From Acidobacteriota bacterium (GTDB lineage Bacteria > Acidobacteriota > Terriglobia > Terriglobales > SCQP01), in the NCBI GenBank assembly GCA_004299485.1, contig SCQP01000001.1, forward strand, positions 310,001 through 374,000: 64,000 nt of DNA, read 5' to 3'. A program made the translations under genes and the position numbers. The notes under the pieces are model-generated. The model saw nothing but the letters and a program-made list of their open reading frames with translations, was not told the origin of the DNA and made no database searches. This document shows, one piece after another, positions 1 to 64,000 of this stretch (within the stretch, counting starts at the first letter, position 1; each line of letters opens with the position of its first letter).

Positions 1-2
1 GC

Positions 3-353
3 ATCATTCCGGCGGGGGTGGCGCTTACCGGCGTGTGCGCGCTGCTGTTGGCCGCACCGCTCCCGTTGGTCGCGGTCCAGGCGGCCATCGTCGCCTTCTC
101 GTTGGGCTTCGATCTGACCCAGCCTCTCCTCGCTGGCATCGTCACCGACCTGCGCGGAAACCGCGCCCAGGCGGTGAGCCTTATGGCGTTCGTCCTGTTT
201 ACCGGTTTTGGGTTCGGCAGCCTGTTGTTCCAGATCGTACTCACGCAAGGTTTTACGACGGCGCTCGTGCTGTTTGGCTCCGCGGCGCTGGTGGCGGCTG
301 GAGTCGCGCTTTCTTTGTTCCGTGCAGAACGTCCACTCCCGAGTTGTCCGTGA
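3..353 (+). CDS. MFS transporter, C-terminal part (cut by window edge)
   Basis: The reading frame is open from the left edge, so only the last ~116 residues are present. They are strongly hydrophobic, with several membrane-segment-like stretches (alanine/leucine/valine/phenylalanine-rich) separated by short charged loops such as TDLRGNRAQ. This fits the last helices of a 12-helix major facilitator superfamily exporter in the inner membrane. The substrate cannot be told. Stop TGA is followed one base later by a family A repeat. The transporter assignment is inferred from hydropathy and loop style, because the diagnostic N-terminal half is missing. Confidence 0.6.
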   Translation: MIPAGVALTGVCALLLAAPLPLVAVQAAIVAFSLGFDLTQPLLAGIVTDLRGNRAQAVSLMAFVLFTGFGFGSLLFQIVLTQGFTTALVLFGSAALVAAGVALSLFRAERPLPSCP

Positions 354-354
354 C

Positions 355-465
355 GGTGGCTCGCCACTTTTTGCCCTGGTCGCTCCCGTTGGTCGCTTGG
401 AGTGCGGGCTTCGATTCCCGGCGGGGTCCACCCGCTGGCGCTCAGGGATCCTCCAAGCTGCCGCC
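355..465 (+). repeat. Family A 111-bp structured repeat, full copy 1
   Basis: The copy starts with the perfect hairpin GTGGC-TC-GCCAC followed by a T-run, then a nested stem (CTTGGAG pairing with CTCCAAG, GCGGGC pairing with a later GCCCGC; one base of the inner stem varies here). It lies immediately after the transporter stop codon and before the next gene. The same 111-bp unit recurs at 7392, 50822, 51451, 51682, 55217 and 63525. Confidence 0.9.
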
Positions 466-494
466 GTCGGCTATGCTTGGGGCAGGAGGCGGGC

Positions 495-1433
495 ATGATT
501 ACGGAAGCGGGCTGGCCGGAATTGCCGTTGGCGGCTTGGCAGGAGAGCTACACGACGCTGCATCTGTGGACCCAAATCGTGGGGAAGGTGCGCACGGCGC
601 TCAGCCCCCTGGTGAATCATTGGTGGAACTCGGCGCTGTACGTCTCGGCGCGTGGGCTGACGACGTCTCCGATACCGTGGAAGGGAGGGTCGTTTGAGGC
701 GGAATTCGACTTCATCGATCATCAGCTTGCGCTGCGGGGCAGCGACGGGGCGCGGCAATATCTTCCGTTGTACCCGCACACGGTAGCGGATTTTCACCGC
801 GAGTTTTTCGCGGTGCTGCAGACGTGGGGCATCGAGGTGGTGATCGCCGAGGGACCTTCGGAGATGGCAGATCCGATTCCGTTCGCGGAAGATAAGATTC
901 ACGCGGCGTACGATCCGGAATACGTCCAGCGCTTTCATCGCGTGCTGGTGTCGTGCGATGCGGTGTTCGAGGAGTTCCGGGCGCGGTTTATCGGCAAGGC
1001 GAGTCCGGTGCATTTTTTCTGGGGCAGCTTCGATCTGGCGGCGACGCGGTTTTGCGGACGGCGGGCGCCGGAGCGGCCGGGAGCGGATGCGATTACGCGC
1101 GAAGCCTATTCGCACGAGTGCAGCAGCGCCGGGTTCTGGCCGGGCGGCAGCGGGATAGATGCCGCGTTTTACGCCTATACCGTGCCGGCGCCGGAGGGAT
1201 ACGCGAAGCAGAAGATACGCCCGGCGGAGGCGTTTTTTCACCAGGGGCTAGGCGAGTTCATCCTGATGTACGATGTGGTGCGGCGCGCTGCTTCGCCGCG
1301 CGCGATGCTGCTGGATTTTCTGCAGAGCAGCTACGAAGCAGGAGCGAACCTGGCGGGCTGGGATCGCAAGGAGCTGGAGCGGGAGCCGGGGGCGGAGTGG
1401 CCGGAGGCTGCAGAGGTGCGGCGCACGGCGTAA
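495..1433 (+). CDS. DUF5996 family protein
   Basis: A 312-residue soluble protein with no signal peptide or membrane segment. It opens with WPELPLAAWQESYTTLHLW and continues with KVRTALSPLVNHWWN, which I recognise as the DUF5996 family. The biochemical role is unknown. A run such as PVHFFWGSFDLAATRF in the middle and HQGLGEFILMYDVVR near the end look like conserved family blocks. The start at 495 is chosen because AGGAGG lies 6-11 bases upstream and because an earlier in-frame start would lie inside the family A repeat. The stop codon directly abuts a truncated repeat copy. Confidence 0.8.
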   Translation: MITEAGWPELPLAAWQESYTTLHLWTQIVGKVRTALSPLVNHWWNSALYVSARGLTTSPIPWKGGSFEAEFDFIDHQLALRGSDGARQYLPLYPHTVADFHREFFAVLQTWGIEVVIAEGPSEMADPIPFAEDKIHAAYDPEYVQRFHRVLVSCDAVFEEFRARFIGKASPVHFFWGSFDLAATRFCGRRAPERPGADAITREAYSHECSSAGFWPGGSGIDAAFYAYTVPAPEGYAKQKIRPAEAFFHQGLGEFILMYDVVRRAASPRAMLLDFLQSSYEAGANLAGWDRKELEREPGAEWPEAAEVRRTA

Positions 1434-1474
1434 GTGGCTCGCCACTTTTTGCCCTGGTCGCTCCCGTTGGCCGC
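1434..1474 (+). repeat. Family A repeat, truncated copy
   Basis: Only the first ~41 bases of the 111-bp unit are present, including the GTGGC-TC-GCCAC hairpin and the T-run, starting on the base after the TAA of the DUF5996 gene. Placed between two convergent genes, it would look like a rho-independent terminator, although the other copies show that it is part of a dispersed repeat. Confidence 0.85.
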
Positions 1475-1483
1475 GCGGGTGAT

Positions 1484-2905
1484 TTATCTCACGCTCCAGA
1501 TGGTGAGGGTGCCGATGGTGGAGCGGCGGTTGGCGTTGCCGTCGGTCATAAAGATGTGGCCGTCAATGACGACCGGGCTTTGCCAGTGGCCGCGTGGGCA
1601 GGCGAGTTGGGTGACCCGCTTGCCGCTGGCGGCTTCATAGACGTTGAGCAAACCCGCGGGATCGAAGACGTAGAGCAGGTCGCCGGCAACGAAGGGGCTG
1701 GTGCCGTCGGTGGCGTTTTTCCATTGGGTCGAGAGCTTGCGGTTGGCAAGCACCCAGGCTTCGGTGCCGGCGGCAGTGGCAGCAAAGACCCAGGTCTCGC
1801 CGTCATGTTGCCACACCGCAGGCTGACCGAAAAGCATTTCGCCGCGGCGGGTGTCGTTGGCGGGTAATCGTGCGACCTGGAGCTCGTGATCCTTATGGGG
1901 CGCGGTGCCGGCCATGGAGGCGATGCTGATGAGGCGGAAGGTGCCGTCTTTGCCGCCCTGAGCGATGATTCCGCCGCCGAGCCAAACCGGCGAGCTCGAG
2001 CCGACATCGAGATCGCGATCGTTGAGTTCATCGGTATTGGCGGGAGTATAGTTGCCCAGCATTTGGGTGGCGCCCGAGTTGAGCTGGATGACGGCATCGC
2101 CCCAGTTGGTTTTGCCGTTCCAGGCGGCGTTGCCGGTGGCGATGAAGATGTCGCCGGTGGCGGGATCGATCTGGGGGCCGGGACGGCCCCAGATGGCGGA
2201 GTCACTCTCGGAGCAAGTGCTGGGATCGAGCAGGCCGGGGCGGTCGCTGCAAAGCGAATTCCAGACGTGGAGCAACTCGCCGCTGGCGGCGTCAAGGACG
2301 GCAACGTGGCCCTGGTAGGGCGGACGGTCGCCGTTGTAGCCGGCGGTGACCGCGATGACGCGGCCGCGATCGACCTTGAGACCGGAATCCATCTTTTCGC
2401 GCAGCGGCAGCCGGGTGATGGAGGTGCGCCAGATTTGGTGGCCGTCGGCGACGGACAGCTTCTCGATATATCCGTCGGGCGAGGCAGTGTAGATGTGCTT
2501 GAGGTCTGGATCGGCGGCGGGAATGGAGTTGGTGACCTGATGACTGCCGGCGAGCTGGCTATAGCTCGAGGGCGTGTAGACCCAGAGAATTTTGCCGCTA
2601 TCGGCGTCGATCGCCATGGTCTTGCCGTAGAGGGCGGTCAAAAAGAGGGTGTTGTGGCGCGCCCCCTTGACCATGGCTCCGTGCAGATAGATGCCGCTGG
2701 CATCGACGGTGCCGGGAAGCTGGACCTCGCGTTTGCTTAGCTTGGCGACGTTGGCGGCCGTGATACCGCCGGAGCTGGCGATGGCGCTGGGGCTGGTGAG
2801 TGAACCGCCGAACATCAGCCAGTCGCGAGCGGGGGTGGATTGGGCGGAGGCGGTCATCACCAAGCCAGCCCCGAGCAGAAACGAGAGAGCCAAGGAGTGT
2901 CTCAT
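1484..2905 (-). CDS. Secreted PQQ-type beta-propeller protein
   Basis: A 473-residue protein with an N-terminal signal peptide (MRHSLALSFLLGAGLVMTASAQ). The body carries repeated blade-like motifs: DADSGKILWVYTP, DGHQIWRTS, VLDAASGELLHVWN and YEAASGKRVTQLAC. These are typical of pyrrolo-quinoline-quinone-like eight-bladed propellers. It lacks the cytochrome and catalytic hallmarks of a true quinoprotein alcohol dehydrogenase, so a binding or scaffold role in the periplasm is as likely as an enzyme role. The start at 2905 is chosen because it begins the signal peptide; the upstream extension has no signal character. It is divergent from the barrel cluster. Confidence 0.75.
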   Translation of the reverse strand: MRHSLALSFLLGAGLVMTASAQSTPARDWLMFGGSLTSPSAIASSGGITAANVAKLSKREVQLPGTVDASGIYLHGAMVKGARHNTLFLTALYGKTMAIDADSGKILWVYTPSSYSQLAGSHQVTNSIPAADPDLKHIYTASPDGYIEKLSVADGHQIWRTSITRLPLREKMDSGLKVDRGRVIAVTAGYNGDRPPYQGHVAVLDAASGELLHVWNSLCSDRPGLLDPSTCSESDSAIWGRPGPQIDPATGDIFIATGNAAWNGKTNWGDAVIQLNSGATQMLGNYTPANTDELNDRDLDVGSSSPVWLGGGIIAQGGKDGTFRLISIASMAGTAPHKDHELQVARLPANDTRRGEMLFGQPAVWQHDGETWVFAATAAGTEAWVLANRKLSTQWKNATDGTSPFVAGDLLYVFDPAGLLNVYEAASGKRVTQLACPRGHWQSPVVIDGHIFMTDGNANRRSTIGTLTIWSVR

Positions 2906-2926
2906 GCGGTGATTATAAGGCCACGG

Positions 2927-2956
2927 TTGGCAATCTCCTGGAACTTGGACTATAGT
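2927..2956 (+). promoter_or_regulatory. Predicted promoter of the barrel-protein cluster
   Basis: TTGGCA, an 18-base spacer and TATAGT, followed 7 bases later by the ATG of the first barrel paralogue. The spacing predicts a transcript starting at or next to the start codon. It lies between divergent genes. Confidence 0.55.
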
Positions 2957-2963
2957 CGCGTTT

Positions 2964-3490
2964 ATGAAGCGGAGCGCATGGACTGTCGTGCTGTTTCTGC
3001 TGGCGGCCACGTGCGTATGGGCGCAGAGTGGGCACAGCTTTGACTTGGCTGGCGGGGCGGGCACTGGCTTCGGGGGTAACTTTCACGGAGGGTTTTGACC
3101 GGCCGTCAGCGCGACGGGATGGTTTGGGCGCTGCTGGGGGCGAATGGAGAGTTTTCGTTCGCCTCCACGGATAACCCGCCCAACATCAGGCCTTGGGCGC
3201 TCGATGCCAACTTGGCGTTGCGGCCGGTGAACGGGCCGGTCACGCCGGTGATCTTGTTCGGCGTCGGCGTGCTGCAGTACGGCGTTGTTTCCTTGGGGTT
3301 GCCGAGCGGTTTTGGGCCGGGTTACATGTCGATCACGAATGCAGCTTACCATTTGGGTTTTGCGCTCAAGCGGTACATCCACGGCCGGTGGTTTCTGCGG
3401 CTCGGTTACAGCCTGTACTGGGCGCATCAGATTAAGGGCCATCCGCAGCGGATTACGGTGATGATCGGCTACACCTGGGGGAAGCCGTGA
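2964..3490 (+). pseudogene. Outer-membrane barrel paralogue 1 (nonsense and frameshift)
   Basis: It starts with a signal peptide (MKRSAWTVVLFLLAATCVWAQ) and follows the same plan as paralogues 3 and 4 downstream. Where the others read GFWP, this copy has TTT-TGA (TGA at 3096-3098), a Trp-to-stop change. A one-base frame change around 3125-3135 follows. After it, the family sequence resumes (ANGEFSF, WALDANLALRP, YHLGFALKRYIHG, IGYTWGKP). Its terminal TGA overlaps the GTG start of the next copy. It is probably a decayed first member of the tandem cluster; a sequencing error would have to explain two lesions. Confidence 0.75.
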
Positions 3491-4040
3491 AGCGGTGCAC
3501 GTTGATTGTGGTAGTGATGCTGGTGACGAGCGTGAACCTGGGTGCGCAGAGCATTGACGTGGCTGCGGGCGGTGGGACAGCGGCGTATACCGGTGTTCCG
3601 GGCGGCTTCTGGCCAGCATTTAGCGCCACCAAGATGTTCAACCCGCACATCGGCATAACGGCGCGTTTTCCTTTGATACCGGATCGCTCTCGTACCACCC
3701 GTGGCTGCTGGAGGCGAATCTGGCGCTGCGCCCAGCGCGCAAGCGGTTTACGCCGGAACTACTTATCGGCTATGCTGCGGTGGATCTCTCCGGACCGGGG
3801 CTGGTTGTGACCTGCGCTTCCAATCAGCCGGGACTCATCCTGTCCTGCGCTCAGCCGCGGCTGAGCCGGAATGCCTTTCATCTTGGCGGGGTGATCCGGA
3901 CGTATCTGCAACGTCACGTATTTCTGCAGTTCGGCTACCACCTTTACCTCGGCAGCAGGTTGAACTTCACGGGATTTAGGTACGACACCAATGTTTCGCG
4001 TTTTGTGGTGATGATTGGCTACACGTGGGGGAAAGCATGA
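3487..4040 (+). pseudogene. Outer-membrane barrel paralogue 2 (single-base frameshift)
   Basis: It starts at GTG overlapping the previous stop (GTGA). The signal peptide and first third (LGAQSIDVAAGGG, GGFWPAFSATKMF) match paralogue 3. Near 3655-3658 an A appears to be missing: adding one back restores ATA-AAC-GGC and reads continuously into HPWLLEANLALRP, FTPELLIGYA and GYTWGKA in the second frame. The stop overlaps the next ATG (ATGA). As it stands only a short truncated protein would be made. This could be a recent loss of function, phase variation or an assembly error. Confidence 0.75.
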
Positions 4041-4597
4041 ACAAGTGGGCGTGGGTCGCAGTGTTTTTTGTGCTCGCGGCGGTGAGCCTGGGCGCCCAAA
4101 GTGTCGATCTCGCTGCGGGGGGCGGTACGGCGCTCGCGGGCAAGCAGGTCGACAACAATGTGGCCGGTGGCTTCTGGCCGGAGTTGAGCGCCACCAAGAT
4201 GTTCGACGCGCACATCGGCATCAATGGCGAGTTCTCGACGCATCTGGAGGTTGGAAAATTCGCTGCACACCCCTGGGTTCTGGACGCCAACTTCGTGCTG
4301 CGGCCGGGACCCATGCGCTTTACGCCGGAGCTGATGCTCGGCTACGGTTGGTTCGATACAGGGCCGGCCGACGTCGGCTGCGAAGCGAACCTGCTCGTGC
4401 CATGCACGATACCCAAGCTAAATCGCAGTAGCTTTCATTTGGGCGGAGCTGTCCGAACGTACCTGCAGGGGCCGGTTTTCCTGCAGGTCGAGTACCACCT
4501 TTATCTCGGCGATAGACTCTGGCTGGGTGAGAGCGGGTTTCGCGGCCGAATCACACGGCTTGCAGTCGTGCTCGGTTACACGTGGGGAAAAACATGA
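4037..4597 (+). CDS. Small outer-membrane beta-barrel-like protein, paralogue 3
   Basis: 186 residues with a signal peptide ending near LGAQS, then alternating aromatic and polar stretches such as FTPELMLGYGWFDTG, VFLQVEYHLYLGDRLW and RLAVVLGYTWGKT. The pattern fits an eight-stranded outer-membrane barrel of the OmpA/OmpX-like class, but I do not recognise a named family. The start at 4037 overlaps the previous stop as ATGA and its own stop overlaps paralogue 4 the same way, so translation is probably coupled. The in-frame GTG four codons earlier is less likely. Function is unknown. Confidence 0.7.
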   Translation: MNKWAWVAVFFVLAAVSLGAQSVDLAAGGGTALAGKQVDNNVAGGFWPELSATKMFDAHIGINGEFSTHLEVGKFAAHPWVLDANFVLRPGPMRFTPELMLGYGWFDTGPADVGCEANLLVPCTIPKLNRSSFHLGGAVRTYLQGPVFLQVEYHLYLGDRLWLGESGFRGRITRLAVVLGYTWGKT

Positions 4598-5115
4598 AAA
4601 GGTGCAAGCTCGTCATCATCCTTGTGCTCCTGGCAGCGGTCGGGCTGGGAGCGCAAAGCCTGGATCTGACCGCAGGGGCTGGCGCGGGGCTGGGCGGCAA
4701 TTTCATGCACGGGTTTTGGCCGAGCTTCAGCGCAACCGGCTGGATTGACCAGAACGTAGGGTTCGAGGGCGGGATTGCATTTAATGTGGGCACCTCGGTG
4801 CGGAATTACGCTGCGGAGGGGAACCTCGCCGTCCGTGCCGCGGCGAAGAGTTGGACACCGGAATTCTTGCTTGGGTATGCGCGGCTGCAGACGGCGCAAC
4901 CGAAGTGCAGCCTATGCCTCATCAATCCGCTCGCACCTGCGGCGTTTTCTTTGCCCAAATACAACACGTTCGATCTGGGCGTGGCGGTGAAGCACTATGT
5001 GTCCGGCGGCGCCTTTTTCCAGGCCGACTTCCGGACCTACTTCGGCGGCGGCAGCGAGTTTGGCCAGCCCTGGCGATTCGCGTTTTCGATCGGCTACACC
5101 ATCGGCAAGCACTAG
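4594..5115 (+). CDS. Small outer-membrane beta-barrel-like protein, paralogue 4
   Basis: 173 residues with a signal peptide (MKRCKLVIILVLLAAVGLGAQ), then the same framework as the other copies: GGNFMHGFWPSFSATGW, EGNLAVR, SWTPEFLLGYA, YNTFDLGVAVKHYVSGG and SIGYTIGKH. It contains a C-x-x-C pair (CSLCL) at about residue 108, where paralogue 3 also has two cysteines, possibly a loop disulphide. It is the last member of the overlapping cluster. Its TAG stop is the first base triplet of a duplicated copy of the pirin gene end. An intact secreted barrel is the most likely product. Confidence 0.7.
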   Translation: MKRCKLVIILVLLAAVGLGAQSLDLTAGAGAGLGGNFMHGFWPSFSATGWIDQNVGFEGGIAFNVGTSVRNYAAEGNLAVRAAAKSWTPEFLLGYARLQTAQPKCSLCLINPLAPAAFSLPKYNTFDLGVAVKHYVSGGAFFQADFRTYFGGGSEFGQPWRFAFSIGYTIGKH

Positions 5116-5456
5116 CGCGTCTTGAGGAAGGTGCCTTCCTGGAGCTCGCGATAGGCCTCGCGGAGCTGGGCATTTCTGGGCGCGGGCCCCAGCGCGGCTC
5201 ATGCCGCGCGTCCCGCTTGTGCTCACGCCGGGTTGGGGGCCCGCAGCCCCAACCCGGCGCTGCGCTGCCGGCCACTCCGCCGCTTAGCGCGTCTTGAGGA
5301 AGGTGCCTTCCTGGAGCTCGCGGTAGGCCTCGCGGAGCTGGGCATTTCTGGGCGCGGGCCCCAGCGCGGCTCATGCCGCGCGTCCCGCTTGTGCTCACGC
5401 CGGGTTGGGGGCCCGCAGCCCCAACCCGGCGCTGCGCTGCTGGCCACTCCGCCGCT
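5113..5456. repeat. 172-bp tandem duplication: pirin gene end plus family B repeat, two units
   Basis: Each unit is 57 bases copied from the 3' end of the pirin gene plus a 115-bp GC-rich repeat (5170-5284 and 5342-5456). The two units are almost identical and run into the real pirin end at 5457. The repeat part holds two strong hairpins: GCGCGGC-TCAT-GCCGCGC (5192-5209) and a perfect 12-bp stem GCCGGGTTGGGG / CCCCAACCCGGC (5227-5258). The same repeat, diverged but with stems preserved, lies at 38508-38621 beside a duplicated nuoD start. No gene is seen in this stretch. Confidence 0.9.
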
Positions 5457-6364
5457 TAGCGCGTCTTGAGGAAGGTGCCTTCCTGGAGCTCGCGATAGGC
5501 CTCGCGGAGCTGGTCCTGAGTGTTCATCACGATGGGGCCGTACCAGGCGACGGGCTCCTCGATGGGCTTGCCGGAGACGAGGAGGAAACGGATGCCGTCT
5601 TCGCCGGCGTGGACTTCGAGCTCGTCGCCGCGGTCGAAGAGGATGAGGGAGCGATTTTCGACATCAGCGGGCGGGGGGGCGGTATCGAGCCAGCCGACAG
5701 GCTCGGTGGGTACGGCCAGCGGCTCGCTGGCGTTGCAGAACTTGCCGCTGCCGGCAAACACGTAAGCAAAAGCGTGGCGGGTGATCTCGACGGGGAGGGT
5801 GCGGCGGGTCCCGGGCGGGACGGAAACGTCGAGATAGACGGGATCGGCGGCCACACCTTCGACCGGACCTTTGCGGCCCCAGAAATTGCCGGAGACGACG
5901 CGGACGTGGGTGCCGTCGTCCTCGGTGCGCTCGGGGATCTCTTCGGCTTTGAACTCCTGGTAACGCGGGGCGATCATCTTCTGCGAAGAGGGCAGGTTGC
6001 CCCAGAGCTGAAAGCCGTGCATGCGTCCGGCAGCGTCCCCTTTGGGCATTTCCTGATGGATGATGCCGCTGCCGGCGGTCATCCATTGCACGTCTCCGGA
6101 GCCGATGGCGCCGCGGTGGCCCATGCTGTCGCCGTGCTCGACCGTGCCGGCGAGCACGTAGGTGATGGTCTCGATGCCGCGATGGGGATGCCAGGGGAAG
6201 CCGGCGAGGTAGTCGGCGGGGATGTCGTTGCGGAAGTCATCGAGGAGCAGGAAGGGATCAAAGTCTTTGGTGCTGCCCCAGCCGAAAGCGCGGCGGAGAT
6301 GGACACCGGCGCCTTCGAGGGTAGGTTTGGCCTGGATGATTTTTTTAACGGGGCGGAGCGACAT
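5456..6364 (-). CDS. Pirin family protein
   Basis: 302 residues, a two-cupin pirin. The N-terminal cupin has the metal-binding core HPHRGIETITYVLAG with later HGDSMG and SGIIHQE, giving three His and one Glu as iron ligands. The C-terminal cupin has YVFAGSGKF. Pirins of bacteria act as quercetin 2,3-dioxygenases or as redox-responsive cofactors; which applies here cannot be told. The start at 6364 begins MSLRPVKKIIQ. A longer upstream frame would run over the promoter region of the divergent XRE gene. The last 57 bases of the gene are duplicated twice immediately downstream. Confidence 0.85.
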   Translation of the reverse strand: MSLRPVKKIIQAKPTLEGAGVHLRRAFGWGSTKDFDPFLLLDDFRNDIPADYLAGFPWHPHRGIETITYVLAGTVEHGDSMGHRGAIGSGDVQWMTAGSGIIHQEMPKGDAAGRMHGFQLWGNLPSSQKMIAPRYQEFKAEEIPERTEDDGTHVRVVSGNFWGRKGPVEGVAADPVYLDVSVPPGTRRTLPVEITRHAFAYVFAGSGKFCNASEPLAVPTEPVGWLDTAPPPADVENRSLILFDRGDELEVHAGEDGIRFLLVSGKPIEEPVAWYGPIVMNTQDQLREAYRELQEGTFLKTR

Positions 6365-6408
6365 GGCGAAGCCTCCTGATGCCAGTCTACGCCGGAGGGC
6401 AAGTGTCG

Positions 6409-6427
6409 TATAACAGATTATGTTATA
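6409..6427. promoter_or_regulatory. Probable operator of the XRE/nucleotidyltransferase pair
   Basis: Inverted repeat TATAAC-N7-GTTATA in an AT-rich patch between the divergent pirin and XRE genes. Its position just upstream of an XRE-type antitoxin gene suggests an autoregulatory binding site that may overlap the promoter. This is inferred from symmetry and position only. Confidence 0.5.
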
Positions 6428-6460
6428 TTGTGGTTGTGGGTGGGTGGAGGAGTGGACTGA

Positions 6461-7159
6461 ATGAACGGGAGGGTGCTGAAAGATGCGCGGAGAGAGCGGG
6501 GCTGGACGCAGAAGCACGCGGCGGCGGTGTTGGGTGTGACGCAGGCGTACGTGTCGATGCTGGAGAGCGGGCGGCGCACGGTGCCACGCCGGCACGCGCG
6601 GCGGCTGGTGAGCCGGTTACGGCTTGCGCCGACCGCGCTACCGCTGAGCGCCGGCGTGGCGCCGGCTGGGGCGCCGAGTGAAGCAGTGCGGGATGAGTTG
6701 GCGGCGCTGGGGTATCCGGGGTTTGCCTACCTGCGCCGGAGCGGGGCGGCCAGGAGGCACAATCCCGCACAGGTGCTGCTCACCGGGCTCAGCACACCCG
6801 AACTGGACCGGCGCGTGGCGGAAGGGCTGCCGTGGCTGGTTTATGCTTTTGAGGAACTGGATCGAGACTGGCTGAACGGAAACGCCAAGATGCGGGATTG
6901 TCAAAATCGGCTGGGGTTCACGCTGGCGTTGGCGGCGGGGGTGGCGCGGAAGACAGGTGACGAGAAGCGGGCGCAGAGCCTGGAGCAGTGGGAGCGGGGG
7001 CTGGAACCTTCGCTGCTGGCGAGGGAAGACACGTATTGTCATGAGGCGATGACCGCGACCGAGCGCACGTGGCTGCGAGAGCATCGGTCGCCGAAAGCGC
7101 GGAAATGGAACCTGCTGACCGACCTGACGGCGGAGCAGCTTGATCATGCCGCGGGTTGA
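6461..7159 (+). CDS. XRE-family DNA-binding protein, likely antitoxin of a nucleotidyltransferase pair
   Basis: 232 residues. Residues ~6-50 form a helix-turn-helix of the XRE class (RRERGWTQKHAAAVLGVTQ, then YVSMLESGRRTV). The remainder is a soluble helical domain with no catalytic motif that I recognise. GGAGG lies upstream. The gene overlaps by 14 bases a gene with a GGFAV...DLDVLM nucleotidyltransferase signature, the usual layout of type II or IV-like XRE/NTase TA modules. A symmetric AT-rich operator lies just upstream. A role as a repressor-antitoxin is inferred from context. Confidence 0.7.
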   Translation: MNGRVLKDARRERGWTQKHAAAVLGVTQAYVSMLESGRRTVPRRHARRLVSRLRLAPTALPLSAGVAPAGAPSEAVRDELAALGYPGFAYLRRSGAARRHNPAQVLLTGLSTPELDRRVAEGLPWLVYAFEELDRDWLNGNAKMRDCQNRLGFTLALAAGVARKTGDEKRAQSLEQWERGLEPSLLAREDTYCHEAMTATERTWLREHRSPKARKWNLLTDLTAEQLDHAAG

Positions 7160-7800
7160 GTATGTCCCGGAGCCGTGGCGCTCGTTCCTGCGGGAACTGG
7201 ACGCGGCCGTAGGAACCGAGGTGCGGCTGGTGTGCATGGGTGGGTTCGCGGTTTCACAGTTTTATGGCTTCGCGCGGCCGACACCAGATTTGGACGTACT
7301 CATGCTCCGGCCATCGGATGTGCCGCCGGTGATCAGTACGCTCGGCCAGCGGGGCGGAACTTTGCACAAGAAGCACCGCGTCTACCTGGAAGTGGCTCGC
7401 CACTTTTTGCCCTGGTCGCTCCCGTTGGTCGCTTGGAGTGCGGACTTCGATTCCCGGCAGGGTCCGCCCGCTGGCGCTCAGGGCTCCTCCAAGCTGCCGC
7501 CAGTCGTCGCCGTGGCTGCCGTGCCGGACGGCTGCGAGGAGCGGTTGACGGAGATGTGGCCTGGGGCTTTTCGCAACCTCCAGTTACGCGTGCTGGATCC
7601 CTACGATCTGGCGCTTTCGAAGCTGGAGCGGAACACGGAGCGGGACCGGGCCGATGTGCGCTTTCTGGCTCGAGCGATTCCGCTGGATTTGGATTTGCTG
7701 CGGGAGCGAGAAAGAATTGCGCTGGCAGTTGGGGAACCCGGAGCGCGAGGACCTCACGCTGAGACTGTGGCTGGAGATGATCGGCGAGGACCGGGTGTAA
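7146..7800 (+). pseudogene. Nucleotidyltransferase-fold toxin-like gene, interrupted by family A repeat and a frameshift
   Basis: The N-terminal part carries the nucleotidyltransferase signature MGGFAVSQFYG...TPDLDVLM (about residues 30-55). At codon 83 a 111-bp family A repeat is inserted in frame between HRVYLEV and VVAVAAVPDGCEERL, which reads as one family sequence when the insert is ignored. Near 7710 a frameshift follows: after DLDLLRER the family C-terminus EKELRWQLGNPE...LEMIGEDRV continues in another frame and stops at 7798-7800. The gene is therefore probably inactive. The unshifted frame would run on over the next gene. It pairs with the upstream XRE gene. Confidence 0.8.
7392..7502 (+). 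repeat. Family A 111-bp repeat, full copy 2, inside a coding sequence
   Basis: Full-length copy in the forward orientation inside the nucleotidyltransferase gene. It is exactly 37 codons, has no stop in that frame and keeps the two halves of the host gene in register. Both hairpins are intact. Confidence 0.9.
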
Positions 7801-7806
7801 CAAGCG

Positions 7807-8076
7807 CTAGCGGCGGCAGTGGCGACAGCCTTGGGAGATGGGGGCGCCGCAGAAGCCGCAGAAGTGACCGGAGGCGGCGCCGGCGGCGGCGGGGATGACG
7901 ACGACGCGCGGGGCGGCGGGTTCGTCGGCGAGGGCCCAGAGGAGAGAGGCGATCCAGCCGATGACGGTCCAGGCGAGGAGCGCGTCGAGCAGGAAGATGG
8001 CGGTGAAGTTGCGCTTGTTGTGCGCCAGGATGGCGGGCAGGAAATAGAGGAAGGCCAATACGCAGAACGTAAGCAT
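7807..8076 (-). CDS. Superinfection-immunity-like small membrane protein with zinc-ribbon tail
   Basis: 89 residues. Two membrane segments (about residues 2-18 and 26-50, with FLPAILAHNKRN between) match the Imm_superinfect layout known from phage T4 Imm-like proteins that are widespread in bacteria. The C-terminus adds a C-x-x-C ... C-x-x-C zinc-ribbon (CGFCGAPISQGCRHC). It lies convergent to the broken nucleotidyltransferase gene. A role in blocking phage DNA entry is only a family-based suggestion; many chromosomal members have unknown roles. Confidence 0.65.
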   Translation of the reverse strand: MLTFCVLAFLYFLPAILAHNKRNFTAIFLLDALLAWTVIGWIASLLWALADEPAAPRVVVIPAAAGAASGHFCGFCGAPISQGCRHCRR

Positions 8077-8154
8077 TCGGGTCGCTCGCTCAGGTTAAGG
8101 ATACGCCGGTGGTGGCGGAAAAGTTCCCGGGGGCTGCTATTCTGAAGTTTCGCC

Positions 8155-9201
8155 ATGTCCAACACCATGCGTGCCCTTGTGAAGCCCCGCGCTGCGGCGG
8201 GGGCTGAGCTGCAAACCGTTCCGGTGCCGGAGATTGGGCCGCGCGAGGTGCTGGTGCGGGTGCATACGGCCTCGATCTGCGGAACCGACCTGCACATTTA
8301 TGAATGGGACGAGTGGGCGGCGAACCGGATTCATCCGCCGTTGACGTTCGGGCATGAGTTTTGCGGGTATATCGAGCGGGTGGGCGCGGAGGTCGAGGGC
8401 CTCAAAGCGGGGCAGTACGTATCGGCCGACATGCACGTGTTTTGCGGGCATTGCTTTCAGTGCCGGAGCGGGCAGGCGCATATCTGCCAGTTCGTGAAGA
8501 TTCTGGGCGTGGATGGGCCGGGATGCTTTGCCGAATACGTGAAGATTCCGGCGGCCAATATTGTGCCGCTGAAAGCGGAGATTACGACCGACTACGGGGC
8601 GATTCTCGACCCGCTGGGCAACGCCGTGCATACGGTGCTGGCGGGGGAAACCGCGGGACGGAGCGTGGCGATTGTGGGCTGCGGGCCGATCGGGCTGATG
8701 GCGATTGCGGTGGCGCGGGCGGCGGGCGCGGGGCCGGTCTTTGCGCTCGAAGTCAATCCCTTCCGGCGCGAACTGGCCAAGCAGATGCAGGCGGATTTCG
8801 TGCTGGATCCGGCGAAGGACGATGTGCTGAAAACCGTGCGGGAGCATGTGCAGGCCGAGGGTGTGGATGCGGCGCTGGAGTTCAGCGGGCATCCGGACGG
8901 GATTCACATGGCGCTGAAGCTGGTGCGGGCGGGCGGACGGTTGAGCCTGCTGGGCATTACCCACAAACCGGTTGAGATTGATCTGAACCACGACATTATT
9001 TTTAAGGGGCTCACGGTGCAGGGCATCAATGGGCGCAGGCTATTCGACACCTGGTACCAGATGATCGGGCTGCTGGCGGCGAAGCGGCTGCCGCTCGAGC
9101 CGCTGTTCACGACGCGGCTGCCGCTGAGCCAGTTCAAGGATGGGTTTGAGCGGCTGCGCCAGGGCAAGGCGGCTAAAATTTTGCTCGATCCGCAGGCGTA
9201 A
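8155..9201 (+). CDS. tdh: L-threonine 3-dehydrogenase
   Basis: 348 residues, a zinc-dependent medium-chain dehydrogenase. The catalytic zinc ligands are visible at CGTDLHIYEWDEW (Cys ~42) and GHEFCG, and the structural zinc at CGHCFQCRSGQAHIC. The Rossmann motif is GCGPIGLMA. The segment after CGTD is typical of threonine dehydrogenases. It oxidises threonine to 2-amino-3-ketobutyrate with NAD+. The next gene, 23 bases downstream, is the CoA ligase that uses this product, which supports the assignment. A TATTCT hexamer ends 11 bases before the ATG. Confidence 0.93.
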   Translation: MSNTMRALVKPRAAAGAELQTVPVPEIGPREVLVRVHTASICGTDLHIYEWDEWAANRIHPPLTFGHEFCGYIERVGAEVEGLKAGQYVSADMHVFCGHCFQCRSGQAHICQFVKILGVDGPGCFAEYVKIPAANIVPLKAEITTDYGAILDPLGNAVHTVLAGETAGRSVAIVGCGPIGLMAIAVARAAGAGPVFALEVNPFRRELAKQMQADFVLDPAKDDVLKTVREHVQAEGVDAALEFSGHPDGIHMALKLVRAGGRLSLLGITHKPVEIDLNHDIIFKGLTVQGINGRRLFDTWYQMIGLLAAKRLPLEPLFTTRLPLSQFKDGFERLRQGKAAKILLDPQA

Positions 9202-9224
9202 TTTTCTCGAGGGAGGGTAGGTTT

Positions 9225-10409
9225 ATGGCGCGTCCACAACTGAAATATCTGGCTGACGAACTGCAGCAGTTGGAGCAGAAGGGGCTGCGGTTCAAGCTCC
9301 GGGTGCTGTCGGGCGAACAGCTTCCGGTGGCAACGTTTGACGGCAAGCGCGTCATTAACCTGAGCTCGAACAACTACCTGGGGCTGTGCACGCACCCGAA
9401 GCTGCGCGCGGCGGCGCTCCAGGCAACGGAAAAGCTGGGGGTGGGGTCGGGTGCGGTGCGGACCATCAGCGGGACGATGGACATCCACATGGAGCTGGAG
9501 CGGTATATCGCCCAGTTCAAGCACACCGAAGCCTCGGTGGTGTTTCAGAGCGGGTTCACGGCCAACGCGGGGACGGTGGGCGCGCTCATGGGGCGCAACG
9601 ATTTCATCGTGAGCGATGAGCTGAACCACGCCAGCATTATTGATGGCGCGCGGCTGTCGCGGGCGACGATCAAGGTGTTTCCCCATAAAGATGTGAACGC
9701 GGCCGAAGCGATTCTGAAAGAACTGGCGCCGCAGCCGGGGCGGAAGCTGCTGATCACCGACGGGGTGTTCAGCATGGACGGCGACATTGCGCCGCTGCCG
9801 GACCTGTGCACGGTGGCGGAGAAATACGGCGCGGTGATGATGGTCGATGATGCGCATGCCTCGGGGGTGCTGGGCAAGAACGGGCGCGGGACGGTGGATC
9901 ACTTTGGGGTGCATGGACGGGTCGATGTACAGGTGGGAACGCTGTCGAAGGCGATCGGGTCGCTGGGAGGGTATGTGGCTGGGACGAATGATCTGATCGA
10001 GTTTCTGCACCTGCGCGGGCGGCCGTTTCTGTTCTCGACGTCGCATCCGCCGTCGGTGGCGGCAAGCTGCCTGGCGGCATTTCAGGTGCTCGAGGCCGAA
10101 CCGGAGCGGATACAGAAGATGTGGGACAACACCAAGTTTTTCAAAGCTGGGCTGACCAAGCTGGGCTTCGATACGGGCGCGAGCGAGACGCCGATTACGC
10201 CCATCATGATCGGGGACGGGCGCAAAGCGATGGAGTTTTCGCGGGCGCTGTTCCAGAACGGGCTGTTTGTGACCGGCCTTGCGTTTCCGACCGTGCCGGA
10301 AGGGAAAGCGCGGCTGCGGACGATTGTGACGGCGACGCATACGGAGGCGGAACTCGCGGAGGCGTTGGGGATACTGGAAAAGGTTGGGAAGGCGCAGGGA
10401 CTGATATAG
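9225..10409 (+). CDS. kbl: Glycine C-acetyltransferase (2-amino-3-ketobutyrate CoA ligase)
   Basis: 394 residues, a class II alpha-oxoamine synthase. Visible are the substrate-loop block NLSSNNYLGLCTHP, the DDAHASG aspartate region and the PLP lysine in GTLSKAIGSLGGY (Lys ~242). It cleaves 2-amino-3-ketobutyrate with CoA to glycine and acetyl-CoA and so completes threonine catabolism with the upstream tdh. A GGGAGGGTAGG ribosome-binding site precedes the ATG. Family paralogues (serine palmitoyltransferase, BioF) are less likely given the tdh partner. Confidence 0.93.
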   Translation: MARPQLKYLADELQQLEQKGLRFKLRVLSGEQLPVATFDGKRVINLSSNNYLGLCTHPKLRAAALQATEKLGVGSGAVRTISGTMDIHMELERYIAQFKHTEASVVFQSGFTANAGTVGALMGRNDFIVSDELNHASIIDGARLSRATIKVFPHKDVNAAEAILKELAPQPGRKLLITDGVFSMDGDIAPLPDLCTVAEKYGAVMMVDDAHASGVLGKNGRGTVDHFGVHGRVDVQVGTLSKAIGSLGGYVAGTNDLIEFLHLRGRPFLFSTSHPPSVAASCLAAFQVLEAEPERIQKMWDNTKFFKAGLTKLGFDTGASETPITPIMIGDGRKAMEFSRALFQNGLFVTGLAFPTVPEGKARLRTIVTATHTEAELAEALGILEKVGKAQGLI

Positions 10410-10418
10410 CGAATGGCT

Positions 10419-10500
10419 ATCAGCGATCAGCGGTCAGCGGTCAGCTAGGCACCGCACCCGCGGGCGAATCGGAGCGGCTGATGGCTGATGGCTGATGCTG
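10419..10500. repeat. Short-word inverted-arm repeat between kbl and ccdA
   Basis: The left arm repeats the word CAGCG(A/G)T / CAGCGGT, the right arm repeats GGCTGAT three times, and a GC-rich core lies between. The arms are roughly complementary. The same design (short-word arms plus GC-rich core) recurs at 39850-39923 and 49232-49343. The rest of the 134-base gap to ccdA shows no gene. Confidence 0.75.
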
Positions 10501-10543
10501 AAACGGTGTATCGTTTGCCGGAGATGGCAATCTAAAATAAGGA

Positions 10544-11356
10544 ATGCAAGCCGCCGCCAACGCCAGTGTCGTGTACGCCTTTGCCGCAGGGCTGCTTTCC
10601 TTTCTGTCCCCGTGCGTGCTGCCGCTGGTGCCGGGGTATGTTTCGCTGCTCTCCGGCGGGATTACACAGAACTTGCCCGGAGAGGGGCAGGCGGCACCAC
10701 AACCGGGCGGCGGAGGGGTGGCAGTGGCCACTTCCACGGAGGCCGGCAGCCGAGTTGCCGTGCGGCACGCCCGCGGCGTGCTGATCGCCAACTCGATTTT
10801 CTTCATTCTCGGATTTTCGCTGGTGTTTATTGCCCTGGGGGCAACGGCAACCTCGGTGGGGCAGGCGCTGCGGACACATCAGGAGCTGTTCAGCGAGATT
10901 GGCGGCATTATCGTCATTCTGTTTGGGCTGCACCTTCTGGGCGTGGTGCGGATCAGCGCACTCTACGGGGACAAAAGGGTACACAAGAAGATCAGTGTCA
11001 GCAGCGGACTGGGCGCTTTTGTGGTCGGCTTTACGTTCGCCTTCGGCTGGACGCCGTGCATTGGGCCGATGCTGGCGACGATTCTGCTGCTGGCGGCGAA
11101 TGTGGGAACGGTCAGCCACGGGATTTTTCTGCTGGCGGTGTACTCGGCGGGACTGGCGGTGCCATTTCTGCTGACGACGCTGGCGATTGACCGATTTGCT
11201 ACGTTCTATAAGGGATTCCGGCAGCACTTGGGAACCGTGGAGCGGATTTCGGGCGTGCTGCTGCTGCTGATTGGCGCCCTGCTGCTGACGCACCGGTTCA
11301 CCATGATTTCCGGTTACTTGGCGCAAATCCCGTTTTTCAATAAGCTAATGCTGTAG
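10544..11356 (+). CDS. ccdA: Cytochrome c biogenesis / thiol transport membrane protein (CcdA/DsbD transmembrane family)
   Basis: 270 residues with about six membrane segments. Signature blocks are FAAGLLSFLSPCVLPLVPGY and GFTFAFGWTPCIGPMLATIL, each with the redox cysteine (SPC and TPC). It carries electrons from cytoplasmic thioredoxin across the membrane to periplasmic thiol proteins. The next two genes encode a TlpA-like thioredoxin and a DsbD N-terminal-like domain, which together cover the three functions of a DsbD protein split over three genes. The loop between helices 1 and 2 is long and glycine-rich. Confidence 0.88.
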   Translation: MQAAANASVVYAFAAGLLSFLSPCVLPLVPGYVSLLSGGITQNLPGEGQAAPQPGGGGVAVATSTEAGSRVAVRHARGVLIANSIFFILGFSLVFIALGATATSVGQALRTHQELFSEIGGIIVILFGLHLLGVVRISALYGDKRVHKKISVSSGLGAFVVGFTFAFGWTPCIGPMLATILLLAANVGTVSHGIFLLAVYSAGLAVPFLLTTLAIDRFATFYKGFRQHLGTVERISGVLLLLIGALLLTHRFTMISGYLAQIPFFNKLML

Positions 11357-11366
11357 GAGGAGCCGC

Positions 11367-11966
11367 GTGCCCGAGCCGACACCACAAACTACCCCGAACC
11401 GAAAATCCAGCGCGTGGAATTGGGTCATTATCGGGATCATCATCATTGGCGGACTGGTATACCTCGCCTTCAGCCATGAGAAGACCATGGCCAACCAGCC
11501 GGTCGCCGAGGCCAACGGCTCGCCGGCGAACGCAATTCTGGAAACGGGCAATCCGGTTGGCCGCACAGCGCCGGACTGGACACTACCGACTCCAAGTGGC
11601 AAGACGCTGAACCTGGCGCAATTTGCGGGGCATCCGGTGGTGCTCGATTTCTGGGCGACCTGGTGCGGACCGTGCAATGTCGAGCGGCCCTGGTGGGAGC
11701 AGTTGCAGAAACAGTACGCCGGGCAGGGGCTGGTGATCATCGGCATTTCCGAAGACAGCTCGATCAACGACGTCAGCAACTTTCTGGCGAAGCACCCGAC
11801 GAACTACCGGATGGTCTGGGACAATCAGTCGCTGCAGGCCACGTACGGTGTGCCATTCGGGCTGCCGACGACATTATTTATCAATAAAGAGGGCAAGATC
11901 ACACAGCGGGTGACGGGCCTCGAAGGCTTGGCAGAACTGGATAAGGCGATCCGTGGAATCCTGTAA
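11367..11966 (+). CDS. TlpA/ResA-type membrane-anchored thioredoxin
   Basis: 199 residues: an N-terminal membrane anchor (WVIIGIIIIGGLVYLAF), then an AhpC/TSA-like thioredoxin domain with WATWCGPCNVE (active-site WCGPC) and the cis-proline loop GLPTTLFI. It is anchored on the outside of the membrane and would pass electrons from CcdA to apocytochrome c or other thiols. It starts at GTG with AGGAGG just upstream, overlapping the end of ccdA. It ends overlapping the next gene by 14 bases, so the three genes form one unit. Confidence 0.87.
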   Translation: MPEPTPQTTPNRKSSAWNWVIIGIIIIGGLVYLAFSHEKTMANQPVAEANGSPANAILETGNPVGRTAPDWTLPTPSGKTLNLAQFAGHPVVLDFWATWCGPCNVERPWWEQLQKQYAGQGLVIIGISEDSSINDVSNFLAKHPTNYRMVWDNQSLQATYGVPFGLPTTLFINKEGKITQRVTGLEGLAELDKAIRGIL

Positions 11967-12459
11967 AAGAAGCTTACAGCTTACAGCTTGCAGCTTACAG
12001 CTTAAGGCTCTGGGGGTGGTGCTGCTCTTTGGGATTGGCGCGCTGGCGCTTGCGCAAAACCCGGGGGTGGCGAAGATTGCGGCGCCAGTGGGGGTGCAGG
12101 CGCAGGCGCATAGTACCGCTACGGCGGATTTCAAGATTGCGGTTCAGCCGGGGTTTCATATTCAGTCGAATCATCCCAAGCTGGACTATCTCATTCCGTC
12201 GAGGATTTCGTTGACAGCGGCGGATGGGGTGTCGGTGGCCAAGGTCAACTGGCCTGAGGCGAAGGCGCATACCTTTAGCTTTGCGCCGGGACAGCCGCTG
12301 AATGTATTTGAGGGCACGTTCACTGTACCGGTCATTTTGAAGACGGGAGCGGCGGGGAACGCTCTGCTGCACGGGACGTTCCGCTACCAGGCGTGTAATG
12401 ACCAGCTTTGCAAGCCACCAGTGACGGTGCCTTTTACGCTCGCCGTTCACGTACACTAA
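11953..12459 (+). CDS. DsbD N-terminal-domain-like secreted protein
   Basis: 168 residues. The conserved part resembles the periplasmic alpha domain of DsbD: FKIAVQPGFHIQSNHP near residue 60, KTHxF-like AKAHTFSFAPGQPLNVFEG, and the cysteine pair YQACNDQLCKPP near the C-terminus. A signal peptide (ALGVVLLFGIGALALAQ) is preceded by about 17 residues translated from a short-word repeat (ACAGCTT repeated). It starts at GTG inside the end of the thioredoxin gene. It probably exchanges electrons with the two upstream proteins. Confidence 0.75.
   Translation: MESCKRSLQLTACSLQLKALGVVLLFGIGALALAQNPGVAKIAAPVGVQAQAHSTATADFKIAVQPGFHIQSNHPKLDYLIPSRISLTAADGVSVAKVNWPEAKAHTFSFAPGQPLNVFEGTFTVPVILKTGAAGNALLHGTFRYQACNDQLCKPPVTVPFTLAVHVH
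11971..12005 (+). repeat. AGCTTAC short tandem word repeat inside a coding start
   Basis: Four to five near-perfect copies of AGCTTAC/AGCTTGC. It is translated as part of the N-terminus of the DsbD-like protein, ahead of the hydrophobic signal core. Confidence 0.8.
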
Positions 12460-12465
12460 GACCGC

Positions 12466-13299
12466 ATGCAGCGGGTTCTGATTATCGGCACCGGGCTGAT
12501 CGGCGCCTCGGTGGGCCTGGCGCTGCGCGCGGCGGGCTTTCAAGGCGACATTGCCGGGTGGGACCGGAATCCAGCAGAAGCGGAGACCGCGCTGCGATTG
12601 CAGGCGGTCGATGCCGTCGCAGCGGAACCGGTGGCGGCGGCCAAGGCCAGCGATGTGATTGTATTGGCGACGCCGGTGCTGGCGATTCTGGAATGGATGC
12701 TGCGGCTGGGGCCGGAACTGCGCGAAGGCCAGCTTGTGACGGATGTGGGCAGCACCAAACAACAGATTTGCGCCTGCGCGGTGGCAAACTACAACCGGCC
12801 GGGACGGGCGGAATTTTTGCCGGGGCATCCGATGGCGGGCAAGGAAACGTTCGGAGCCGCGGTGGCCGAAGCTGGACTGTTTCAGGGCGCGATGTGGCTT
12901 TTTACTCCGCTGGGAGATGCAGGCGGGGAATGGCGAAGCTGGGTGGCAAAGTTTGGCTGCCGGACGCTTGATCTCAAGCCGGGGCGGCACGATGAACTGG
13001 TGGCGTGGGCGAGCCATTTGCCACAGTTTCTGGCAACGGCGCTGACGGCGGCACTGGAGGACGAGTTTGGAGCGTCGCAGGATCTGCGTGCCGTAGGTGG
13101 ACGGGCGATGCGAGAGATGACGCGGCTGGGCGCGAGCCCGTACTCGATGTGGCGCGACATCGCGGAGACCAATATCAAGCCCATAGCAGCGACACTGCAA
13201 GCGATGGAAAAACGGCTGGCGCAGGTCCGCAAACAGCTGGCGAAAGCATCACTGCGCGACGAGTTCGACCGGGCGAATCGCTTTCGCGGACGCTTTTAA
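12466..13299 (+). CDS. tyrA: Prephenate/arogenate dehydrogenase
   Basis: 277 residues. An N-terminal Rossmann fold (IIGTGLIGASVGLALRAAG) binds NAD(P). TDVGSTK and FLPGHPMAGKE are hallmark TyrA motifs, the latter including the catalytic histidine region, and the helical C-terminal dimer domain follows (HDELVAWASHLPQFLA). It makes 4-hydroxyphenylpyruvate or tyrosine from prephenate or arogenate. It lacks ACT and chorismate mutase domains. It is six bases from the upstream gene but has its own TACACT hexamer ending 8 bases before the ATG. Confidence 0.92.
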   Translation: MQRVLIIGTGLIGASVGLALRAAGFQGDIAGWDRNPAEAETALRLQAVDAVAAEPVAAAKASDVIVLATPVLAILEWMLRLGPELREGQLVTDVGSTKQQICACAVANYNRPGRAEFLPGHPMAGKETFGAAVAEAGLFQGAMWLFTPLGDAGGEWRSWVAKFGCRTLDLKPGRHDELVAWASHLPQFLATALTAALEDEFGASQDLRAVGGRAMREMTRLGASPYSMWRDIAETNIKPIAATLQAMEKRLAQVRKQLAKASLRDEFDRANRFRGRF

Positions 13300-13300
13300 A

Positions 13301-13717
13301 TCAGGCGTCGCGGGGCCAGAGGCGGGGGTTGCCTTTCAACTGCACGGCGGCGAAATGGCGGAGGTCGAGGGTGACGATGGCGGTGGCGTGGAGACGCTCG
13401 GCGGTGGCCATTACCAGGGCATCGACCAGGCCCAGGCCCAGATCCGCGTAACGGAGATTCAGCGCGATGGCCGCAGCCAAGTCCGATTGATCGTTCCAGG
13501 CGACCGTATACGTACCCTGGGCCAGGTCGTCGAGCCAGGCTGCCTGAACCGAGGCGGCCAGTCGCACGCTGATGAGGTAATCGACTTCGGGCAAAATGGC
13601 CGACGGCAACAGCCAGTGTTCGCCGGTTCGCTTGTAAAGCGCGCGCAAACGCCTGTGCTCGATTTCACTCCGGTCCAGGAGTGTGATCATCACGCTGGAA
13701 TCGGCGATAACGATCAC
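13301..13717 (-). CDS. PIN-domain toxin (VapC-like)
   Basis: 138 residues, one PIN domain. Acidic active-site residues are seen at IADSSVMI (Asp), LPEVDYLI (Glu), GLGLVDALVMA (Asp) and VTLDLRHF (Asp). PIN toxins cleave RNA. It starts at GTG overlapping the TGA of the antitoxin gene (GTGA), so translation is coupled. A longer frame starting at 13804 overlaps the antitoxin and has no PIN character. Confidence 0.85.
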   Translation of the reverse strand: MIVIADSSVMITLLDRSEIEHRRLRALYKRTGEHWLLPSAILPEVDYLISVRLAASVQAAWLDDLAQGTYTVAWNDQSDLAAAIALNLRYADLGLGLVDALVMATAERLHATAIVTLDLRHFAAVQLKGNPRLWPRDA

Positions 13718-13944
13718 TCCTCGCCAAAGCCTTCGAGATAACCCTCGTCGTGGGTGCCCAAGTCCGGGAGGCCGCTGTGGCCGGCGCCGATGCTTTTCGG
13801 CCAAGGCCGCTTCTGGCCGTGCTGGCGGACGTAGTCGGAAATAGCGGTACGGATCAGGGCCGCCGGGGCCAAGCGACGTTCGCGGGCCAATCGCTTCAGG
13901 TGCAGGTAATCGCCCTCGTCCAGGTAAACTGTCGTTCGCGTCAT
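13714..13944 (-). CDS. Ribbon-helix-helix antitoxin (VapB-like)
   Basis: 76 residues starting MTRTTVYLDEGDYLHLKRLA. This is a short strand followed by two helices (RRLAPAALIRTAISDYVRQ), characteristic of CopG/ribbon-helix-helix antitoxins. The C-terminal tail (HDEGYLEGFGEE) would wrap the toxin. It is co-transcribed with and overlaps the PIN toxin, and it likely represses its own promoter. Only 10 bases separate it from the TPR gene upstream on the same strand. Confidence 0.82.
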   Translation of the reverse strand: MTRTTVYLDEGDYLHLKRLARERRLAPAALIRTAISDYVRQHGQKRPWPKSIGAGHSGLPDLGTHDEGYLEGFGEE

Positions 13945-13954
13945 GACATATATG

Positions 13955-14869
13955 CTAGCATACGTTCTTCGACTCGACGAGCTGGAGGGCGTCGCGAGCG
14001 AGGGCCTGCTTGAGCTGGGCGCGGGCGTGTTGGGCCCAGGGGCTGGAGCGGTCGAGGCCGAGGTATTCGCGCCAGTGGGGTACGGCGCGGCGGGGCTGGC
14101 CGAGGCGCTGGTAGGCGAGGGCGAGGTTGTAGTGGGCGTCGGCGTAGGCAGGTACGAGCTGGACAGCGGTGAGATAGGCGGCGATGGCATCGGGAAGATG
14201 GCCGGTTTCGTCGAGCACATTGCCGAGGTTGAAGTGGCCGAGAGCATAGGTGGGGTCGAGATCGAGGGCCTTGCGGTAGCACTGCTCGGCGGCGGCAAAA
14301 TCCTTCTGATGGTAGCGCAGCGTGCCGAGATTGATGTAGGCACTGAGAAAACCGTGATCTAACAGGAGACAGTGCTCGTAGGCGGCGGCGGCCTGGTCGC
14401 GCAGCTCGGGATCACCCTCGAGCGAGAGGCCGAAGGCGAACCACTGCTCGGCCTCCTCGCGCTTGCGCTCGGCGCGCGCCTGTTTGGCGTCGGTGGAAGC
14501 ACGCACGGGCGCGGGCGGCTCACCGCCGATCTCGAAAGGCAAGCGGAGCTGGCCGCTGAGGGCATCCATATAGACGCCGGCATAGCGCAGCTCGACGCGA
14601 CCGGCGAAGACGCCCAGGCGGGCGTTGCTGGAAGGATCCTCGGCCAGTGCCGGCTCGCGCTCGCTGGCGGCGCGCAGGCTGGTGGCCACCACGCCGGAGC
14701 GAATGTTTGCCGAATCATACTGGCGCAGGGCACGGGCGCGGAGCAGGTCCTGCCACTCGTAGCGGTCGCGGCGGGGGAACAGGCCATTGTGCTCCCAGCG
14801 GGCAAGCTGGCGCGGGCGCAAGTGCAACATGCGCAGCAGATCGCGGCGGGAATAGAAGAGGCGTTGCAT
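13955..14869 (-). CDS. HTH (MerR-like) plus tetratricopeptide-repeat protein
   Basis: 304 residues. The N-terminus (YSRRDLLRMLHLRPRQLARW, then WEHNGLFP) looks like a MerR-type winged helix-turn-helix. A middle region without known motifs contains PFEIGG. The C-terminal half has at least three TPR units (HGFLSAYINLGTLRYHQKDF, YALGHFNLGNVLDETGHLPD, YADAHYNLALAYQRLGQ). This HTH-TPR combination suggests a regulator with a protein-binding sensor. Target genes are unknown. Confidence 0.7.
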   Translation of the reverse strand: MQRLFYSRRDLLRMLHLRPRQLARWEHNGLFPRRDRYEWQDLLRARALRQYDSANIRSGVVATSLRAASEREPALAEDPSSNARLGVFAGRVELRYAGVYMDALSGQLRLPFEIGGEPPAPVRASTDAKQARAERKREEAEQWFAFGLSLEGDPELRDQAAAAYEHCLLLDHGFLSAYINLGTLRYHQKDFAAAEQCYRKALDLDPTYALGHFNLGNVLDETGHLPDAIAAYLTAVQLVPAYADAHYNLALAYQRLGQPRRAVPHWREYLGLDRSSPWAQHARAQLKQALARDALQLVESKNVC

Positions 14870-14872
14870 AAA

Positions 14873-14911
14873 CTCAGCGGAGCAGCGGCTCAGCGGATCA
14901 GCTTATCAGCG
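14873..14911 (-). repeat. Short-word CAGCGG/CAGCTT repeat upstream of the HTH-TPR gene
   Basis: Words such as CTCAGCGG, ATCAGC and TATCAGCG occur several times in this 39-base stretch, the same vocabulary as the repeat at 10419-10500. The remaining bases up to 14995 hold the predicted promoter of the next gene (TATGCTGGATGCG at 14981-14993). Confidence 0.6.
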
Positions 14912-14995
14912 AATCCGCGCGGCGGCGCATCTTTTGAATACCTGAAAACCGCCCGGCTGCGCAAGCGGGGATTTTTCCGCTATGCTGGATGCGCT

Positions 14996-16777
14996 ATGAC
15001 TAGGAATCTGACATTGACTGGCGCGGGGCCGGGCGTGGCTGCGCCACGCCACCCGCTTGACGCTCGGCCGGGCTGGGGGCTCCGGGATCCCCGGCCCGGC
15101 CTCCGGGTTGCCTGTGTAATTGCCACCGCACTGGCGCTGCCGGTCCTGGGCCAACACCTGCCGGCGCTGGGCGCGCACGGCGCGGTTTCGAGCGCGGAGG
15201 CTCATGCCAGCCAGGCGGGCATTGCGATCATGAAAGAGGGCGGGAACGCGGTAGACGCGGCGGTAGCCGTGGGCTTTGCGCTGGCGGTGACGCACTCGGA
15301 CGCCGGCAACATCGGCGGCGGAGGGTTCATGCTCATCCGCCAGGCGGATGGGCAGAGCTATTTCGTGGACTTCCGCGAAGAGGCGCCGGGGAAAGCGACG
15401 CCGACGATGTACCAGGACGCGCAGGGCAACATCGTCAAAGGCCGGAGTCTGAACGGCATGCTGGCCTCGGGCATTCCGGGAACGGTCGCCGGGTTGGTGT
15501 CGGCGCAGAAGCGGCTGGGGAAGCTGACGCTGGCGCAGGACATGGCGCCGGCCATCCGGCTGGCGGAGGATGGATTTCCGCTGGATACGCACGAGGCACG
15601 GCTGATGCGGGCAGGCAAGCTGGCGAACTATCCCAACAGCCACCAGATTTTTCAGCGCAACGGCAACTATTACCAGGCCGGCGACATTTTCAAGCAGCCG
15701 GAGCTGGCGGCGACGCTCAGGGAGATTGCGCGAGGCGGCGCGGCGGCGTTTTACCGGGGGCCGATTGCGCACAAGCTGGCGGCGTTTGAGGCGGCACATG
15801 GCGGGCTGATCACGCTGAAGGACATGGAGCATTACCAGGCTATCTGGCGCAAGCCGCTGGAGATGGACTATCACGGCTATCACATCATCAGCTCGCCGCC
15901 GCCGTCGTCGGGCGGAGTGGTGATCTTCGAGATGCTGAACATGCTGAATCATTCGCAGTTCGTGCCGGACGGGATGGATTCAGCGGCGGCGCTGCACGAT
16001 GAGATCGAAGCCATGCGGCGGGCATTTGCCGACCGCGCGGTGTATTTGGGTGATCCGGGATTCGCCAAGCTGCCGTTGGCCACGCTGCTCAGCCCGGAAT
16101 ATGCAGCCAAACGGTGGGCGAGCGTCAAGCCCGAGCAGGCGAGCCTGAGCAGCGAAGTGGGCGCCGGGCCGGTGCCCAACTGGAATGGCGACACGGAAAC
16201 GACGCATTATTCCGTGGTCGATCGGGCTGGGGATGCGGTGGGCGTGACCTATACGCTGAATTTTTACTTTGGGTCGGGCGTGACGCCGAGCGGGCTGGGA
16301 TTTTTGCTGAACGACGAGATGGATGACTTCACGTCAAAGCCGGGATCGCCGAACGGGTTCGGGCTGATTCAGGGCAAGGTGAACGACATTGAGCCGTACA
16401 AGCGGCCGCTGTCGTCGATGACGCCGACGATAGTGGCCAAGAATGGCAAGTTGTTTCTGGTAGTGGGGTCGCCGGGCGGACCGCGGATTATTACGTCGGT
16501 GTTTGAGGTCATGACCGACGTGCTCGACTTCGGGCTGAAGGTGCAGCAGGCGGTGGACGCACCGCGCTTCCACCAGCAATGGATGCCGAAGGCGGTGTAC
16601 CTGGAAGGACCGGACCGGTTCTCACCCGACACCATCGCGCTCCTGGCGAAGATGGGCTATCCGCTGAAGATCGGCCGGACGTGGTGCGATGTGGAAGCGA
16701 TCGAGATCGACCCCAAGACCGGCATGCGGATGGCGGCAACGGACCCGCGCGCGGACGGCGCCGCGGTGGCGTACTGA
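14996..16777 (+). CDS. ggt: Gamma-glutamyltransferase
   Basis: 593 residues, a secreted Ntn-hydrolase precursor. It has the large-subunit blocks GAVSSAEAHAS, GGNAVDAAVAVGFAL and GNIGGGGFM, and the autoprocessing/catalytic threonine in ETTHYSVVD (Thr about residue 402), then PLSSMTPTIV and GSPGGPRII. It hydrolyses or transfers the gamma-glutamyl group of glutathione in the periplasm. The signal peptide is split: MTRNLTL and the hydrophobic core VACVIATALALPVLGQ are separated by ~30 residues translated from a GC-rich hairpin repeat. Start choice follows the first Met after TATGCTGGATGCG; whether export still works is uncertain. Confidence 0.9.
   Translation: MTRNLTLTGAGPGVAAPRHPLDARPGWGLRDPRPGLRVACVIATALALPVLGQHLPALGAHGAVSSAEAHASQAGIAIMKEGGNAVDAAVAVGFALAVTHSDAGNIGGGGFMLIRQADGQSYFVDFREEAPGKATPTMYQDAQGNIVKGRSLNGMLASGIPGTVAGLVSAQKRLGKLTLAQDMAPAIRLAEDGFPLDTHEARLMRAGKLANYPNSHQIFQRNGNYYQAGDIFKQPELAATLREIARGGAAAFYRGPIAHKLAAFEAAHGGLITLKDMEHYQAIWRKPLEMDYHGYHIISSPPPSSGGVVIFEMLNMLNHSQFVPDGMDSAAALHDEIEAMRRAFADRAVYLGDPGFAKLPLATLLSPEYAAKRWASVKPEQASLSSEVGAGPVPNWNGDTETTHYSVVDRAGDAVGVTYTLNFYFGSGVTPSGLGFLLNDEMDDFTSKPGSPNGFGLIQGKVNDIEPYKRPLSSMTPTIVAKNGKLFLVVGSPGGPRIITSVFEVMTDVLDFGLKVQQAVDAPRFHQQWMPKAVYLEGPDRFSPDTIALLAKMGYPLKIGRTWCDVEAIEIDPKTGMRMAATDPRADGAAVAY
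15021..15102 (+). repeat. Family C GC-rich two-hairpin repeat inside the ggt signal-peptide region
   Basis: Hairpin 1 is GGCGTGGC-TGC-GCCACGCC (15032-15050). A spacer with CCCGCTTGACGCTC follows, then a long hairpin 2 (GGCCGGGCTGGGG pairing with CCCCGGCCCGGCC, one mismatch). The layout matches family B and, loosely, family A. It is translated in frame. Confidence 0.8.
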
Positions 16778-16782
16778 CGCCT

Positions 16783-17631
16783 ATGGCTGCGATCGTTTCC
16801 ACGCAACTGTTCCGCTTCCAGCGGCTGGGCGCGGCGCAACTGGATCTACTGCAAGGCGCCGGCGCGGCGGGCGTGGAGTTGTTTTGCGGGCGGGTAAGCT
16901 TCGACTACCACAACCGCTCGCAGACGGAAGAGCTGGGCAACTGGTTCGCCGCAAACCCGCTGAAGCTGCACTCGGTACACAGTCCAATTTACGCCGACGA
17001 GCGTGATGGGCGGACCGGGGAAATGCCGCTCAACATAGCCGACACCGATCCGCGGCGGCGAGTGAACGCGCTCGATGAAGTGGAGCGGGTGATTGAGTTC
17101 AGCGAACGGGCTTCGTTCCCGCTGCTGATTCAGCACCTCGGCGCACCGCGCGCGGAGTGGAACGAGCGCATGGCGGATCACGCGCTTTCGAGCCTGGAGC
17201 GTATCCGGCTGCTGGCGAAACAGGCCGGGATCACGGTGCTGGTGGAAAACATTCCCAACGGGCTTGGCGAACCGCAGCGGCTGCTGCCGTTCCTGGAAGT
17301 CAGCCATCTCGAAGACGTGGGCATTTGCTTTGATACCGGCCACGCGCACCTGGCCGAACATCTGTTTGGCGGCGGTGGCCTGGAGCGAAGCTGGGAGGCG
17401 CTGAGCGCGCGGGTGCGCTCCACGCACATTCATGACAACCACGGAACGCAGGATGAGCACCTGTGGCCGGGCGATGGCACAATCGCCTGGGCCGAGTGGC
17501 TGCGCAAGGTTCCGGTGAGTGTGCCCCTGGTGCTGGAAGTGACGGACCTGCCCGGTAATCACGAGCTGGACCTGAAGCAGAAGCTGCAAGACTGCTTCCG
17601 GCAACTGGAGAACTCGCGGGCTGAAAGCTAG
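16783..17631 (+). CDS. Sugar phosphate isomerase/epimerase family protein
   Basis: 282 residues, a xylose-isomerase-like TIM barrel. Typical metal-ligand strands are visible: VLVENIPN (Glu), ICFDTGHAHLAEH (Asp/His), THIHDNHGTQDEHLWPGDG (His/Asp) and LVLEVTD (Glu). No signal peptide is seen. The precise substrate is unknown; members act on sugars, inositols or nucleic acid sugars. It starts 5 bases after the ggt stop, so it may be co-transcribed. Its TAG overlaps by 4 bases the stop of the convergent VOC gene. Confidence 0.8.
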   Translation: MAAIVSTQLFRFQRLGAAQLDLLQGAGAAGVELFCGRVSFDYHNRSQTEELGNWFAANPLKLHSVHSPIYADERDGRTGEMPLNIADTDPRRRVNALDEVERVIEFSERASFPLLIQHLGAPRAEWNERMADHALSSLERIRLLAKQAGITVLVENIPNGLGEPQRLLPFLEVSHLEDVGICFDTGHAHLAEHLFGGGGLERSWEALSARVRSTHIHDNHGTQDEHLWPGDGTIAWAEWLRKVPVSVPLVLEVTDLPGNHELDLKQKLQDCFRQLENSRAES

Positions 17632-18074
17632 CCCATTTTGGCGAGTTCTTCGGCGGGCACGTCTTTGATGTGGGTGGCGAGCCACCAGGTGTAGCCGAAG
17701 GAGTCGCGCACACCGGCCATGCGGTCGCCGTACGGCTGATCGGTGGGCTCACGCTCGCTGGTGGCGCCGGCGGCGAGGGCGCGGCGGTAGAGGGCGTCGC
17801 AGTCGGCGACGTAGATGACGAAGCTGACGGAGGCGCCGCCATAGTGGCCGGGGCCGAAGGCGCTGATTTCGGGGTGCTCGTCGGCCAGCATCACGACTGA
17901 ATCGCCGATCTGGATTTCGGCGTGGCCAATGCGGCCGTCAGGCTTGTTCATGCGCAGGCGCTCGGTGGCGCCGAAGGCCTTTTGGTAAAACGCGACGGCG
18001 GCGGCAGCGCCGGCGACGATAAGGTAGGGCGTGAGGCTGTGGTAGCCGTCGGGAATCGGCTTGGCGGCGGGCAT
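17628..18074 (-). CDS. VOC family protein (PhnB/glyoxalase-like)
   Basis: 148 residues, two beta-alpha-beta-beta-beta modules. The features [36 protein letters not shown] and [12 protein letters not shown] are typical of PhnB-like (3-demethylubiquinone methyltransferase-like) VOC proteins. Substrate and activity are unknown. The start at 18074 is taken ([12 protein letters not shown]) because the longer frame overlaps the promoter of the divergent asnS. Confidence 0.8.
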
Positions 18075-18105
18075 GGTGCACTCCTTCGATAAAATAATAA
18101 CCGGC

Positions 18106-19413
18106 ATGAGCGAACCCTACGTTTCCATTCACGAGATCGGCCAGCACGAAGGGCAGCGGGTGCGGCTGCGGGGCTGGCTGTACAACCTGCGCGAGAGCGG
18201 CAAGCTGCTGTTTCCCATTCTGCGCGACGGCACGGGCTGGATTCAGGGCGTGCTGTTCAAGAAGAACGTTGCGCCGGAAGTGTTCGAACGGCTGAAGGGG
18301 CTGAGCCAGGAGTCGTCGCTGGAGATTCTGGGAACGGTGCGGGCAGACGCGCGGGCGCCGGGCGGATACGAGATTGACGTCGAGGATGTGACCGTGGTGC
18401 AGGCGGTGGATGCGGCACATCCGTACCCGATCACACCCAAGGAACACGGCATTGAGTTTTTGATGGAGCACCGGCATCTGTGGCTGCGGAGCCAGCGGCA
18501 GGCGGCGATTCTGCGCGTGCGGCACGAGATCATCAAGGCGGTGCGGGATTTTTTCGACCAGGACGGCTTTGTGCTGGGCGATGCGCCGATTCTAATGTCG
18601 AATGCGTGCGAAGGCACCAGCAATTTGTTTGAGGTGGATTACTTTGACCGCAAGGCGTACCTGACGCAGTCGGGGCAGCTTTATGCCGAAGCCGTCGCTA
18701 TGGCAGTAGGCAAGTGCTATACGTTTGGGCCGACGTTCCGGGCGGAAAAGAGCAAGACGCGACGGCACCTGACCGAGTTCTGGATGGTCGAGCCGGAGGT
18801 CGCCTTCGCCTCGCTCGACGACGTGATGGCGCTGGCGGAGCGGCTGGTCGCGTTCGTGGTGGGGCGGGTGCTGGAGCACCGGCGGGCGGAGTTGAAGACG
18901 CTGGAGCGGGATGTGACGAAACTGGAGGCGGTGCAGCTTCCCTTCCCGCGCGTAAGCTACGACGAGGCGGTCGAGCGGGTGAACCAAGCCGGCGGCACGA
19001 TGCAGTACGGCACCGACCTGGGCGGCGGCGACGAGACGCTGCTGTCGCAGCAGTTCGACCGGCCCGTGATGGTACACCGCTATCCGGCGTCGGTGAAGGC
19101 GTTTTATATGCAGCCCGATCCGGAGCGGCCGGAGCTGGCGCTGTGCGTGGACATGCTGGCGCCGGAGGGGTATGGCGAAATCATCGGCGGCAGCCAGCGC
19201 ATTCACGACCTGGCGCTGCTGGAGGAGCGCATTGCCGAACATAAGCTGCCGACCGAGCCGCTGGAATGGTATCTGGACCTGCGGCGCTTTGGCTCGGTGC
19301 CGCACGGCGGCTTCGGCATGGGGATCGAACGGGTGGTGAGCTGGATATGTGGCCTGGAACACGTGCGCGAGGCGATTCCCTTCCCGCGCACCATTTATCG
19401 CTTGCAGCCGTAG
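18106..19413 (+). CDS. asnS: Asparagine-tRNA ligase
   Basis: 435 residues. An N-terminal OB-fold anticodon domain ([26 protein letters not shown]) is followed by the class II catalytic core: motif 2 [21 protein letters not shown], and motif 3 [14 protein letters not shown] ending in [12 protein letters not shown]. The IPFPRT ending and the absence of the AspRS insertion favour asparagine over aspartate. TAAAAT lies 10 bases before the start. It is divergent from the VOC gene over only 31 bases. The downstream lipoprotein gene overlaps its 3' end. Confidence 0.92.
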
Positions 19414-20498
19414 TCTTGGCGGCTGTCCTCGCCGGCTGCGCGCCCAGCGGATTGCATTACACGCTGACGGCGAACGCGTACGGACCCAACGCGCTGCAGC
19501 CTCCGCGCGCGGCCGCCCACGCCAAGCCGCGGCGTTTGCACCTGCGGTTGCAGGGCGGCGCTGCCTGCCGCGCGCTGCACGGCGGCTACGACGGCGGCGC
19601 GCTGTTTGGCTTCGCCTGGCGCCTTCGCAACCGGGACGTCGGGGTGATGGTTGACTCCCGGCTCAGCCATTTTCACGGCAATCTCCCCGTCCCCCTCCTG
19701 CACGGCATCCAGAGCCTGCACAACACGCTGGAAAGTGCCGTCGGCGCCGGCTGCCTTAGCCCCGAGGCAAGCCAAACGCTGCTTCGGCGCACCGCCGCCG
19801 ATGTCGCCCTGGACCCCGGCCTTGCGCAGCGCATCGTCTTTGGCGCCTACGGAACGCAGCAATACATTGACATTGCAGGCGCGGTCGAACTGGACCTCAC
19901 TTACGCTCTGCACCAGAATCAGCCCCGACGCTACGATCGCGGCTACGTCGCGCGCCGCTACCGCTTCCGCAGCCACGACGGGCTCGGCCGCGGCTGGCTC
20001 CAGTTGCGCTCGACCCGCGTGCAGAACGCACCCGTTCCGCATCACATTCCGCCCGCGCCCATTCCCCTGCCGCTCGCCGGCCCGCCCGTCTACCTGCGTC
20101 TGTTCTTCTATCTCCGCATCGCGCCCAACGCGCACGATGTCGCCTTGGTGGCGGCCCGCACCCACGCCGCCCTCGCGCAAGCCACCACCATTCTTCACCA
20201 TAATCCGCGCTCCTGCGCCAGCATGCGCGTCCCCGGCATCCGCTGCCTCGTCACTCCCGCCGACGACACCCTCGAAGCCGGCATCGCGGTCACCGTCCAA
20301 GGCGTAGCTGTCGCCGCTCCTCTGCCCGGCAGTGTGCGCCAGGCGCTCAACGCCGCCGGCCTCTACGACACCAATACCCTCGCCCGCACCCTCCGCGTCC
20401 TCCGCCCGTATCAGGGGCACCTCATCCCCGTCCACGCCCCCAACCCCGATGCCCTTCTCGATCTCGTCCTCAGCGGCGGGGAACGGATTTCGTGGTAG
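19347..20498 (+). CDS. Lipoprotein of unknown function
   Basis: About 383 residues. A hydrophobic stretch ends in the lipobox LAAVLAGC, so the mature protein would be acylated at that Cys. The body is rich in Arg, His and Ala, with no domain I recognise. The start is uncertain: the ATG at 19347 gives a 31-residue signal but overlaps asnS by 67 bases; a TTG at 19417 is shorter. Codon choice favours C-ending codons (GCC, CCC, CTC), unlike the G-ending codons of its neighbours, which may indicate a different origin. The frame is long and closed, so a real gene is likely. Confidence 0.6.
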
Positions 20499-20505
20499 TA
20501 CGCCG

Positions 20506-20676
20506 GTGGTGCGGTTCGAACTTACTGAAAAGAACGGTGCGACTCAGGTTCGGCTGACCCATTCCGGCCCGGTGACTGGGCGGATGGCAGCAATCACCGA
20601 GGCTGGGCAGATATTTTGCGCTGGCTGGCTGAATCTTGTCAAAAGGCGTGATACATTAGCCGCGTACGGAGGGGTT
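20506..20676 (+). pseudogene. Fragment of an SRPBCC/AHSA1-like gene
   Basis: The frame upstream of and continuous with the TonB receptor reads VVRFELTEKNGATQVRLTHS, then a region ending GWLNLVKRRDTLAAYGG. The first block matches the end of Activator-of-Hsp90-ATPase-like (SRPBCC) domains, where LTHSG precedes the last helix. No start codon or N-terminal part of that domain exists; the lipoprotein gene ends just before. It is most simply the tail of a deleted gene that now forms the leader region of the receptor gene. Confidence 0.5.
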
Positions 20677-23600
20677 ATGAAACTTGCAGGTGCGGTTTAT
20701 GTTCTGCCGTTGCTTCTCGCCGGCGCTTTGGCCGCGGGTCCGCTTGCGGCTCAAACAGCAAACTCGGGCACCGTCATCGGCGTGATTCTGGATCCGTCGG
20801 GCGCGGCGATTCCCGGCGCCCCGGTGCTGCTGCGTGACCAGGCGACGCAACAAGTGCGCGCCACCATCAGCAACCGCCACGGGCGCTACAGTTTCATCGG
20901 CGTAAATCCGGGCGAGTACACGGTAACGGCGAACGCCAAGGGGTTCCGCACGGCGCAGCAGTCGAACCTGACGGTGGAAGTCGGCAAGAGCTACGCCATC
21001 AATTTGAAGCTGCAGGTGGGAGCAGCGAACCAGACGGTGGAAGTGAACGAGACTGCGACTGCGGCGCTGCAAACCATGGACTCGACCGTCGGCTCGACGA
21101 TCAGCGGGCAGACGCTGATTGAACTGCCGACGCGGACGCGCTCGGCGACGAGTTTGCTGCTGTACCAGCCGGCCTCGATGCCGCAGCAGGGACCAAACCA
21201 GAGCTCGCGTCAGGGCGGGCAGGTGGCGGGCGCGGGCAGCGAGCAAAACACCATCACGCTTGACGGCGGCAACGTCACCAACACCACCGCGGCCAACTCG
21301 GACTATTTCACCGGCTTCACGGGGGCGCCGGAGGGTTCGATTCCGACGCCGGTCGAGAGTCTGCAGGAGTTCAAGGTGGCCACCAATAATCCCAACGCGA
21401 GCTTCAGCGGGGCGGCGGGCAGCGAAGTGATGCTGGTCACCAAACGCGGCACCGGCTCCTACCACGGCTCCGGGTACTGGTATCTGCAAAACGACGTGCT
21501 CAACGCCAACACCTGGGATCTGAACCGCCTGAATCAGCGGCGGCCCGTCAGCAAAGACAACCGCGTGGGCGGTAGCCTGGGCGGGAACATCCCCGGGTTG
21601 CCAAGGTCGGCGGCGACGTATTTTTACGTGAACTGGGAGGGGCGCTGGAACTCGAATAACCAGCTCGTCAGCCGCGAAGTGCCCACGGCGACGATGCGGC
21701 AGGGGATACTGCAGTTCCGCGACGCTGCGGGCACAGTGCGGCAATATAACCTGCAAACCGCGCTGAGCTGCGGCCCGAGCGGAGCCAGCGCCTGTGATCC
21801 GCGCCAGCTCGGGCTCAACCCGCTGGTGAGCAAAATCTGGAGCCAGTACGAGCCGGCAGGCAATGATACTTCTGTCGGCGACGGGCTGAACACAACTGGC
21901 TACACGGCTTCGGCCAACTTCCCGATTGACGATCAGTTTGTGGTGCTGCGGCTGGACCACTCCTTTGGCCAGAAATGGCAACTCATGGGCAGCTACCGTT
22001 ATTTCAGCGAAACCGCGGCAGCCACGCGGCAGATTGATATCGGCGGCTTTTTGAGCGGCCACACGCTGGGCACGCCGGTGTCGACGGCCAGCATTCCGCG
22101 CGAGCCGCGCTATTTCGTGGTGGGGCTTACCGGCCAGCTCACGCCGTCGTTGACGAATCAACTGCATTTTGACTACCTGCGCGACTGGTGGGATTGGGCC
22201 ACCGCCGGCGCGCCCAACCAGTTGCCGGGCCAGAGTGCGGCGGCACTGGAAATCGGCGGAGAAACCAGCAATGCACTCATCCCCATCAACCTCAATACCG
22301 GCGGCAGCCGCATGCGCGCCTGGATGGACCACAACTTTGCCTTGAACGACAGCCTCTCCTGGCTCAAGGGTAACCACCTGATGCAGTTCGGCGGCTCCCT
22401 CAGTCACTCTTACGTGCAATTCAACCGCAATGATGGCCAGACCGGGTCGACCACGTTTCCGGTGTATCAGGTGACGACCAATGCCGGCATCAACGTGCCG
22501 GCCGCCTACCGGCCGCCCACCTGCAGCAAGACGCAGACCACGGCCTGCCTGCCCTCGAGCCTTACGTCCACCTGGGACGGTTACTACGCCGATGTGCTCG
22601 GGCTAGTGGATGTGGGCACGGTGCTGGGCACGAGGAACGGCAGCTTCCAACCCAACCCGCTGGGGACGTTTCTCGAGGACACCGACTCGTACAACAACTA
22701 CAGTCTCTACGCCAATGATTCCTGGCACCTGCTACCCAGCCTGACGCTGAACTATGGGCTCAACTGGTCGGTCGAGATGCCGCCCACCGAAAAAAACGGC
22801 ACCCAGGCGCTGATGGTCAACGCCAGCAACAACGATGTGATTGATCCCATGTCGTATCTGACGGCGCGAGCGGCAGCAGCGAGCAAGGGGCAGATTTACA
22901 ATCCGGTGCTGGGGTTTGAGCCCATCGGCAAAACCGGGCTGACGTACCCCTGGAAAACCGCGTACAACGACTGGGCGCCGCGCATTGCCGTGGCCTGGAA
23001 CCCGAACCTGGGCGATAGCTGGCTGGGCAGGCTGTTCGGCCACAACCGCACGGTGCTGCGCGGCGGGTATTCGCGGCTGTACACGCGGCTGGTGGGCGAG
23101 CAGAAAGTCATCAACGGACTACAAGGACTGGGATTTGGGCAAACACTGACCTGCATCGGGCCCTCGATGACCGGCGGGTGTCTGGGCGAGCAGGGCGCCG
23201 ATCCCAGCGACGCTTTCCGCATCGGCACGGATGGCAAGGCGGTTCCGATTCCGGCGCTGAGTTCCGCGCCGGCGCCGCTGATTCCGGGCACGGTGGCGGG
23301 CGCCAACTCCTCGTTTGCTCCAACCACCTACCAGATGGACCCGAGTTACACACCGGGCCCCAGCAACGAATTCGATTTCACCCTGCAGCGCTCGCTCAAC
23401 GACAACGTCCTGCTCGAGTTCGGCTACATCGGCCGGACCGCGAGCGGCCTGTACATGCCGGTACAGTTGAACCAGGTGCCCTACATGATGCAGGAAGGCG
23501 GGCAGACATTTGCGCAGGCCATCGCGCAGCTTGCCGGCGAACGCGCCGGTGGGGGTGCGATCACGCCGCAAGCGTGGTTTGAAACCGCGCTGGCGGGAAG

Positions 23601-24564
23601 CAAATACTGCACCGGCCAGTCGAGTTGCACCGCGGGCATGATGGCCAAACTGGGCTCGGATGTGGCGAACGGCAAGGTCTTCAACCTCTGGCAGGCCATC
23701 CAGCCGTCCTTCACCATGGGCAACGTGACCGCCTCGACCGCACAGGTGCAGAGCCTGTTTTTCTGGTCCAACCAGGCATACTCGAACTACAACGCCGGCT
23801 TTGCCGCGCTGCACGTGCGCAATTCCCACGGCCTCACGCTCGATTCGAACCTCACCTGGTCGCACGCGCTGGGCGACAAGGCGGAAAACCAGGACGACGA
23901 CACCGCGACCTCGAACTCGTTCAATCCCAAGTACGACTATGGCACCCTGCGGTTCGACCGCACCTGGGTACTGAACGTACTGGGCAGCTACAACCTGCCC
24001 TTCGGGCACGGCGGCAGCGGCTGGGGCGCGCGGCTGATGCGCAACTGGATCGTCTCCCCGATCTTCTCCTGGTACGGCGGCCAACCGCTGCACATCAGCA
24101 GCGGCGGCGGGCAGGAGTGGGGAGAAACGAGCGCACTCGGCGCCGATGCCATTCTTACCGCCGGCGACAGCTTCGGCAACATCGTTCACTCCGGCATTGC
24201 CGGCAACGGCACGGTCGCGACGACGGGGAATCCGGCCAAAGGCGGAACCGGGCTGAATCTGTTCGCGGACCCGGCGGCGGCGTACGCTGACTTCCGCCCG
24301 GCACAATTGGGCGTGGACACCACCAGCGTGGGGGGCATGGTGCGTGGCCTGGGGAACTGGAATGTTGATTTTGCGCTGGCGCGTAAACTGCAGGTGAACG
24401 ACCGGGTGAGCGCGACCATCAACGCCCAGTTTTTCAATCTGTTCAACCACGTGCAGTTCAACGACCCCAACGTGAACCTGCAAAGCCCGCAGCGATTTGG
24501 GGTAATCACCAGCCAACTGAACAGTCCGCGGGTCGTCGAGCTAGGGCTGCATCTGGACTTTTGA
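20677..24564 (+). CDS. TonB-dependent receptor with carboxypeptidase-regulatory-like domain (Oar-like)
   Basis: 1295 residues, outer membrane. A signal peptide ends near AGPLAAQ. Residues ~30-110 form a CarboxypepD_reg-like domain (GTVIGVILDPSGAAIPGAPV, GRYSFIGVNPGEYTV). A plug follows (NTITLDGGNVTN, SLQEFKVATNNPNASF, GSEVMLVTKRGTGSYHGS), then a long beta-barrel ending VVELGLHLDF with the C-terminal Phe expected of a barrel. Such giant receptors are abundant in Acidobacteriota and are thought to import glycans or peptides. No partner gene is adjacent, so the substrate is open. Start at 20677 (GGAGGGG upstream) begins the signal peptide. Confidence 0.9.
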   Translation: MKLAGAVYVLPLLLAGALAAGPLAAQTANSGTVIGVILDPSGAAIPGAPVLLRDQATQQVRATISNRHGRYSFIGVNPGEYTVTANAKGFRTAQQSNLTVEVGKSYAINLKLQVGAANQTVEVNETATAALQTMDSTVGSTISGQTLIELPTRTRSATSLLLYQPASMPQQGPNQSSRQGGQVAGAGSEQNTITLDGGNVTNTTAANSDYFTGFTGAPEGSIPTPVESLQEFKVATNNPNASFSGAAGSEVMLVTKRGTGSYHGSGYWYLQNDVLNANTWDLNRLNQRRPVSKDNRVGGSLGGNIPGLPRSAATYFYVNWEGRWNSNNQLVSREVPTATMRQGILQFRDAAGTVRQYNLQTALSCGPSGASACDPRQLGLNPLVSKIWSQYEPAGNDTSVGDGLNTTGYTASANFPIDDQFVVLRLDHSFGQKWQLMGSYRYFSETAAATRQIDIGGFLSGHTLGTPVSTASIPREPRYFVVGLTGQLTPSLTNQLHFDYLRDWWDWATAGAPNQLPGQSAAALEIGGETSNALIPINLNTGGSRMRAWMDHNFALNDSLSWLKGNHLMQFGGSLSHSYVQFNRNDGQTGSTTFPVYQVTTNAGINVPAAYRPPTCSKTQTTACLPSSLTSTWDGYYADVLGLVDVGTVLGTRNGSFQPNPLGTFLEDTDSYNNYSLYANDSWHLLPSLTLNYGLNWSVEMPPTEKNGTQALMVNASNNDVIDPMSYLTARAAAASKGQIYNPVLGFEPIGKTGLTYPWKTAYNDWAPRIAVAWNPNLGDSWLGRLFGHNRTVLRGGYSRLYTRLVGEQKVINGLQGLGFGQTLTCIGPSMTGGCLGEQGADPSDAFRIGTDGKAVPIPALSSAPAPLIPGTVAGANSSFAPTTYQMDPSYTPGPSNEFDFTLQRSLNDNVLLEFGYIGRTASGLYMPVQLNQVPYMMQEGGQTFAQAIAQLAGERAGGGAITPQAWFETALAGSKYCTGQSSCTAGMMAKLGSDVANGKVFNLWQAIQPSFTMGNVTASTAQVQSLFFWSNQAYSNYNAGFAALHVRNSHGLTLDSNLTWSHALGDKAENQDDDTATSNSFNPKYDYGTLRFDRTWVLNVLGSYNLPFGHGGSGWGARLMRNWIVSPIFSWYGGQPLHISSGGGQEWGETSALGADAILTAGDSFGNIVHSGIAGNGTVATTGNPAKGGTGLNLFADPAAAYADFRPAQLGVDTTSVGGMVRGLGNWNVDFALARKLQVNDRVSATINAQFFNLFNHVQFNDPNVNLQSPQRFGVITSQLNSPRVVELGLHLDF

Positions 24565-24582
24565 TTGATCGCGGGCTTCCAG

Positions 24583-24614
24583 CCGGGCTGGGGGCCCCGG
24601 GAGCCCCAGCCCGG
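24583..24614 (+). repeat. Family D hairpin after the TonB receptor gene
   Basis: A perfect 11-bp stem (CCGGGCTGGGG / CCCCAGCCCGG) with a 10-base loop, 18 bases after the receptor stop. It has the same stem style as hairpin 2 of families B, C and E. No T-run follows, so it is not a classical terminator. The rest of the 169-base gap shows no gene. Confidence 0.75.
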
Positions 24615-24733
24615 CCGGGTCTGCGCCTCGTGGTTTGCCGGGGGCGGACCGCCACTCCGTGAGTTTCGCAGCCCTCCGCGCCGACGTGGCCCACAGTGCC
24701 AGCGGCGCGGCCCCCGCGTTATGCTGGATGCGT

Positions 24734-25645
24734 ATGACCAAAAACATTCGCATTATCGGAGTACCGCTGGATTTGGGGCAGGACCGGCGCGGCGTGGATA
24801 TGGGGCCGGCGGCGGTGCGCGCGGCGGGGTTACAGGCGCGGATTGAGCGGCTGGGCTACGCGGTCAAAGAGGCCGGCAACGTGGATGTGGCCTATGCCGA
24901 GCAGAAGACGCCGGGCAATGCCAAGGCCAAGTATCTGAAAGAAATCGCGCGCACGTGCCAGAAGCAGGCGGACTGGGTGCGCAAGACGCTGGAGGACGGG
25001 GCTTCGCCGCTGGTGCTGGGCGGGGATCACTCGATTGCGGTGGGCACGGTGAGCGGGGTGAGTTCGTATTACCGCGACCAGCATAAAGCGGTGGGGCTGA
25101 TCTGGCTGGACGCGCACGGGGATTTCAATACGCCGGAGACGACGCCCAGCGGGAACATCCACGGCATGCCGCTGGCGTGTTTGCTGGGGCGCGGCCCCAA
25201 GGAGCTGACCGACCTGTACGGCTACAGCCCCAAGCTGGCGGCGGCGAATACGGTACTGGTGGGCGTGCATTCGCTCGACGAGGAGGAGAAGCGGGCGCTG
25301 CACGAGGCAAAAGTGAAAGTCTTCACCATGCGCGACATTGACGAGCGCGGGATGCGGTCGGTGGTGGAGGAAGCGATTGCGGTGGCCAGCAACGGGACCG
25401 AGGGCTTCTGCACCTCGCTCGACCTGGACTTCATCGACGCCGCTTACGCGCCCGGCGTGGGCACGCCGGTGCGCGGCGGGGCGACTTACCGCGAAGCGCA
25501 CCTGGCGCTGGAGATTATCGCCGACAGCGACAGCATGCTGTCGCTGGAGGTGGTCGAGGTGAACCCGGTGCTGGACGAGCACAACCGCACCGCGGAGCTG
25601 GCGGTGGAGCTGATTTCGAGCGCGCTGGGGAAGAAGATCTTCTAG
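24734..25645 (+). CDS. rocF: Arginase
   Basis: 303 residues, a ureohydrolase. Manganese-binding motifs are complete: GGDHSIAVG, WLDAHGDFN and SLDLDFIDAAYAPGVGTPV. The spacing and the GHxDxN-type second motif fit arginase rather than agmatinase, though the two are hard to separate by eye. It converts arginine to ornithine and urea. It stands alone with a TATGCT hexamer 8 bases before the ATG; the 13-base string TATGCTGGATGCG there is identical to the one before ggt. The longer upstream frame crosses the hairpin region and is rejected. Confidence 0.88.
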   Translation: MTKNIRIIGVPLDLGQDRRGVDMGPAAVRAAGLQARIERLGYAVKEAGNVDVAYAEQKTPGNAKAKYLKEIARTCQKQADWVRKTLEDGASPLVLGGDHSIAVGTVSGVSSYYRDQHKAVGLIWLDAHGDFNTPETTPSGNIHGMPLACLLGRGPKELTDLYGYSPKLAAANTVLVGVHSLDEEEKRALHEAKVKVFTMRDIDERGMRSVVEEAIAVASNGTEGFCTSLDLDFIDAAYAPGVGTPVRGGATYREAHLALEIIADSDSMLSLEVVEVNPVLDEHNRTAELAVELISSALGKKIF

Positions 25646-25683
25646 CCGCCGATTGTGTGGCTACATTTTGCTAAAATGTAGCC

Positions 25684-25953
25684 ATGGCGACCGAAGTGGG
25701 TGTGCGGGAACTGAAGAACAAGCTGAGCGAACACCTGCGCCGGGTCAAAGCCGGCGAAGACGTGATCATCACCGAGCACGGCAAGCCGATTGCCAAGCTC
25801 AGCCGGCTGCAAGCGCGGCCGGCATGGATGGAGGGGATGATCGCGCGGGGCGAGCTGATTCCGGGCGACGGAAGGCCGCTTAAGGGCGCGCGCATCAAGC
25901 TGCGCGGCAAGGGGCCGCTGGCCTCAGACTACGTGCGCGAGCAACGCGGGTGA
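25684..25953 (+). CDS. Phd/YefM-type antitoxin
   Basis: 89 residues. The N-terminal fold is typical: VGVRELKNKLSEHLRRVKAGEDVIITEHGKPIAKL. The basic C-terminal tail binds the toxin. TAAAAT ends 6 bases before the ATG, suggesting a leaderless message. The stop overlaps the GTG of the PIN gene. Confidence 0.87.
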   Translation: MATEVGVRELKNKLSEHLRRVKAGEDVIITEHGKPIAKLSRLQARPAWMEGMIARGELIPGDGRPLKGARIKLRGKGPLASDYVREQRG

Positions 25954-26360
25954 TTCTTTATCTGGATACGAGCGCTCTCGTTAAGCTCTACGTACCGGAA
26001 GCCGGCGGCGATTTCGCCGCTAGCGAAGCGGGAGCGGCACGGATCGTGGCAACTGCTATCGTCACCTACGCCGAGGCGCGATCGGCATTTGCATCCATGC
26101 ACCGAAACCGCCGATTGGACACAGCCGCACTGACGGGTGTAAGGCGGGCCTTAGACGACGGCTGGCCCGGGCTGAGCGTGGTCGCCATCACGCACGAAGT
26201 CGTCCGCAACGCCGGATCCTTAGCGGAACGCTACGGACTGCGGGGTTACGATGCCGTGCAACTCGCCTGCTATGACTGGTTGCGCCGCTCGGCGACCGAA
26301 CCTTGCCGCTTTCTGACGTTCGATGAACGCCTCGCGCAAGCTGCCGAGAGGCTCCGGTAA
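25950..26360 (+). CDS. PIN-domain toxin (VapC-like) paired with Phd
   Basis: 136 residues. The PIN active-site acids are all present: YLDTSALVKLY (Asp), TYAEARSA (Glu), GYDAVQLA (Asp) and LTFDERL (Asp). It starts at GTG overlapping the antitoxin TGA (GTGA). A ribonuclease toxin neutralised by the upstream Phd protein is expected. Its stop touches the stop of the convergent DinB gene. Confidence 0.87.
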   Translation: MILYLDTSALVKLYVPEAGGDFAASEAGAARIVATAIVTYAEARSAFASMHRNRRLDTAALTGVRRALDDGWPGLSVVAITHEVVRNAGSLAERYGLRGYDAVQLACYDWLRRSATEPCRFLTFDERLAQAAERLR

Positions 26361-26849
26361 TCAATCCTTCCAGGCGCCGAGGAGCTTGCGGACGAGGACG
26401 AGCTGGCCGAGGTGGTAGGCGTTGTGGTCGGCGAGCACGAGGGCCTCGCGAAGGAGGGTCTTATCGGGGGCGTGCGGGAGCGGGGCGAGCAGATCGCGAG
26501 CGGGATCGAGGACGAGCGCGACCATGGCGTCGAGGTCGGCAGTGGCGGCTTTTTTGGAGCGTGTGAGGGCAGCAGCGCTGGGCGGCGCGGGTGTGGGCGG
26601 CCAGTAGCCGGCGGGAAACTCCGGCGATTGCCAAGCAGGGTCGCGGCTGAACTCGAGGATGTCCTGCTGCGCTAGGCGAAGATGCTCGAGGAGCTGCCAG
26701 CAGGTGTAGGGAGTGCGCGGAGCTTTTTTGCCGGCGATGGCGAAGCTGAGGCCGGCGAGCGCCTGGGCGAGGGTGGCGTGAGCGCTGCCGCCGCGTAGGA
26801 CATTGGCGATGGGCAGGCGGAGATCAGGATTTGACGGGAAACGGGGCAT
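26361..26849 (-). CDS. DinB-like four-helix protein
   Basis: 162 residues, helical. It has LLEHLRLAQQDILEFS and DHNAYHLGQLVLVRKLLGAW, giving the three-histidine metal site of the DinB/YfiT-like superfamily. Members act as thiol S-transferases or have unknown roles. It sits 15 bases after the start of the acyl-CoA ligase gene and on the same strand, so co-transcription is likely. Confidence 0.8.
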   Translation of the reverse strand: MPRFPSNPDLRLPIANVLRGGSAHATLAQALAGLSFAIAGKKAPRTPYTCWQLLEHLRLAQQDILEFSRDPAWQSPEFPAGYWPPTPAPPSAAALTRSKKAATADLDAMVALVLDPARDLLAPLPHAPDKTLLREALVLADHNAYHLGQLVLVRKLLGAWKD

Positions 26850-26864
26850 GGGCGTACTCCTCGG

Positions 26865-28331
26865 TCATTGCCGTTGCGCGGCGCGCAAGGCGCGTTTGTC
26901 GATTTTACCAGTGGCAGTGCGGGGCAGTGCGCCGACGACGCGGAACTCGTCGGGACACTGCCAGGCGGGAAAACTGGCTTCGAGGTGCTGACGCCAGGCG
27001 GCGGGGTCAGCAGCGGCGCCGGCGCGCAGGACGACGAGCGCCAGCGGGCGCTCCTGCCATTTGGGATGCGGCACCGCGATCACCGCGGCTTCGCGGATAT
27101 CGGGATGGCAGGCGAGAGCGTTTTCGAGGGCGACGGAGCTGATCCATTCGCCGCCGCTGCGGATGAGGTCTTTGGTGCGGTCGATGATTTCCATCAGGCC
27201 ATCGGCGTCGAAGCGCACAATATCGCCGGTGCAAAACCAGCCGTCGGCGGTCCAGCTCTCCGGCGCAATTCCGGCGTGATAACTCGAAGCGACCCAGGGG
27301 CCACGGACTTCAAGCTCACCGTCGACTGCAGTACGGGCTTCGACGAAGGGCAGCGGACGGCCTTGGCGGGTGCGATCGGGGCCGGACAGCAGCGGATTCA
27401 TCGTACCGACAGGCGTCATTTCGGTCATGCCCCAGCCCATGTTGACGGCGATGCCGGCGCGGTCGAAGCGCTCGAAGAGCGCGGTGGGCGCGGGCGCGCC
27501 GCCGAGGTTGACGCGCAGGCGCGGATGCAGCTTCCAGCGGCCGGGCTCGCGCTCGAGGGCGTCAAGGACCGACTGCCAGATGGTGGCGACGCCGGCGCTG
27601 CGGGTGACTTGCTCGCGGGCGAGGAGATCGAGAACGGAGGCGGCGTCGAAATGGCTGCCGGCGAGAACTTGTTTGCAGCCGATGAGGGCGGCGGTATAGG
27701 GCAGGCCCCAGGCGTTGGCGTGGAACATGGGGACGAGCGGCAGGACGCAGTCGGTAGCGTGCAGGTCGAGGGCGTCGGGCAAGGCCGTGGCGAGGGCATG
27801 AAGGGCGAGAGCACGATGGGAATAGATCACGCCTTTGGGTTCGCCGGTGGTGCCGGAGGTGTAGCCCATGGCAGCGCCATCGGTTTCGGCGAGATCAGGT
27901 AGCGGCCCGTCGTAGGCGTCGGGCCAGGCGAGGATGCGCTGCGGACGAGCCTCGGGAGTGACTTCGTTCCAGCGGTCGAGCAGATCGTCCGACACGATGG
28001 CGAAGCGGTCGCCGGCCTGGCGGAGGATGCGCTCCCACTGCGAGGGGTGCTGGCGCAGGTTGAGAGCATGGACGATGCCGCCGGCGAGCGGGACGCCGAA
28101 GTAGGCCTCCAGATGCGTAGCGTCGTTCCAGAGCAGCGTGGCGACGCGCTCGCCGGGCTGCAGGCCGAGCGCGAGGAGTTTGCCGGCGAGGGCGCGGGCG
28201 CGGCGGTCGAGTTCCGCGTAGGTGCTGCGGCCGTCGCACCAGACGATTTCTGTGCCGCCGAACCAATCGCGGGCCCGCCGCAGGATGGCGGCGACGGTGA
28301 GCGGGTAGGCCATCATGCTGGAGCCGGGCAT
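26865..28331 (-). CDS. AMP-binding fatty-acid/acyl-CoA ligase
   Basis: 488 residues, an ANL-superfamily adenylating enzyme. The P-loop is YTSGTTGEPKGVIYSH; other motifs are GWGMTEMTPVG, DGWFCTGDIVRFDADG, DRTKDLIRSGGEWIS and the catalytic lysine TATGKIDKRALR. It resembles medium/long-chain fatty-acid-CoA ligases. It forms an acyl-adenylate and then the CoA thioester. It is shorter than the ~540 residue family norm at the N-terminus. Substrate chain length is not determinable. Confidence 0.88.
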   Translation of the reverse strand: MPGSSMMAYPLTVAAILRRARDWFGGTEIVWCDGRSTYAELDRRARALAGKLLALGLQPGERVATLLWNDATHLEAYFGVPLAGGIVHALNLRQHPSQWERILRQAGDRFAIVSDDLLDRWNEVTPEARPQRILAWPDAYDGPLPDLAETDGAAMGYTSGTTGEPKGVIYSHRALALHALATALPDALDLHATDCVLPLVPMFHANAWGLPYTAALIGCKQVLAGSHFDAASVLDLLAREQVTRSAGVATIWQSVLDALEREPGRWKLHPRLRVNLGGAPAPTALFERFDRAGIAVNMGWGMTEMTPVGTMNPLLSGPDRTRQGRPLPFVEARTAVDGELEVRGPWVASSYHAGIAPESWTADGWFCTGDIVRFDADGLMEIIDRTKDLIRSGGEWISSVALENALACHPDIREAAVIAVPHPKWQERPLALVVLRAGAAADPAAWRQHLEASFPAWQCPDEFRVVGALPRTATGKIDKRALRAAQRQ

Positions 28332-28340
28332 GCACCCAGC

Positions 28341-30326
28341 TTACACGGCGATTTGGCGGTCGCGGAGTTCGCGCAGGCGGTCGCGGAGTTTGGCGGCGCG
28401 CTCGAACTCGAAGAGCTTGGCGGCGGCGCGCATTTCTGCCTCGAGCTGCTTGAGGTAGGCGGTTAAGGCCTCTTCGGTCGGGAATTCGTCGAGGGACTCA
28501 TCGAGCGCCACCGGCGTGGCGTAGTCGCCTTCGGCCACGCCGACCAGGGCGGCATCGAGCGGGTGCAGGATGCTTTGCGGGGTGATGCCGTTCTCGGCGT
28601 TGAACTCTTCCTGCAGCTTGCGGCGGCGGGTGGTCTCCTCAATCGCCTGCTGCATGGAGCCGGTCATGACGTCGGCGTAGAGCAGTGCCTCACCGTGCAG
28701 ATGGCGGGCGGCGCGGCCCATGGTCTGGATGAGGGAGCCGGTGGAGCGCAGAAAGCCTTCCTTGTCGGCGTCGAGGATGGCGACGAGAGAGACTTCGGGC
28801 AGGTCGAGACCTTCGCGCAGCAGGTTGATGCCGATGAGGACGTCGAAGACGCCGCGGCGGAGATCGCGCAGGATTTTGATGCGCTCGAGAGTTTCGATCT
28901 CGCTGTGCAGGTAGCGGCACTTGACGCCAGCCTCGCCGTAGTACTCGGCCAGATCTTCGGCCATGCGCTTGGTCAGCGTGGTGACCAGGACGCGCTCGTT
29001 GCGCTCGGCGCGGGCGCGGATTTCGGCCAGCAGATCATCCACCTGGCCTTTGCTGGGGCGAACTTCGATGGCAGGGTCGAGCAAGCCGGTGGGGCGGATG
29101 ACCTGCTGGATGACCGCGCCCCCGGTTTGCTGCAGCTCGTAGGGGCCGGGGGTGGCGGAGACGAACATGGTCTGGCCGACGCGCTGGTTGAACTCCTCGA
29201 ATTTGAGCGGGCGGTTGTCGAGCGCCGAAGGCAGGCGAAAGCCGTACTGGATGAGGGTTTCCTTGCGGGCGCGGTCGCCCTTGTACATACCCCGGAGCTG
29301 GGGCAAGGTCTGATGACTCTCGTCGAGAAAGACCAGCGTGTCACTCGGCAGATAGTCAAGCAGCGTCGGTGGGGGCTGGCCGGGGGCACGGCCAGTGAAG
29401 TGGCGGGAGTAGTTCTCGATGCCGTGGCAGTAGCCGATTTCGCGCATCATCTCGATGTCGAAGCGGGTGCGCTGCTCCAGGCGCTGCGCCTCCATATGCT
29501 TACCCTGGTGCTCGAGCTCGGGCAACCACTCGGCCATCTCGGCCTGGATGGAGCGGATGGCCTGCTCTTTGGTTTCCGGCTTCATGACGTAATGCGTTTT
29601 GGGGTAGATGGGCAGGCGCTGATAGGTCTGGCGGACTTCCCCGAGCAAGGGATCGATTTGCGAGAGGCGCTCGACTTCGCTGCCGAACAGCTCGATGCGA
29701 TAGGCGTAATCGTCGTAGGTGGGAAAGACCTCGATGACGTCGCCGCGCACGCGAAAGGTGCCGCGCTGAAAGTCGTGGTCGTTGCGGACGTAGAGAATGT
29801 CAACCAGCTTGCGCAGGATCTGCTCGCGGCGGATCTTCTGGCCCTGTTCGAGCAACAGCAGCATGCCGTAGTAGGCTTCCGGCGAGCCCAGGCCATAGAT
29901 GCAGGAGACTGACGCCACGATGATGCAGTCGCGGCGCTCGAACAGCGAGCGCGTGGCCGAGAGGCGGAGTTTGTCAAGCTCGTCGTTGATGGTGGCTTCT
30001 TTTTCGATGTAGAGATCGGCCGCGGGGACGTAGGCTTCGGGCTGGTAGTAGTCGTAGTAGGAGACGAAGTACTCGACCGCGTTGCCGGGGAAAAAGTTCT
30101 TGAACTCGTGGTAGAGCTGGGCAGCGAGGGTCTTGTTGTGGGCCATCACCAGCGCCGGACGCTTCATCCCGGCGATGACCTTGGCCATGGTGTAGGTCTT
30201 GCCGCTGCCGGTGACACCGAGCAGCACCTGGGCGGCCTCGCCGGAGCGGATGCCGGCGCTCAGGCGCTCAATCGCCTGCGGCTGATCGCCGCGGGGCGTA
30301 TATTGGCTCTCCAGCGCAAACTCCAT
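28341..30326 (-). CDS. uvrB: UvrABC system protein B
   Basis: 661 residues. It opens with [17 protein letters not shown]. Walker A is GVTGSGKT, the beta-hairpin region [12 protein letters not shown] is present, the helicase block is [14 protein letters not shown], and the C-terminal UVR domain ends at [12 protein letters not shown]. It is the damage-verifying helicase of nucleotide excision repair, working with UvrA and UvrC, which are not in this window. The start at 30326 begins the conserved N-terminus; the upstream extension lies in the neighbouring toxin gene end. Confidence 0.96.
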
Positions 30327-30330
30327 CCTT

Positions 30331-30777
30331 TCAGGATAGCGTGGCCAGCAAGGCGGTTCCGGCTTCGCCGAAAGGATCGACCACCTGGAGCGCGCCAAAG
30401 CGCCGACCCGGCTGGAGATCTTCGCTCAGCAGGTAGCCGGCACCACAAACTTCCGCCGCGGCCACAATCAGAGCGTCCCAGTACGCCACCTGCGCCTGGT
30501 CACACCAGGACCACGCCCGGCGAACCAATCCCGCAGATGCGCCCACCGGCTCCCACAGCAGCATCTCTTCGGCAAACTCCCGCGTCGCAGCAACGCTGAT
30601 GCCCAACTTTCGAGGGGCGTTCCAGTTGAACTCGTGGACCACCTGCCAGCTCAGGCGGCCGATCTCGCGCATCCCAAGCTGTTCCATCCACAAGCGCGCG
30701 CGGTCGCGCTTTTCAGGGTTGCGTGCATCCACGCAGTACAGCGGGACGTTACTGTCGACGAAAATCGATCCGGTCAT
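30331..30777 (-). CDS. PIN-domain toxin (VapC-like)
   Basis: 148 residues: [14 protein letters not shown] (Asp), VVHEFNWN (Glu), [13 protein letters not shown] (Asp) and [12 protein letters not shown] (Asp), a complete PIN active site. The start overlaps the antitoxin stop. It sits 4 bases from uvrB on the same strand, so read-through could reach uvrB. Confidence 0.85.
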
Positions 30778-31031
30778 TTCGACCAGTCATGATGGCCGCG
30801 CTCGTGCGTTTCCTCACGGGAAAAACGCCAGCCAGGCTCGGGCCTGCCCTGAGGCCACCGACCTTCTTGCGTCCAGTTCTGAAAGGCGCGCCGATGCTCG
30901 GCTTCGCGCTGCATCTCCCGCTCCAGCATCTCGCCCAGCATGCGCGATACGGAGGTTTTTTTCTTGGCTGCCTCGATGCGCGCCCAGTCGGCGGCCTCCT
31001 CGGACAGCCGTATGGTCACATTCTTTTGCAC
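30774..31031 (-). CDS. Antitoxin of a PIN pair, ribbon-helix-helix-like
   Basis: 85 residues starting MQKNVTIRLSEEAADWARIE, a strand followed by two helices (KKKTSVSRMLGEMLEREMQRE), as in ribbon-helix-helix antitoxins. The C-terminal tail rich in Trp, Arg and His is likely the toxin-binding part. It overlaps the PIN toxin by 4 bases. It is divergent from a second, unrelated TA pair; 62 bases between them must hold both promoters. Confidence 0.78.
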   Translation of the reverse strand: MQKNVTIRLSEEAADWARIEAAKKKTSVSRMLGEMLEREMQREAEHRRAFQNWTQEGRWPQGRPEPGWRFSREETHERGHHDWSK

Positions 31032-31093
31032 GCAACTAGTGTAGCACGAACTTCGTGCGAACTTGAGGCATTACTTTGGCTAAAATGTAATAC

Positions 31094-31351
31094 ATGGAAT
31101 CCAAGCTGACCAGCAAGGGGCAGGTGACCATTCCTAAGGCCCTGCGCGAGGCGCTGGGCGTCAAGCCGGGGGACACCGTTAGATTTTTCAAGAACATTGA
31201 CGGTCATTGGGTGATCTTGCCGACGGTGCCGGTCACGGCGCTGCGCGGGATGTTCGCCCGGCCTGGGCGCAAACCCGTATCGTTGCGCGCCATGCAGCAC
31301 GCCATCGAGCAGGGTGCCATTGAAAGCGGCCTGCCGCGCGCTCGCCGCTGA
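31094..31351 (+). CDS. AbrB/MazE-type antitoxin
   Basis: 85 residues. The SpoVT-AbrB swapped-hairpin fold is clear: SKLTSKGQVTIPKALREALG, VKPGDTVRF. The tail (FARPGRKPVSLRAMQHAIEQ) would bind the toxin. TAAAAT ends 7 bases before the ATG. The stop overlaps the PIN start by one base. Confidence 0.87.
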   Translation: MESKLTSKGQVTIPKALREALGVKPGDTVRFFKNIDGHWVILPTVPVTALRGMFARPGRKPVSLRAMQHAIEQGAIESGLPRARR

Positions 31352-31743
31352 TGGTCGGGATCGAGGCCAACGTACTGGTGCGCTATATCGTCCGCGACGA
31401 TGCAGCGCAAACCGCCAAAGCTGACGGCCTGCTGCAGCGCCTCACGCCCACAGACCCTGGGTACGTCACGATCGTGGCACTGTCAGAGCTCATTTGGGTG
31501 CTGCGCCGCAGCTACCGGCTAAGCCGATCCGAAGTTGTGGCAGCCCTGGAGCCGTTGCTGCTCTCGCAAACCGTTCGCGTGCAACATGAGGTCGCGGTAT
31601 TGCCAGCGCTCAACGCGCTCCGGCGCGGCACGGGAGAGTTCGCCGATGCCGTCATTGCCACGTTGGGCGAACAGGCCGGCTGCAGCACGACGTACACGTT
31701 TGACCAGGGCGCGCTGCGGCTGCCTGGGTTCACTGCTTTATAG
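31351..31743 (+). CDS. PIN-domain protein with a substituted first acidic residue
   Basis: 130 residues, of the AbrB-linked VapC type. The family start is normally IGLDTNVLVRY; here it reads VGIEANVLVRY, so the first catalytic Asp is Glu. The other acids are present: LSELIWVL (Glu), EFADAVIATLG (Asp) and YTFDQGALRL (Asp). Glu might still hold a metal, or the toxin may be weakened. It overlaps the upstream antitoxin. Confidence 0.82.
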   Translation: MVGIEANVLVRYIVRDDAAQTAKADGLLQRLTPTDPGYVTIVALSELIWVLRRSYRLSRSEVVAALEPLLLSQTVRVQHEVAVLPALNALRRGTGEFADAVIATLGEQAGCSTTYTFDQGALRLPGFTAL

Positions 31744-31755
31744 GTCTGCATGCAA

Positions 31756-31784
31756 TTGACACTGCGGTCCGTAGGGCGCATACT
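31756..31784 (+). promoter_or_regulatory. Strong predicted promoter of padR-ADOP
   Basis: A consensus -35 TTGACA, a 17-base spacer and CATACT, 11 bases before the padR start. PadR regulators usually repress their own operon, so an operator may overlap this site, though no clear palindrome is visible. Confidence 0.65.
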
Positions 31785-31795
31785 CCCCTAAACAC

Positions 31796-32140
31796 ATGAT
31801 GTCAGGCAAGCGAGAGCGGACGAGCGCGCTGGTGCAGGGGACGCTCGCCATGTTGATCCTGAAGACGCTGGCGCGGACAGCGAGGGCGCATGGGTATGCG
31901 ATTGCCGAGGCGATTCATCATCGCTCGGACGATGTGCTGCGCGTCGAGGAAGCGGCGCTGTATCCGGCGCTGCACCGGCTGGAGCTGCGCGGGCTGCTGG
32001 CGGCAGAGTGGGGCGTGTCGGAGAACAAGCGGCGGGCGAAGTATTACTGGCTGACGGCGCGCGGGCGGAAGTACTTGGAAGCCGAGTCGGTGCATTGGGC
32101 GCGGATGGCCGCGGCCATCGCGCGGGTGATGGAGGCCTAG
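31796..32140 (+). CDS. PadR-family transcriptional regulator
   Basis: 114 residues. A winged-helix domain of the PadR type has LVQGTLAMLILKTLA, AHGYAIAEAIHHR, EAALYPALHRLELRGLLAAEW and RAKYYWLTARGRKYL. It sits one base before an ADOP permease gene, the standard Acidobacteriota arrangement in which PadR controls the permease. The ATG at 31796 or the next one at 31799 could be used. Confidence 0.9.
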   Translation: MMSGKRERTSALVQGTLAMLILKTLARTARAHGYAIAEAIHHRSDDVLRVEEAALYPALHRLELRGLLAAEWGVSENKRRAKYYWLTARGRKYLEAESVHWARMAAAIARVMEA

Positions 32141-32141
32141 C

Positions 32142-34742
32142 ATGCCGGAATGGACGACGGCGCTGTGGTTGCGGCTGAAGGCGCTGCGGCGCCGGCACGC
32201 GCTTGACCGTGACTTGCGCGACGAACTCGAATTTCACCGCGCCATGCGGGCAGAACAGCCGGGCTACCGCTTCGGCAACGACGTGCTCGCGCAGGAAGCC
32301 AGCCGCGAGTTGTGGACGTTCGCGGGGCTGGAGTCGGTGCTGCGCGATGTGCGCTACGCCGGGCGGCAGATTCGGCGCAGCTCGGGATTCGCGGCGGTGG
32401 CGATCCTGACGCTGGCGCTGGGGCTGGGAGCGACGACGGCGATTTTTTCGGTGGTGAACGGCGTGCTCCTGCAGCCGCTGGCCTACCGCAATCCAAAGCA
32501 ACTGGTGGCGCTGGAGCTGTACGTGCCTAAGCTGGCGAAGACGTTTCCGACCCTGCCGATTGCGCCGGCCGACTTCCTGGCCTGGTCGCAGGCCAAAACG
32601 CTGGCGGGGATCGCCGAAGTTGACGGCGGCGAGCAGGTAAACCTGACCGGGGCGGGCCGTCCGGCGCTGCTCGATGCCGACGGGGTGAGCGCCAATCTGT
32701 TTCGGGTGCTGGGCGTCACGCCCGAGCTGGGCCCGGGATTTTCGCAGCACGCGGATCAGGCCGGATACGGCCACGAGGTGGTGCTGACGAACGCGCTTTG
32801 GCGGAGCAGGTTTCATGCCGATGCGGGCATCGTGGGGCGCGGTATCGCGCTGAATGGCGCGAGCTACACAGTCGTGGGGGTTTTGCCCGCGGCGTTTCAC
32901 TTTCCGGCGTTCGACAATCTGATCAGGATGCAGATGCCGGGGCCGAAAGCGGCGCTATTTGTGCCCTTCGTGATCACGCAAGAAAATTTGCACGGGAACG
33001 GACTGGCGGCGATTGCGCGGCTCAAGCCCGGAGTGAGCGAAGCGGAAGCCGTGGCGGAACTGAACAGCATCGTGCAGCGGGAACCGAACCTTGGTGCGGC
33101 GCATGCGACCACGATCCTGACGCCGCTGCGGAGCATGATTGCGCACGCCTGGCGGCGCGCGCTGTGGATGCTGCTGGCGGCAGTGCTGGCGGTGCTGCTG
33201 CTGATTTGCGTGAATCTGGCGAATCTGGCGCTGACGCGGGCGAGCGCGCGGCAGCCGGAAGCGGCGATCCGCAGCGCGCTCGGGGCCAGCCGCGGACGGT
33301 TGCTGCGGCAGGCGCTGATCGAATCGCTGCTGCTGGGGCTGGCGGGCGGGGCTCTGGGCGTAGCGCTGGCGGCCGGGGGGTTCCAGGCGCTGCTGGCGCT
33401 GGCGCCGGCGGGTATGCCGCGGACCGCAAATATTCATTTGGGCGGCACGGTACTACTGGTGACGCTCGGCGCATCGTTGTTGGCGGGTTTGCTGGCCGGA
33501 GTGCTACCGGCATGGCGGATGGCGCAAGGCAATCCGCAGGAGGCTCTGCGTGCAAGCAGTGCGCGCGCGGGCGAGAGCGGTGCGCGGCTGCGGCTGCGCG
33601 GACTGCTGGTAGGCGGGGGGACGGCGCTGAGCACCGTGCTGCTGATCGGCGCGGGGCTGCTGCTGACGAGCTTTACGCGGCTCGCCAATGCGCCCACGGG
33701 ATTTGCGGTCGAGCAGGTGCTGACCGCAAACCTGCAGTTGCCAACCGCGGACTACGGCAACGGTGCGCAGAAGCGCGCCTTCTGGAACAAGGCAATGGCG
33801 GAAGCGGCCAAGCTGCCGGGCGTGCAGGCTGCGGCGGCGACCACCTTTTTGCCGCTGAGCGGAACAATCAACGACAACGGCGTCTGGACGGGCGCGCCCG
33901 CACCAGGCCCGCCGCGACTGTTCGCGAGCTACCGGCCGGTGAGTCCGGAGTTTTTTCACCTGCTGGGTATTTCGCTGATCGAGGGCCGGGAGTTGACGGC
34001 TGCGGATGCGGGCAGCGATGCGGTGGTCATCTCCCAAGCTGCAGCGCAGGAGATTTGGCCGGGGCTTGATCCGATTGGGCAGCGGTTTGACGTGAGACGA
34101 GGATTTACGGGCTATCGTGTAGTCGGCGTGGTGGCCAACACGCGGGCGGTCAGCCTCGCCGCGGGACTGTCGGCAGTGATTTATCAGCCATTCAAGGGCT
34201 ACCTGTCGAGCTCACTGCTGCTGCGCACGGCGCTGCCGGCCGCCACGATTGCGCCCGAGCTGCGGCGGGCGCTGGCGGAGGTGGACCAGGGCGTGGCCGT
34301 GCCACCGCTGCGCAGCATGGGCGCGATTGTGGCGGCCTCGCTGGCGCCGCGCCGTTTTGGATTGCTGCTGATGGCGCTGTTCGCCGGGGCGGCGCTGCTG
34401 CTGGCGTGCCTGGGGATTTATGGCGTGGTCTCCTACAGCGTGGTGCAGCGCAAGCGCGAAGTCGGGATGCGGATGGCGCTGGGTGCGCAGCGCGGGGCGG
34501 TGGTGCGGATGATGATCGGCCAGGGGATCCGGCCGGCGCTGATTGGGCTGGGCGTGGGACTGCTCGCAGCGGCCGGCCTGGCGCGCGTGCTGGCGAGTGT
34601 GCTGTACGGCGTGGCGCCCGATGATCCGCGGACGTTTGCCGCGGTTGCGGCGATGCTGGCGGCGGTGGCACTGCTGAGCTGCTGGGTTCCGGCGGGGCGG
34701 GCGGCGCGGGTTGATCCCGCCGTGGCGCTGCGGCAGGATTAA
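32142..34742 (+). CDS. ADOP-type ABC transporter permease (MacB/FtsX-like, duplicated)
   Basis: 866 residues. The N-terminal cytoplasmic segment is typical of ADOP (RRHALDRDLRDELEFHRAMR). It is followed by two FtsX-MacB modules: a first membrane helix FAAVAILTLALGLGATTAIFS and a periplasmic MacB-PCD domain, then a helix block near residue 350 and again near residue 740 (KREVGMRMALGAQRGAVVRMM). No ATPase gene is adjacent, as usual for orphan permeases. The substrate is unknown; efflux or lipoprotein-like transport is the family role. Controlled by the upstream PadR gene. Confidence 0.9.
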   Translation: MPEWTTALWLRLKALRRRHALDRDLRDELEFHRAMRAEQPGYRFGNDVLAQEASRELWTFAGLESVLRDVRYAGRQIRRSSGFAAVAILTLALGLGATTAIFSVVNGVLLQPLAYRNPKQLVALELYVPKLAKTFPTLPIAPADFLAWSQAKTLAGIAEVDGGEQVNLTGAGRPALLDADGVSANLFRVLGVTPELGPGFSQHADQAGYGHEVVLTNALWRSRFHADAGIVGRGIALNGASYTVVGVLPAAFHFPAFDNLIRMQMPGPKAALFVPFVITQENLHGNGLAAIARLKPGVSEAEAVAELNSIVQREPNLGAAHATTILTPLRSMIAHAWRRALWMLLAAVLAVLLLICVNLANLALTRASARQPEAAIRSALGASRGRLLRQALIESLLLGLAGGALGVALAAGGFQALLALAPAGMPRTANIHLGGTVLLVTLGASLLAGLLAGVLPAWRMAQGNPQEALRASSARAGESGARLRLRGLLVGGGTALSTVLLIGAGLLLTSFTRLANAPTGFAVEQVLTANLQLPTADYGNGAQKRAFWNKAMAEAAKLPGVQAAAATTFLPLSGTINDNGVWTGAPAPGPPRLFASYRPVSPEFFHLLGISLIEGRELTAADAGSDAVVISQAAAQEIWPGLDPIGQRFDVRRGFTGYRVVGVVANTRAVSLAAGLSAVIYQPFKGYLSSSLLLRTALPAATIAPELRRALAEVDQGVAVPPLRSMGAIVAASLAPRRFGLLLMALFAGAALLLACLGIYGVVSYSVVQRKREVGMRMALGAQRGAVVRMMIGQGIRPALIGLGVGLLAAAGLARVLASVLYGVAPDDPRTFAAVAAMLAAVALLSCWVPAGRAARVDPAVALRQD

Positions 34743-34771
34743 CATGCTACACTGCTTGGGACGCTGAATAT

Positions 34772-34787
34772 CACACGGGCTCGTGTG
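34772..34787 (+). other. Small hairpin downstream of the ADOP gene
   Basis: CACACG-GGCT-CGTGTG, a perfect 6-bp stem 29 bases after the ADOP stop. No T-run follows. The rest of the 142-base gap to the helicase start has no gene and probably holds the helicase promoter and leader. Confidence 0.5.
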
Positions 34788-34884
34788 GTGTGGTGCCCTT
34801 CGCCCTTCCAGGTTCAGGAATTCCCCGCCTTCGTTCGATTTTCCGTTTGGCTTGGCGTACATTCGCAGGGAAAGTTCTGACTTC

Positions 34885-36213
34885 ATGAGCACCTTTACCG
34901 AGCTGGCGCTGGCGCCGGCGATTCTTGACCGCCTCGCGGCGGCCCAATTCTCAACCCCCACTCCGGTGCAGGCGGCGGCGCTGCCACCGGCGCTCGCCGG
35001 CCAGGACGTGCTGGCCACGGCGCAAACCGGCACCGGCAAAACGCTGGCGTTTTTGCTGCCGATACTCCAGCACTTGCTGCCAGGAGCCAGCGCCGCGCGG
35101 CCGCACGGCTTGCAGGCGCTGGTGCTCACCCCCACGCGCGAGCTGGCGATGCAGATCGTCGCGCAGTACGAGCTGTTGCGGCCGCGCGGGCTGCCGCCGG
35201 CGGCGCTGCTGGTGGGCGGCATGAACGAGCGTCCGCAACTCGCGGCGCTGCCGCCGCGCGGCCACGCACGCCTCGCGGTGGCGACGCCCGGGCGCCTCGA
35301 AGACTTTCTGCAGCGCAAGCTCGTCTCGCTCACCGGCATTAGCGTGCTGGTGCTCGATGAAGCCGACCGCATGCTCGATGTCGGCTTTCTGCCGGCGATC
35401 CGGCGCATTGTGGCGGCGGCGCCGCGCGAACGGCAAACGCTGTGCTTTTCCGCCACCATGCCGCCCGAGGTCGAGGAGCTGGCGCGGGCGGCCATGCGCA
35501 AGCCGCAGCGGCTGGCGCTGGGGTCGGTCGGCAAGCCCGTGCCTTCGATTCAGCTCGATGCCTACGAACTCGGCGATGGCCAGAAACTCAGTCAGCTGCA
35601 GGACCTGCTGCGGCGCGAGCGGGGGCGCTGCCTGGTCTTTGCGCGCACCAAGCACGGCGTCGACCGGCTGGCAAAAACGCTGGTGCGCGACGGCTTTGCC
35701 GTGGCGGTGATCCACGGCAATCGCTCGCAGGCGCAGCGCACCAAGGCGCTGGCCGGATTCCAGGGCGGGCAGTTTCAAATCCTGGTGGCCACCGACGTTG
35801 CCGCACGCGGCATTCACGTGGATGATGTAGCGCACGTCATCAACTACGACCTGCCCGAAGTCGCCGACGACTTCGTCCACCGCGTTGGCCGCACCGGCCG
35901 CGCCGGCGGCAGCGGCCGCGCCAGCACCTTCGTTACCCCTGGCCAGCGCGCCGACCTGCAGCGGATGGAAAAGCAGTTGGGCATCCGCCTGCAACGCTGC
36001 ACCGTCACGGCGGCGCCGGCCGTGCCCACGCCCCTCAAGCCGGCAGCAGCGGGAAGCCCTCTTGCGCGGCCGCGGCCCGCAGCCGCTCGTCGAGACAAAC
36101 GAACGGCAAGAGGTCCGCACGAGTGGGTGAAGCAACGAGGGCGGCGGCAAGCTGGATCGCATCGGCCGCGCGCAACGCGTGCTGCCGCAACAATCGAACG
36201 GCCAAACCTTTGA
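34885..36213 (+). CDS. DEAD-box RNA helicase with an unusual C-terminal tail
   Basis: 442 residues. The core is complete: Q-motif FSTPTPVQ, AQTGTGKT, PTRELAMQ, VLDEADRMLD, FSATMP, RGIHVDDVAHVINYD and HRVGRTGR. The family is RhlE-like, an ATP-dependent RNA remodeller. The last ~60 residues (from about position 36035) are read from the opposite strand of a broken vapC gene and look random and Arg-rich. The original C-terminus seems lost and replaced by read-through. The start at 34885 precedes STFTELALAPAILD; the upstream frame has no helicase character. Confidence 0.88.
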   Translation: MSTFTELALAPAILDRLAAAQFSTPTPVQAAALPPALAGQDVLATAQTGTGKTLAFLLPILQHLLPGASAARPHGLQALVLTPTRELAMQIVAQYELLRPRGLPPAALLVGGMNERPQLAALPPRGHARLAVATPGRLEDFLQRKLVSLTGISVLVLDEADRMLDVGFLPAIRRIVAAAPRERQTLCFSATMPPEVEELARAAMRKPQRLALGSVGKPVPSIQLDAYELGDGQKLSQLQDLLRRERGRCLVFARTKHGVDRLAKTLVRDGFAVAVIHGNRSQAQRTKALAGFQGGQFQILVATDVAARGIHVDDVAHVINYDLPEVADDFVHRVGRTGRAGGSGRASTFVTPGQRADLQRMEKQLGIRLQRCTVTAAPAVPTPLKPAAAGSPLARPRPAAARRDKRTARGPHEWVKQRGRRQAGSHRPRATRAAATIERPNL

Positions 36214-36504
36214 TCTCTTTGACTGGCGCGCGGCTGAGCTGGGGGCCCGATAGCCCCAGCCCAGCCGCGTGTCGCTGGGCGCTACCTGCCGCCAGCCGCG
36301 GCTGGCGCGATCCAGGCTCTAGCTCAGCGCCATAAAATCCGCTCCACGCGGGCATTCGCGCTCCAGCCGTGCCAGCGCGGAAGCGCATTCGACCTCCGTC
36401 GCCCACCAAACTGCGATGTCTTCCTCGGGCAGGCCTCAGAGTTCCGCCGACTGATGCTGATCCACGAGCAACGGCACGAGAGCGGAACTGTCCCAAAATC
36501 TCAT
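36035..36504 (-). pseudogene. Broken VapC-like PIN toxin
   Basis: It begins MRFWDSSALVPLLVDQ, overlapping the Phd stop (ATGA). It hits a TGA after ~22 codons, then continues in another frame (VWWATEVECASALARLERE). It is cut by a second stop and a GC-rich hairpin (36231-36267), and ends in a third segment with VRLLRQHALRAADAIQLAAAL and CLDERLRAA. The order and wording match the intact paralogue at 37157-37585. At least two frame changes and an insertion make it non-functional. Its 3' half is overlapped by the convergent helicase gene. Confidence 0.82.
36231..36267. repeat. Family E hairpin inserted in the broken vapC
   Basis: Near-perfect 14-bp stem: CGGCTGAGCTGGGG pairs with CCCCAGCCCAGCCG with one mismatch, around a 9-base loop. 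It sits between toxin segments that align to neighbouring positions in the intact paralogue. The stem core GCTGGGG/CCCCAGC is shared with families B and D. Confidence 0.75.
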
Positions 36505-36797
36505 CGGTTCTCCTCGCGCTCATCGAGAAGCGCCCGCAGCAGCGATCCCGGCTCCGGCAGTTTGGGAAGCGGACGCGTATAGAAGTCGTGAGGCAACGGC
36601 TCGCGCGCCGGTAGCAGCACGCCCCGCCGCTCCAGGTCCGCAATCCGCGCATCTTGCTCCGCTGCCGCGCTGAACGCCGCCGCATCGAGGCGCGCCACCG
36701 GACGGCCCCGGTCGGTGATCAGCACCGGACCGCTGCGCAGCCCATCAATGAGCTTGCTCAGGTTGTTTTTGGCCTCCGTAATGCTCGCCGTTTTCAT
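36501..36797 (-). CDS. Phd/YefM-type antitoxin (partner toxin broken)
   Basis: 98 residues: MKTASITEAKNNLSKLIDGL, then VLITDRGRPVARL, a clear Phd fold. It is paralogous to the divergent antitoxin at 36867. Its own toxin gene downstream is disrupted, so it may survive as a regulator or anti-toxin against the neighbouring, related PIN protein. The C-terminal tail DFYTRPLPKLPEPGSLLRAL is intact. Confidence 0.85.
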   Translation of the reverse strand: MKTASITEAKNNLSKLIDGLRSGPVLITDRGRPVARLDAAAFSAAAEQDARIADLERRGVLLPAREPLPHDFYTRPLPKLPEPGSLLRALLDEREENR

Positions 36798-36866
36798 TAA
36801 GCTATTTTGGCTTGGTTAGACTTGGGGCGGCCTAGTGGCGCCCAGCGAAAAGGCTACAATAGCCAG

Positions 36867-37160
36867 ATGAAGCGCGCGAGCATTTCCGAGGCTAAAAACA
36901 ACCTCAGCGCCCTGATCGACGGGCTGCGTTCCGGCAACGGGGTGCTGATCACCGACCGGGGGCGCCCGGTGGCGCGGCTGGAACCGGTGCGGGCCGGCGA
37001 CCTTAGCGAGGATGAAGCTTTGGCGGCGTTAGTCCGCGATGGCCTGGTCACGCCACGCAAGCATGCACCTTCCGAAACGTGGCTGCGCGAGCCTCCGATC
37101 AAGGTGGCGGGGGTTGACCTGACCGCTGCGCTGCTGGAGGAGAGGCGCGAGGGCAGGTGA
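36867..37160 (+). CDS. Phd/YefM-type antitoxin
   Basis: 97 residues: MKRASISEAKNNLSALIDGL, VLITDRGRPVARLEPV. It is paralogous and divergent to 36501-36797. TACAAT ends 6 bases before the ATG. The start at 36867 is chosen over a longer frame because it matches the paralogue. It overlaps the PIN gene (GTGA). Confidence 0.87.
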   Translation: MKRASISEAKNNLSALIDGLRSGNGVLITDRGRPVARLEPVRAGDLSEDEALAALVRDGLVTPRKHAPSETWLREPPIKVAGVDLTAALLEERREGR

Positions 37161-37585
37161 GATTCTGGGACGCATCCGCGCTGTCGCCTCTGATTGTTAC
37201 CGACGTGTTCACCGCGCGGGCCGAAGCGTTGATGCACCAGGATGAGGGCATGATGGTCTGGTGGGGCAGCCGCGTCGAGTGCGCCAGCTCGCTGGCGCGG
37301 CGGGAACGCGAGGGACGGTTGGCAGCGGCCGAGAGCGAAGCTTCCTGGCGCCGCCTCGAACGCATGGTGGTCACGTGGAACGAGGTCGCACCCAATGACG
37401 ACCTGCGCGCCGAATCCGTGCGGTTGCTGCGTCGTCATAGCTTGCGGGCGGCGGATGCGCTGCAGCTCGCGGCCGCGGTACTCGCTGCCAAAACCCGCCC
37501 ACAGCCGCTCGACTTCGTCACCTTTGACGAGCGACTCGCGGACGCCGCGCGCGAGGAAGGTTTCCGAATTCAGGGAATTCGCTGA
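37157..37585 (+). CDS. PIN-domain toxin (VapC-like) paired with Phd
   Basis: 142 residues, GTG start inside GTGA. The PIN acids are FWDASALSPLI (Asp), RVECASSLAR (Glu), LRAADALQLAAA (Asp) and FVTFDERLADAA (Asp). It is the intact counterpart of the broken gene at 36035-36504. The nuo promoter begins 7 bases after its stop. Confidence 0.87.
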   Translation: MRFWDASALSPLIVTDVFTARAEALMHQDEGMMVWWGSRVECASSLARREREGRLAAAESEASWRRLERMVVTWNEVAPNDDLRAESVRLLRRHSLRAADALQLAAAVLAAKTRPQPLDFVTFDERLADAAREEGFRIQGIR

Positions 37586-37591
37586 GATTTA

Positions 37592-37621
37592 TTGACAGGG
37601 TGGCGGGGGTGCCTTTATAGT
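37592..37621 (+). promoter_or_regulatory. Predicted promoter of the nuo operon
   Basis: TTGACA, an 18-base spacer and TATAGT, 25 bases upstream of the first nuoA ATG. This is one of the best promoter matches in the window and fits a highly expressed respiratory operon. Confidence 0.7.
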
Positions 37622-37646
37622 CGGAAGTTCCGCACCGCCTACACCG

Positions 37647-38039
37647 ATGCCTCCGTCCTACATGGCCAGCTATCTGCCGATCCTGATCCAGCTTGTGCTG
37701 GCGATCGGGCTGGCGTCGATCATCATCACGCTGTCGTACCTGATCGGCCAGCACAAGCGCACGGCGGTGAAGGGCGGAGCCTATGAATGCGGCATCACGC
37801 CGGTGGGTGATGCCGAGCACCGCTTTTCGGTGAAGTTCTACCTGGTGGCGATCATCTTTATTTTGTTCGACATTGAGGCCGTATTCCTGATTCCCTGGGC
37901 GATTGAGATGAAGAAGCTGAAGCTGTTCGGCTTCTTCGAGATGCTGGTGTACGTGGCCATCGTACTGGCCGGGTTCTACTACATCTGGACCAAGGGCGTG
38001 ATCGACTGGAACCGGCCGGAGCGAGCCTCAGAAGATTAA
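37647..38039 (+). CDS. nuoA: NADH-quinone oxidoreductase subunit A
   Basis: 130 residues with three membrane helices. It has the conserved block YECGITPVGDAEHRFSVKFY followed by FILFDIEAVFLIPWAI. It is part of the membrane arm of complex I near the quinone site. A second ATG at 37662 (MASYLPILIQ) is also possible. The stop shares one base with the nuoC start; nuoB, which normally comes between, is absent. Confidence 0.95.
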   Translation: MPPSYMASYLPILIQLVLAIGLASIIITLSYLIGQHKRTAVKGGAYECGITPVGDAEHRFSVKFYLVAIIFILFDIEAVFLIPWAIEMKKLKLFGFFEMLVYVAIVLAGFYYIWTKGVIDWNRPERASED

Positions 38040-38419
38040 TGAACGAACAGGCCACCATCACCACCACCCCCGGCGAGTGGCGTGCCCTCGCCGAGCGTCT
38101 GCGCGGCGAGGGATTCGATCAGCTCTGCGATCTGACCTGCGTGGACTGGTATCCGGAAGCGGACCGGTTCGAGGTCGTCTGCCAGCTTCACAACACCAGG
38201 ACCTTCCAGTGGCAGCGAATCAAGACGCGCTGCGGCGAAGCCAACCCACCGGCGACGCTGGCGACAATTTGGCCGTCGGCGAACTGGTTTGAGCGCGAGG
38301 TGTTCGATCTGTTTGGGGTGCGGTTTGTGGGGCATCCGGATTTGACGCGGATGATGCTGCCGGACGATTTCGAGGGGCATCCGCTGCGCAAGGATTATCC
38401 GGTGGAGGGCTACCGGTAA
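38039..38419 (+). CDS. nuoC: NADH-quinone oxidoreductase subunit C
   Basis: 126 residues, shorter than the usual 150-200 because the N-terminal extension is small. The core 30-kDa subunit motifs are present: CDLTCVDWYPEADRFEVV, ANWFEREVFDLFGVRFVGHP and KDYPVEGYR. It is a hydrophilic subunit of the Q-module that packs against NuoD and NuoB. It overlaps nuoA by one base. Confidence 0.93.
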   Translation: MNEQATITTTPGEWRALAERLRGEGFDQLCDLTCVDWYPEADRFEVVCQLHNTRTFQWQRIKTRCGEANPPATLATIWPSANWFEREVFDLFGVRFVGHPDLTRMMLPDDFEGHPLRKDYPVEGYR

Positions 38420-38421
38420 CC

Positions 38422-38622
38422 ATGGCGACCACCTTCGAGCCTGTGGCGGGTGAGCAGGGGCAGGATCGCTCCCGCAACCTGATCATGAACATGGGGCCGC
38501 AGCACCCGGCTTTTTATTGGCGCGGGTCCCTGCGCGGCGCCGCCGCGCGTCCCGCTTTTGCTCGCGTCGCCCTGGGGGCCCCTGAGCCCCAGGCCGGCGC
38601 TGCGCTGGAGGGTTGCTGCTAA
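38422..38622 (+). pseudogene. Duplicated nuoD start fused to a family B repeat (66-residue frame)
   Basis: The first 29 residues are identical to the NuoD N-terminus, but the DNA differs at nine positions, all synonymous (including Ser TCC versus AGC). After base 38507 the frame continues through a GC-rich family B repeat for 37 more residues and stops on the two bases before the true nuoD ATG. It starts at the normal distance after nuoC. It is either a partial duplication, a recombination scar between two nuoD alleles, or a small translated leader peptide. Confidence 0.8.
38508..38621 (+). repeat. Family B repeat between the two nuoD starts
   Basis: 114 bp aligning along its length to the two units beside the pirin gene. 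Hairpin 2 is CCTGGGG / CCCCAGG here versus GGTTGGGG / CCCCAACC there: the bases changed but the pairing is kept. Confidence 0.85.
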
Positions 38623-39833
38623 TGGCGACCACGTTTGAGCCGGTAGCGGGCGAGCAGGGGCAGGACCGCAGCCGCAACCTGATCATGAACATGGGGCCGC
38701 AGCACCCCTCCACGCATGGCGTGCTGCGCATGGTCCTGGAGCTGGATGGCGAGGTCATCGTCAAGGCGCGGCCCGACATCGGTTATCTGCATACCGGCAT
38801 TGAGAAATCGGCGGAGTCGAAGTTTTACCAGCAGGTCGTCACCCTCACCGACCGGATTGATTACCTGGCGCCGCTGTGCAACAACCTGGCCTACGTGCTG
38901 GCGGTGGAAAAGCTCCTGCAACTTGAAATTCCGCGGCGGGCGCAGTGGACGCGGGTGCTGCTGACGGAGCTGACGCGGCTCAACAGCCATCTGGTTTGGC
39001 TGGGCACGCACGCGCTCGACATCGGCGCCATGACGGTGTTCCTGTACTGCTTCCGCGAGCGCGAGGAGCTGCTGAAAATTTTCGAAATGTTCAGCGGGCA
39101 GCGGATGATGACCTCGTACTTCCGCGTGGGCGGGCTGGCGCTGGAGCCGCCGCTGGGCTGGGCGGAGCGGATCAACAAGTTTCTGGCGACCTTCCCCGGC
39201 CACATCGACGAATACGAAGCGCTGCTGACGAAGAACAACATCTGGGTCGGGCGCACCAAGGACATCGGCTATCTTTCGCCGGAGGATTGCATCGCCTGGG
39301 GCGTGACCGGCCCGTGCCTGCGGGCGGTGGGGCTGGCGAGCGATCTGCGCAAAACCTCGCCGTATTCGTCGTACGAAGAGTTTCAGTTTGACGTGCCCAC
39401 GCGCACCGAGGGCGATGTCTATGCCCGCTACCTGGTGCGCATTGCGGAAATGCGCGAGAGCGTGAAGATCATCCGGCAGGCGATTGACGGCATGCCGGAA
39501 GGCGCATGGAAGGTCGATGCGCCGGGCATTGTGCTGCCCGACCGCGACCAGATGAAGTACTCGATCGAGAGCCTCATCTACCACTTCAAGATCGTGACCG
39601 AAGGCTTCAAAGCGCCGCGCGGCGAGGCCTACCAGGCGATAGAAGGGCCGCGCGGCCAGATGGGCTATTACGTCGTTTCCGATGGCGGGCCGAAGCCGTA
39701 CCGCTGCCACATGCGTTCGGCGTCGTTCGCCAACTTGCAGGCGCTGCCCAAGATGATCGAGGGGCGGTTGCTGGCGGACGTAGTGGCGATTATCGGGAGC
39801 ATTGATATTGTGCTGGGGGATGTGGACCGGTGA
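38622..39833 (+). CDS. nuoD: NADH-quinone oxidoreductase subunit D
   Basis: 403 residues, the 49-kDa-type subunit forming the quinone pocket. Motifs include MGPQHPSTHGVLRMVLELDG, IGYLHTGIEKSAESKFYQQ, LNSHLVWLGTHALDIGA, KTSPYSSYEEFQFD and the end LADVVAIIGSIDIVLGDVDR. It works with NuoB, missing here. Its start shares bases with the stop of the upstream duplicate. The full-length frame is intact. Confidence 0.96.
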   Translation: MATTFEPVAGEQGQDRSRNLIMNMGPQHPSTHGVLRMVLELDGEVIVKARPDIGYLHTGIEKSAESKFYQQVVTLTDRIDYLAPLCNNLAYVLAVEKLLQLEIPRRAQWTRVLLTELTRLNSHLVWLGTHALDIGAMTVFLYCFREREELLKIFEMFSGQRMMTSYFRVGGLALEPPLGWAERINKFLATFPGHIDEYEALLTKNNIWVGRTKDIGYLSPEDCIAWGVTGPCLRAVGLASDLRKTSPYSSYEEFQFDVPTRTEGDVYARYLVRIAEMRESVKIIRQAIDGMPEGAWKVDAPGIVLPDRDQMKYSIESLIYHFKIVTEGFKAPRGEAYQAIEGPRGQMGYYVVSDGGPKPYRCHMRSASFANLQALPKMIEGRLLADVVAIIGSIDIVLGDVDR

Positions 39834-39849
39834 GGAAAACAGTGGCTAA

Positions 39850-39923
39850 TTGCCAGTGGCTAGTTGCTAGTGGGCGCCCGGCGTCCGCGCCTTTACTAGC
39901 CACTGATCACTAGCCACTGGCAA
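39850..39923. repeat. Long inverted repeat between nuoD and nuoE
   Basis: A perfect 15-bp stem (TTGCCAGTGGCTAGT at 39850-39864 with ACTAGCCACTGGCAA at 39909-39923). Further TAGTGGC/GCCACTA words sit inside, around the GC-rich core GGGCGCCCGGCGTCC. It lies in the only sizable intergenic gap of the operon (99 bases) and could fold in the mRNA. It is the same class as 10419-10500. Confidence 0.85.
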
Positions 39924-39932
39924 CTTTGAGCT

Positions 39933-40427
39933 ATGCCAACACCGTTTAGTCAAGGACTGGAGCAAAAATTCGCGGACCTCATGGGCCGGTATCCGGCGCG
40001 GCGGTCGGCGCTGGTGCCGATGCTGATGTACGCGCAGGATGAGCTGGGCTACCTGACGCCGGCGGCGATTGCCCGCATTGCGGAGCTGCTGGGCGAGAGC
40101 GAGATGGCGGTGCGCGAGGTGATTGGCTACTACTCCATGCTGCGCACGGAAAAAGCAGGCAAGTACCACGTGCAGGTGTGCACCAACATCAGTTGCCTGC
40201 TGCGCGGCGGCGAGGAGCTGTACGAGCATTGCCAGAAGCGGCTGGGGATCGGCAACAAGCAGACGGCCGCGGACGGGGTGTTTTCGCTGGAGGAAGTCGA
40301 ATGCCTGGGGGCATGCTCGTGGGCGCCGGCGGTGCAGATCAACTATGACTTTCATCAGGAGCTGACGCCGGAGCGGCTGGACCAGATACTCGATGCCTAT
40401 CGCGAGCGGGCGGTGCAGGGGGCATGA
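39933..40427 (+). CDS. nuoE: NADH-quinone oxidoreductase subunit E
   Basis: 164 residues, a thioredoxin-like 2Fe-2S protein. The cluster ligands are CTNISC (two Cys) and ECLGAC (two Cys). Residues 15-65 are helical (YPARRSALVPMLMYAQDELG). It belongs to the NADH-dehydrogenase module with NuoF and NuoG. It overlaps nuoF by 4 bases (ATGA). Confidence 0.94.
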   Translation: MPTPFSQGLEQKFADLMGRYPARRSALVPMLMYAQDELGYLTPAAIARIAELLGESEMAVREVIGYYSMLRTEKAGKYHVQVCTNISCLLRGGEELYEHCQKRLGIGNKQTAADGVFSLEEVECLGACSWAPAVQINYDFHQELTPERLDQILDAYRERAVQGA

Positions 40428-41740
40428 GCACGCAAGCGCATCCGCTCGAAACGCGCGTGGTCAGCCGGCGCTTCGATCAGGCCGACGCCTACACACTGCA
40501 AGGCTATTTAGCCTCAGACGGTTTCAAGGCGCTGGACAAAGCCTTTGCCATGCAGCCGGAGGCGATCATTGAAGAGGTCAAGAAATCCGGACTGCGCGGA
40601 CGCGGCGGCGCGGGCTTCCCTACCGGCATGAAGTGGTCGTTCGTGCCCAAGCAGTCGCCGCGCGAAAAGTACGTGCTCTGCAACGCCGATGAGAGCGAGC
40701 CGGGCACGTGCAAGGACCGGCTGATTCTGGAGTACGACCCTTTTTCGATCATCGAAGGCATGCTGATCGCCGGCCTCGCCATCGGCGCGCGGCGCGGCTA
40801 CATCTACATCCGGGGCGAGTACCGCTATCTGCTCGACCGGATGGAGAAGGCGCTGGAAGAAGCGCGCGCGGCGGGCTACGTGGGCAAGAACATCCGCGGG
40901 CGCGGCTTCGATTTCGACATTTACGCCCACACCGGCGCGGGCGCCTACGAGTGCGGCGAGGAATCGGCGCTGATGGAGTCGCTCGAAGGCAAGCGCGGCA
41001 TTCCGCGCCTGAAGCCGCCGTTTCCGGCGGTGAGCGGCTATCTGGGCGGGCCGACGGTGATCAACAACGTCGAGACGCTGGCCTCGGTGCCGCACATTCT
41101 GCTGCACGGCGGCGAGTGGTTTGCGGCCTTTGGGCCGCCGAAAAACGGCGGCACGCGGCTGTTTTGCCTCTCGGGCCATGTGAACCAGCAGGGCGTGTGG
41201 GAGCTGCCGCTGGGCTTCCCGCTGCGGCGGCTGATCGAGGAGCTGGGCGGTGGGATGCGCAACGGCGCCAAGTTGAAGGCGGTGGTTCCGGGCGGATCGT
41301 CGACGCCACTGCTGCCCGCCGATGTGGCCTGGAACGTCAATCTGGATTTTGATTCGATGGCCAAGGTGGGGACGTTTCTGGGCTCCGGCGGCGTGGTGGT
41401 GCTGGACGAAACGACCTGCATGGTGAAGTTCGCGCTGCGGATCATGCAGTTTTACCGGCATGAATCCTGCGGCTGGTGCGTGCCCTGCCGCGAGGGCACC
41501 AACTGGCTGCAGACCTCGCTCACCCGCTTCCATAACGGCGGCGGGCGCGAAGCCGACATCGCACTGATGCAGGAGGTCTCGCAGAACATTCTGGGGCACA
41601 CCTTCTGCGCCTTGGGCGATGCCGCGGCGATGCCGACGATTTCGATTTTGCAGCACTGGCGGCAGGAGTTTGTGGACCACTTGGCGGGGAAGCCCTGTCC
41701 GTTTGGAGCGAAAACCGCCGTCGCGGTGGGAGCGCACTGA
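40424..41740 (+). CDS. nuoF: NADH-quinone oxidoreductase subunit F
   Basis: 438 residues, the NADH- and FMN-binding subunit. The FMN/NADH motif is GLRGRGGAGFPTGMKW, with NADESEPGTCKDR and YECGEESALMESLEG. The N3 4Fe-4S cluster ligands are in ESCGWCVPCREGT with the distal Cys in ILGHTFCALGDAA. The start overlaps nuoE, and the end shares one base with nuoG. Confidence 0.96.
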   Translation: MSTQAHPLETRVVSRRFDQADAYTLQGYLASDGFKALDKAFAMQPEAIIEEVKKSGLRGRGGAGFPTGMKWSFVPKQSPREKYVLCNADESEPGTCKDRLILEYDPFSIIEGMLIAGLAIGARRGYIYIRGEYRYLLDRMEKALEEARAAGYVGKNIRGRGFDFDIYAHTGAGAYECGEESALMESLEGKRGIPRLKPPFPAVSGYLGGPTVINNVETLASVPHILLHGGEWFAAFGPPKNGGTRLFCLSGHVNQQGVWELPLGFPLRRLIEELGGGMRNGAKLKAVVPGGSSTPLLPADVAWNVNLDFDSMAKVGTFLGSGGVVVLDETTCMVKFALRIMQFYRHESCGWCVPCREGTNWLQTSLTRFHNGGGREADIALMQEVSQNILGHTFCALGDAAAMPTISILQHWRQEFVDHLAGKPCPFGAKTAVAVGAH

Positions 41741-43905
41741 TGGCTGATGTTCATTTCACGGTTAATGGCAAAGCGCTCACCGCGCCCGCCGGCACGCTGC
41801 TGATTGAGGCCTGCAAGCAGGCGCACATCGAAGTGCCGTCGTTCTGCTATTACCCGAACCTGTCGCTGCAGGCGGCGTGCCGCATGTGCCTGGTCGAAAT
41901 CGAGAAGATGCCCAAGCTGCAGACCGCCTGCACGGTGGTTGTCACTGAGGGCATGAACGTAAACACTGACAGCGAGACGGTACACAAGGCGCGCAAGTCG
42001 GCGATCGAGTTCATTTTGACCAACCATCCGCTCGACTGCCCGGTGTGCGATGCCGGCGGCGAGTGCGAACTGCAGGACATGACCTTCAAGTACGGAGCGG
42101 AGAAATCCCGCTTCGTCGAGCCCAAGCGGCACCGCGAGGAGCAGCAATGGTCGCCGGTGGTGTACTTCGACCGGCCGCGCTGCATCCTCTGCTACCGCTG
42201 CGTGCGGGTGTGCGGCGAGGGCATGGACGTGTGGGCGCTGGGGGTGTCAAATCGCGGGATCAACGCGACCATCATTCCCAACCACCAGGACCATCTTGAG
42301 TGCGAAGAGTGCGGCAACTGCATTGACATCTGCCCGGTGGGCGCGCTCACCAGCGGCGCGTACCGCTACCAGACGCGGCCGTGGGAAATGGAGCATGTGG
42401 GCGCCATCTGCACTTTCTGCGGCGATGGCTGCAAGACGACGCTGGGGGTGCGCAACGACCGCGTGGTGCGGGGCGACAACCGCGACAAGAGCGGCATCAA
42501 CGGCGATTTTCTGTGCGTCAAGGGCCGCTATGGCCTCGACTTCACGCAGCACAAGGACCGCCTGACGCAGCCGCTGCTGCGCATGGGCGGCGAGCTGAAA
42601 CCGGTGAGCTGGGCGTTTGCGCTGCAGACGATTGCCGAGAAGTGGAAGGAAATCGGTAAAGGCAACGTGGGCGTGATCGGCTCGACGCGCGCGCTCAACG
42701 AAGAGGCGTATACGCTGCGCAAGTTCGCACGCGAAGTGCTGGGGACGCCGCACCTCGACCATCACCGCACCGCCGACTTCCCTACCCTGCTCAGTAACGC
42801 AAAGTCGTTCGCCACCATGAGCGACCTCAAGACGGCGCCGGTGGTGCTGCTGGTGGGCGGCAACCCGACCGATGAGCATCCGCTGGTGGCGTGGAATATC
42901 CGCTGGGGCTACCGGCTGCACAAGACGCGGCTGTACGTGCTGAACCGCAATGAGATCAAGCTGCGGCGGCAGGCGTACCGCTACGCGCGGGTCGAGAGCG
43001 AAGCCGCAGCAATTCAGTTCCTGAACGGCAAGGGCAAAGCCGCAGGGGCGCCGCTGACCGGCGTGGGGGAAGCCAGCGAAAAGCGCTGGCCGCAGACGCC
43101 GGTGTCAGAACCGCAGACGCTCGATGAGAGCCTGCAGGATTTCCGCGCCCGCCTGCAGCAGGAGCAGGACGTGATCATGGTGATCTCGCCCGACATTGCC
43201 GGTGACGATCTGCGGCAGCTTATCGCATTCGGCAACGGCCTCAGCGGGACCACGCGCTACATGCTGCTGGGCGACAACAGCAACTCCCGCGGTGCGTCAG
43301 ACATGGGGCTGTACCCCGGCGAAGGCGGCATGAACCTGGAGCAGATGGTGAACGGCAGCCTGCCCGCGCTGTATGTGGCCGGCGCCAACCCTTTCCGCCT
43401 CTACCCGCAGACGCGCGACAGCCTGGGGCAAAGATTCCTCGTAGTGCAGGACCTCTTCCTGACCGAAACCGCGCAGGCGGCGGATGTGGTGCTGCCGGCG
43501 CTTTCGGCTTACGAAAAATCCGGAACCATCACCAATACCTGCGGCGAACTGCAGCTTCAGCGCCGGGGCGGAGGGTTCGAGGGCGCCAAGAGCGATCTGG
43601 AAATTCTGTATAAGCTCGCCATCGCCATGGGTGCGGACTGGGGCGCGGCGAATCCGGAGCGGACGCTGCAGGAGATCCGGCAGCAGGTGCCCGGCTACAA
43701 CGTCTCGCTGGCTAAATTAATGTCCGGCGAAGCGGTGCTGACTGGGGCGGGAGGGAAGAGGGAAGAGGGAAAAGGGGGCACGCTGGCGCCTAATCACGAT
43801 ACCTTGTTCACCGCCGGTACGTTGGGCCGCTACTCGGCCACGCTCAACCAGGTGCTGGAGCGGCATTTGCCGGACGTCACCGAGGCAGAGGAGAAAACCC
43901 GCTAG
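41740..43905 (+). CDS. nuoG: NADH-quinone oxidoreductase subunit G
   Basis: 721 residues. The N-terminal 2Fe-2S domain has CYYPNLSLQAACRMC. The His-Cys 4Fe-4S loop is HPLDCPVCDAGGECELQD, then two clusters in CILCYRCVRVC and CEECGNCIDICPVG, and the N7-type ICTFCGDGCKTTLGVR start of a molybdopterin-oxidoreductase-like domain. The C-terminal stretch includes a purine-rich low-complexity insert (GGKREEGKGG). It carries electrons from NuoF toward NuoI, which is not encoded here. Confidence 0.95.
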   Translation: MADVHFTVNGKALTAPAGTLLIEACKQAHIEVPSFCYYPNLSLQAACRMCLVEIEKMPKLQTACTVVVTEGMNVNTDSETVHKARKSAIEFILTNHPLDCPVCDAGGECELQDMTFKYGAEKSRFVEPKRHREEQQWSPVVYFDRPRCILCYRCVRVCGEGMDVWALGVSNRGINATIIPNHQDHLECEECGNCIDICPVGALTSGAYRYQTRPWEMEHVGAICTFCGDGCKTTLGVRNDRVVRGDNRDKSGINGDFLCVKGRYGLDFTQHKDRLTQPLLRMGGELKPVSWAFALQTIAEKWKEIGKGNVGVIGSTRALNEEAYTLRKFAREVLGTPHLDHHRTADFPTLLSNAKSFATMSDLKTAPVVLLVGGNPTDEHPLVAWNIRWGYRLHKTRLYVLNRNEIKLRRQAYRYARVESEAAAIQFLNGKGKAAGAPLTGVGEASEKRWPQTPVSEPQTLDESLQDFRARLQQEQDVIMVISPDIAGDDLRQLIAFGNGLSGTTRYMLLGDNSNSRGASDMGLYPGEGGMNLEQMVNGSLPALYVAGANPFRLYPQTRDSLGQRFLVVQDLFLTETAQAADVVLPALSAYEKSGTITNTCGELQLQRRGGGFEGAKSDLEILYKLAIAMGADWGAANPERTLQEIRQQVPGYNVSLAKLMSGEAVLTGAGGKREEGKGGTLAPNHDTLFTAGTLGRYSATLNQVLERHLPDVTEAEEKTR

Positions 43906-44915
43906 TGTCGAACCTCGCTTTTTTCGTCGTCTCGCTGATCAAGTGCCTGGTGATCCTGTTCATTCTGCTCACCGCGGTGGCCTACATTCAGTTGGCCGAA
44001 CGCAAAATTGTGGGCCGGATGCAGGCGCGCGTGGGGCCAACGCGGGTGGGGCCGTTCGGACTCTTGCAGCCGGCGGCCGATGCGGTGAAGTTCATCCTCA
44101 AAGAAGACGTCACGCCCGACACCGCGCACAAGTTCCTGTATCTGCTGGCGCCGGCGCTGGCGGTCGTGCTGGCGCTGCTGTCGATCACGGTGATTCCCTG
44201 GGGCGGCATCGTGCATATGTTCGGCTACACGATCCCGCTGCAGATCACCGACATTAACGTCGGGTTGCTGCTGATTCTGGGCGTAACGTCGCTGGGCGTG
44301 TACGGCATTGTGCTGGCGGGCTGGTCATCGAACAGCAAGTACTCGCTGCTGGGCGCGCTGCGCGGCGGCTCGCAGATGATCAGCTACGAGCTGGCGCTGG
44401 GGCTGGCGCTGATCGGGCCGCTGATTCTGGGTGGCACGCTGAGCCTGCGCGGGCTGGTGGACGCGCAGACGCACATCTGGTTTATCGTCCCGGAGATCGT
44501 GGCGTTTTTCATTTATCTGTGCGCCGCGTTTGCCGAGACCAACCGCATTCCGTTTGACCTGCCGGAAGCCGAAGGCGAGCTGGGCGCCGGTTACCACACC
44601 GAGTACAGCGCCATGAAGTTCGCCATGTTCTTCCTGGCCGAGTACGTGAACATGATCACCGTAAGCTGCGTAGCCACCATCGTGTTTCTGGGCGGCTGGA
44701 TGGGGCCGCTGTTCGGGCCGGCGTGGCTGATGGCGATTCTGCCGACGATTTACTTCCTGATCAAGGTCTGTTTCTTCCTGTTCCTCTACATCTGGGTGCG
44801 CGGGACGCTGCCGCGCTACCGCTATGACCAGCTCATGGCCTTCGGCTGGAAAGTGCTGGTGCCGCTGGCGCTCGCCAACGTGCTGGTGACCAGTCTGGTG
44901 GTCGCGCTCCAGTGA
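43905..44915 (+). CDS. nuoH: NADH-quinone oxidoreductase subunit H
   Basis: 336 residues, about eight helices. The conserved blocks are YIQLAERKIVGRMQARVGP, FGLLQPAADAVKFILKED, RGGSQMISYELALGLALIG, AETNRIPFDLPEAEGELGAG and YHTEYSAMKFAMFFLAEY. It forms the quinone entry site. The start is GTG within TAGTG. nuoI normally follows but the next gene, 10 bases on, is nuoJ. Confidence 0.96.
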   Translation: MSNLAFFVVSLIKCLVILFILLTAVAYIQLAERKIVGRMQARVGPTRVGPFGLLQPAADAVKFILKEDVTPDTAHKFLYLLAPALAVVLALLSITVIPWGGIVHMFGYTIPLQITDINVGLLLILGVTSLGVYGIVLAGWSSNSKYSLLGALRGGSQMISYELALGLALIGPLILGGTLSLRGLVDAQTHIWFIVPEIVAFFIYLCAAFAETNRIPFDLPEAEGELGAGYHTEYSAMKFAMFFLAEYVNMITVSCVATIVFLGGWMGPLFGPAWLMAILPTIYFLIKVCFFLFLYIWVRGTLPRYRYDQLMAFGWKVLVPLALANVLVTSLVVALQ

Positions 44916-44925
44916 GGATGCCGCT

Positions 44926-45489
44926 ATGCAGATGACGCTATTTCTGATTTTTGCGGCGCTGGCGCTGGCGGGCGCGATCAACCTGCTCGTGCAGCGGCAC
45001 CCCATCTACAGCGCCCTGTCGCTGGTGACGGTGATGGGCGCGCTGGCGGTCGAGTATCTGATTCTGGGCGCGGAGTTCATCGCCTTCATTCAGGTCATCG
45101 TCTACGCGGGCGCCATCATGGTGCTGTTCGTGTTCGTGATCATGGTGCTGAACGCGGGCGAGGTGCAGCGCGAGTCGAAAAGTAAAGTCGCGGCGCTGAT
45201 GGGCATTCCGGTGCTGATCCTGTTCGCCATCGTGCTGCTGGTGCGCGTAAGCACGGACTTTGCCGGCCGCAACCTCGGCTTTGGCACCTATATCGTGCAG
45301 ACCGGCCCGATTGGCGAGAGCCTGTTTCATGATTTCCTGCTGCCGTTTGAAGTGACCTCGGTGCTGTTCCTGGTCGGCGTGCTGGGCGCGGTGGTGCTCG
45401 CGGCGCGGCAGGAGAAGCGCGCCCCCGCCGCCGTCAGCGCCGAACCCGAAGAAAAGGAGGAAGCGGCCGGCGTCGCCGCCGGCAAATAG
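44926..45489 (+). CDS. nuoJ: NADH-quinone oxidoreductase subunit J
   Basis: 187 residues with five helices. Motifs are HPIYSALSLVTVMGALAVEYL, FIAFIQVIVYAGAIMVLFVF and VIMVLNAG. The C-terminal tail is charged (EEKEEAAGVAAGK). It is a proton-channel-arm subunit. It directly follows nuoH because nuoI is missing. Confidence 0.94.
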   Translation: MQMTLFLIFAALALAGAINLLVQRHPIYSALSLVTVMGALAVEYLILGAEFIAFIQVIVYAGAIMVLFVFVIMVLNAGEVQRESKSKVAALMGIPVLILFAIVLLVRVSTDFAGRNLGFGTYIVQTGPIGESLFHDFLLPFEVTSVLFLVGVLGAVVLAARQEKRAPAAVSAEPEEKEEAAGVAAGK

Positions 45490-45501
45490 CCGCAAGTCGC
45501 T

Positions 45502-45804
45502 ATGGTTCCCCTTTCCTGGTACTTGATTCTCAGCGCCATCCTCTTCTGCCTCGGAATTGCCGGCTTTCTTTTTAAGCAAGACATCATTACGGTTTTCATC
45601 TCGATCGAGCTGATGCTGAACGGCGTGAACTTGGCGTTTGTGGCCTTCAGCCACGCCCTCCATCAGATTGCGGGCAACGTCTTCGTCTTTTTCGTAATGG
45701 TCGTTGCCGCCGCCGAAGCGGCCGTGGGCCTCGCGATCATCATTGCGGTGGTTCGCAACCGCAACACCCTCGCCGTGGATGAGCTTTCGAGGCTTCGAGA
45801 TTAG
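45502..45804 (+). CDS. nuoK: NADH-quinone oxidoreductase subunit K
   Basis: 100 residues with three helices. Signature segments are FLFKQDIITVFISIELMLNG, VNLAFVAFSH and MVVAAAEAAVGLAIIIAV, which hold the two conserved membrane glutamates for proton transfer. Compact spacing to both neighbours. Confidence 0.95.
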   Translation: MVPLSWYLILSAILFCLGIAGFLFKQDIITVFISIELMLNGVNLAFVAFSHALHQIAGNVFVFFVMVVAAAEAAVGLAIIIAVVRNRNTLAVDELSRLRD

Positions 45805-45807
45805 CGC

Positions 45808-47775
<1,968 letters not shown>

Positions 47776-47778
47776 GCC

Positions 47779-49359
47779 ATGACTTTCCTGAACCACACTA
47801 TCGTGAGCTGGATCATTTTCTTTCCGATGATCGGGATTGTCGCGCTGCTGCTGACGCGCGGCGAGCAAGCGATCAAGCGCGTAGCGCTCGTCTTCACCGT
47901 CATCACCTTCGCGCTTTCGCTGCATCTGCCGTTTCACTGGAACAGCGCCGAGGGCGGCTTCCAGTTCCTGCAGGCGAAATCCTGGATTCCGGCGTTTGGC
48001 ATTCACTACCTCGTCGGCGCCGACGGCCTCAGCCTGTGGCTGATGGTGCTGACGACGTTCCTCAGCGTGCTGGGCGTGCTGGTGTCATGGAAGTCGGTCA
48101 AGCAGAATCTCAAGGCCTTCTTCATCCTGCTGCTGCTGCTCGAATGCGGCATGCTGGGCGTCTTCAGCTCGATCGACCTCTTCCTGTTCTACGTCTTCTG
48201 GGAAGTCACGCTGGTGCCGATGGCGTTTTTGATCGGCATTTGGGGCCACGAGCGGCGGATTTACGCGGCGGTCAAATTCTTCCTGTACACCATGGCCGGC
48301 TCGCTGCTGATGCTGGGCTGCATTTTGTGGCTGTACAACCTCACCGGCACGTTCAACTACATGACCATCAAGGCCGGGCTGGCGAACGGGCTGTACCACC
48401 TGAGCCCGACGACCGAGCTGGTGCTGTTCCTCGGCTTCTTTGTGGCGTTTGCGATCAAAGTTCCGCTGTTTCCGTTTCACACCTGGCTGCCGGACGCGCA
48501 TACGGAAGCGCCGACGGCCGGCTCGGTGCTGCTGGCCGGCGTGCTGCTGAAGATGGGGCCGTACGGCATGCTGCGCTTCAATCTGGAGCTGTTCCCGCAC
48601 GCCGCCCGCACCTGCGCCTCGTGGATTGTGATTCTGGGATTGATCGGCATCATCTACGGCGCGCTGGTCGCCTTCTCGCAGCCCAACATGAAAAAGCTGG
48701 TGGCCTACAGCTCGGTCAGCCACATGGGCTTCATCATGGTGGGCGTGTTTACCTTCAGCCTGATCGGCACGCAAGGCGCGATCTACCAGATGCTGAACCA
48801 CGGCATTTCGACCGGCGGCCTCTTCATTCTGGTGGGCATGCTCTACGAGCGGCGGCATACGTTTGATCTGAAGGAATACGGCGGCATCGCCAAGGTCATG
48901 CCGCTCTACGCAGGCTTCTTCATCTGGATCGTGATGTCTTCGGTTGGTCTGCCGCTGCTGAACGGTTTTGTGGGCGAGTTCATGATCATGCTGGGCACCT
49001 TCACGGCTTCGGTCGCCCATGCGCACGTGTTCGGCATTGTCGCCTGCGTCGGCATCATCGTGGGCGCCATGTATCTGCTGCACTGGACGCGTTCGACGGT
49101 GTGGGGCGAAATCACCAACGCCAAGAACAACGTGCTCGCCAAGCTCGACAAGCGCGAAATCTTCGTGCTCACCTGCATCGCGGTGCTGACGCTGTTCATG
49201 GGCGTGGCTTCGCCCTTCTTCCTGAATAAAACAGTGGCTAGTTCTCAGTTGTTAGTGGCTAGCGTGAACGCGCCATCGGCGCGCACCCGCTCGGGCGTCA
49301 CCGCCGCACTAACCACTAGCCACCAGCCAGTAACCACTGTTCGCGGAGGTGGCCAATGA
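47779..49359 (+). CDS. nuoM: NADH-quinone oxidoreductase subunit M
   Basis: 526 residues, antiporter-like, ~14 helices. It has FFVAFAIKVPLFPFHTWLPD, AHTEAPTAGSVLLAGVLLKMG and KLVAYSSVSHMGFIMVG. The usual protein ends near SPFFLNK; here a further ~40 residues (TVASSQLLVASVNAPS... to the end) are read from an inverted short-word repeat. The stop overlaps nuoN (ATGA). The tail is probably cytoplasmic or periplasmic and harmless. Confidence 0.94.
   Translation: MTFLNHTIVSWIIFFPMIGIVALLLTRGEQAIKRVALVFTVITFALSLHLPFHWNSAEGGFQFLQAKSWIPAFGIHYLVGADGLSLWLMVLTTFLSVLGVLVSWKSVKQNLKAFFILLLLLECGMLGVFSSIDLFLFYVFWEVTLVPMAFLIGIWGHERRIYAAVKFFLYTMAGSLLMLGCILWLYNLTGTFNYMTIKAGLANGLYHLSPTTELVLFLGFFVAFAIKVPLFPFHTWLPDAHTEAPTAGSVLLAGVLLKMGPYGMLRFNLELFPHAARTCASWIVILGLIGIIYGALVAFSQPNMKKLVAYSSVSHMGFIMVGVFTFSLIGTQGAIYQMLNHGISTGGLFILVGMLYERRHTFDLKEYGGIAKVMPLYAGFFIWIVMSSVGLPLLNGFVGEFMIMLGTFTASVAHAHVFGIVACVGIIVGAMYLLHWTRSTVWGEITNAKNNVLAKLDKREIFVLTCIAVLTLFMGVASPFFLNKTVASSQLLVASVNAPSARTRSGVTAALTTSHQPVTTVRGGGQ
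49232..49343. repeat. Short-word inverted-arm repeat inside the nuoM 3' end
   Basis: The left arm has AGTGGCTAGTT and TTAGTGGCTAG; the right arm has AACCACTAGCCACC and AACCACTGT. A GC-rich core with GGCGCGC lies between. The vocabulary is the same as the nuoD-nuoE repeat. It is translated in full, adding a tail to NuoM. Confidence 0.85.
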
Positions 49360-50822
49360 GCCTGGTGCCTTCGGTCTACTACCTGCGCATCCTGCCGGAG
49401 ATCATCCTCGCGGTTTTCGGGCTGGTGATCATGCTCGTGGCCGGGCCGGCGCGGCATGGCAGTCGCGCCCGTGTGTGTGGCTGGATCGCGTTCGTGGGCA
49501 GCATACTGGCGCTGTTGAGTGTGCTGGTGCAGGCGGCGAATCCGGGCACGGCGTTCAACGGCATGTTCCGCGTGGATGCCTTCACGACGTTTCTGCATGT
49601 CGTGCTGATCGCCGCCACGGCGGTGATCGTGCTGCTGGCGATGGATTACCTGCCGCAGCAAAAGCTGGAACGCGGCGAGTTCTACGCGCTGCTGCTGTTC
49701 GCCACCATTGGCATGGGCTTCATGGTCGGCTCGGTGGAGCTGATCATGATCTTCATTGGGCTGGAGATCAGCTCGATTTCGACCTATATTCTGTGCGGCT
49801 ACCGGCGGCATGACGGCAAATCGACCGAGTCGTCGCTCAAGTACTTCCTGCTGGGTTCGTTCGCCACCGCGTTTTTCCTCTACGGTATTGCGCTGCTCTA
49901 CGGCGCGAGCGGCACGACCGATCTGTACGCCATGGCTGCGCAAGGTTTCCACATCAGCTATGGCGGCATCAGCAACGCCGAGCTGGTGCTGGCCGCGGCG
50001 GCGCTGATGTTCATCGGCCTCGGCTTCAAGATGTCGGTGGCGCCGTTTCAGATCTGGACGCCCGACGTCTATGAAGGCGCGCCGGCGCTGGTGACCGGCT
50101 TCATGTCCGCCGGGCCGAAGGCTGCGGCCTTTGCGGTCGCGCTGCGCATCTTCTACGTCGCGCTGCACGGCTCGACGGGCGCGTGGTTCTGGATGGTCTG
50201 GGCGGCGGCGATTCTGTCGATGTGCCTTGGCAACCTGGGCGCGCTCATGCAGAACAACCTGAAGCGCATGCTGGCCTATAGCTCGATTGCGCAGGCCGGC
50301 TACGTGCTGGTGGCGTTTGCCGCGCTCGGCCAGGCGGGCGCCTCGGCGGTGCTGTTCTACCTCGCCGCCTACGTGGCGATGAACATCGGCGCCTTCGCCA
50401 TCATCGCCCACTTCGCCCACAGCGAAGAGCGGTATGTGAACCTGCACGACTACGCCGGTCTGGGTTTCAAATCTCCCTGGCTTGGCTTCTGCCTGGCGGT
50501 GTTCCTGTGCTCGCTGATCGGCGTGCCGCTCACCGGAGGCTTTTTCGGCAAGCTCTACGTCTTCCAGGCCGCGCTGCATTCGCACCTCATCGGCCTGACC
50601 GTCATTGGCCTGCTGAACAGCGCCCTGGCGGCGTTCTACTACCTGCGCGTCATCGTCTACATGTATATGCGCCCGGAGGAAGAACCCATCGCACAGTCGC
50701 GCTCGAACGCGCCGCTGTTCGTCGCCGTCGCCGCCTGCGTGCTCGTCACCTTCTGGCTCGGTATCTTCCCCTCGACCGCCTTGGCGCACGCGCTCAAGGG
50801 CGCGCAGCAACTACTGCACTAG
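49356..50822 (+). CDS. nuoN: NADH-quinone oxidoreductase subunit N
   Basis: 488 residues, the third antiporter-like subunit. Motifs include FKMSVAPFQIWTPDVYEGAP, KRMLAYSSIAQAGYVLVAFA and LIGVPLTGGFFGKLYVFQAA. It is the last gene of the operon. Its TAG stop uses the first G of a family A repeat, whose GTGGC hairpin plus T-run could act as the terminator of the operon. Confidence 0.95.
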   Translation: MSLVPSVYYLRILPEIILAVFGLVIMLVAGPARHGSRARVCGWIAFVGSILALLSVLVQAANPGTAFNGMFRVDAFTTFLHVVLIAATAVIVLLAMDYLPQQKLERGEFYALLLFATIGMGFMVGSVELIMIFIGLEISSISTYILCGYRRHDGKSTESSLKYFLLGSFATAFFLYGIALLYGASGTTDLYAMAAQGFHISYGGISNAELVLAAAALMFIGLGFKMSVAPFQIWTPDVYEGAPALVTGFMSAGPKAAAFAVALRIFYVALHGSTGAWFWMVWAAAILSMCLGNLGALMQNNLKRMLAYSSIAQAGYVLVAFAALGQAGASAVLFYLAAYVAMNIGAFAIIAHFAHSEERYVNLHDYAGLGFKSPWLGFCLAVFLCSLIGVPLTGGFFGKLYVFQAALHSHLIGLTVIGLLNSALAAFYYLRVIVYMYMRPEEEPIAQSRSNAPLFVAVAACVLVTFWLGIFPSTALAHALKGAQQLLH

Positions 50823-51154
50823 TGGCTCGCCACTTTTTGCCCTGGTCGCTCCCGTTGGTCGCTTGGAGTGCGGGCTTCGATTGCCGGCAGGGTCCGCCCG
50901 CTGGCGCTCAGGGCTCCTACAAGCTGCCGCCGAAGGTCGTCGTCTGGCTCGATCTTCTGGTCAGGCACCTTCGCAAGCACGGCCAAGTACTTCTCCCGGT
51001 CGCCTCGCGCTGCCCGCTCGCGCAGCCTGTCCCACGCCTGTGCCTGATCGGCCAGCGCGGCGTTGACCACGTCTTCGACAGAGATCTGCCGTGCCTCCGC
51101 GATCTTGCGGACATGGTCGTAGGCTTCGACCGGAATCTTGATCTTCACGCTCAC
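50819..51154 (-). CDS. RHH-type antitoxin with a repeat-derived C-terminus
   Basis: 111 residues if started at GTG 51154. The first ~73 residues (VSVKIKIPVEAYDHVRKIAE, ISVEDVVNAALADQAQAWDR) are a ribbon-helix-helix-like antitoxin. The last 37 residues are translated from the reverse strand of a family A repeat. The stop lies next to the nuoN stop. Whether the original C-terminus was replaced or extended is not clear. A remnant of its likely PIN partner lies upstream on the same strand. Confidence 0.6.
   Translation of the reverse strand: MSVKIKIPVEAYDHVRKIAEARQISVEDVVNAALADQAQAWDRLRERAARGDREKYLAVLAKVPDQKIEPDDDLRRQLVGALSASGRTLPAIEARTPSDQRERPGQKVASH
50822..50932 (+). repeat. Family A 111-bp repeat, full copy 3
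   Basis: Full copy starting on the last base of the nuoN stop. One arm of the outer stem has a change (CTACAAG for CTCCAAG), shared with the copy at 51451. It forms the 3' end of the antisense antitoxin gene. Confidence 0.9.
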
Positions 51155-51166
51155 AACGCCCTCAGC

Positions 51167-51207
51167 GTGGCTCGCCACTTTTTGCCCTGGTCGCTCCCGT
51201 TGGTCGC
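51167..51207 (+). repeat. Family A repeat, truncated copy
   Basis: First ~41 bases only, as in the copy at 1434. It lies exactly between the end of the PIN remnant and the antitoxin gene, so the breakpoint may mark a recombination between copies. Confidence 0.85.
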
Positions 51208-51681
51208 ATGGCGAGCACCTCAGCCGGCGTCTTCACCACGACCCCGATCCGCCGCGCACCTTCAAAGTCGTGCAAATTAAATGATCGCGCCGCACTGCGC
51301 CGCTAGCTCGAGAATACTCTCGTCATCTGGATCAGGCAAAACCGTCCGCAAGCGCGGGACGGAAGGCTCCAGGCGAGTGCGCTGCAGCAGGTAGTCCAGA
51401 AAGTCGTCGATATCCTGGGCGCGCATGCCCGGCACCATCCCCGGCCGCTGGTGGCTCGCCACTTTTTGCCCTGGTCGCTCCCGTTGGTCGCTTGGAGTGC
51501 GGGCTTCGATTGCCGGCAGGGTCCGCCCGCTGGCGCTCCGGGCTCCTACAAGCTGCCGCCGTAGGATGTCTTCATACTCCAGCGCCAGCGCCACGGAAAC
51601 GTGAAGCTCGAAGCGGTCTTCGGGGATTACCCGCAACAACTCGTACGAGGCGCCTCGTCGAGACCGCAGCCTCGCAACCAG
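51208..51681 (-). pseudogene. Remnant of a PIN-family toxin (COG1569 type) broken by repeats
   Basis: Reading the minus strand, segments of one PIN protein appear in order: LVARLRSRRGASYELLRVIP, LHVSVALALEYEDILRR, (111-bp repeat), RPGMVPGMRAQDIDDFLDYL, LPDPDDESILELAAQCGAII. After this a frameshift leads to FNLHDFEGARRIGVVVKTPA in another frame, ending at a truncated repeat. The N-terminus with the first catalytic Asp (usually DTNVLVAG) is missing beyond another repeat copy at 51682. It is clearly non-functional. Confidence 0.8.
51451..51561 (+). repeat. Family A 111-bp repeat, full copy 4, inside the PIN remnant
   Basis: Inserted between codons for ILRR and RPGMVP of the minus-strand toxin gene. 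The 37 codons contributed on that strand have no stop, and the two gene halves stay in register. The flanks carry a similar 6-base string (C-N-GCGG), a possible target duplication. Confidence 0.9.
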
Positions 51682-51792
51682 GTGGCTCGCCACTTTTTGC
51701 CCCGGTCGCTCCCGATGGTCGCTTGGAGTGCGGGCTTCGATTCCCGGCAGGGTCCGCCCGCTGGCGCTCGGGGCTCCTCCAAGCTCCCGCCA
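51682..51792 (+). repeat. Family A 111-bp repeat, full copy 5
   Basis: Full copy bordering the PIN remnant at the position where its N-terminus should begin. It differs slightly from the others (CTCGGGGCTCC near the 3' stem; CTCCCGCCA end). Confidence 0.9.
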
Positions 51793-51825
51793 AAAGAGCT
51801 GAAACAACTCCGGGCGATTGTGGCT

Positions 51826-51854
51826 TTGGCTTGGGGATTTTGCGCATGTATACT
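51826..51854 (+). promoter_or_regulatory. Predicted promoter of the transglutaminase/TPR gene
   Basis: TTGGCT, a 17-base spacer, TATACT and exactly 6 bases to the ATG at 51861. The geometry places the transcription start on the A of the start codon, so a leaderless message is predicted. Confidence 0.6.
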
Positions 51855-51860
51855 CACCGC

Positions 51861-54800
51861 ATGAGATATGTAGTGGCCATCGTGTCGCTGCTGGCGGTAG
51901 CCGGACTGGCACAGGTTCCGCGCTCGGCCGCGGGGAGTGCAGCGGCAAGCAAACAACAGGCGTTCGTGATTCAGCAGTTGATCACCCAGGTCGCGTTTCG
52001 TGACGATGGCACCGGCGGACGGACGACACAGGCTACGCTCACGGTCGACTCCGATGCCGGCGTGAAGGCTCTGGCGGTTCTCTCGTTTCCGTATACACAG
52101 GGGTACCAGACGGTCAAGGTCGACTCAGTGCGCGTCCGGCAGGCTGATGGCACGGTAGTAACGACGCCGGCGGAGAATGTCCGCGACATGCCCGCCGAGA
52201 TCTCGCGGGTGGCGCCCATGTACAGCGATCTGATGGTGAAACAAGTGGTGGTGCGCGGTCTGCAGGTGGGCAGCACGCTGGAGTATCGGGTGGAAAGCAA
52301 GCGCGTGAAGGCGCTGGTGCCGGGGCAGTTCTGGTTCGCCTACAACTTCGCGCGCGCGGTCGTATGCAAGCAGGAGCAGTTAACCCTGTCGGTGCCGGCC
52401 GATCGCGCGGTGCTGGTGGATAGTCCCGGATTTACGCCCACCGTTACCGAAGCCGGCGGCCAGCGCGTCTATGCGTGGCAAACTTCCAATGCCGCGCCCG
52501 CCAAGGCCAACCTTGCCGAGCTGCCGCCTCCGCCGGCGGTGGAAGCGACCACATTCGCCTCCTGGGCTGCCGTGGGCGCCTGGTACAACCAATTGCAGCA
52601 ACCCGAGCTCAAGCTGACCCCGGCAATCCGCGCCAAGGCGGCGGCGCTCACACGCGGACTGAACAATGACGACGTCAAAATTCAGGCGATCTATGCCTAC
52701 GTGGCGGGGCAGATTCATTACGTGTCACTGGATTTCGGCATTGGGCGGTATCAGCCACACGCGGCCGACGATGTGCTGGCCAACGGCTACGGCGATTGCA
52801 AAGACAAGCACACGCTGCTGGCCGCGCTGCTGCGGGCCGCCGGCTACGACGCCCGCCCGGTGCTGGTGAACACGGCGCGGCGCATTGATCCGAAGATTCC
52901 CTCGCCCGCGCAGTTCGATCACGTCATCACCGCCGTGCAGCGCCCCGGCGGACTGGAATGGCTGGATTCGACCGCGGGCGTGGCACCGGCAGGGTGGCTG
53001 GAGACGCAACTGCGCGGGCAAAAGGGCTTGCTGATCGGCAGCCAGCCCATCCAGTTGGTCACCATGCCTTCCGTCTCGCCGGTTGCCTCGACGGCGGACT
53101 TCGTGATGACGGGAGCGCTCTCGGCGCAGGGCACGCTGAAGGCCCATGTGACCTACCGCCTGAAAGGCGATGCCGACGTGCTCACGCGCGCGGCCTTTTT
53201 GAACGCGGCGCCGGCACGGTGGCAGAACATGATGCAGTATATCGTCCGCTTTTTGGGATTCGGGGGGACGGTGAGCAACGTGGTGACCAATGCGGCCGGC
53301 GATATCGAGAAGCCGCTGGTCATTACCTACGACTACGAACGGGATAATTTCGGCAGTTGGAGCACCCAGCAAATTACGCCGCCGCTACCCGTCATGTTGC
53401 TGCCGCAGTGGAATGACCAGGATCAGCCGACTATGACCTCGGGGCCGCGCCAAAGCACAGCCCGCTGCACCATTACGCTGCCGGCGGGCTATGGCATCAC
53501 GCCCACACCCGACGTGCACGCCAAGGCCGATTTCGCCACCTACCGCTCCTCTTACTCGTTTCAGCAGGGGACCTACACGGCGGAGCGCACGCTGGACGTG
53601 CTGACGAGAACGGTGCCCGCCCCGGACAAAGCGCACTATTTGGCGTTCAACAAGACCGTCCAGGGCGACGTCGACGCCTGGACGACGGTGGATCTGCCGG
53701 CCGGTGCCATGACGGCGGCACAGCAAAGCCAGGCGCTGACCAGCAAGGGCTGGGCGCAGTATGAAAGACACCAATACGAGGCTGCCGCCCGCACCCTTCA
53801 GGCGGCGGTGCAGATAAACCCTAACAATAACTGGGCGTGGAATGATCTCGGGGACGCGGAAATGTCCCTGCGCCAAATGGCTGCCGCCGCCAAGGCGTTT
53901 CGCAAGGCCATTGCGGTCGATGCGAACGATCCCTATGCCTACGACAACCTGGCGCGCATTTTTTGGAATCAGGGGAATCTCGAGCAAGCCGAAGCGCAAC
54001 TGCGCAAACAGATCGCAGTGAATCCCAACGGGCCGTACGCTGCGGCCGATTTGGGCGGGCTTTTGCTGCAGGAAAAGAATTATGCTGCCGCCGTGGCGGA
54101 GTTGGAAAAGGCGCGCGGCATTGCTGACTCGGCACGCATCGAAGTGAACCTGGGCGAGGCTGATTTTGCGGTGCATGACGAAAAGAGAGCAGAAGCGGCG
54201 TGGAATAAAGCCATGGGCCTGCAACCCTCGCCGCTGGTGGAGAACAACGTTGCCTGGCAGCTCGCCGATGCCGGCCTCGCTTTGGCTCAGGCCAAGAAAT
54301 ACGGCCGGGCCGCTGTGGCCGGACTTGGCACCGAAGTCGCAGCAATGAAATTGCAGAACTTCACCCAGACGCAAGCGGCCGCGGTGCATCTACTCGCCGA
54401 CACCTGGGACACGCTGGGCTGGATTGAGTACAAGCAAGGTGACAGCAGCGGCGCCGTGTCGTATTTGGCGGCGGCCTGGCGGCTGGCGGGCGATCCGGTA
54501 ATCGGCGACCATCTCGGCCAGGTGTACGAAAAACAAGGGCAGAAGCAGAAGGCCGAGCAGATGTATGCGGAGGCTGGGGCCGCGGCGCCGGCCAGCTTCC
54601 GCCATCCGCGCCGGAGGCTGCGTGCCTTGTTGGGCAGCGACGCGGCCGCGGAAGATCTGGTGCATGAGCATTTCGGCGACCGCTCGCAGCAGCGCAGTGT
54701 CTCGATTCCACGCCTGGCGCCGGGCAGCATCAACGCGAGTCTGCTGCTGCGCTTCTCGCCAGGGCCCGGCGGCAAGCCGAAACTGGACGAGGCGATCGAG

Positions 54801-54983
54801 GCGAGCGGCGACCCGTTGCCGCGCAACTGGACGCAACGGCTGACGGGGGTGAGCTTTCCAGTGCTGTTCCCTGACGGCAGCAGCACGCAACTGATCGAAG
54901 GCGCCGAAGTCGCCTGCAACGCCAGCGCTCCGGACTGCGATCTGGTGCTCATGCTGCCCCAGCCCGCCTCGTTCAACCCGTAA
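51861..54983 (+). CDS. Secreted DUF3857 / transglutaminase-like / TPR protein
   Basis: 1040 residues. Signal peptide MRYVVAIVSLLAVAGLAQVP. A DUF3857 domain follows (about residues 40-200). The transglutaminase core near 285-375 has the catalytic Cys in GYGDCKDKHTLLAALLRAAG, the His in QFDHVITAV and the Asp in EWLDSTAG. TPR units come after residue ~630 (WAQYERHQYEAAARTLQAAV, NWAWNDLGDAEMSL, PYAYDNLARIFWNQGN). It is probably periplasmic, with a protease- or crosslinking-type activity of unknown target. An upstream frame through two repeats is not coding. The start follows the predicted promoter. Confidence 0.85.
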   Translation: MRYVVAIVSLLAVAGLAQVPRSAAGSAAASKQQAFVIQQLITQVAFRDDGTGGRTTQATLTVDSDAGVKALAVLSFPYTQGYQTVKVDSVRVRQADGTVVTTPAENVRDMPAEISRVAPMYSDLMVKQVVVRGLQVGSTLEYRVESKRVKALVPGQFWFAYNFARAVVCKQEQLTLSVPADRAVLVDSPGFTPTVTEAGGQRVYAWQTSNAAPAKANLAELPPPPAVEATTFASWAAVGAWYNQLQQPELKLTPAIRAKAAALTRGLNNDDVKIQAIYAYVAGQIHYVSLDFGIGRYQPHAADDVLANGYGDCKDKHTLLAALLRAAGYDARPVLVNTARRIDPKIPSPAQFDHVITAVQRPGGLEWLDSTAGVAPAGWLETQLRGQKGLLIGSQPIQLVTMPSVSPVASTADFVMTGALSAQGTLKAHVTYRLKGDADVLTRAAFLNAAPARWQNMMQYIVRFLGFGGTVSNVVTNAAGDIEKPLVITYDYERDNFGSWSTQQITPPLPVMLLPQWNDQDQPTMTSGPRQSTARCTITLPAGYGITPTPDVHAKADFATYRSSYSFQQGTYTAERTLDVLTRTVPAPDKAHYLAFNKTVQGDVDAWTTVDLPAGAMTAAQQSQALTSKGWAQYERHQYEAAARTLQAAVQINPNNNWAWNDLGDAEMSLRQMAAAAKAFRKAIAVDANDPYAYDNLARIFWNQGNLEQAEAQLRKQIAVNPNGPYAAADLGGLLLQEKNYAAAVAELEKARGIADSARIEVNLGEADFAVHDEKRAEAAWNKAMGLQPSPLVENNVAWQLADAGLALAQAKKYGRAAVAGLGTEVAAMKLQNFTQTQAAAVHLLADTWDTLGWIEYKQGDSSGAVSYLAAAWRLAGDPVIGDHLGQVYEKQGQKQKAEQMYAEAGAAAPASFRHPRRRLRALLGSDAAAEDLVHEHFGDRSQQRSVSIPRLAPGSINASLLLRFSPGPGGKPKLDEAIEASGDPLPRNWTQRLTGVSFPVLFPDGSSTQLIEGAEVACNASAPDCDLVLMLPQPASFNP

Positions 54984-54988
54984 GGCCC

Positions 54989-55372
54989 GATTCGTCGCGC
55001 CAAAGCCAGCGCGATGCCGCTATCGGCGAGGTGATTTCCGAACTCGCGCGACGGAGCCTATGCGGGCAGGGGACAGCACGGCACGTGCGCAACGGCGTAC
55101 CGCTGCTGCCCCAGCGGCGCACCAGCGTGCACGTGTTTTCCGAGCTGATCCGCCGCATCGAGGAAAGAACTGCCCTGACGCGCTAGCTGCGGGACGTCAA
55201 CGCCCTGATCGCGCTGGTGGCTCGCCACTTTTTGCCCTGATCGCTCCCGTTGGTCGCTTGGAGTGCGGGCTTCGATTCCCGGCAGGGTCCGCCCAATGAC
55301 GCTCAGGGCTCCTCCAAGCTGCCGCCATTCGACCCGGACCACGTGCTGCACGACGCCACATTCGGCATCTAA
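54989..55372 (+). pseudogene. Remnant of a VapB-VapC pair interrupted by a family A repeat
   Basis: The first part reads SQRDAAIGEVISELARRSL and VRNGVPLLPQRR, then a stop, matching the C-terminal two thirds of a VapB antitoxin of the DUF2191 kind but with no start codon. Next comes LRDVNALIAL, the beginning of a PIN toxin, then a 111-bp repeat containing a TGA, then FDPDHVLHDATFGI and a stop. Ignoring the repeat, the toxin start reads NALIALFDPDHVLHDA, typical of VapC. The rest of the toxin is gone. Confidence 0.78.
55217..55327 (+). repeat. Family A 111-bp repeat, full copy 6, inside a vapC remnant
   Basis: Exactly 111 bases separate the codons for IAL and FDPD of the toxin, so the reading frame is kept across it. 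In this copy TGG became TGA inside the repeat. The 130 bases between the remnant and the next gene (55373-55502) hold no gene. Confidence 0.9.
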
Positions 55373-55502
55373 AGAGGGGCCGTCTGCGGTTGCACCACTG
55401 CTCGCCGCCATGCGCCAGCTCGCCCGACGCCGTCCACGGCGGTTTGGCGGGGCTGCACCTCATTCGCTCGCCCACGTGAGGGGGTTCGGGCATACTGGGG
55501 CG

Positions 55503-56039
55503 ATGGCGGTGAGGGTCAGATTGGCGACGATGGCGGACGTGCCGGTGCTGCGCGACATTATTGAGCGCTCGGTGCGGGGGTTGCAGGCGCGGGAGTATTC
55601 GGCGCAGCAGATTGAGCTCGCGCTTGAGAGCGTCTATGGCGTGGATACGCGGCTGATTGCGGATGGCACTTACTTTGCCGCCGAGGCCGAGACCGGTGCG
55701 ATAGCCGGCTGCGGGGGCTGGAGTCAGCGGCGGACGCTGTTTGGCGGGGACCAGTGGCAGGGGCGCGAGGACGAGAGGCTCGATCCGTCGTGCGAGGCGG
55801 CGAAGATCCGGGCGTTTTTCGTGCTGCCGGAGTGGGCGCGGCAGGGCGTCGGCAGCCGGATTCTGGAGACGTGCGAGACGGCGGCGAAGACGGCGGGATT
55901 CCGGGAACTGGAGATGGGGGCGACGCTGAGCGGCGTGCCGTTTTACCGGGTGAAGGGTTACGTCGCACTGGAAGAGGTCGCGGTGCCGCTGGGCGAAGGG
56001 CTGACATTGCCGATCGTGCGCATGGGCAAGGCGATTTAA
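55503..56039 (+). CDS. GNAT-family acetyltransferase
   Basis: 178 residues. N-terminal VRLATMADVPVLRDIIERSV and the acetyl-CoA loop VLPEWARQGVGSRILETCE (RxxGxG) identify the GNAT fold, ending with YVALEEVAVPLGEGL. The substrate is unknown. CATACT ends 6 bases before the ATG. The start at 55503 is chosen over a longer frame that begins inside the repeat. Confidence 0.85.
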   Translation: MAVRVRLATMADVPVLRDIIERSVRGLQAREYSAQQIELALESVYGVDTRLIADGTYFAAEAETGAIAGCGGWSQRRTLFGGDQWQGREDERLDPSCEAAKIRAFFVLPEWARQGVGSRILETCETAAKTAGFRELEMGATLSGVPFYRVKGYVALEEVAVPLGEGLTLPIVRMGKAI

Positions 56040-56051
56040 GGCAGTTATACT
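56023..56051 (+). promoter_or_regulatory. Predicted promoter of the metallo-beta-lactamase-fold gene
   Basis: TGGGCA, 17 bases, TATACT and 6 bases to the ATG at 56058, overlapping the end of the upstream gene. Another leaderless-type arrangement. Confidence 0.5.
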
Positions 56052-56057
56052 TGCCGC

Positions 56058-57973
<1,916 letters not shown>

Positions 57974-58030
57974 CCTCTTCCCGGGCGAAGAATTGCGCTA
58001 CACTCAAGGGGTTTTCCGGAGGGTTGCCCC

Positions 58031-61000
58031 GTGCGCAGAATCGCATTTCGTCTCCTTACGATCGTTGCTTTGGCTTTGATGACGGGCTGGGCATTGGCCC
58101 AGAAACCGAGCACCTACGGCGCCATGCGCTGGCGCGAAATTGGACCGACGCGCGCCGGACGGGCGCGAGCGGTGGCCGGCGATCCGGTACACTCCAACAT
58201 TACCTATATCGGCTTCGACAACGGCGGGGTGTGGGAGTCGACCGACTACGGCTCGAACTGGTTTCCGATTTTTGATGGCGAGGCGACGGGGTCGATTGGC
58301 GCGATTGCCGTGGCGCCCTCTGATCCCAGCGTGATTTACGTGGGCACGGGCGCGGGCATCATCCGGCCGGATCTGTCGACCGGCGGGGGCGTGTATAAAT
58401 CGACCGACGGTGGCAAGACCTGGACGCGCCTGGGACTTGACGACACGGAAATGATCGCCAATATTGCCGTCGATCCGCACGACCCGAACCGGGTATTTGT
58501 GGCAGCGCTGGGGCATCCGTATGGGCCGAATGCGATGCGGGGCATTTTCCGCTCGACCGACGGCGGCAAGACCTGGAAGAAGGTGCTGTACGTGGATGAG
58601 TACACCAGCGCCAACGATGTGCGCATCAATCCGGAAAATCCCAACGTGGTCTACGCCGCGCTGTGGCAGCAGCAGGAAGGCTTTGCCGAGGATATGAGCT
58701 TCAGCGGCGGCAGCGGCGGGATTTACAAATCGACCGACGGTGGCAGCACCTGGCACAAGCTGACCAAGGGCCTGCCGGAGGTGCTGGAGGCGAACCTCGC
58801 CATCGCGCCCTCGCAGCCCAACACCGTGTATGCCGCGGTGGCAGCGGTGCGGAAGCGCAACGGGCCGGGAGGGTTTTTTGGTGGGGCGCCGGTGCATTTC
58901 TATAAGACCACCGATGGCGGCGCGACCTGGACGGAAGCAAGCACCGATCCGCGGCCGATGGTACGGATCGGCGGCGGCGACGTGCCTACGCTGGCGGTCG
59001 ATCCGAAAAATTCGAATGTGATTTATGACTGCTCGACCGTGTTCTGGCGGTCGGAGGATGGCGGCAAGACCTGGTCGGCGGTGCGGGGTTCGCCCGGCGG
59101 CGACGATTACCAGAAGGTGTTCGTCAGCCCGGCGAACGACAACGTGATTGATCTGGTGTCCGACCAGGGTGGTGTGATTTCAGCTAACCGGGGCCAGTCG
59201 TGGAGCAACTGGTACACGCAGCCGACGGCGGCGATGTACCACGTGACCGCGGACGATGCGTTTCCTTACCGGCTGTGCGGCGGGCAGCAGGATTCCGGCT
59301 CGGCCTGCGTGGAGAGCCGCTCGATGGATGGGCGAATCACCTTCCACAACTGGCATCCGGTGATGATTCAGGAGTATGGCGAAGCGGCGCCCGATCCCAA
59401 GAACCCGAACCTGGTTTATGGTGCGGCGCACACCTCGGTGTCGCTGTACAACCGGGCGACAGGGCAGAGCGCCAGCGTGGGGCCGGACATTGCGCGCGGC
59501 AGCCAGTATGGCCGCAGCGTGCGGACGATGCCCATCATCTGGTCACCGGCAAACGACAATATGCTGCTGTTCGCCACCAACGCGGTATGGAAGACGCTAA
59601 ACGGCGGCCATAGCTGGACGCGCATCAGCGGCGACCTGACGCGCGGCGCAGACTGGGCGGTTCCGGCCAACGCCGGCAAGTACGCCGCGGAAGTGAAACC
59701 CTCGGCGCTGGGGACGATTACGGCGCTGGGGCCCTCACCGCTGAGCGACAAGGTGATCTGGGCGGGCAGCAGCGACGGCCTGATTCAGGTGACGTTCGAC
59801 GGCGGCGCGCACTGGAAGAATGTGACACCGCCGGGGATTAAGCCCTGGACGCGCATTTTCAATATTGATGCCGGCCATTTCAGCACCCAGACCGCCTATG
59901 TCGCGGCCAACACGCTGCGGCTCGACGACATGAACCCGCACTTCTGGAAGACGCACGACGGCGGCAAAACCTGGACCGAGATCGACAACGGCATTGCGCC
60001 GGGCGCGGTGGCCAATTCCATCCGGCAGGACACGAAGGTGAAGAACCTGCTGTACGCGGCAACGGAAACACAGGTGTGGGTGTCGTTCGACGATGGCGGC
60101 CAGTGGCAATCGCTGCAGCAGAATATGCCGGCGATTTCGGTGCGCGACATCGCCGTCAAAAACGACGCCTCCTGCCTGTGCGACGACCTTGTGGCCGGCA
60201 CGCACGGCCGCGGCTTCTGGGTTCTGGACGATGTAACACCGCTGCAACAGCATGCGCAGGCGGAAGCGGCCGCAACGGCGTACTTATTCAAGCCGGAGAC
60301 GGGGATTCGCATCCGCTTCGCCACCAATGACCCCACGCCCTGGCCGCCGGAGCTGCCGGCGGGGCACAATCCGCCGCCGGGACCGATCCTTGACTACTAC
60401 CTGGCGCAGAATGTCAGCGGGCCGGTCACGATTCAGGTTTTGAAGGGCGATCAAGTGATCCGCACGTATACCAGTGCGGACAATCCGACGGGGCCGAATC
60501 CGGACCAGGACCCGGTGGCGTACAACGAGCTGTGCCAGAAGAATCCGGCGCTGGCGCACTGCGACATGACCATGTACTGGCCGGCGTCGCCGCGCACCAT
60601 TGCGACCAGCGCGGGCGAGCACCGCATCTGGTGGGACATGCATTACCAGTCGATAGCGGGCGTGCAGGCATTTGGCGGCGATGGCGGTGAGGGGGCGGTG
60701 CCGCACCAGACCAACTCCAGCGTGGCCACGCCGCTGGCGCCTCCGGGCAACTACACCGTCAAGCTGACGGTGGAGGGACACAGCTACACGCAGCCGTTTG
60801 CGTTCCAGATGGACCCGCGCGTCAAGACGCCCGCGGCCGGGCTCGATCAGCTCTATCGGCTGAGCGCCGAGATGTACGACGGCGCCAAGGCCGACCGCGC
60901 CGCGTATGAGGAAGCGCGCGCGGCTCTGGCGAAGACGAATGATGCGGCGCTGAAGAAGCAGATCGCAGCGCTGGCGCCACCGCCGCCGCCGCCGGGACGC

Positions 61001-61210
61001 GGACGGTTTGCCTTCTTCTTCCGGCGCGGGCCGATGGGTCCGCCGACACTGGCGAGCATAGCCAATGCCGAGATGAACGCGGCCATGGCGATGCAGCACA
61101 GCGACATGATGCCCACGGCGGCGGAAATCGCCGCCTGCCAGCAGGCGCACGCGCAAGCGGAGACGGTGCTGGAGCAATGGACGGCACTGAAGGCGAAACT
61201 AGGGCAGTAA
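58031..61210 (+). CDS. Secreted BNR/sortilin-like beta-propeller protein
   Basis: 1059 residues, GTG start with GGAGG upstream, signal peptide MRRIAFRLLTIVALALMTGWALAQ. Many blades carry the BNR/Asp-box words: ESTDYGSNW, KSTDGGKTWTRL, RSTDGGKTWKK, KTTDGGATWTEA, KTHDGGKTWTEI. This is the VPS10/sortilin-like propeller abundant in Acidobacteriota. The C-terminal ~250 residues include a beta-rich domain and a poly-Pro stretch (APPPPPPGRGR) then helices. Exported; ligand or glycan binding or hydrolysis is possible but the catalytic residues of sialidases are not evident. Confidence 0.85.
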   Translation: MRRIAFRLLTIVALALMTGWALAQKPSTYGAMRWREIGPTRAGRARAVAGDPVHSNITYIGFDNGGVWESTDYGSNWFPIFDGEATGSIGAIAVAPSDPSVIYVGTGAGIIRPDLSTGGGVYKSTDGGKTWTRLGLDDTEMIANIAVDPHDPNRVFVAALGHPYGPNAMRGIFRSTDGGKTWKKVLYVDEYTSANDVRINPENPNVVYAALWQQQEGFAEDMSFSGGSGGIYKSTDGGSTWHKLTKGLPEVLEANLAIAPSQPNTVYAAVAAVRKRNGPGGFFGGAPVHFYKTTDGGATWTEASTDPRPMVRIGGGDVPTLAVDPKNSNVIYDCSTVFWRSEDGGKTWSAVRGSPGGDDYQKVFVSPANDNVIDLVSDQGGVISANRGQSWSNWYTQPTAAMYHVTADDAFPYRLCGGQQDSGSACVESRSMDGRITFHNWHPVMIQEYGEAAPDPKNPNLVYGAAHTSVSLYNRATGQSASVGPDIARGSQYGRSVRTMPIIWSPANDNMLLFATNAVWKTLNGGHSWTRISGDLTRGADWAVPANAGKYAAEVKPSALGTITALGPSPLSDKVIWAGSSDGLIQVTFDGGAHWKNVTPPGIKPWTRIFNIDAGHFSTQTAYVAANTLRLDDMNPHFWKTHDGGKTWTEIDNGIAPGAVANSIRQDTKVKNLLYAATETQVWVSFDDGGQWQSLQQNMPAISVRDIAVKNDASCLCDDLVAGTHGRGFWVLDDVTPLQQHAQAEAAATAYLFKPETGIRIRFATNDPTPWPPELPAGHNPPPGPILDYYLAQNVSGPVTIQVLKGDQVIRTYTSADNPTGPNPDQDPVAYNELCQKNPALAHCDMTMYWPASPRTIATSAGEHRIWWDMHYQSIAGVQAFGGDGGEGAVPHQTNSSVATPLAPPGNYTVKLTVEGHSYTQPFAFQMDPRVKTPAAGLDQLYRLSAEMYDGAKADRAAYEEARAALAKTNDAALKKQIAALAPPPPPPGRGRFAFFFRRGPMGPPTLASIANAEMNAAMAMQHSDMMPTAAEIAACQQAHAQAETVLEQWTALKAKLGQ

Positions 61211-61304
61211 ATCCGCGATCACATTAAGGTTGCGTTCAGCTTCGGCGGGAGAGGATGGTGGACGTGTGCCGCGGCTGAGCGGCGCAGCAAGGAGATATCC
61301 GCCC

Positions 61305-62327
61305 ATGAAACGACTGCTTACGCTCACGCTGACGGCTTGCGCGCTGCCCTTGGTGTCGCTATCCCTGGGAGCGCAAACGGCGCCCCTGCGGCTGGCGGCG
61401 CGTTTCCAGATGCCCGCCTCGGTTCAAGGGCGCTTCGACCATCTCGCCGCGGATGTGGCGCGCGACCGGTTGTTTCTGGCGGCGGAGAGCGCGCACGAGG
61501 TGCTCGTCTTCAACCTGCGCACCGGCCACTATGAGCGTGCGATTGCGGGCATTCAGATCCCGCATGCCATCTTTGTTCGCGACGACCGCAACCGGATTTA
61601 CATCACCGATGGCGGCGCGGGCGTCTTGCAAATCTTCAACGGCACTACCTACGCCCACATCGCCAGCGTGCCGCTGAAGGTAGATGCCGACTCGATCGGC
61701 TACGACCCTACCTCTGGCGATTTGTATATCGACAATGGCGGCGGCGATGCGCACGAGAGCTTTTCCATGTTCAGCGCAGTGAATACCGTCACCGGCCGGC
61801 GCGTGCTGAACATGAAAATCAACGGCGACACGCTGGAAGCGATGGCGCTCGCCCGGCACAGCCCTCTGATTTACATCAACAACCGCGCTCTGGGGAAAAT
61901 CAGCGTGGTCAACCGGCACACGCACGCGCTGGTGGCGAACTGGCCGGTGACGCTGGCGAAAGGCAACGTGGCTATGGCACTCGATGAGGCGCATCACCGC
62001 TTGTTCGTGGGCTGCCGCAGCGGCGCGATTGTGGTGTTTGACACCCGGACCGGCAAAGAGTTGCAGGCGCTGACGATTCCGCGCGGGATTGACGATTTGA
62101 TTTACGATGCCGCCAGCGGCCGCCTCTATGCCACTTGCCCGGACGGCGGCGGCGCCGTGGCCGTTTATCAGGAACAGTCGCCCGACCACTACGTGCTCCT
62201 GGGCGATGTCGCTTCCGCGCCCGGCGGCAAGAACGAGGTCCTGGTCCCGGCGCTGCACCGGCTCTACGTCACGATCCCGCCTGGCGCCCATGGCCGTGGC
62301 GCGGTCTACGCGTACGCGGTGAATTAA
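61305..62327 (+). CDS. Secreted YVTN-type beta-propeller protein
   Basis: 340 residues with a signal peptide (LTLTACALPLVSLSLGAQ). Repeats of the YVTN/NHL style: DHLAADVARDRLFLAAESAH, YIDNGGGDAHESF, ALDEAHHRLFVGCRSGAIVV, DAASGRLYATCPDGGGAVAV. It is probably periplasmic and binds a partner. Function unknown. The ATG at 61305 has AAGGAGA upstream; an earlier in-frame start at 61230 lacks signal-peptide character. The stop is followed by a diverged family A repeat. Confidence 0.8.
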   Translation: MKRLLTLTLTACALPLVSLSLGAQTAPLRLAARFQMPASVQGRFDHLAADVARDRLFLAAESAHEVLVFNLRTGHYERAIAGIQIPHAIFVRDDRNRIYITDGGAGVLQIFNGTTYAHIASVPLKVDADSIGYDPTSGDLYIDNGGGDAHESFSMFSAVNTVTGRRVLNMKINGDTLEAMALARHSPLIYINNRALGKISVVNRHTHALVANWPVTLAKGNVAMALDEAHHRLFVGCRSGAIVVFDTRTGKELQALTIPRGIDDLIYDAASGRLYATCPDGGGAVAVYQEQSPDHYVLLGDVASAPGGKNEVLVPALHRLYVTIPPGAHGRGAVYAYAVN

Positions 62328-62330
62328 AGC

Positions 62331-62437
62331 GCGGGTGGCACAGCCACCTCTTGCTGGAGCCGCCCTCCCGCTGGTCGGGCTGTGGCTGGGCTTCGCTCCC
62401 GGCAACGGACGCCCGCAGGTGCTCAAGTACCAGCGGC
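62331..62437 (+). repeat. Diverged family A repeat (family F) after the YVTN gene
   Basis: Hairpin GGTGGC-ACA-GCCACC, then CTCCCGCTGGTCG and GGGCTTCGCTCCCGGCA, which align with family A in the same order; overall clearly diverged. As in other copies it begins within a few bases of a stop codon. Confidence 0.7.
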
Positions 62438-62464
62438 AGTGGGGCACGAGCCCCGCCCTGTGGA

Positions 62465-62753
62465 TCAGGGCGTGTGCCGAATATCAAGGGTCGGATCCAG
62501 CTTTTTCAAAAAACGAGCCGCCGTAGGTGCGTCGAAGCCGTCGCCGCGTCGCGCTCCCGCCATGTACCAGTCAGGGTCGGCCTTCTCGGCTGCAACGGAA
62601 ATCACGGTTTTCGGCGACCAGTTCTGGTCGCCATAGAAAACTCGCCACGACCGCGGGTCACGCTCGGACCCCGCGCCCGGGGCGGTAGCCGCTTCTCAGT
62701 CGCGCCAGGGCCTCGTGCACATGCCCCTTGGTAATCTTTTCCGAAATGGCCAT
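62465..62753 (-). pseudogene. Small frameshifted gene of unknown function
   Basis: On the minus strand an ATG at 62753 opens MAISEKITKGHVHEALARL. Near 62660-62685 the frame changes by one base, after which WRVFYGDQNWSPKTVISVAA, DPDWYMAGARRGDGFDAPTA and ARFLKKLDPTLDIRHTP follow to a stop at 62465. The sequence recalls, distantly, the N-terminal module found in some HNH/McrA-like endonucleases (block with PK-x-VIS-x-A and a final FL-x-KL), but I would not call it. It is either a pseudogene or a sequencing error in a small gene. Confidence 0.5.
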
Positions 62754-62812
62754 AGGCGAGAGTATAGCCCGGTGCCGCCAGCGGGCACGGCCTGCGATGT
62801 ATACTGCGATGT

Positions 62813-63103
62813 ATGGCGGAGACGATGGTGCGCAAGCAGCTCTATATCGAGCCGCGGCAGGAGCGGTTGCTGAAGCGGCTGGCGAAGGAGCGGGGCACGA
62901 CGGAAGCCGAGATCGTGCGCGCCGCGATTGATAAGTACGCCAGCGAGCCGGAGGAATCGCGGGAGCAGCGGTGGGAACGATTCATCGCGCGGCTACGCGC
63001 GCGCGCGGAAGCGACGAAAGGAGCACCGCAGCATCCACGCGACTGGACGCGAGAGTCGCTCTACGAAGAGCGCATGCGGCGCTATGACCGGCATTCTGGT
63101 TGA
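62813..63103 (+). CDS. RHH-type antitoxin
   Basis: 96 residues: MVRKQLYIEPRQERLLKRLA and GTTEAEIVRAAIDKYASE form a ribbon-helix-helix unit, followed by a long charged tail for toxin binding. TATACT ends 7 bases before the ATG. It overlaps the PIN toxin by 20 bases. Confidence 0.85.
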   Translation: MAETMVRKQLYIEPRQERLLKRLAKERGTTEAEIVRAAIDKYASEPEESREQRWERFIARLRARAEATKGAPQHPRDWTRESLYEERMRRYDRHSG

Positions 63104-63524
63104 CACCAACTTATTGGTGTACACCGTCGATCCTGGCGAAAGCACCAAACGCGAGCAGGCGATTGCCGCTGTGGACCGCTTGGGTCTTACGGGGCGTGGC
63201 TGTCTGAGCGTGCAGTCTATGTCTGAGTTCGCCAACGCGGTGCTGCGCCGGCGGCTGCTCAGCGCCGCGGAAGCGGACGATTACGTTGGGGAATTGACGG
63301 GCAAGTGGAAGATTTTTGATCTGACTCCGACGGTGGTGCGCGAGGCGTTGCGGGGCGTGCGGGAGCACCGGATGAATATCTGGGACGCGCAGATCTGGGC
63401 GGTGGCGCGGCTGCACGGGGTCGAGACGGTGCTGAGCGAAGATTTTCAGGACGGGATGCGGGTCGAGGGAGTACGCTTTGTCAATCCCTTTCAGCGGGCT
63501 TTCGATCTGGAAGCGCTGCTTTGA
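63084..63524 (+). CDS. PIN-domain toxin (VapC-like)
   Basis: 146 residues. GILVDTNLLVYTVD (Asp), MSEFANAVLRR (Glu), MNIWDAQIWAVA (Asp) and LSEDFQDGMRVEGV (Asp) give a full PIN active site. The start is inside the antitoxin gene, so translation is coupled. The TGA stop is immediately followed by a family A repeat. Confidence 0.87.
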   Translation: MTGILVDTNLLVYTVDPGESTKREQAIAAVDRLGLTGRGCLSVQSMSEFANAVLRRRLLSAAEADDYVGELTGKWKIFDLTPTVVREALRGVREHRMNIWDAQIWAVARLHGVETVLSEDFQDGMRVEGVRFVNPFQRAFDLEALL

Positions 63525-63635
63525 GTGGCTCGCCACTTTTTGCCCTGGTCGCTCCCGTTGGTCGCTTGGAGTGCGGGCGTCGATTCCCGGCAGGGTCCGC
63601 CCGCTGGCGCTCAGGGCTCCTCCAAGCTACCGCCA
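63525..63635 (+). repeat. Family A 111-bp repeat, full copy 7
   Basis: Begins on the base after the toxin stop. Its hairpin 1 with T-run may end the TA transcript. It finishes 22 bases before sucC, whose TATCCT hexamer lies at 63641-63646. Confidence 0.9.
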
Positions 63636-63657
63636 TTTGCTATCCTAGAAATTCATC

Positions 63658-64000
63658 ATGAAAATCCATGAATATCAGGCCAAGGAACTGCTGCGCGGTT
63701 TTGGCGTGGCGGTTCCGCGCGGGCGCGTGATCAGCGAGGCGGCCGAGGCCGCCGCGGCGGCGCGCGAATTGGGCGGCCAAGCCGTCATCAAGGCACAGAT
63801 CCACGCCGGGGGGCGCGGCAAGGGCGGCGGCGTGAAGCTGGCCAAGACGCCCGAGGAAGCCGTCGCGCTGGCGGGCCAGATTCTGGGCATGACGCTGGTG
63901 ACCCACCAGACGGGGCCAGAGGGGCGGCTGGTCCGCAAGGTGCTGGTCGAAGAGACGGCCAATATCGTGCGCGAGCTGTATCTGGGCATTGTGCTCGACC
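63658..64000 (+). CDS. sucC: Succinyl-CoA synthetase beta subunit, N-terminal part (cut by window edge)
   Basis: The frame opens [20 protein letters not shown] and continues [53 protein letters not shown] to the edge, 114 residues in all. This is the ATP-grasp start of SucC, which with SucD converts succinyl-CoA to succinate with ATP or GTP formation in the citrate cycle. The MKIHEYQAK start is diagnostic. sucD probably follows outside the window. Confidence 0.93.

Follow-up and report, generated by a model that had tools for sequence, protein, structure and literature searches.

The 64-kb stretch of acidobacterial DNA analysed here (the window) carries multiple copies of a short repeat that we regard, with a probability of roughly 0.6, as a non-autonomous mobile element of ≈ 108 to 114 bp that inserts precisely at R|NNNG, with no target bases duplicated or deleted. 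The element is probably mobilised in trans as single-stranded DNA. Its key features are lengths divisible by three, insertion into proteins with the frame kept, a G four bases past the right end (+4 G), the absence of target duplication and an orientation linked to GC skew.

Results

Copies of the element in the window and in related genomes

The original prediction listed seven full 111-bp copies in the window. All seven are present and all are on the + strand, at 356–466, 7392–7502, 50822–50932, 51451–51561, 51682–51792, 55217–55327 and 63525–63635. Six of the predicted starts were exact; the first copy starts at 356 and not at 355. The copy at 7392 lies in frame, in the sense direction, within an ORF for a DUF6036-type nucleotidyltransferase (7128–7895), where it makes up residues 89–125; the DUF6036 match begins at residue 129. 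The first base of the copy at 50822 completes the stop codon of ORF 49356–50822, which by eye we take to be nuoN-like, and the copy at 63525 directly follows the stop codon of a PIN-domain gene (62928–63524). Two 5′ fragments, also on the + strand, had been described as cut at about base 41. This holds for the fragment at 1434–1474 (the first 41 bases), which lies directly 3′ of the stop codon of a DUF5996 gene (402–1433); the fragment at 51167–51211 comprises the first 45 bases. What had been taken for a diverged copy at 62331 is indeed a related element, but it is a 3′-truncated member of a second family (family B; the copies above belong to family A) that starts at 62335 (62335–62425, +). 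The 21-base 5′ end occurred nine times in the window at ≤ 3 mismatches and was absent from shuffled sequences. As had been noted earlier, no transposase is nearby: none was found among ten window ORFs scanned.

A search of the whole 3.3-Mb source genome (G000) and of its relatives, proposed with the original prediction, yielded more than 100 further places in the genome and diverged versions in relatives. The 20-base 5′ end (≤ 2 mismatches) matched at 131 places and the 21-base 3′ end (≤ 3 mismatches) at 119, with no match to the reversed-pattern control in either case. Diverged versions were present in genomes of the same genus and in some of the same family; the carriers are G000 to G004, G006 and G011, while G005 and G010 had no match. 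All 59 exact-pattern matches in genomes of named species fell in acidobacterial metagenome assemblies, and plasmid records, phage records and viral contigs returned no match to the element. The core CTCCCGYTGGTCGS occurred at least 20 times in 15 of 399 genomes of the class (a manual count from a table), including G000 and the more distant genome G007, versus at most five times per genome for controls; where another family's genomes contain this core, it is part of different repeats. The view that this is a dispersed, structured repeat of constant length was borne out, and no description of it was found in the papers searched. The copy totals given below (88, 97, 102 and 107) differ by the filters applied and by loci added later; the copy sets exclude copies that contain indels, match at fewer than 103 or 95 bases, or lie too close to the end of a locus.

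Lengths in multiples of three and insertion into proteins

Family A was 111 bp long in 97 of 102 copies. The length was 114 bp in G001 (10/10) and G003 (13/13), and 108 bp in G004 (13/13), G002 (1/1), G006 (2/2) and G011 (2/2). Family B in G000, scored in the same way, was less uniform, with 114 bp in only six of 13 copies and 111 bp in four; three were off the rule. Of 57 loci in named assemblies, which are the same genomes as G001, G003, G004 and G006, the length was a multiple of three in 55; another 21 core matches were set aside because their ends or flanks were not clear. The seven long forms of the element (153, 150 or 144 bp) were all multiples of three; the 144-bp form (L129) has a degenerate end, was matched with its own sequence and lacks the +4 G. 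For a related element in G007, only three of seven lengths were multiples of three, and two further copies had no recognisable 3′ end.

Families differ by individual gaps of one or two bases, which add up to 3 or 6; for the main families, all gap patterns give totals divisible by three. We infer that the length modulo three is kept since in-gene copies survive only when the reading frame stays intact. With lengths in multiples of three, the element can sit inside proteins as an insert of 36 to 38 residues.

Such inserts were found. ThiE carries an in-frame element that is absent from all 10 relatives aligned, and an M24 peptidase has an in-frame element across which the domain match is continuous. 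AMP-ligase, GT2 and FAD-reductase domains were split or stretched around the element. In relatives, it lay within prolyl oligopeptidase and MurB ORFs, the MurB copy being in frame. Genes were called with a simple score of codon usage for which the window served as training set, and the in-gene claims are based on the Pfam and ThiE results; the Pfam search covered 27 candidate ORFs, seven of which had no match. In G000, 13 of 107 copies were in-gene-like, and 12 of these had no stop in the reading frame. Five open frames out of six were equalled by 18% of shuffles and are thus not rare at this composition.

A stop codon ended within two bases before the element, or one base into it, in 22 of 88 full copies; at a control point 25 bases further upstream, the figure was eight of 88. 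Stop codons at the start are therefore enriched but are not a feature of most copies.

Insertion site and orientation

Copies within a genome are numerous and nearly identical, and their ends are sharp. Target duplications of 2 to 9 bases showed no excess over chance among 88 full copies (mean longest shared flank, 3.52 observed versus 3.49 expected). In one nested insertion, a 114-bp family B element separates bases 20 and 21 of an A copy. The +4 G was present in 87 of 97 modal-length copies of family A and in the modal-length copies of family B (6/6), G001 (10/10), G002 (1/1), G003 (12/13), G004 (12/13), G006 (2/2) and G011 (2/2), as well as in 55 of the 57 loci of the named relatives' assemblies. 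The related element of G007 had it in 7/7 copies, the end position having been chosen after looking. Of the flanking four bases, this one alone is strongly conserved; on the G-rich strand, it lies right of the insertion. The target thus has the form R|NNNG, in which G is a strong and R a weak preference. The neighbourhood of ORF 49356–50822 was uninformative for empty sites, synteny in relatives ending at that ORF. By eye, no autonomous copy (a gene between 5′ and 3′ halves) was seen among the copies retrieved, and 5′-only and 3′-only copies did not pair around a gene (by-eye coordinates, in the part of the genome retrieved).

Neighbouring copies switched orientation 23 times in 109 pairs, versus 51.6 after shuffling. 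Where the absolute GC skew exceeded 0.03, 31 of 37 copies lay on the G-rich strand. Above 0.09, the count was 19 of 20, for which target frequency alone predicts 12.1 (P = 0.0005). These unthinned counts are not independent, because copies cluster; in addition, contigs C12 and C18 had been chosen after the list of places was viewed. Thinning to one copy per 5 kb left 18 of 22 on the G-rich strand (P = 0.015), and 11 of 11 in the strong-skew set versus 6.7 predicted (P = 0.004). The skew was positive on the element strand regardless of the direction of flanking genes, and left-flank genes were co-directional in 46 cases and opposite in 43; neither result supports gene direction as the cause of orientation. 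No dnaA was found among 10 ORFs scanned at the skew switch near 80 kb of contig C1.

Structure of the element

The 5′ hairpin is followed by T5 and so resembles an intrinsic terminator; G006, G011 and one type of G001 have no such T-run. One base-pair of this hairpin covaries, and the GTGG is part of the stem and not an unpaired tag. Of the nested stem originally proposed, the GCTTGGAG/CTCCAAGC pair is present in the family A copy examined but is not kept in the relatives, whose sequences favour the 5′ hairpin together with a different 3′ stem. A tRNA-like T-arm was noticed in GGGCTTCGATTCCCGG. Predicted folds were no more stable than those of shuffles (z = 0.07 and − 0.34, single-sequence predictions), and Rfam at its gathering threshold gave no match in the window or in six loci with element variants; with z near 0 and no Rfam match, the reading as a stable RNA was rejected. 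A single copy was examined from each of G000, G003, G004 and G006, and in none did an inverted pair of at least six bases link one end to the other; the terminal 12 bases agreed at only one to five positions.

Search for a mobilising enzyme

The search for Y1 transposases (PF01797) drew a blank in G000, G001 and G004, even at the level of first-look candidates; this negative refers to PF01797 alone and to genomes that are 98.8, 73 and 82% complete. The carriers G002 and G003 have one Y1 gene each, and matches were found in seven of 11 genomes of the family overall. At 12 Y1 loci in seven other family genomes, flanks of up to ≈ 1.5 kb contained no convincing element ends; the best match was at chance level (E = 0.01 among 15 queries). 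A Y1 gene flanked by the same ends, suggested earlier as a check, was thus found at none of the 12 loci. Reverse transcriptases (PF00078) were absent from G000 to G004, and a reverse-transcriptase route was rejected on this ground. With neither a Y1 nor a reverse transcriptase match in G000, the TnpA_REP origin to which the original prediction had likened the repeat is not supported.

Discussion

We propose that an enzyme acting in trans would process the element, or its circle junction, at replication forks, where the DNA would be single-stranded and folded. Because no mobilising gene was found, both the single-strand step and the enzyme itself are inferred. On the bottom strand, the target would be cut just after CNNN and the element's own end just after CCAC. 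IS200/IS605-type HUH transposases follow this logic. However, no Y1 gene was found in the main carriers G000, G001 and G004, and the mobilising enzyme may have escaped the search or may have been lost. The G-rich strand is usually the lagging-strand template; if this applies here, the CNNN and CCAC reading fits the other strand, which speaks against the model. A broader proposal, which we offer tentatively and hold to be rather doubtful, is that the element represents a frame-neutral lineage of mobile DNA, inserted as single strands at R|NNNG by an enzyme that is neither Y1 nor reverse transcriptase, and adding segments of 36 to 38 residues to acidobacterial proteins.

It is unlikely, in our estimate, that the repeat is a REP- or REPIN-like element whose Y1 mover (TnpA_REP, RAYT) disappeared recently or has diverged beyond detection. 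The hairpin with its GTGG foot, the many copies, the orientation bias and the lack of target duplication would fit HUH chemistry, and two carriers do have a Y1 gene. In addition, Acidobacteria are reported to have class 3 Y1 proteins with atypical secondary structures on their flanks (PMC6006769). However, the many-copy carriers G000, G001 and G004 have no PF01797 match, no convincing element end was found at the family's 12 Y1 loci, the GTGG is buried in the stem and the unit is 108 to 114 bp long. Less probable again is that the element is a functional RNA, or a transcription terminator, that owes its spread and retention to selection for a regulatory role. The hairpin with T5, the covarying pair and the enriched upstream stop codons point that way, as does the antisense orientation of 11 of the 13 in-gene-like copies of G000, an excess that would follow if transcription ended at sense copies. 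Against this stand the missing T-runs, the even split of left-flank gene directions and the relatives' in-gene-like frames, of which five of 10 are sense.

Two further routes have still less in their favour. Size, copy number and the lack of coding capacity of its own would suit a MITE derived from an insertion sequence of the cut-and-paste (DDE) type, but this is very improbable given that target duplications are not in excess, the interrupted copy is exactly colinear and the ends do not pair (≤ 5 of 12 bases, and no inverted pair of at least six bases in the four species' copies). We give the lowest credence to a small RNA that, much as group II introns do, would enter the lagging-strand template by reverse splicing or reverse transcription. 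The strand bias, the conserved stems and an insertion that is precise and leaves no duplication are as expected, but G000 to G004 have no PF00078 match and no Rfam family was hit.

A single-strand element mobilised in trans, the reading that we prefer, shares features with several known systems. IS200/IS605 elements insert next to a short target motif without duplication. Their orientation is tied to the lagging strand (PMC6006769). The element likewise inserts without duplication, and its skew-linked orientation may reflect a similar tie to replication; only one base of the flanking four is strongly fixed, and no transposase and no IS with the element's ends was found. REPs are palindromes with an unpaired GTAG or CGTC tag. 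They are 20 to 40 bp long, and repeats without a dedicated transposase, such as CGTC-type REPs, are known (PMC3733652). The GTGG-foot hairpin, the > 100 copies and the lack of a visible autonomous copy recall them, whereas the length of 108 to 114 bp and the absence of a Y1 match in three carriers including G000 do not. ERIC and other bacterial MITEs are similar in size and some are fused in frame to genes, but most MITEs carry terminal inverted repeats and produce target duplications, as stated in a review (PMC2229807); neither was found for the acidobacterial element.

In effect, the element is like the Rickettsia palindromic elements (RPEs), of 105 to 146 bp, which are present in many copies, intergenic as well as fused in frame within conserved protein genes, and which the same review lists with a 12-bp terminal inverted repeat and a question mark for target duplication (PMC2229807). 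Length, copy number and in-frame insertion (here into ThiE, the M24 peptidase and others) are alike. Unlike the RPEs, the acidobacterial element showed no end-to-end inverted repeat in the copies examined, follows a +4 G rule, strongly prefers multiples of three, has a skew-linked orientation and belongs to a different phylum. The two are likened by description alone, and kinship is not implied.

How RPEs enter genes in frame is treated as unsettled in that review (PMC2229807). The element family described here is suited to testing in-frame entry: it offers > 100 recent copies and several related species in which sites are empty, the target rule is sharp, and the length rule suggests selection for an intact reading frame. 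If its mover lies outside the known classes, it would be a new recombinase with minimal target requirements. For annotation, the element is a warning that acidobacterial proteins can carry inserted repeat peptides.

Copies in the window and in the genome

Family A, the dispersed repeat, has seven full copies of 111 bp in the window (356, 7392, 50822, 51451, 51682, 55217 and 63525) and two 5′ fragments (1434 and 51167), as in the original prediction except that the first had been placed at 355. The diverged copy predicted at 62331 is indeed a relative, but a truncated one that begins at 62335. The suggested whole-genome search located the first 20 bases of family A at 131 places in the 3.3-Mb genome (81 forward and 50 reverse; ≤ 2 mismatches) and its final 21 bases at 119 places (≤ 3 mismatches); reversed-pattern controls for both end probes gave zero. 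By the filter used, full copies agreed with the consensus at 103 to 111 of 111 bases.

The window holds other repeats. A stretch starting ATGGCGACC is present twice (38422–38507 and 38622–38707; 91% alike, 200 bases apart); by eye, we take this stretch to be the start of a nuoD-like gene. A 172-bp tandem repeat (5113–5513; two complete copies, 99% alike, plus the beginning of a third) adjoins, and at its end partly overlaps, a pirin-family ORF (5456–6595). A metallo-beta-lactamase-superfamily gene lies at 56058–56993.

Insertion sites and ends

The insertion behaviour of the element is well supported. At C14:136674 (L095:10474–10700), a 114-bp element of the related family B lies inside a 111-bp family A copy. 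The latter halts after base 20 and continues at base 21; thus, the family B insertion added and removed no target bases. This nested insertion amounts to a natural empty-site experiment. Target duplications of 2 to 9 bases were no more frequent than chance among 88 full copies, and the longest shared flank of family A full copies was at the level expected by chance.

A purine directly preceded the element in 70/88 full copies, and the fourth base past it was G in 79/88 (87/97 once more copies were added). This +4 G recurred in modal-length copies of family B (6/6), of the same-genus genomes G001 (10/10), G002 (1/1), G003 (12/13) and G004 (12/13), and of the same-family genomes G006 and G011 (2/2 each). 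It was also present in 55 of 57 copies from named-assembly loci, a set that comes largely from the same genomes as the relatives' sets and leaves out 21 core matches whose ends or flanks were unclear.

Length

Using one boundary rule across all sets, we measured a length of 111 in 97 of 102 family A copies, 114 in G001 (10/10) and G003 (13/13), and 108 in G004 (13/13), G002 (1/1), G006 (2/2) and G011 (2/2). Family B copies measured 114 (6/13) or 111 (4/13), or were off the multiple-of-three rule (3/13). The boundary rule counts in a variable, species-typical terminal base (A in 78/97 family A copies, T in 12/13 G003 copies) and is consistent with the nested insertion. Between families, the alignment shows separate one- and two-column gaps, which sum to 3 or 6. 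Long forms with an extra hairpin (153, 150 and 144 bp, the last with a degenerate end and matched by means of its own sequence) were multiples of three in 7/7. Against the length rule, a larger related element in the same-family genome G007 was a multiple of three in just 3 of the 7 copies whose end could be recognised.

That larger element (about 180–263 bp; L257, L265, L273, L288, L293 and L298), without a multiple-of-three length, has the hairpin GAGGC...GCCTC and shares with the main element the 14-base core CTCCCGYTGGTCGS and the +4 G rule. In long forms L132, L129, L216, L217, L236 and L242, the extra hairpin (CCACCCC...GGGG) sits after CCCGYTG, and bases around GYTG recur on either side of it, an arrangement that resembles the insertion of a further small element at this point.

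Structure

The 5′ hairpin persists through a two-sided change: one pair is U-A in 29/34, C-G in 4/34 and neither in 1/34, and the same pair is A-T in the G007 version. The 3′ stem GGCAA/TTGCC becomes GGCAG/CTGCC in 14/34. In the whole proposed structure 89.7% of cells were paired, versus 30–51% when it was slid, and its covariation score lay above all 500 shuffles. Four pairs changed on both sides, a number that 208/500 shuffles also reached, and 498/500 reached the count of further pair types. Thermodynamic stability was ordinary, and no inverted repeat joining both element ends was found.

Copies inside genes

Codon scores put most copies outside genes. In the window genome 13/107 copies were in-gene-like, 12 of the 13 without a stop in frame and 11 antisense; in relatives, 10 in-gene-like frames were found at 8/54 copies, none with a stop and five sense. 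The thiamine phosphate synthase (ThiE) of the window genome holds the element antisense and in frame. Its Pfam domain is divided into two stretches flanking the element, and the insert is absent at that point in 10 aligned relatives. In an M24 peptidase, the domain match takes up residues 159–402 for 208 profile positions and continues through a 37-residue insert. An AMP-binding enzyme, a GT2 glycosyltransferase and an FAD-dependent reductase (MerA-like by eye) each have a domain match that is stretched or split where the insert lies. One BNR-repeat protein holds two copies. Relatives also have such copies. One lies within a prolyl oligopeptidase domain match that continues across it, and others are in frame in ORFs for MurB (where the insert separates two domain matches), a RecG-type helicase and a complex I 20-kDa-type subunit (where it precedes the domain match).

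Orientation

Among the places listed (n = 125), adjacent copies were co-oriented beyond chance, with 23 switches in 109 neighbour pairs versus 51.6 when shuffled; thinned to > 5 kb, 21/68 switched versus 32.8 (P = 0.0023). A skew test read 847 kb continuously (contig C1 whole, together with C12 and half of C18, picked after the list had been seen). Here, 35/45 full copies lay on the locally G-rich strand, as did 31/37 at |skew| > 0.03 and 19/20 at |skew| > 0.09, where RNNNG site frequency predicts 12.1. Because copies cluster, we thinned them to one per 5 kb, which left 22/29 on the G-rich strand (expected 16.2, P = 0.022), 18/22 at |skew| > 0.03 (expected 12.6, P = 0.015) and 11/11 at |skew| > 0.09 (expected 6.7, P = 0.004). 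From this we infer that orientation is linked to replication. Gene direction was rejected as the cause: skew on the element strand was positive for both co-directional and opposite flanking genes, and left-flank genes were 46 co-directional and 43 opposite.

At C1:60000–80000 (L212), MzaB-like ATPase matches, far under the curated cut-off, lie next to a point near 80 kb at which the GC skew changes sign; the region may be a defence island or an inversion.

Distribution in relatives

With at most 14 candidates scored per genome, the family A probe matched 7 of 60 genomes (the window genome and 59 relatives): the window genome, G001–G004, and G006 and G011 (2/9 of the same family). None of the 46 genomes of neighbouring family f2 matched. 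Copies in other species were mostly 75–83% alike to the window-genome consensus. The family B probe matched 9 of 14 family genomes (G000, the window genome; G001, G003, G004, G006, G011, G013, G007 and G009), partially or weakly in G007 (E = 0.009) and G009 (48 bases); G002 had no match to it. Among named species genomes, the exact pattern gave 59 stretches, all of which belong to metagenome assemblies of Acidobacteria (isolates clean14, CRAIB_MAG75, YF1.bin113, CRAIB_MAG124 and clean3563). Phage, plasmid and viral-contig searches yielded no element match.

In several f2 genomes, the core CTCCCGYTGGTCGS reaches as many as 243 occurrences per genome, within hairpin repeats that are otherwise dissimilar. 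Genomes rich in the core in a class-wide survey were G028, G049, G021, G029, G037, G048, G026 and others.

Mobility and relation to known repeats

PF01797 (the TnpA_REP-type Y1 transposase) had no match in G000, G001 and G004 and one match each in the carriers G002 and G003, and RVT_1 had none in G000–G004; both probes gave matches in control genomes. No transposase was present among ten large window ORFs, in line with the earlier claim that none is nearby. The search for a Y1 gene flanked by element ends came out negative, with no convincing ends around 12 Y1 loci. We propose that an enzyme would move the element via a single-strand route. The comparison with single-strand transposition draws on PMC6006769.

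Literature searches on acidobacterial REPs, RPE-like inserts (Rickettsia palindromic elements) and the core sequence listed no description of the element among open-licence papers. Comparisons with RPEs and REPs were based on parts of PMC2229807 and PMC3733652, respectively. RepRanger lists many REPs in a Granulicella, and the part consulted showed no link to the element (PMC12306157); numerous short repeats are described in Solibacter, in a passage that gives no sequences (PMC3174227). We conclude that the element is a real mobile element, so far found only in this acidobacterial lineage, and a new variant among small palindromic mobile repeats.
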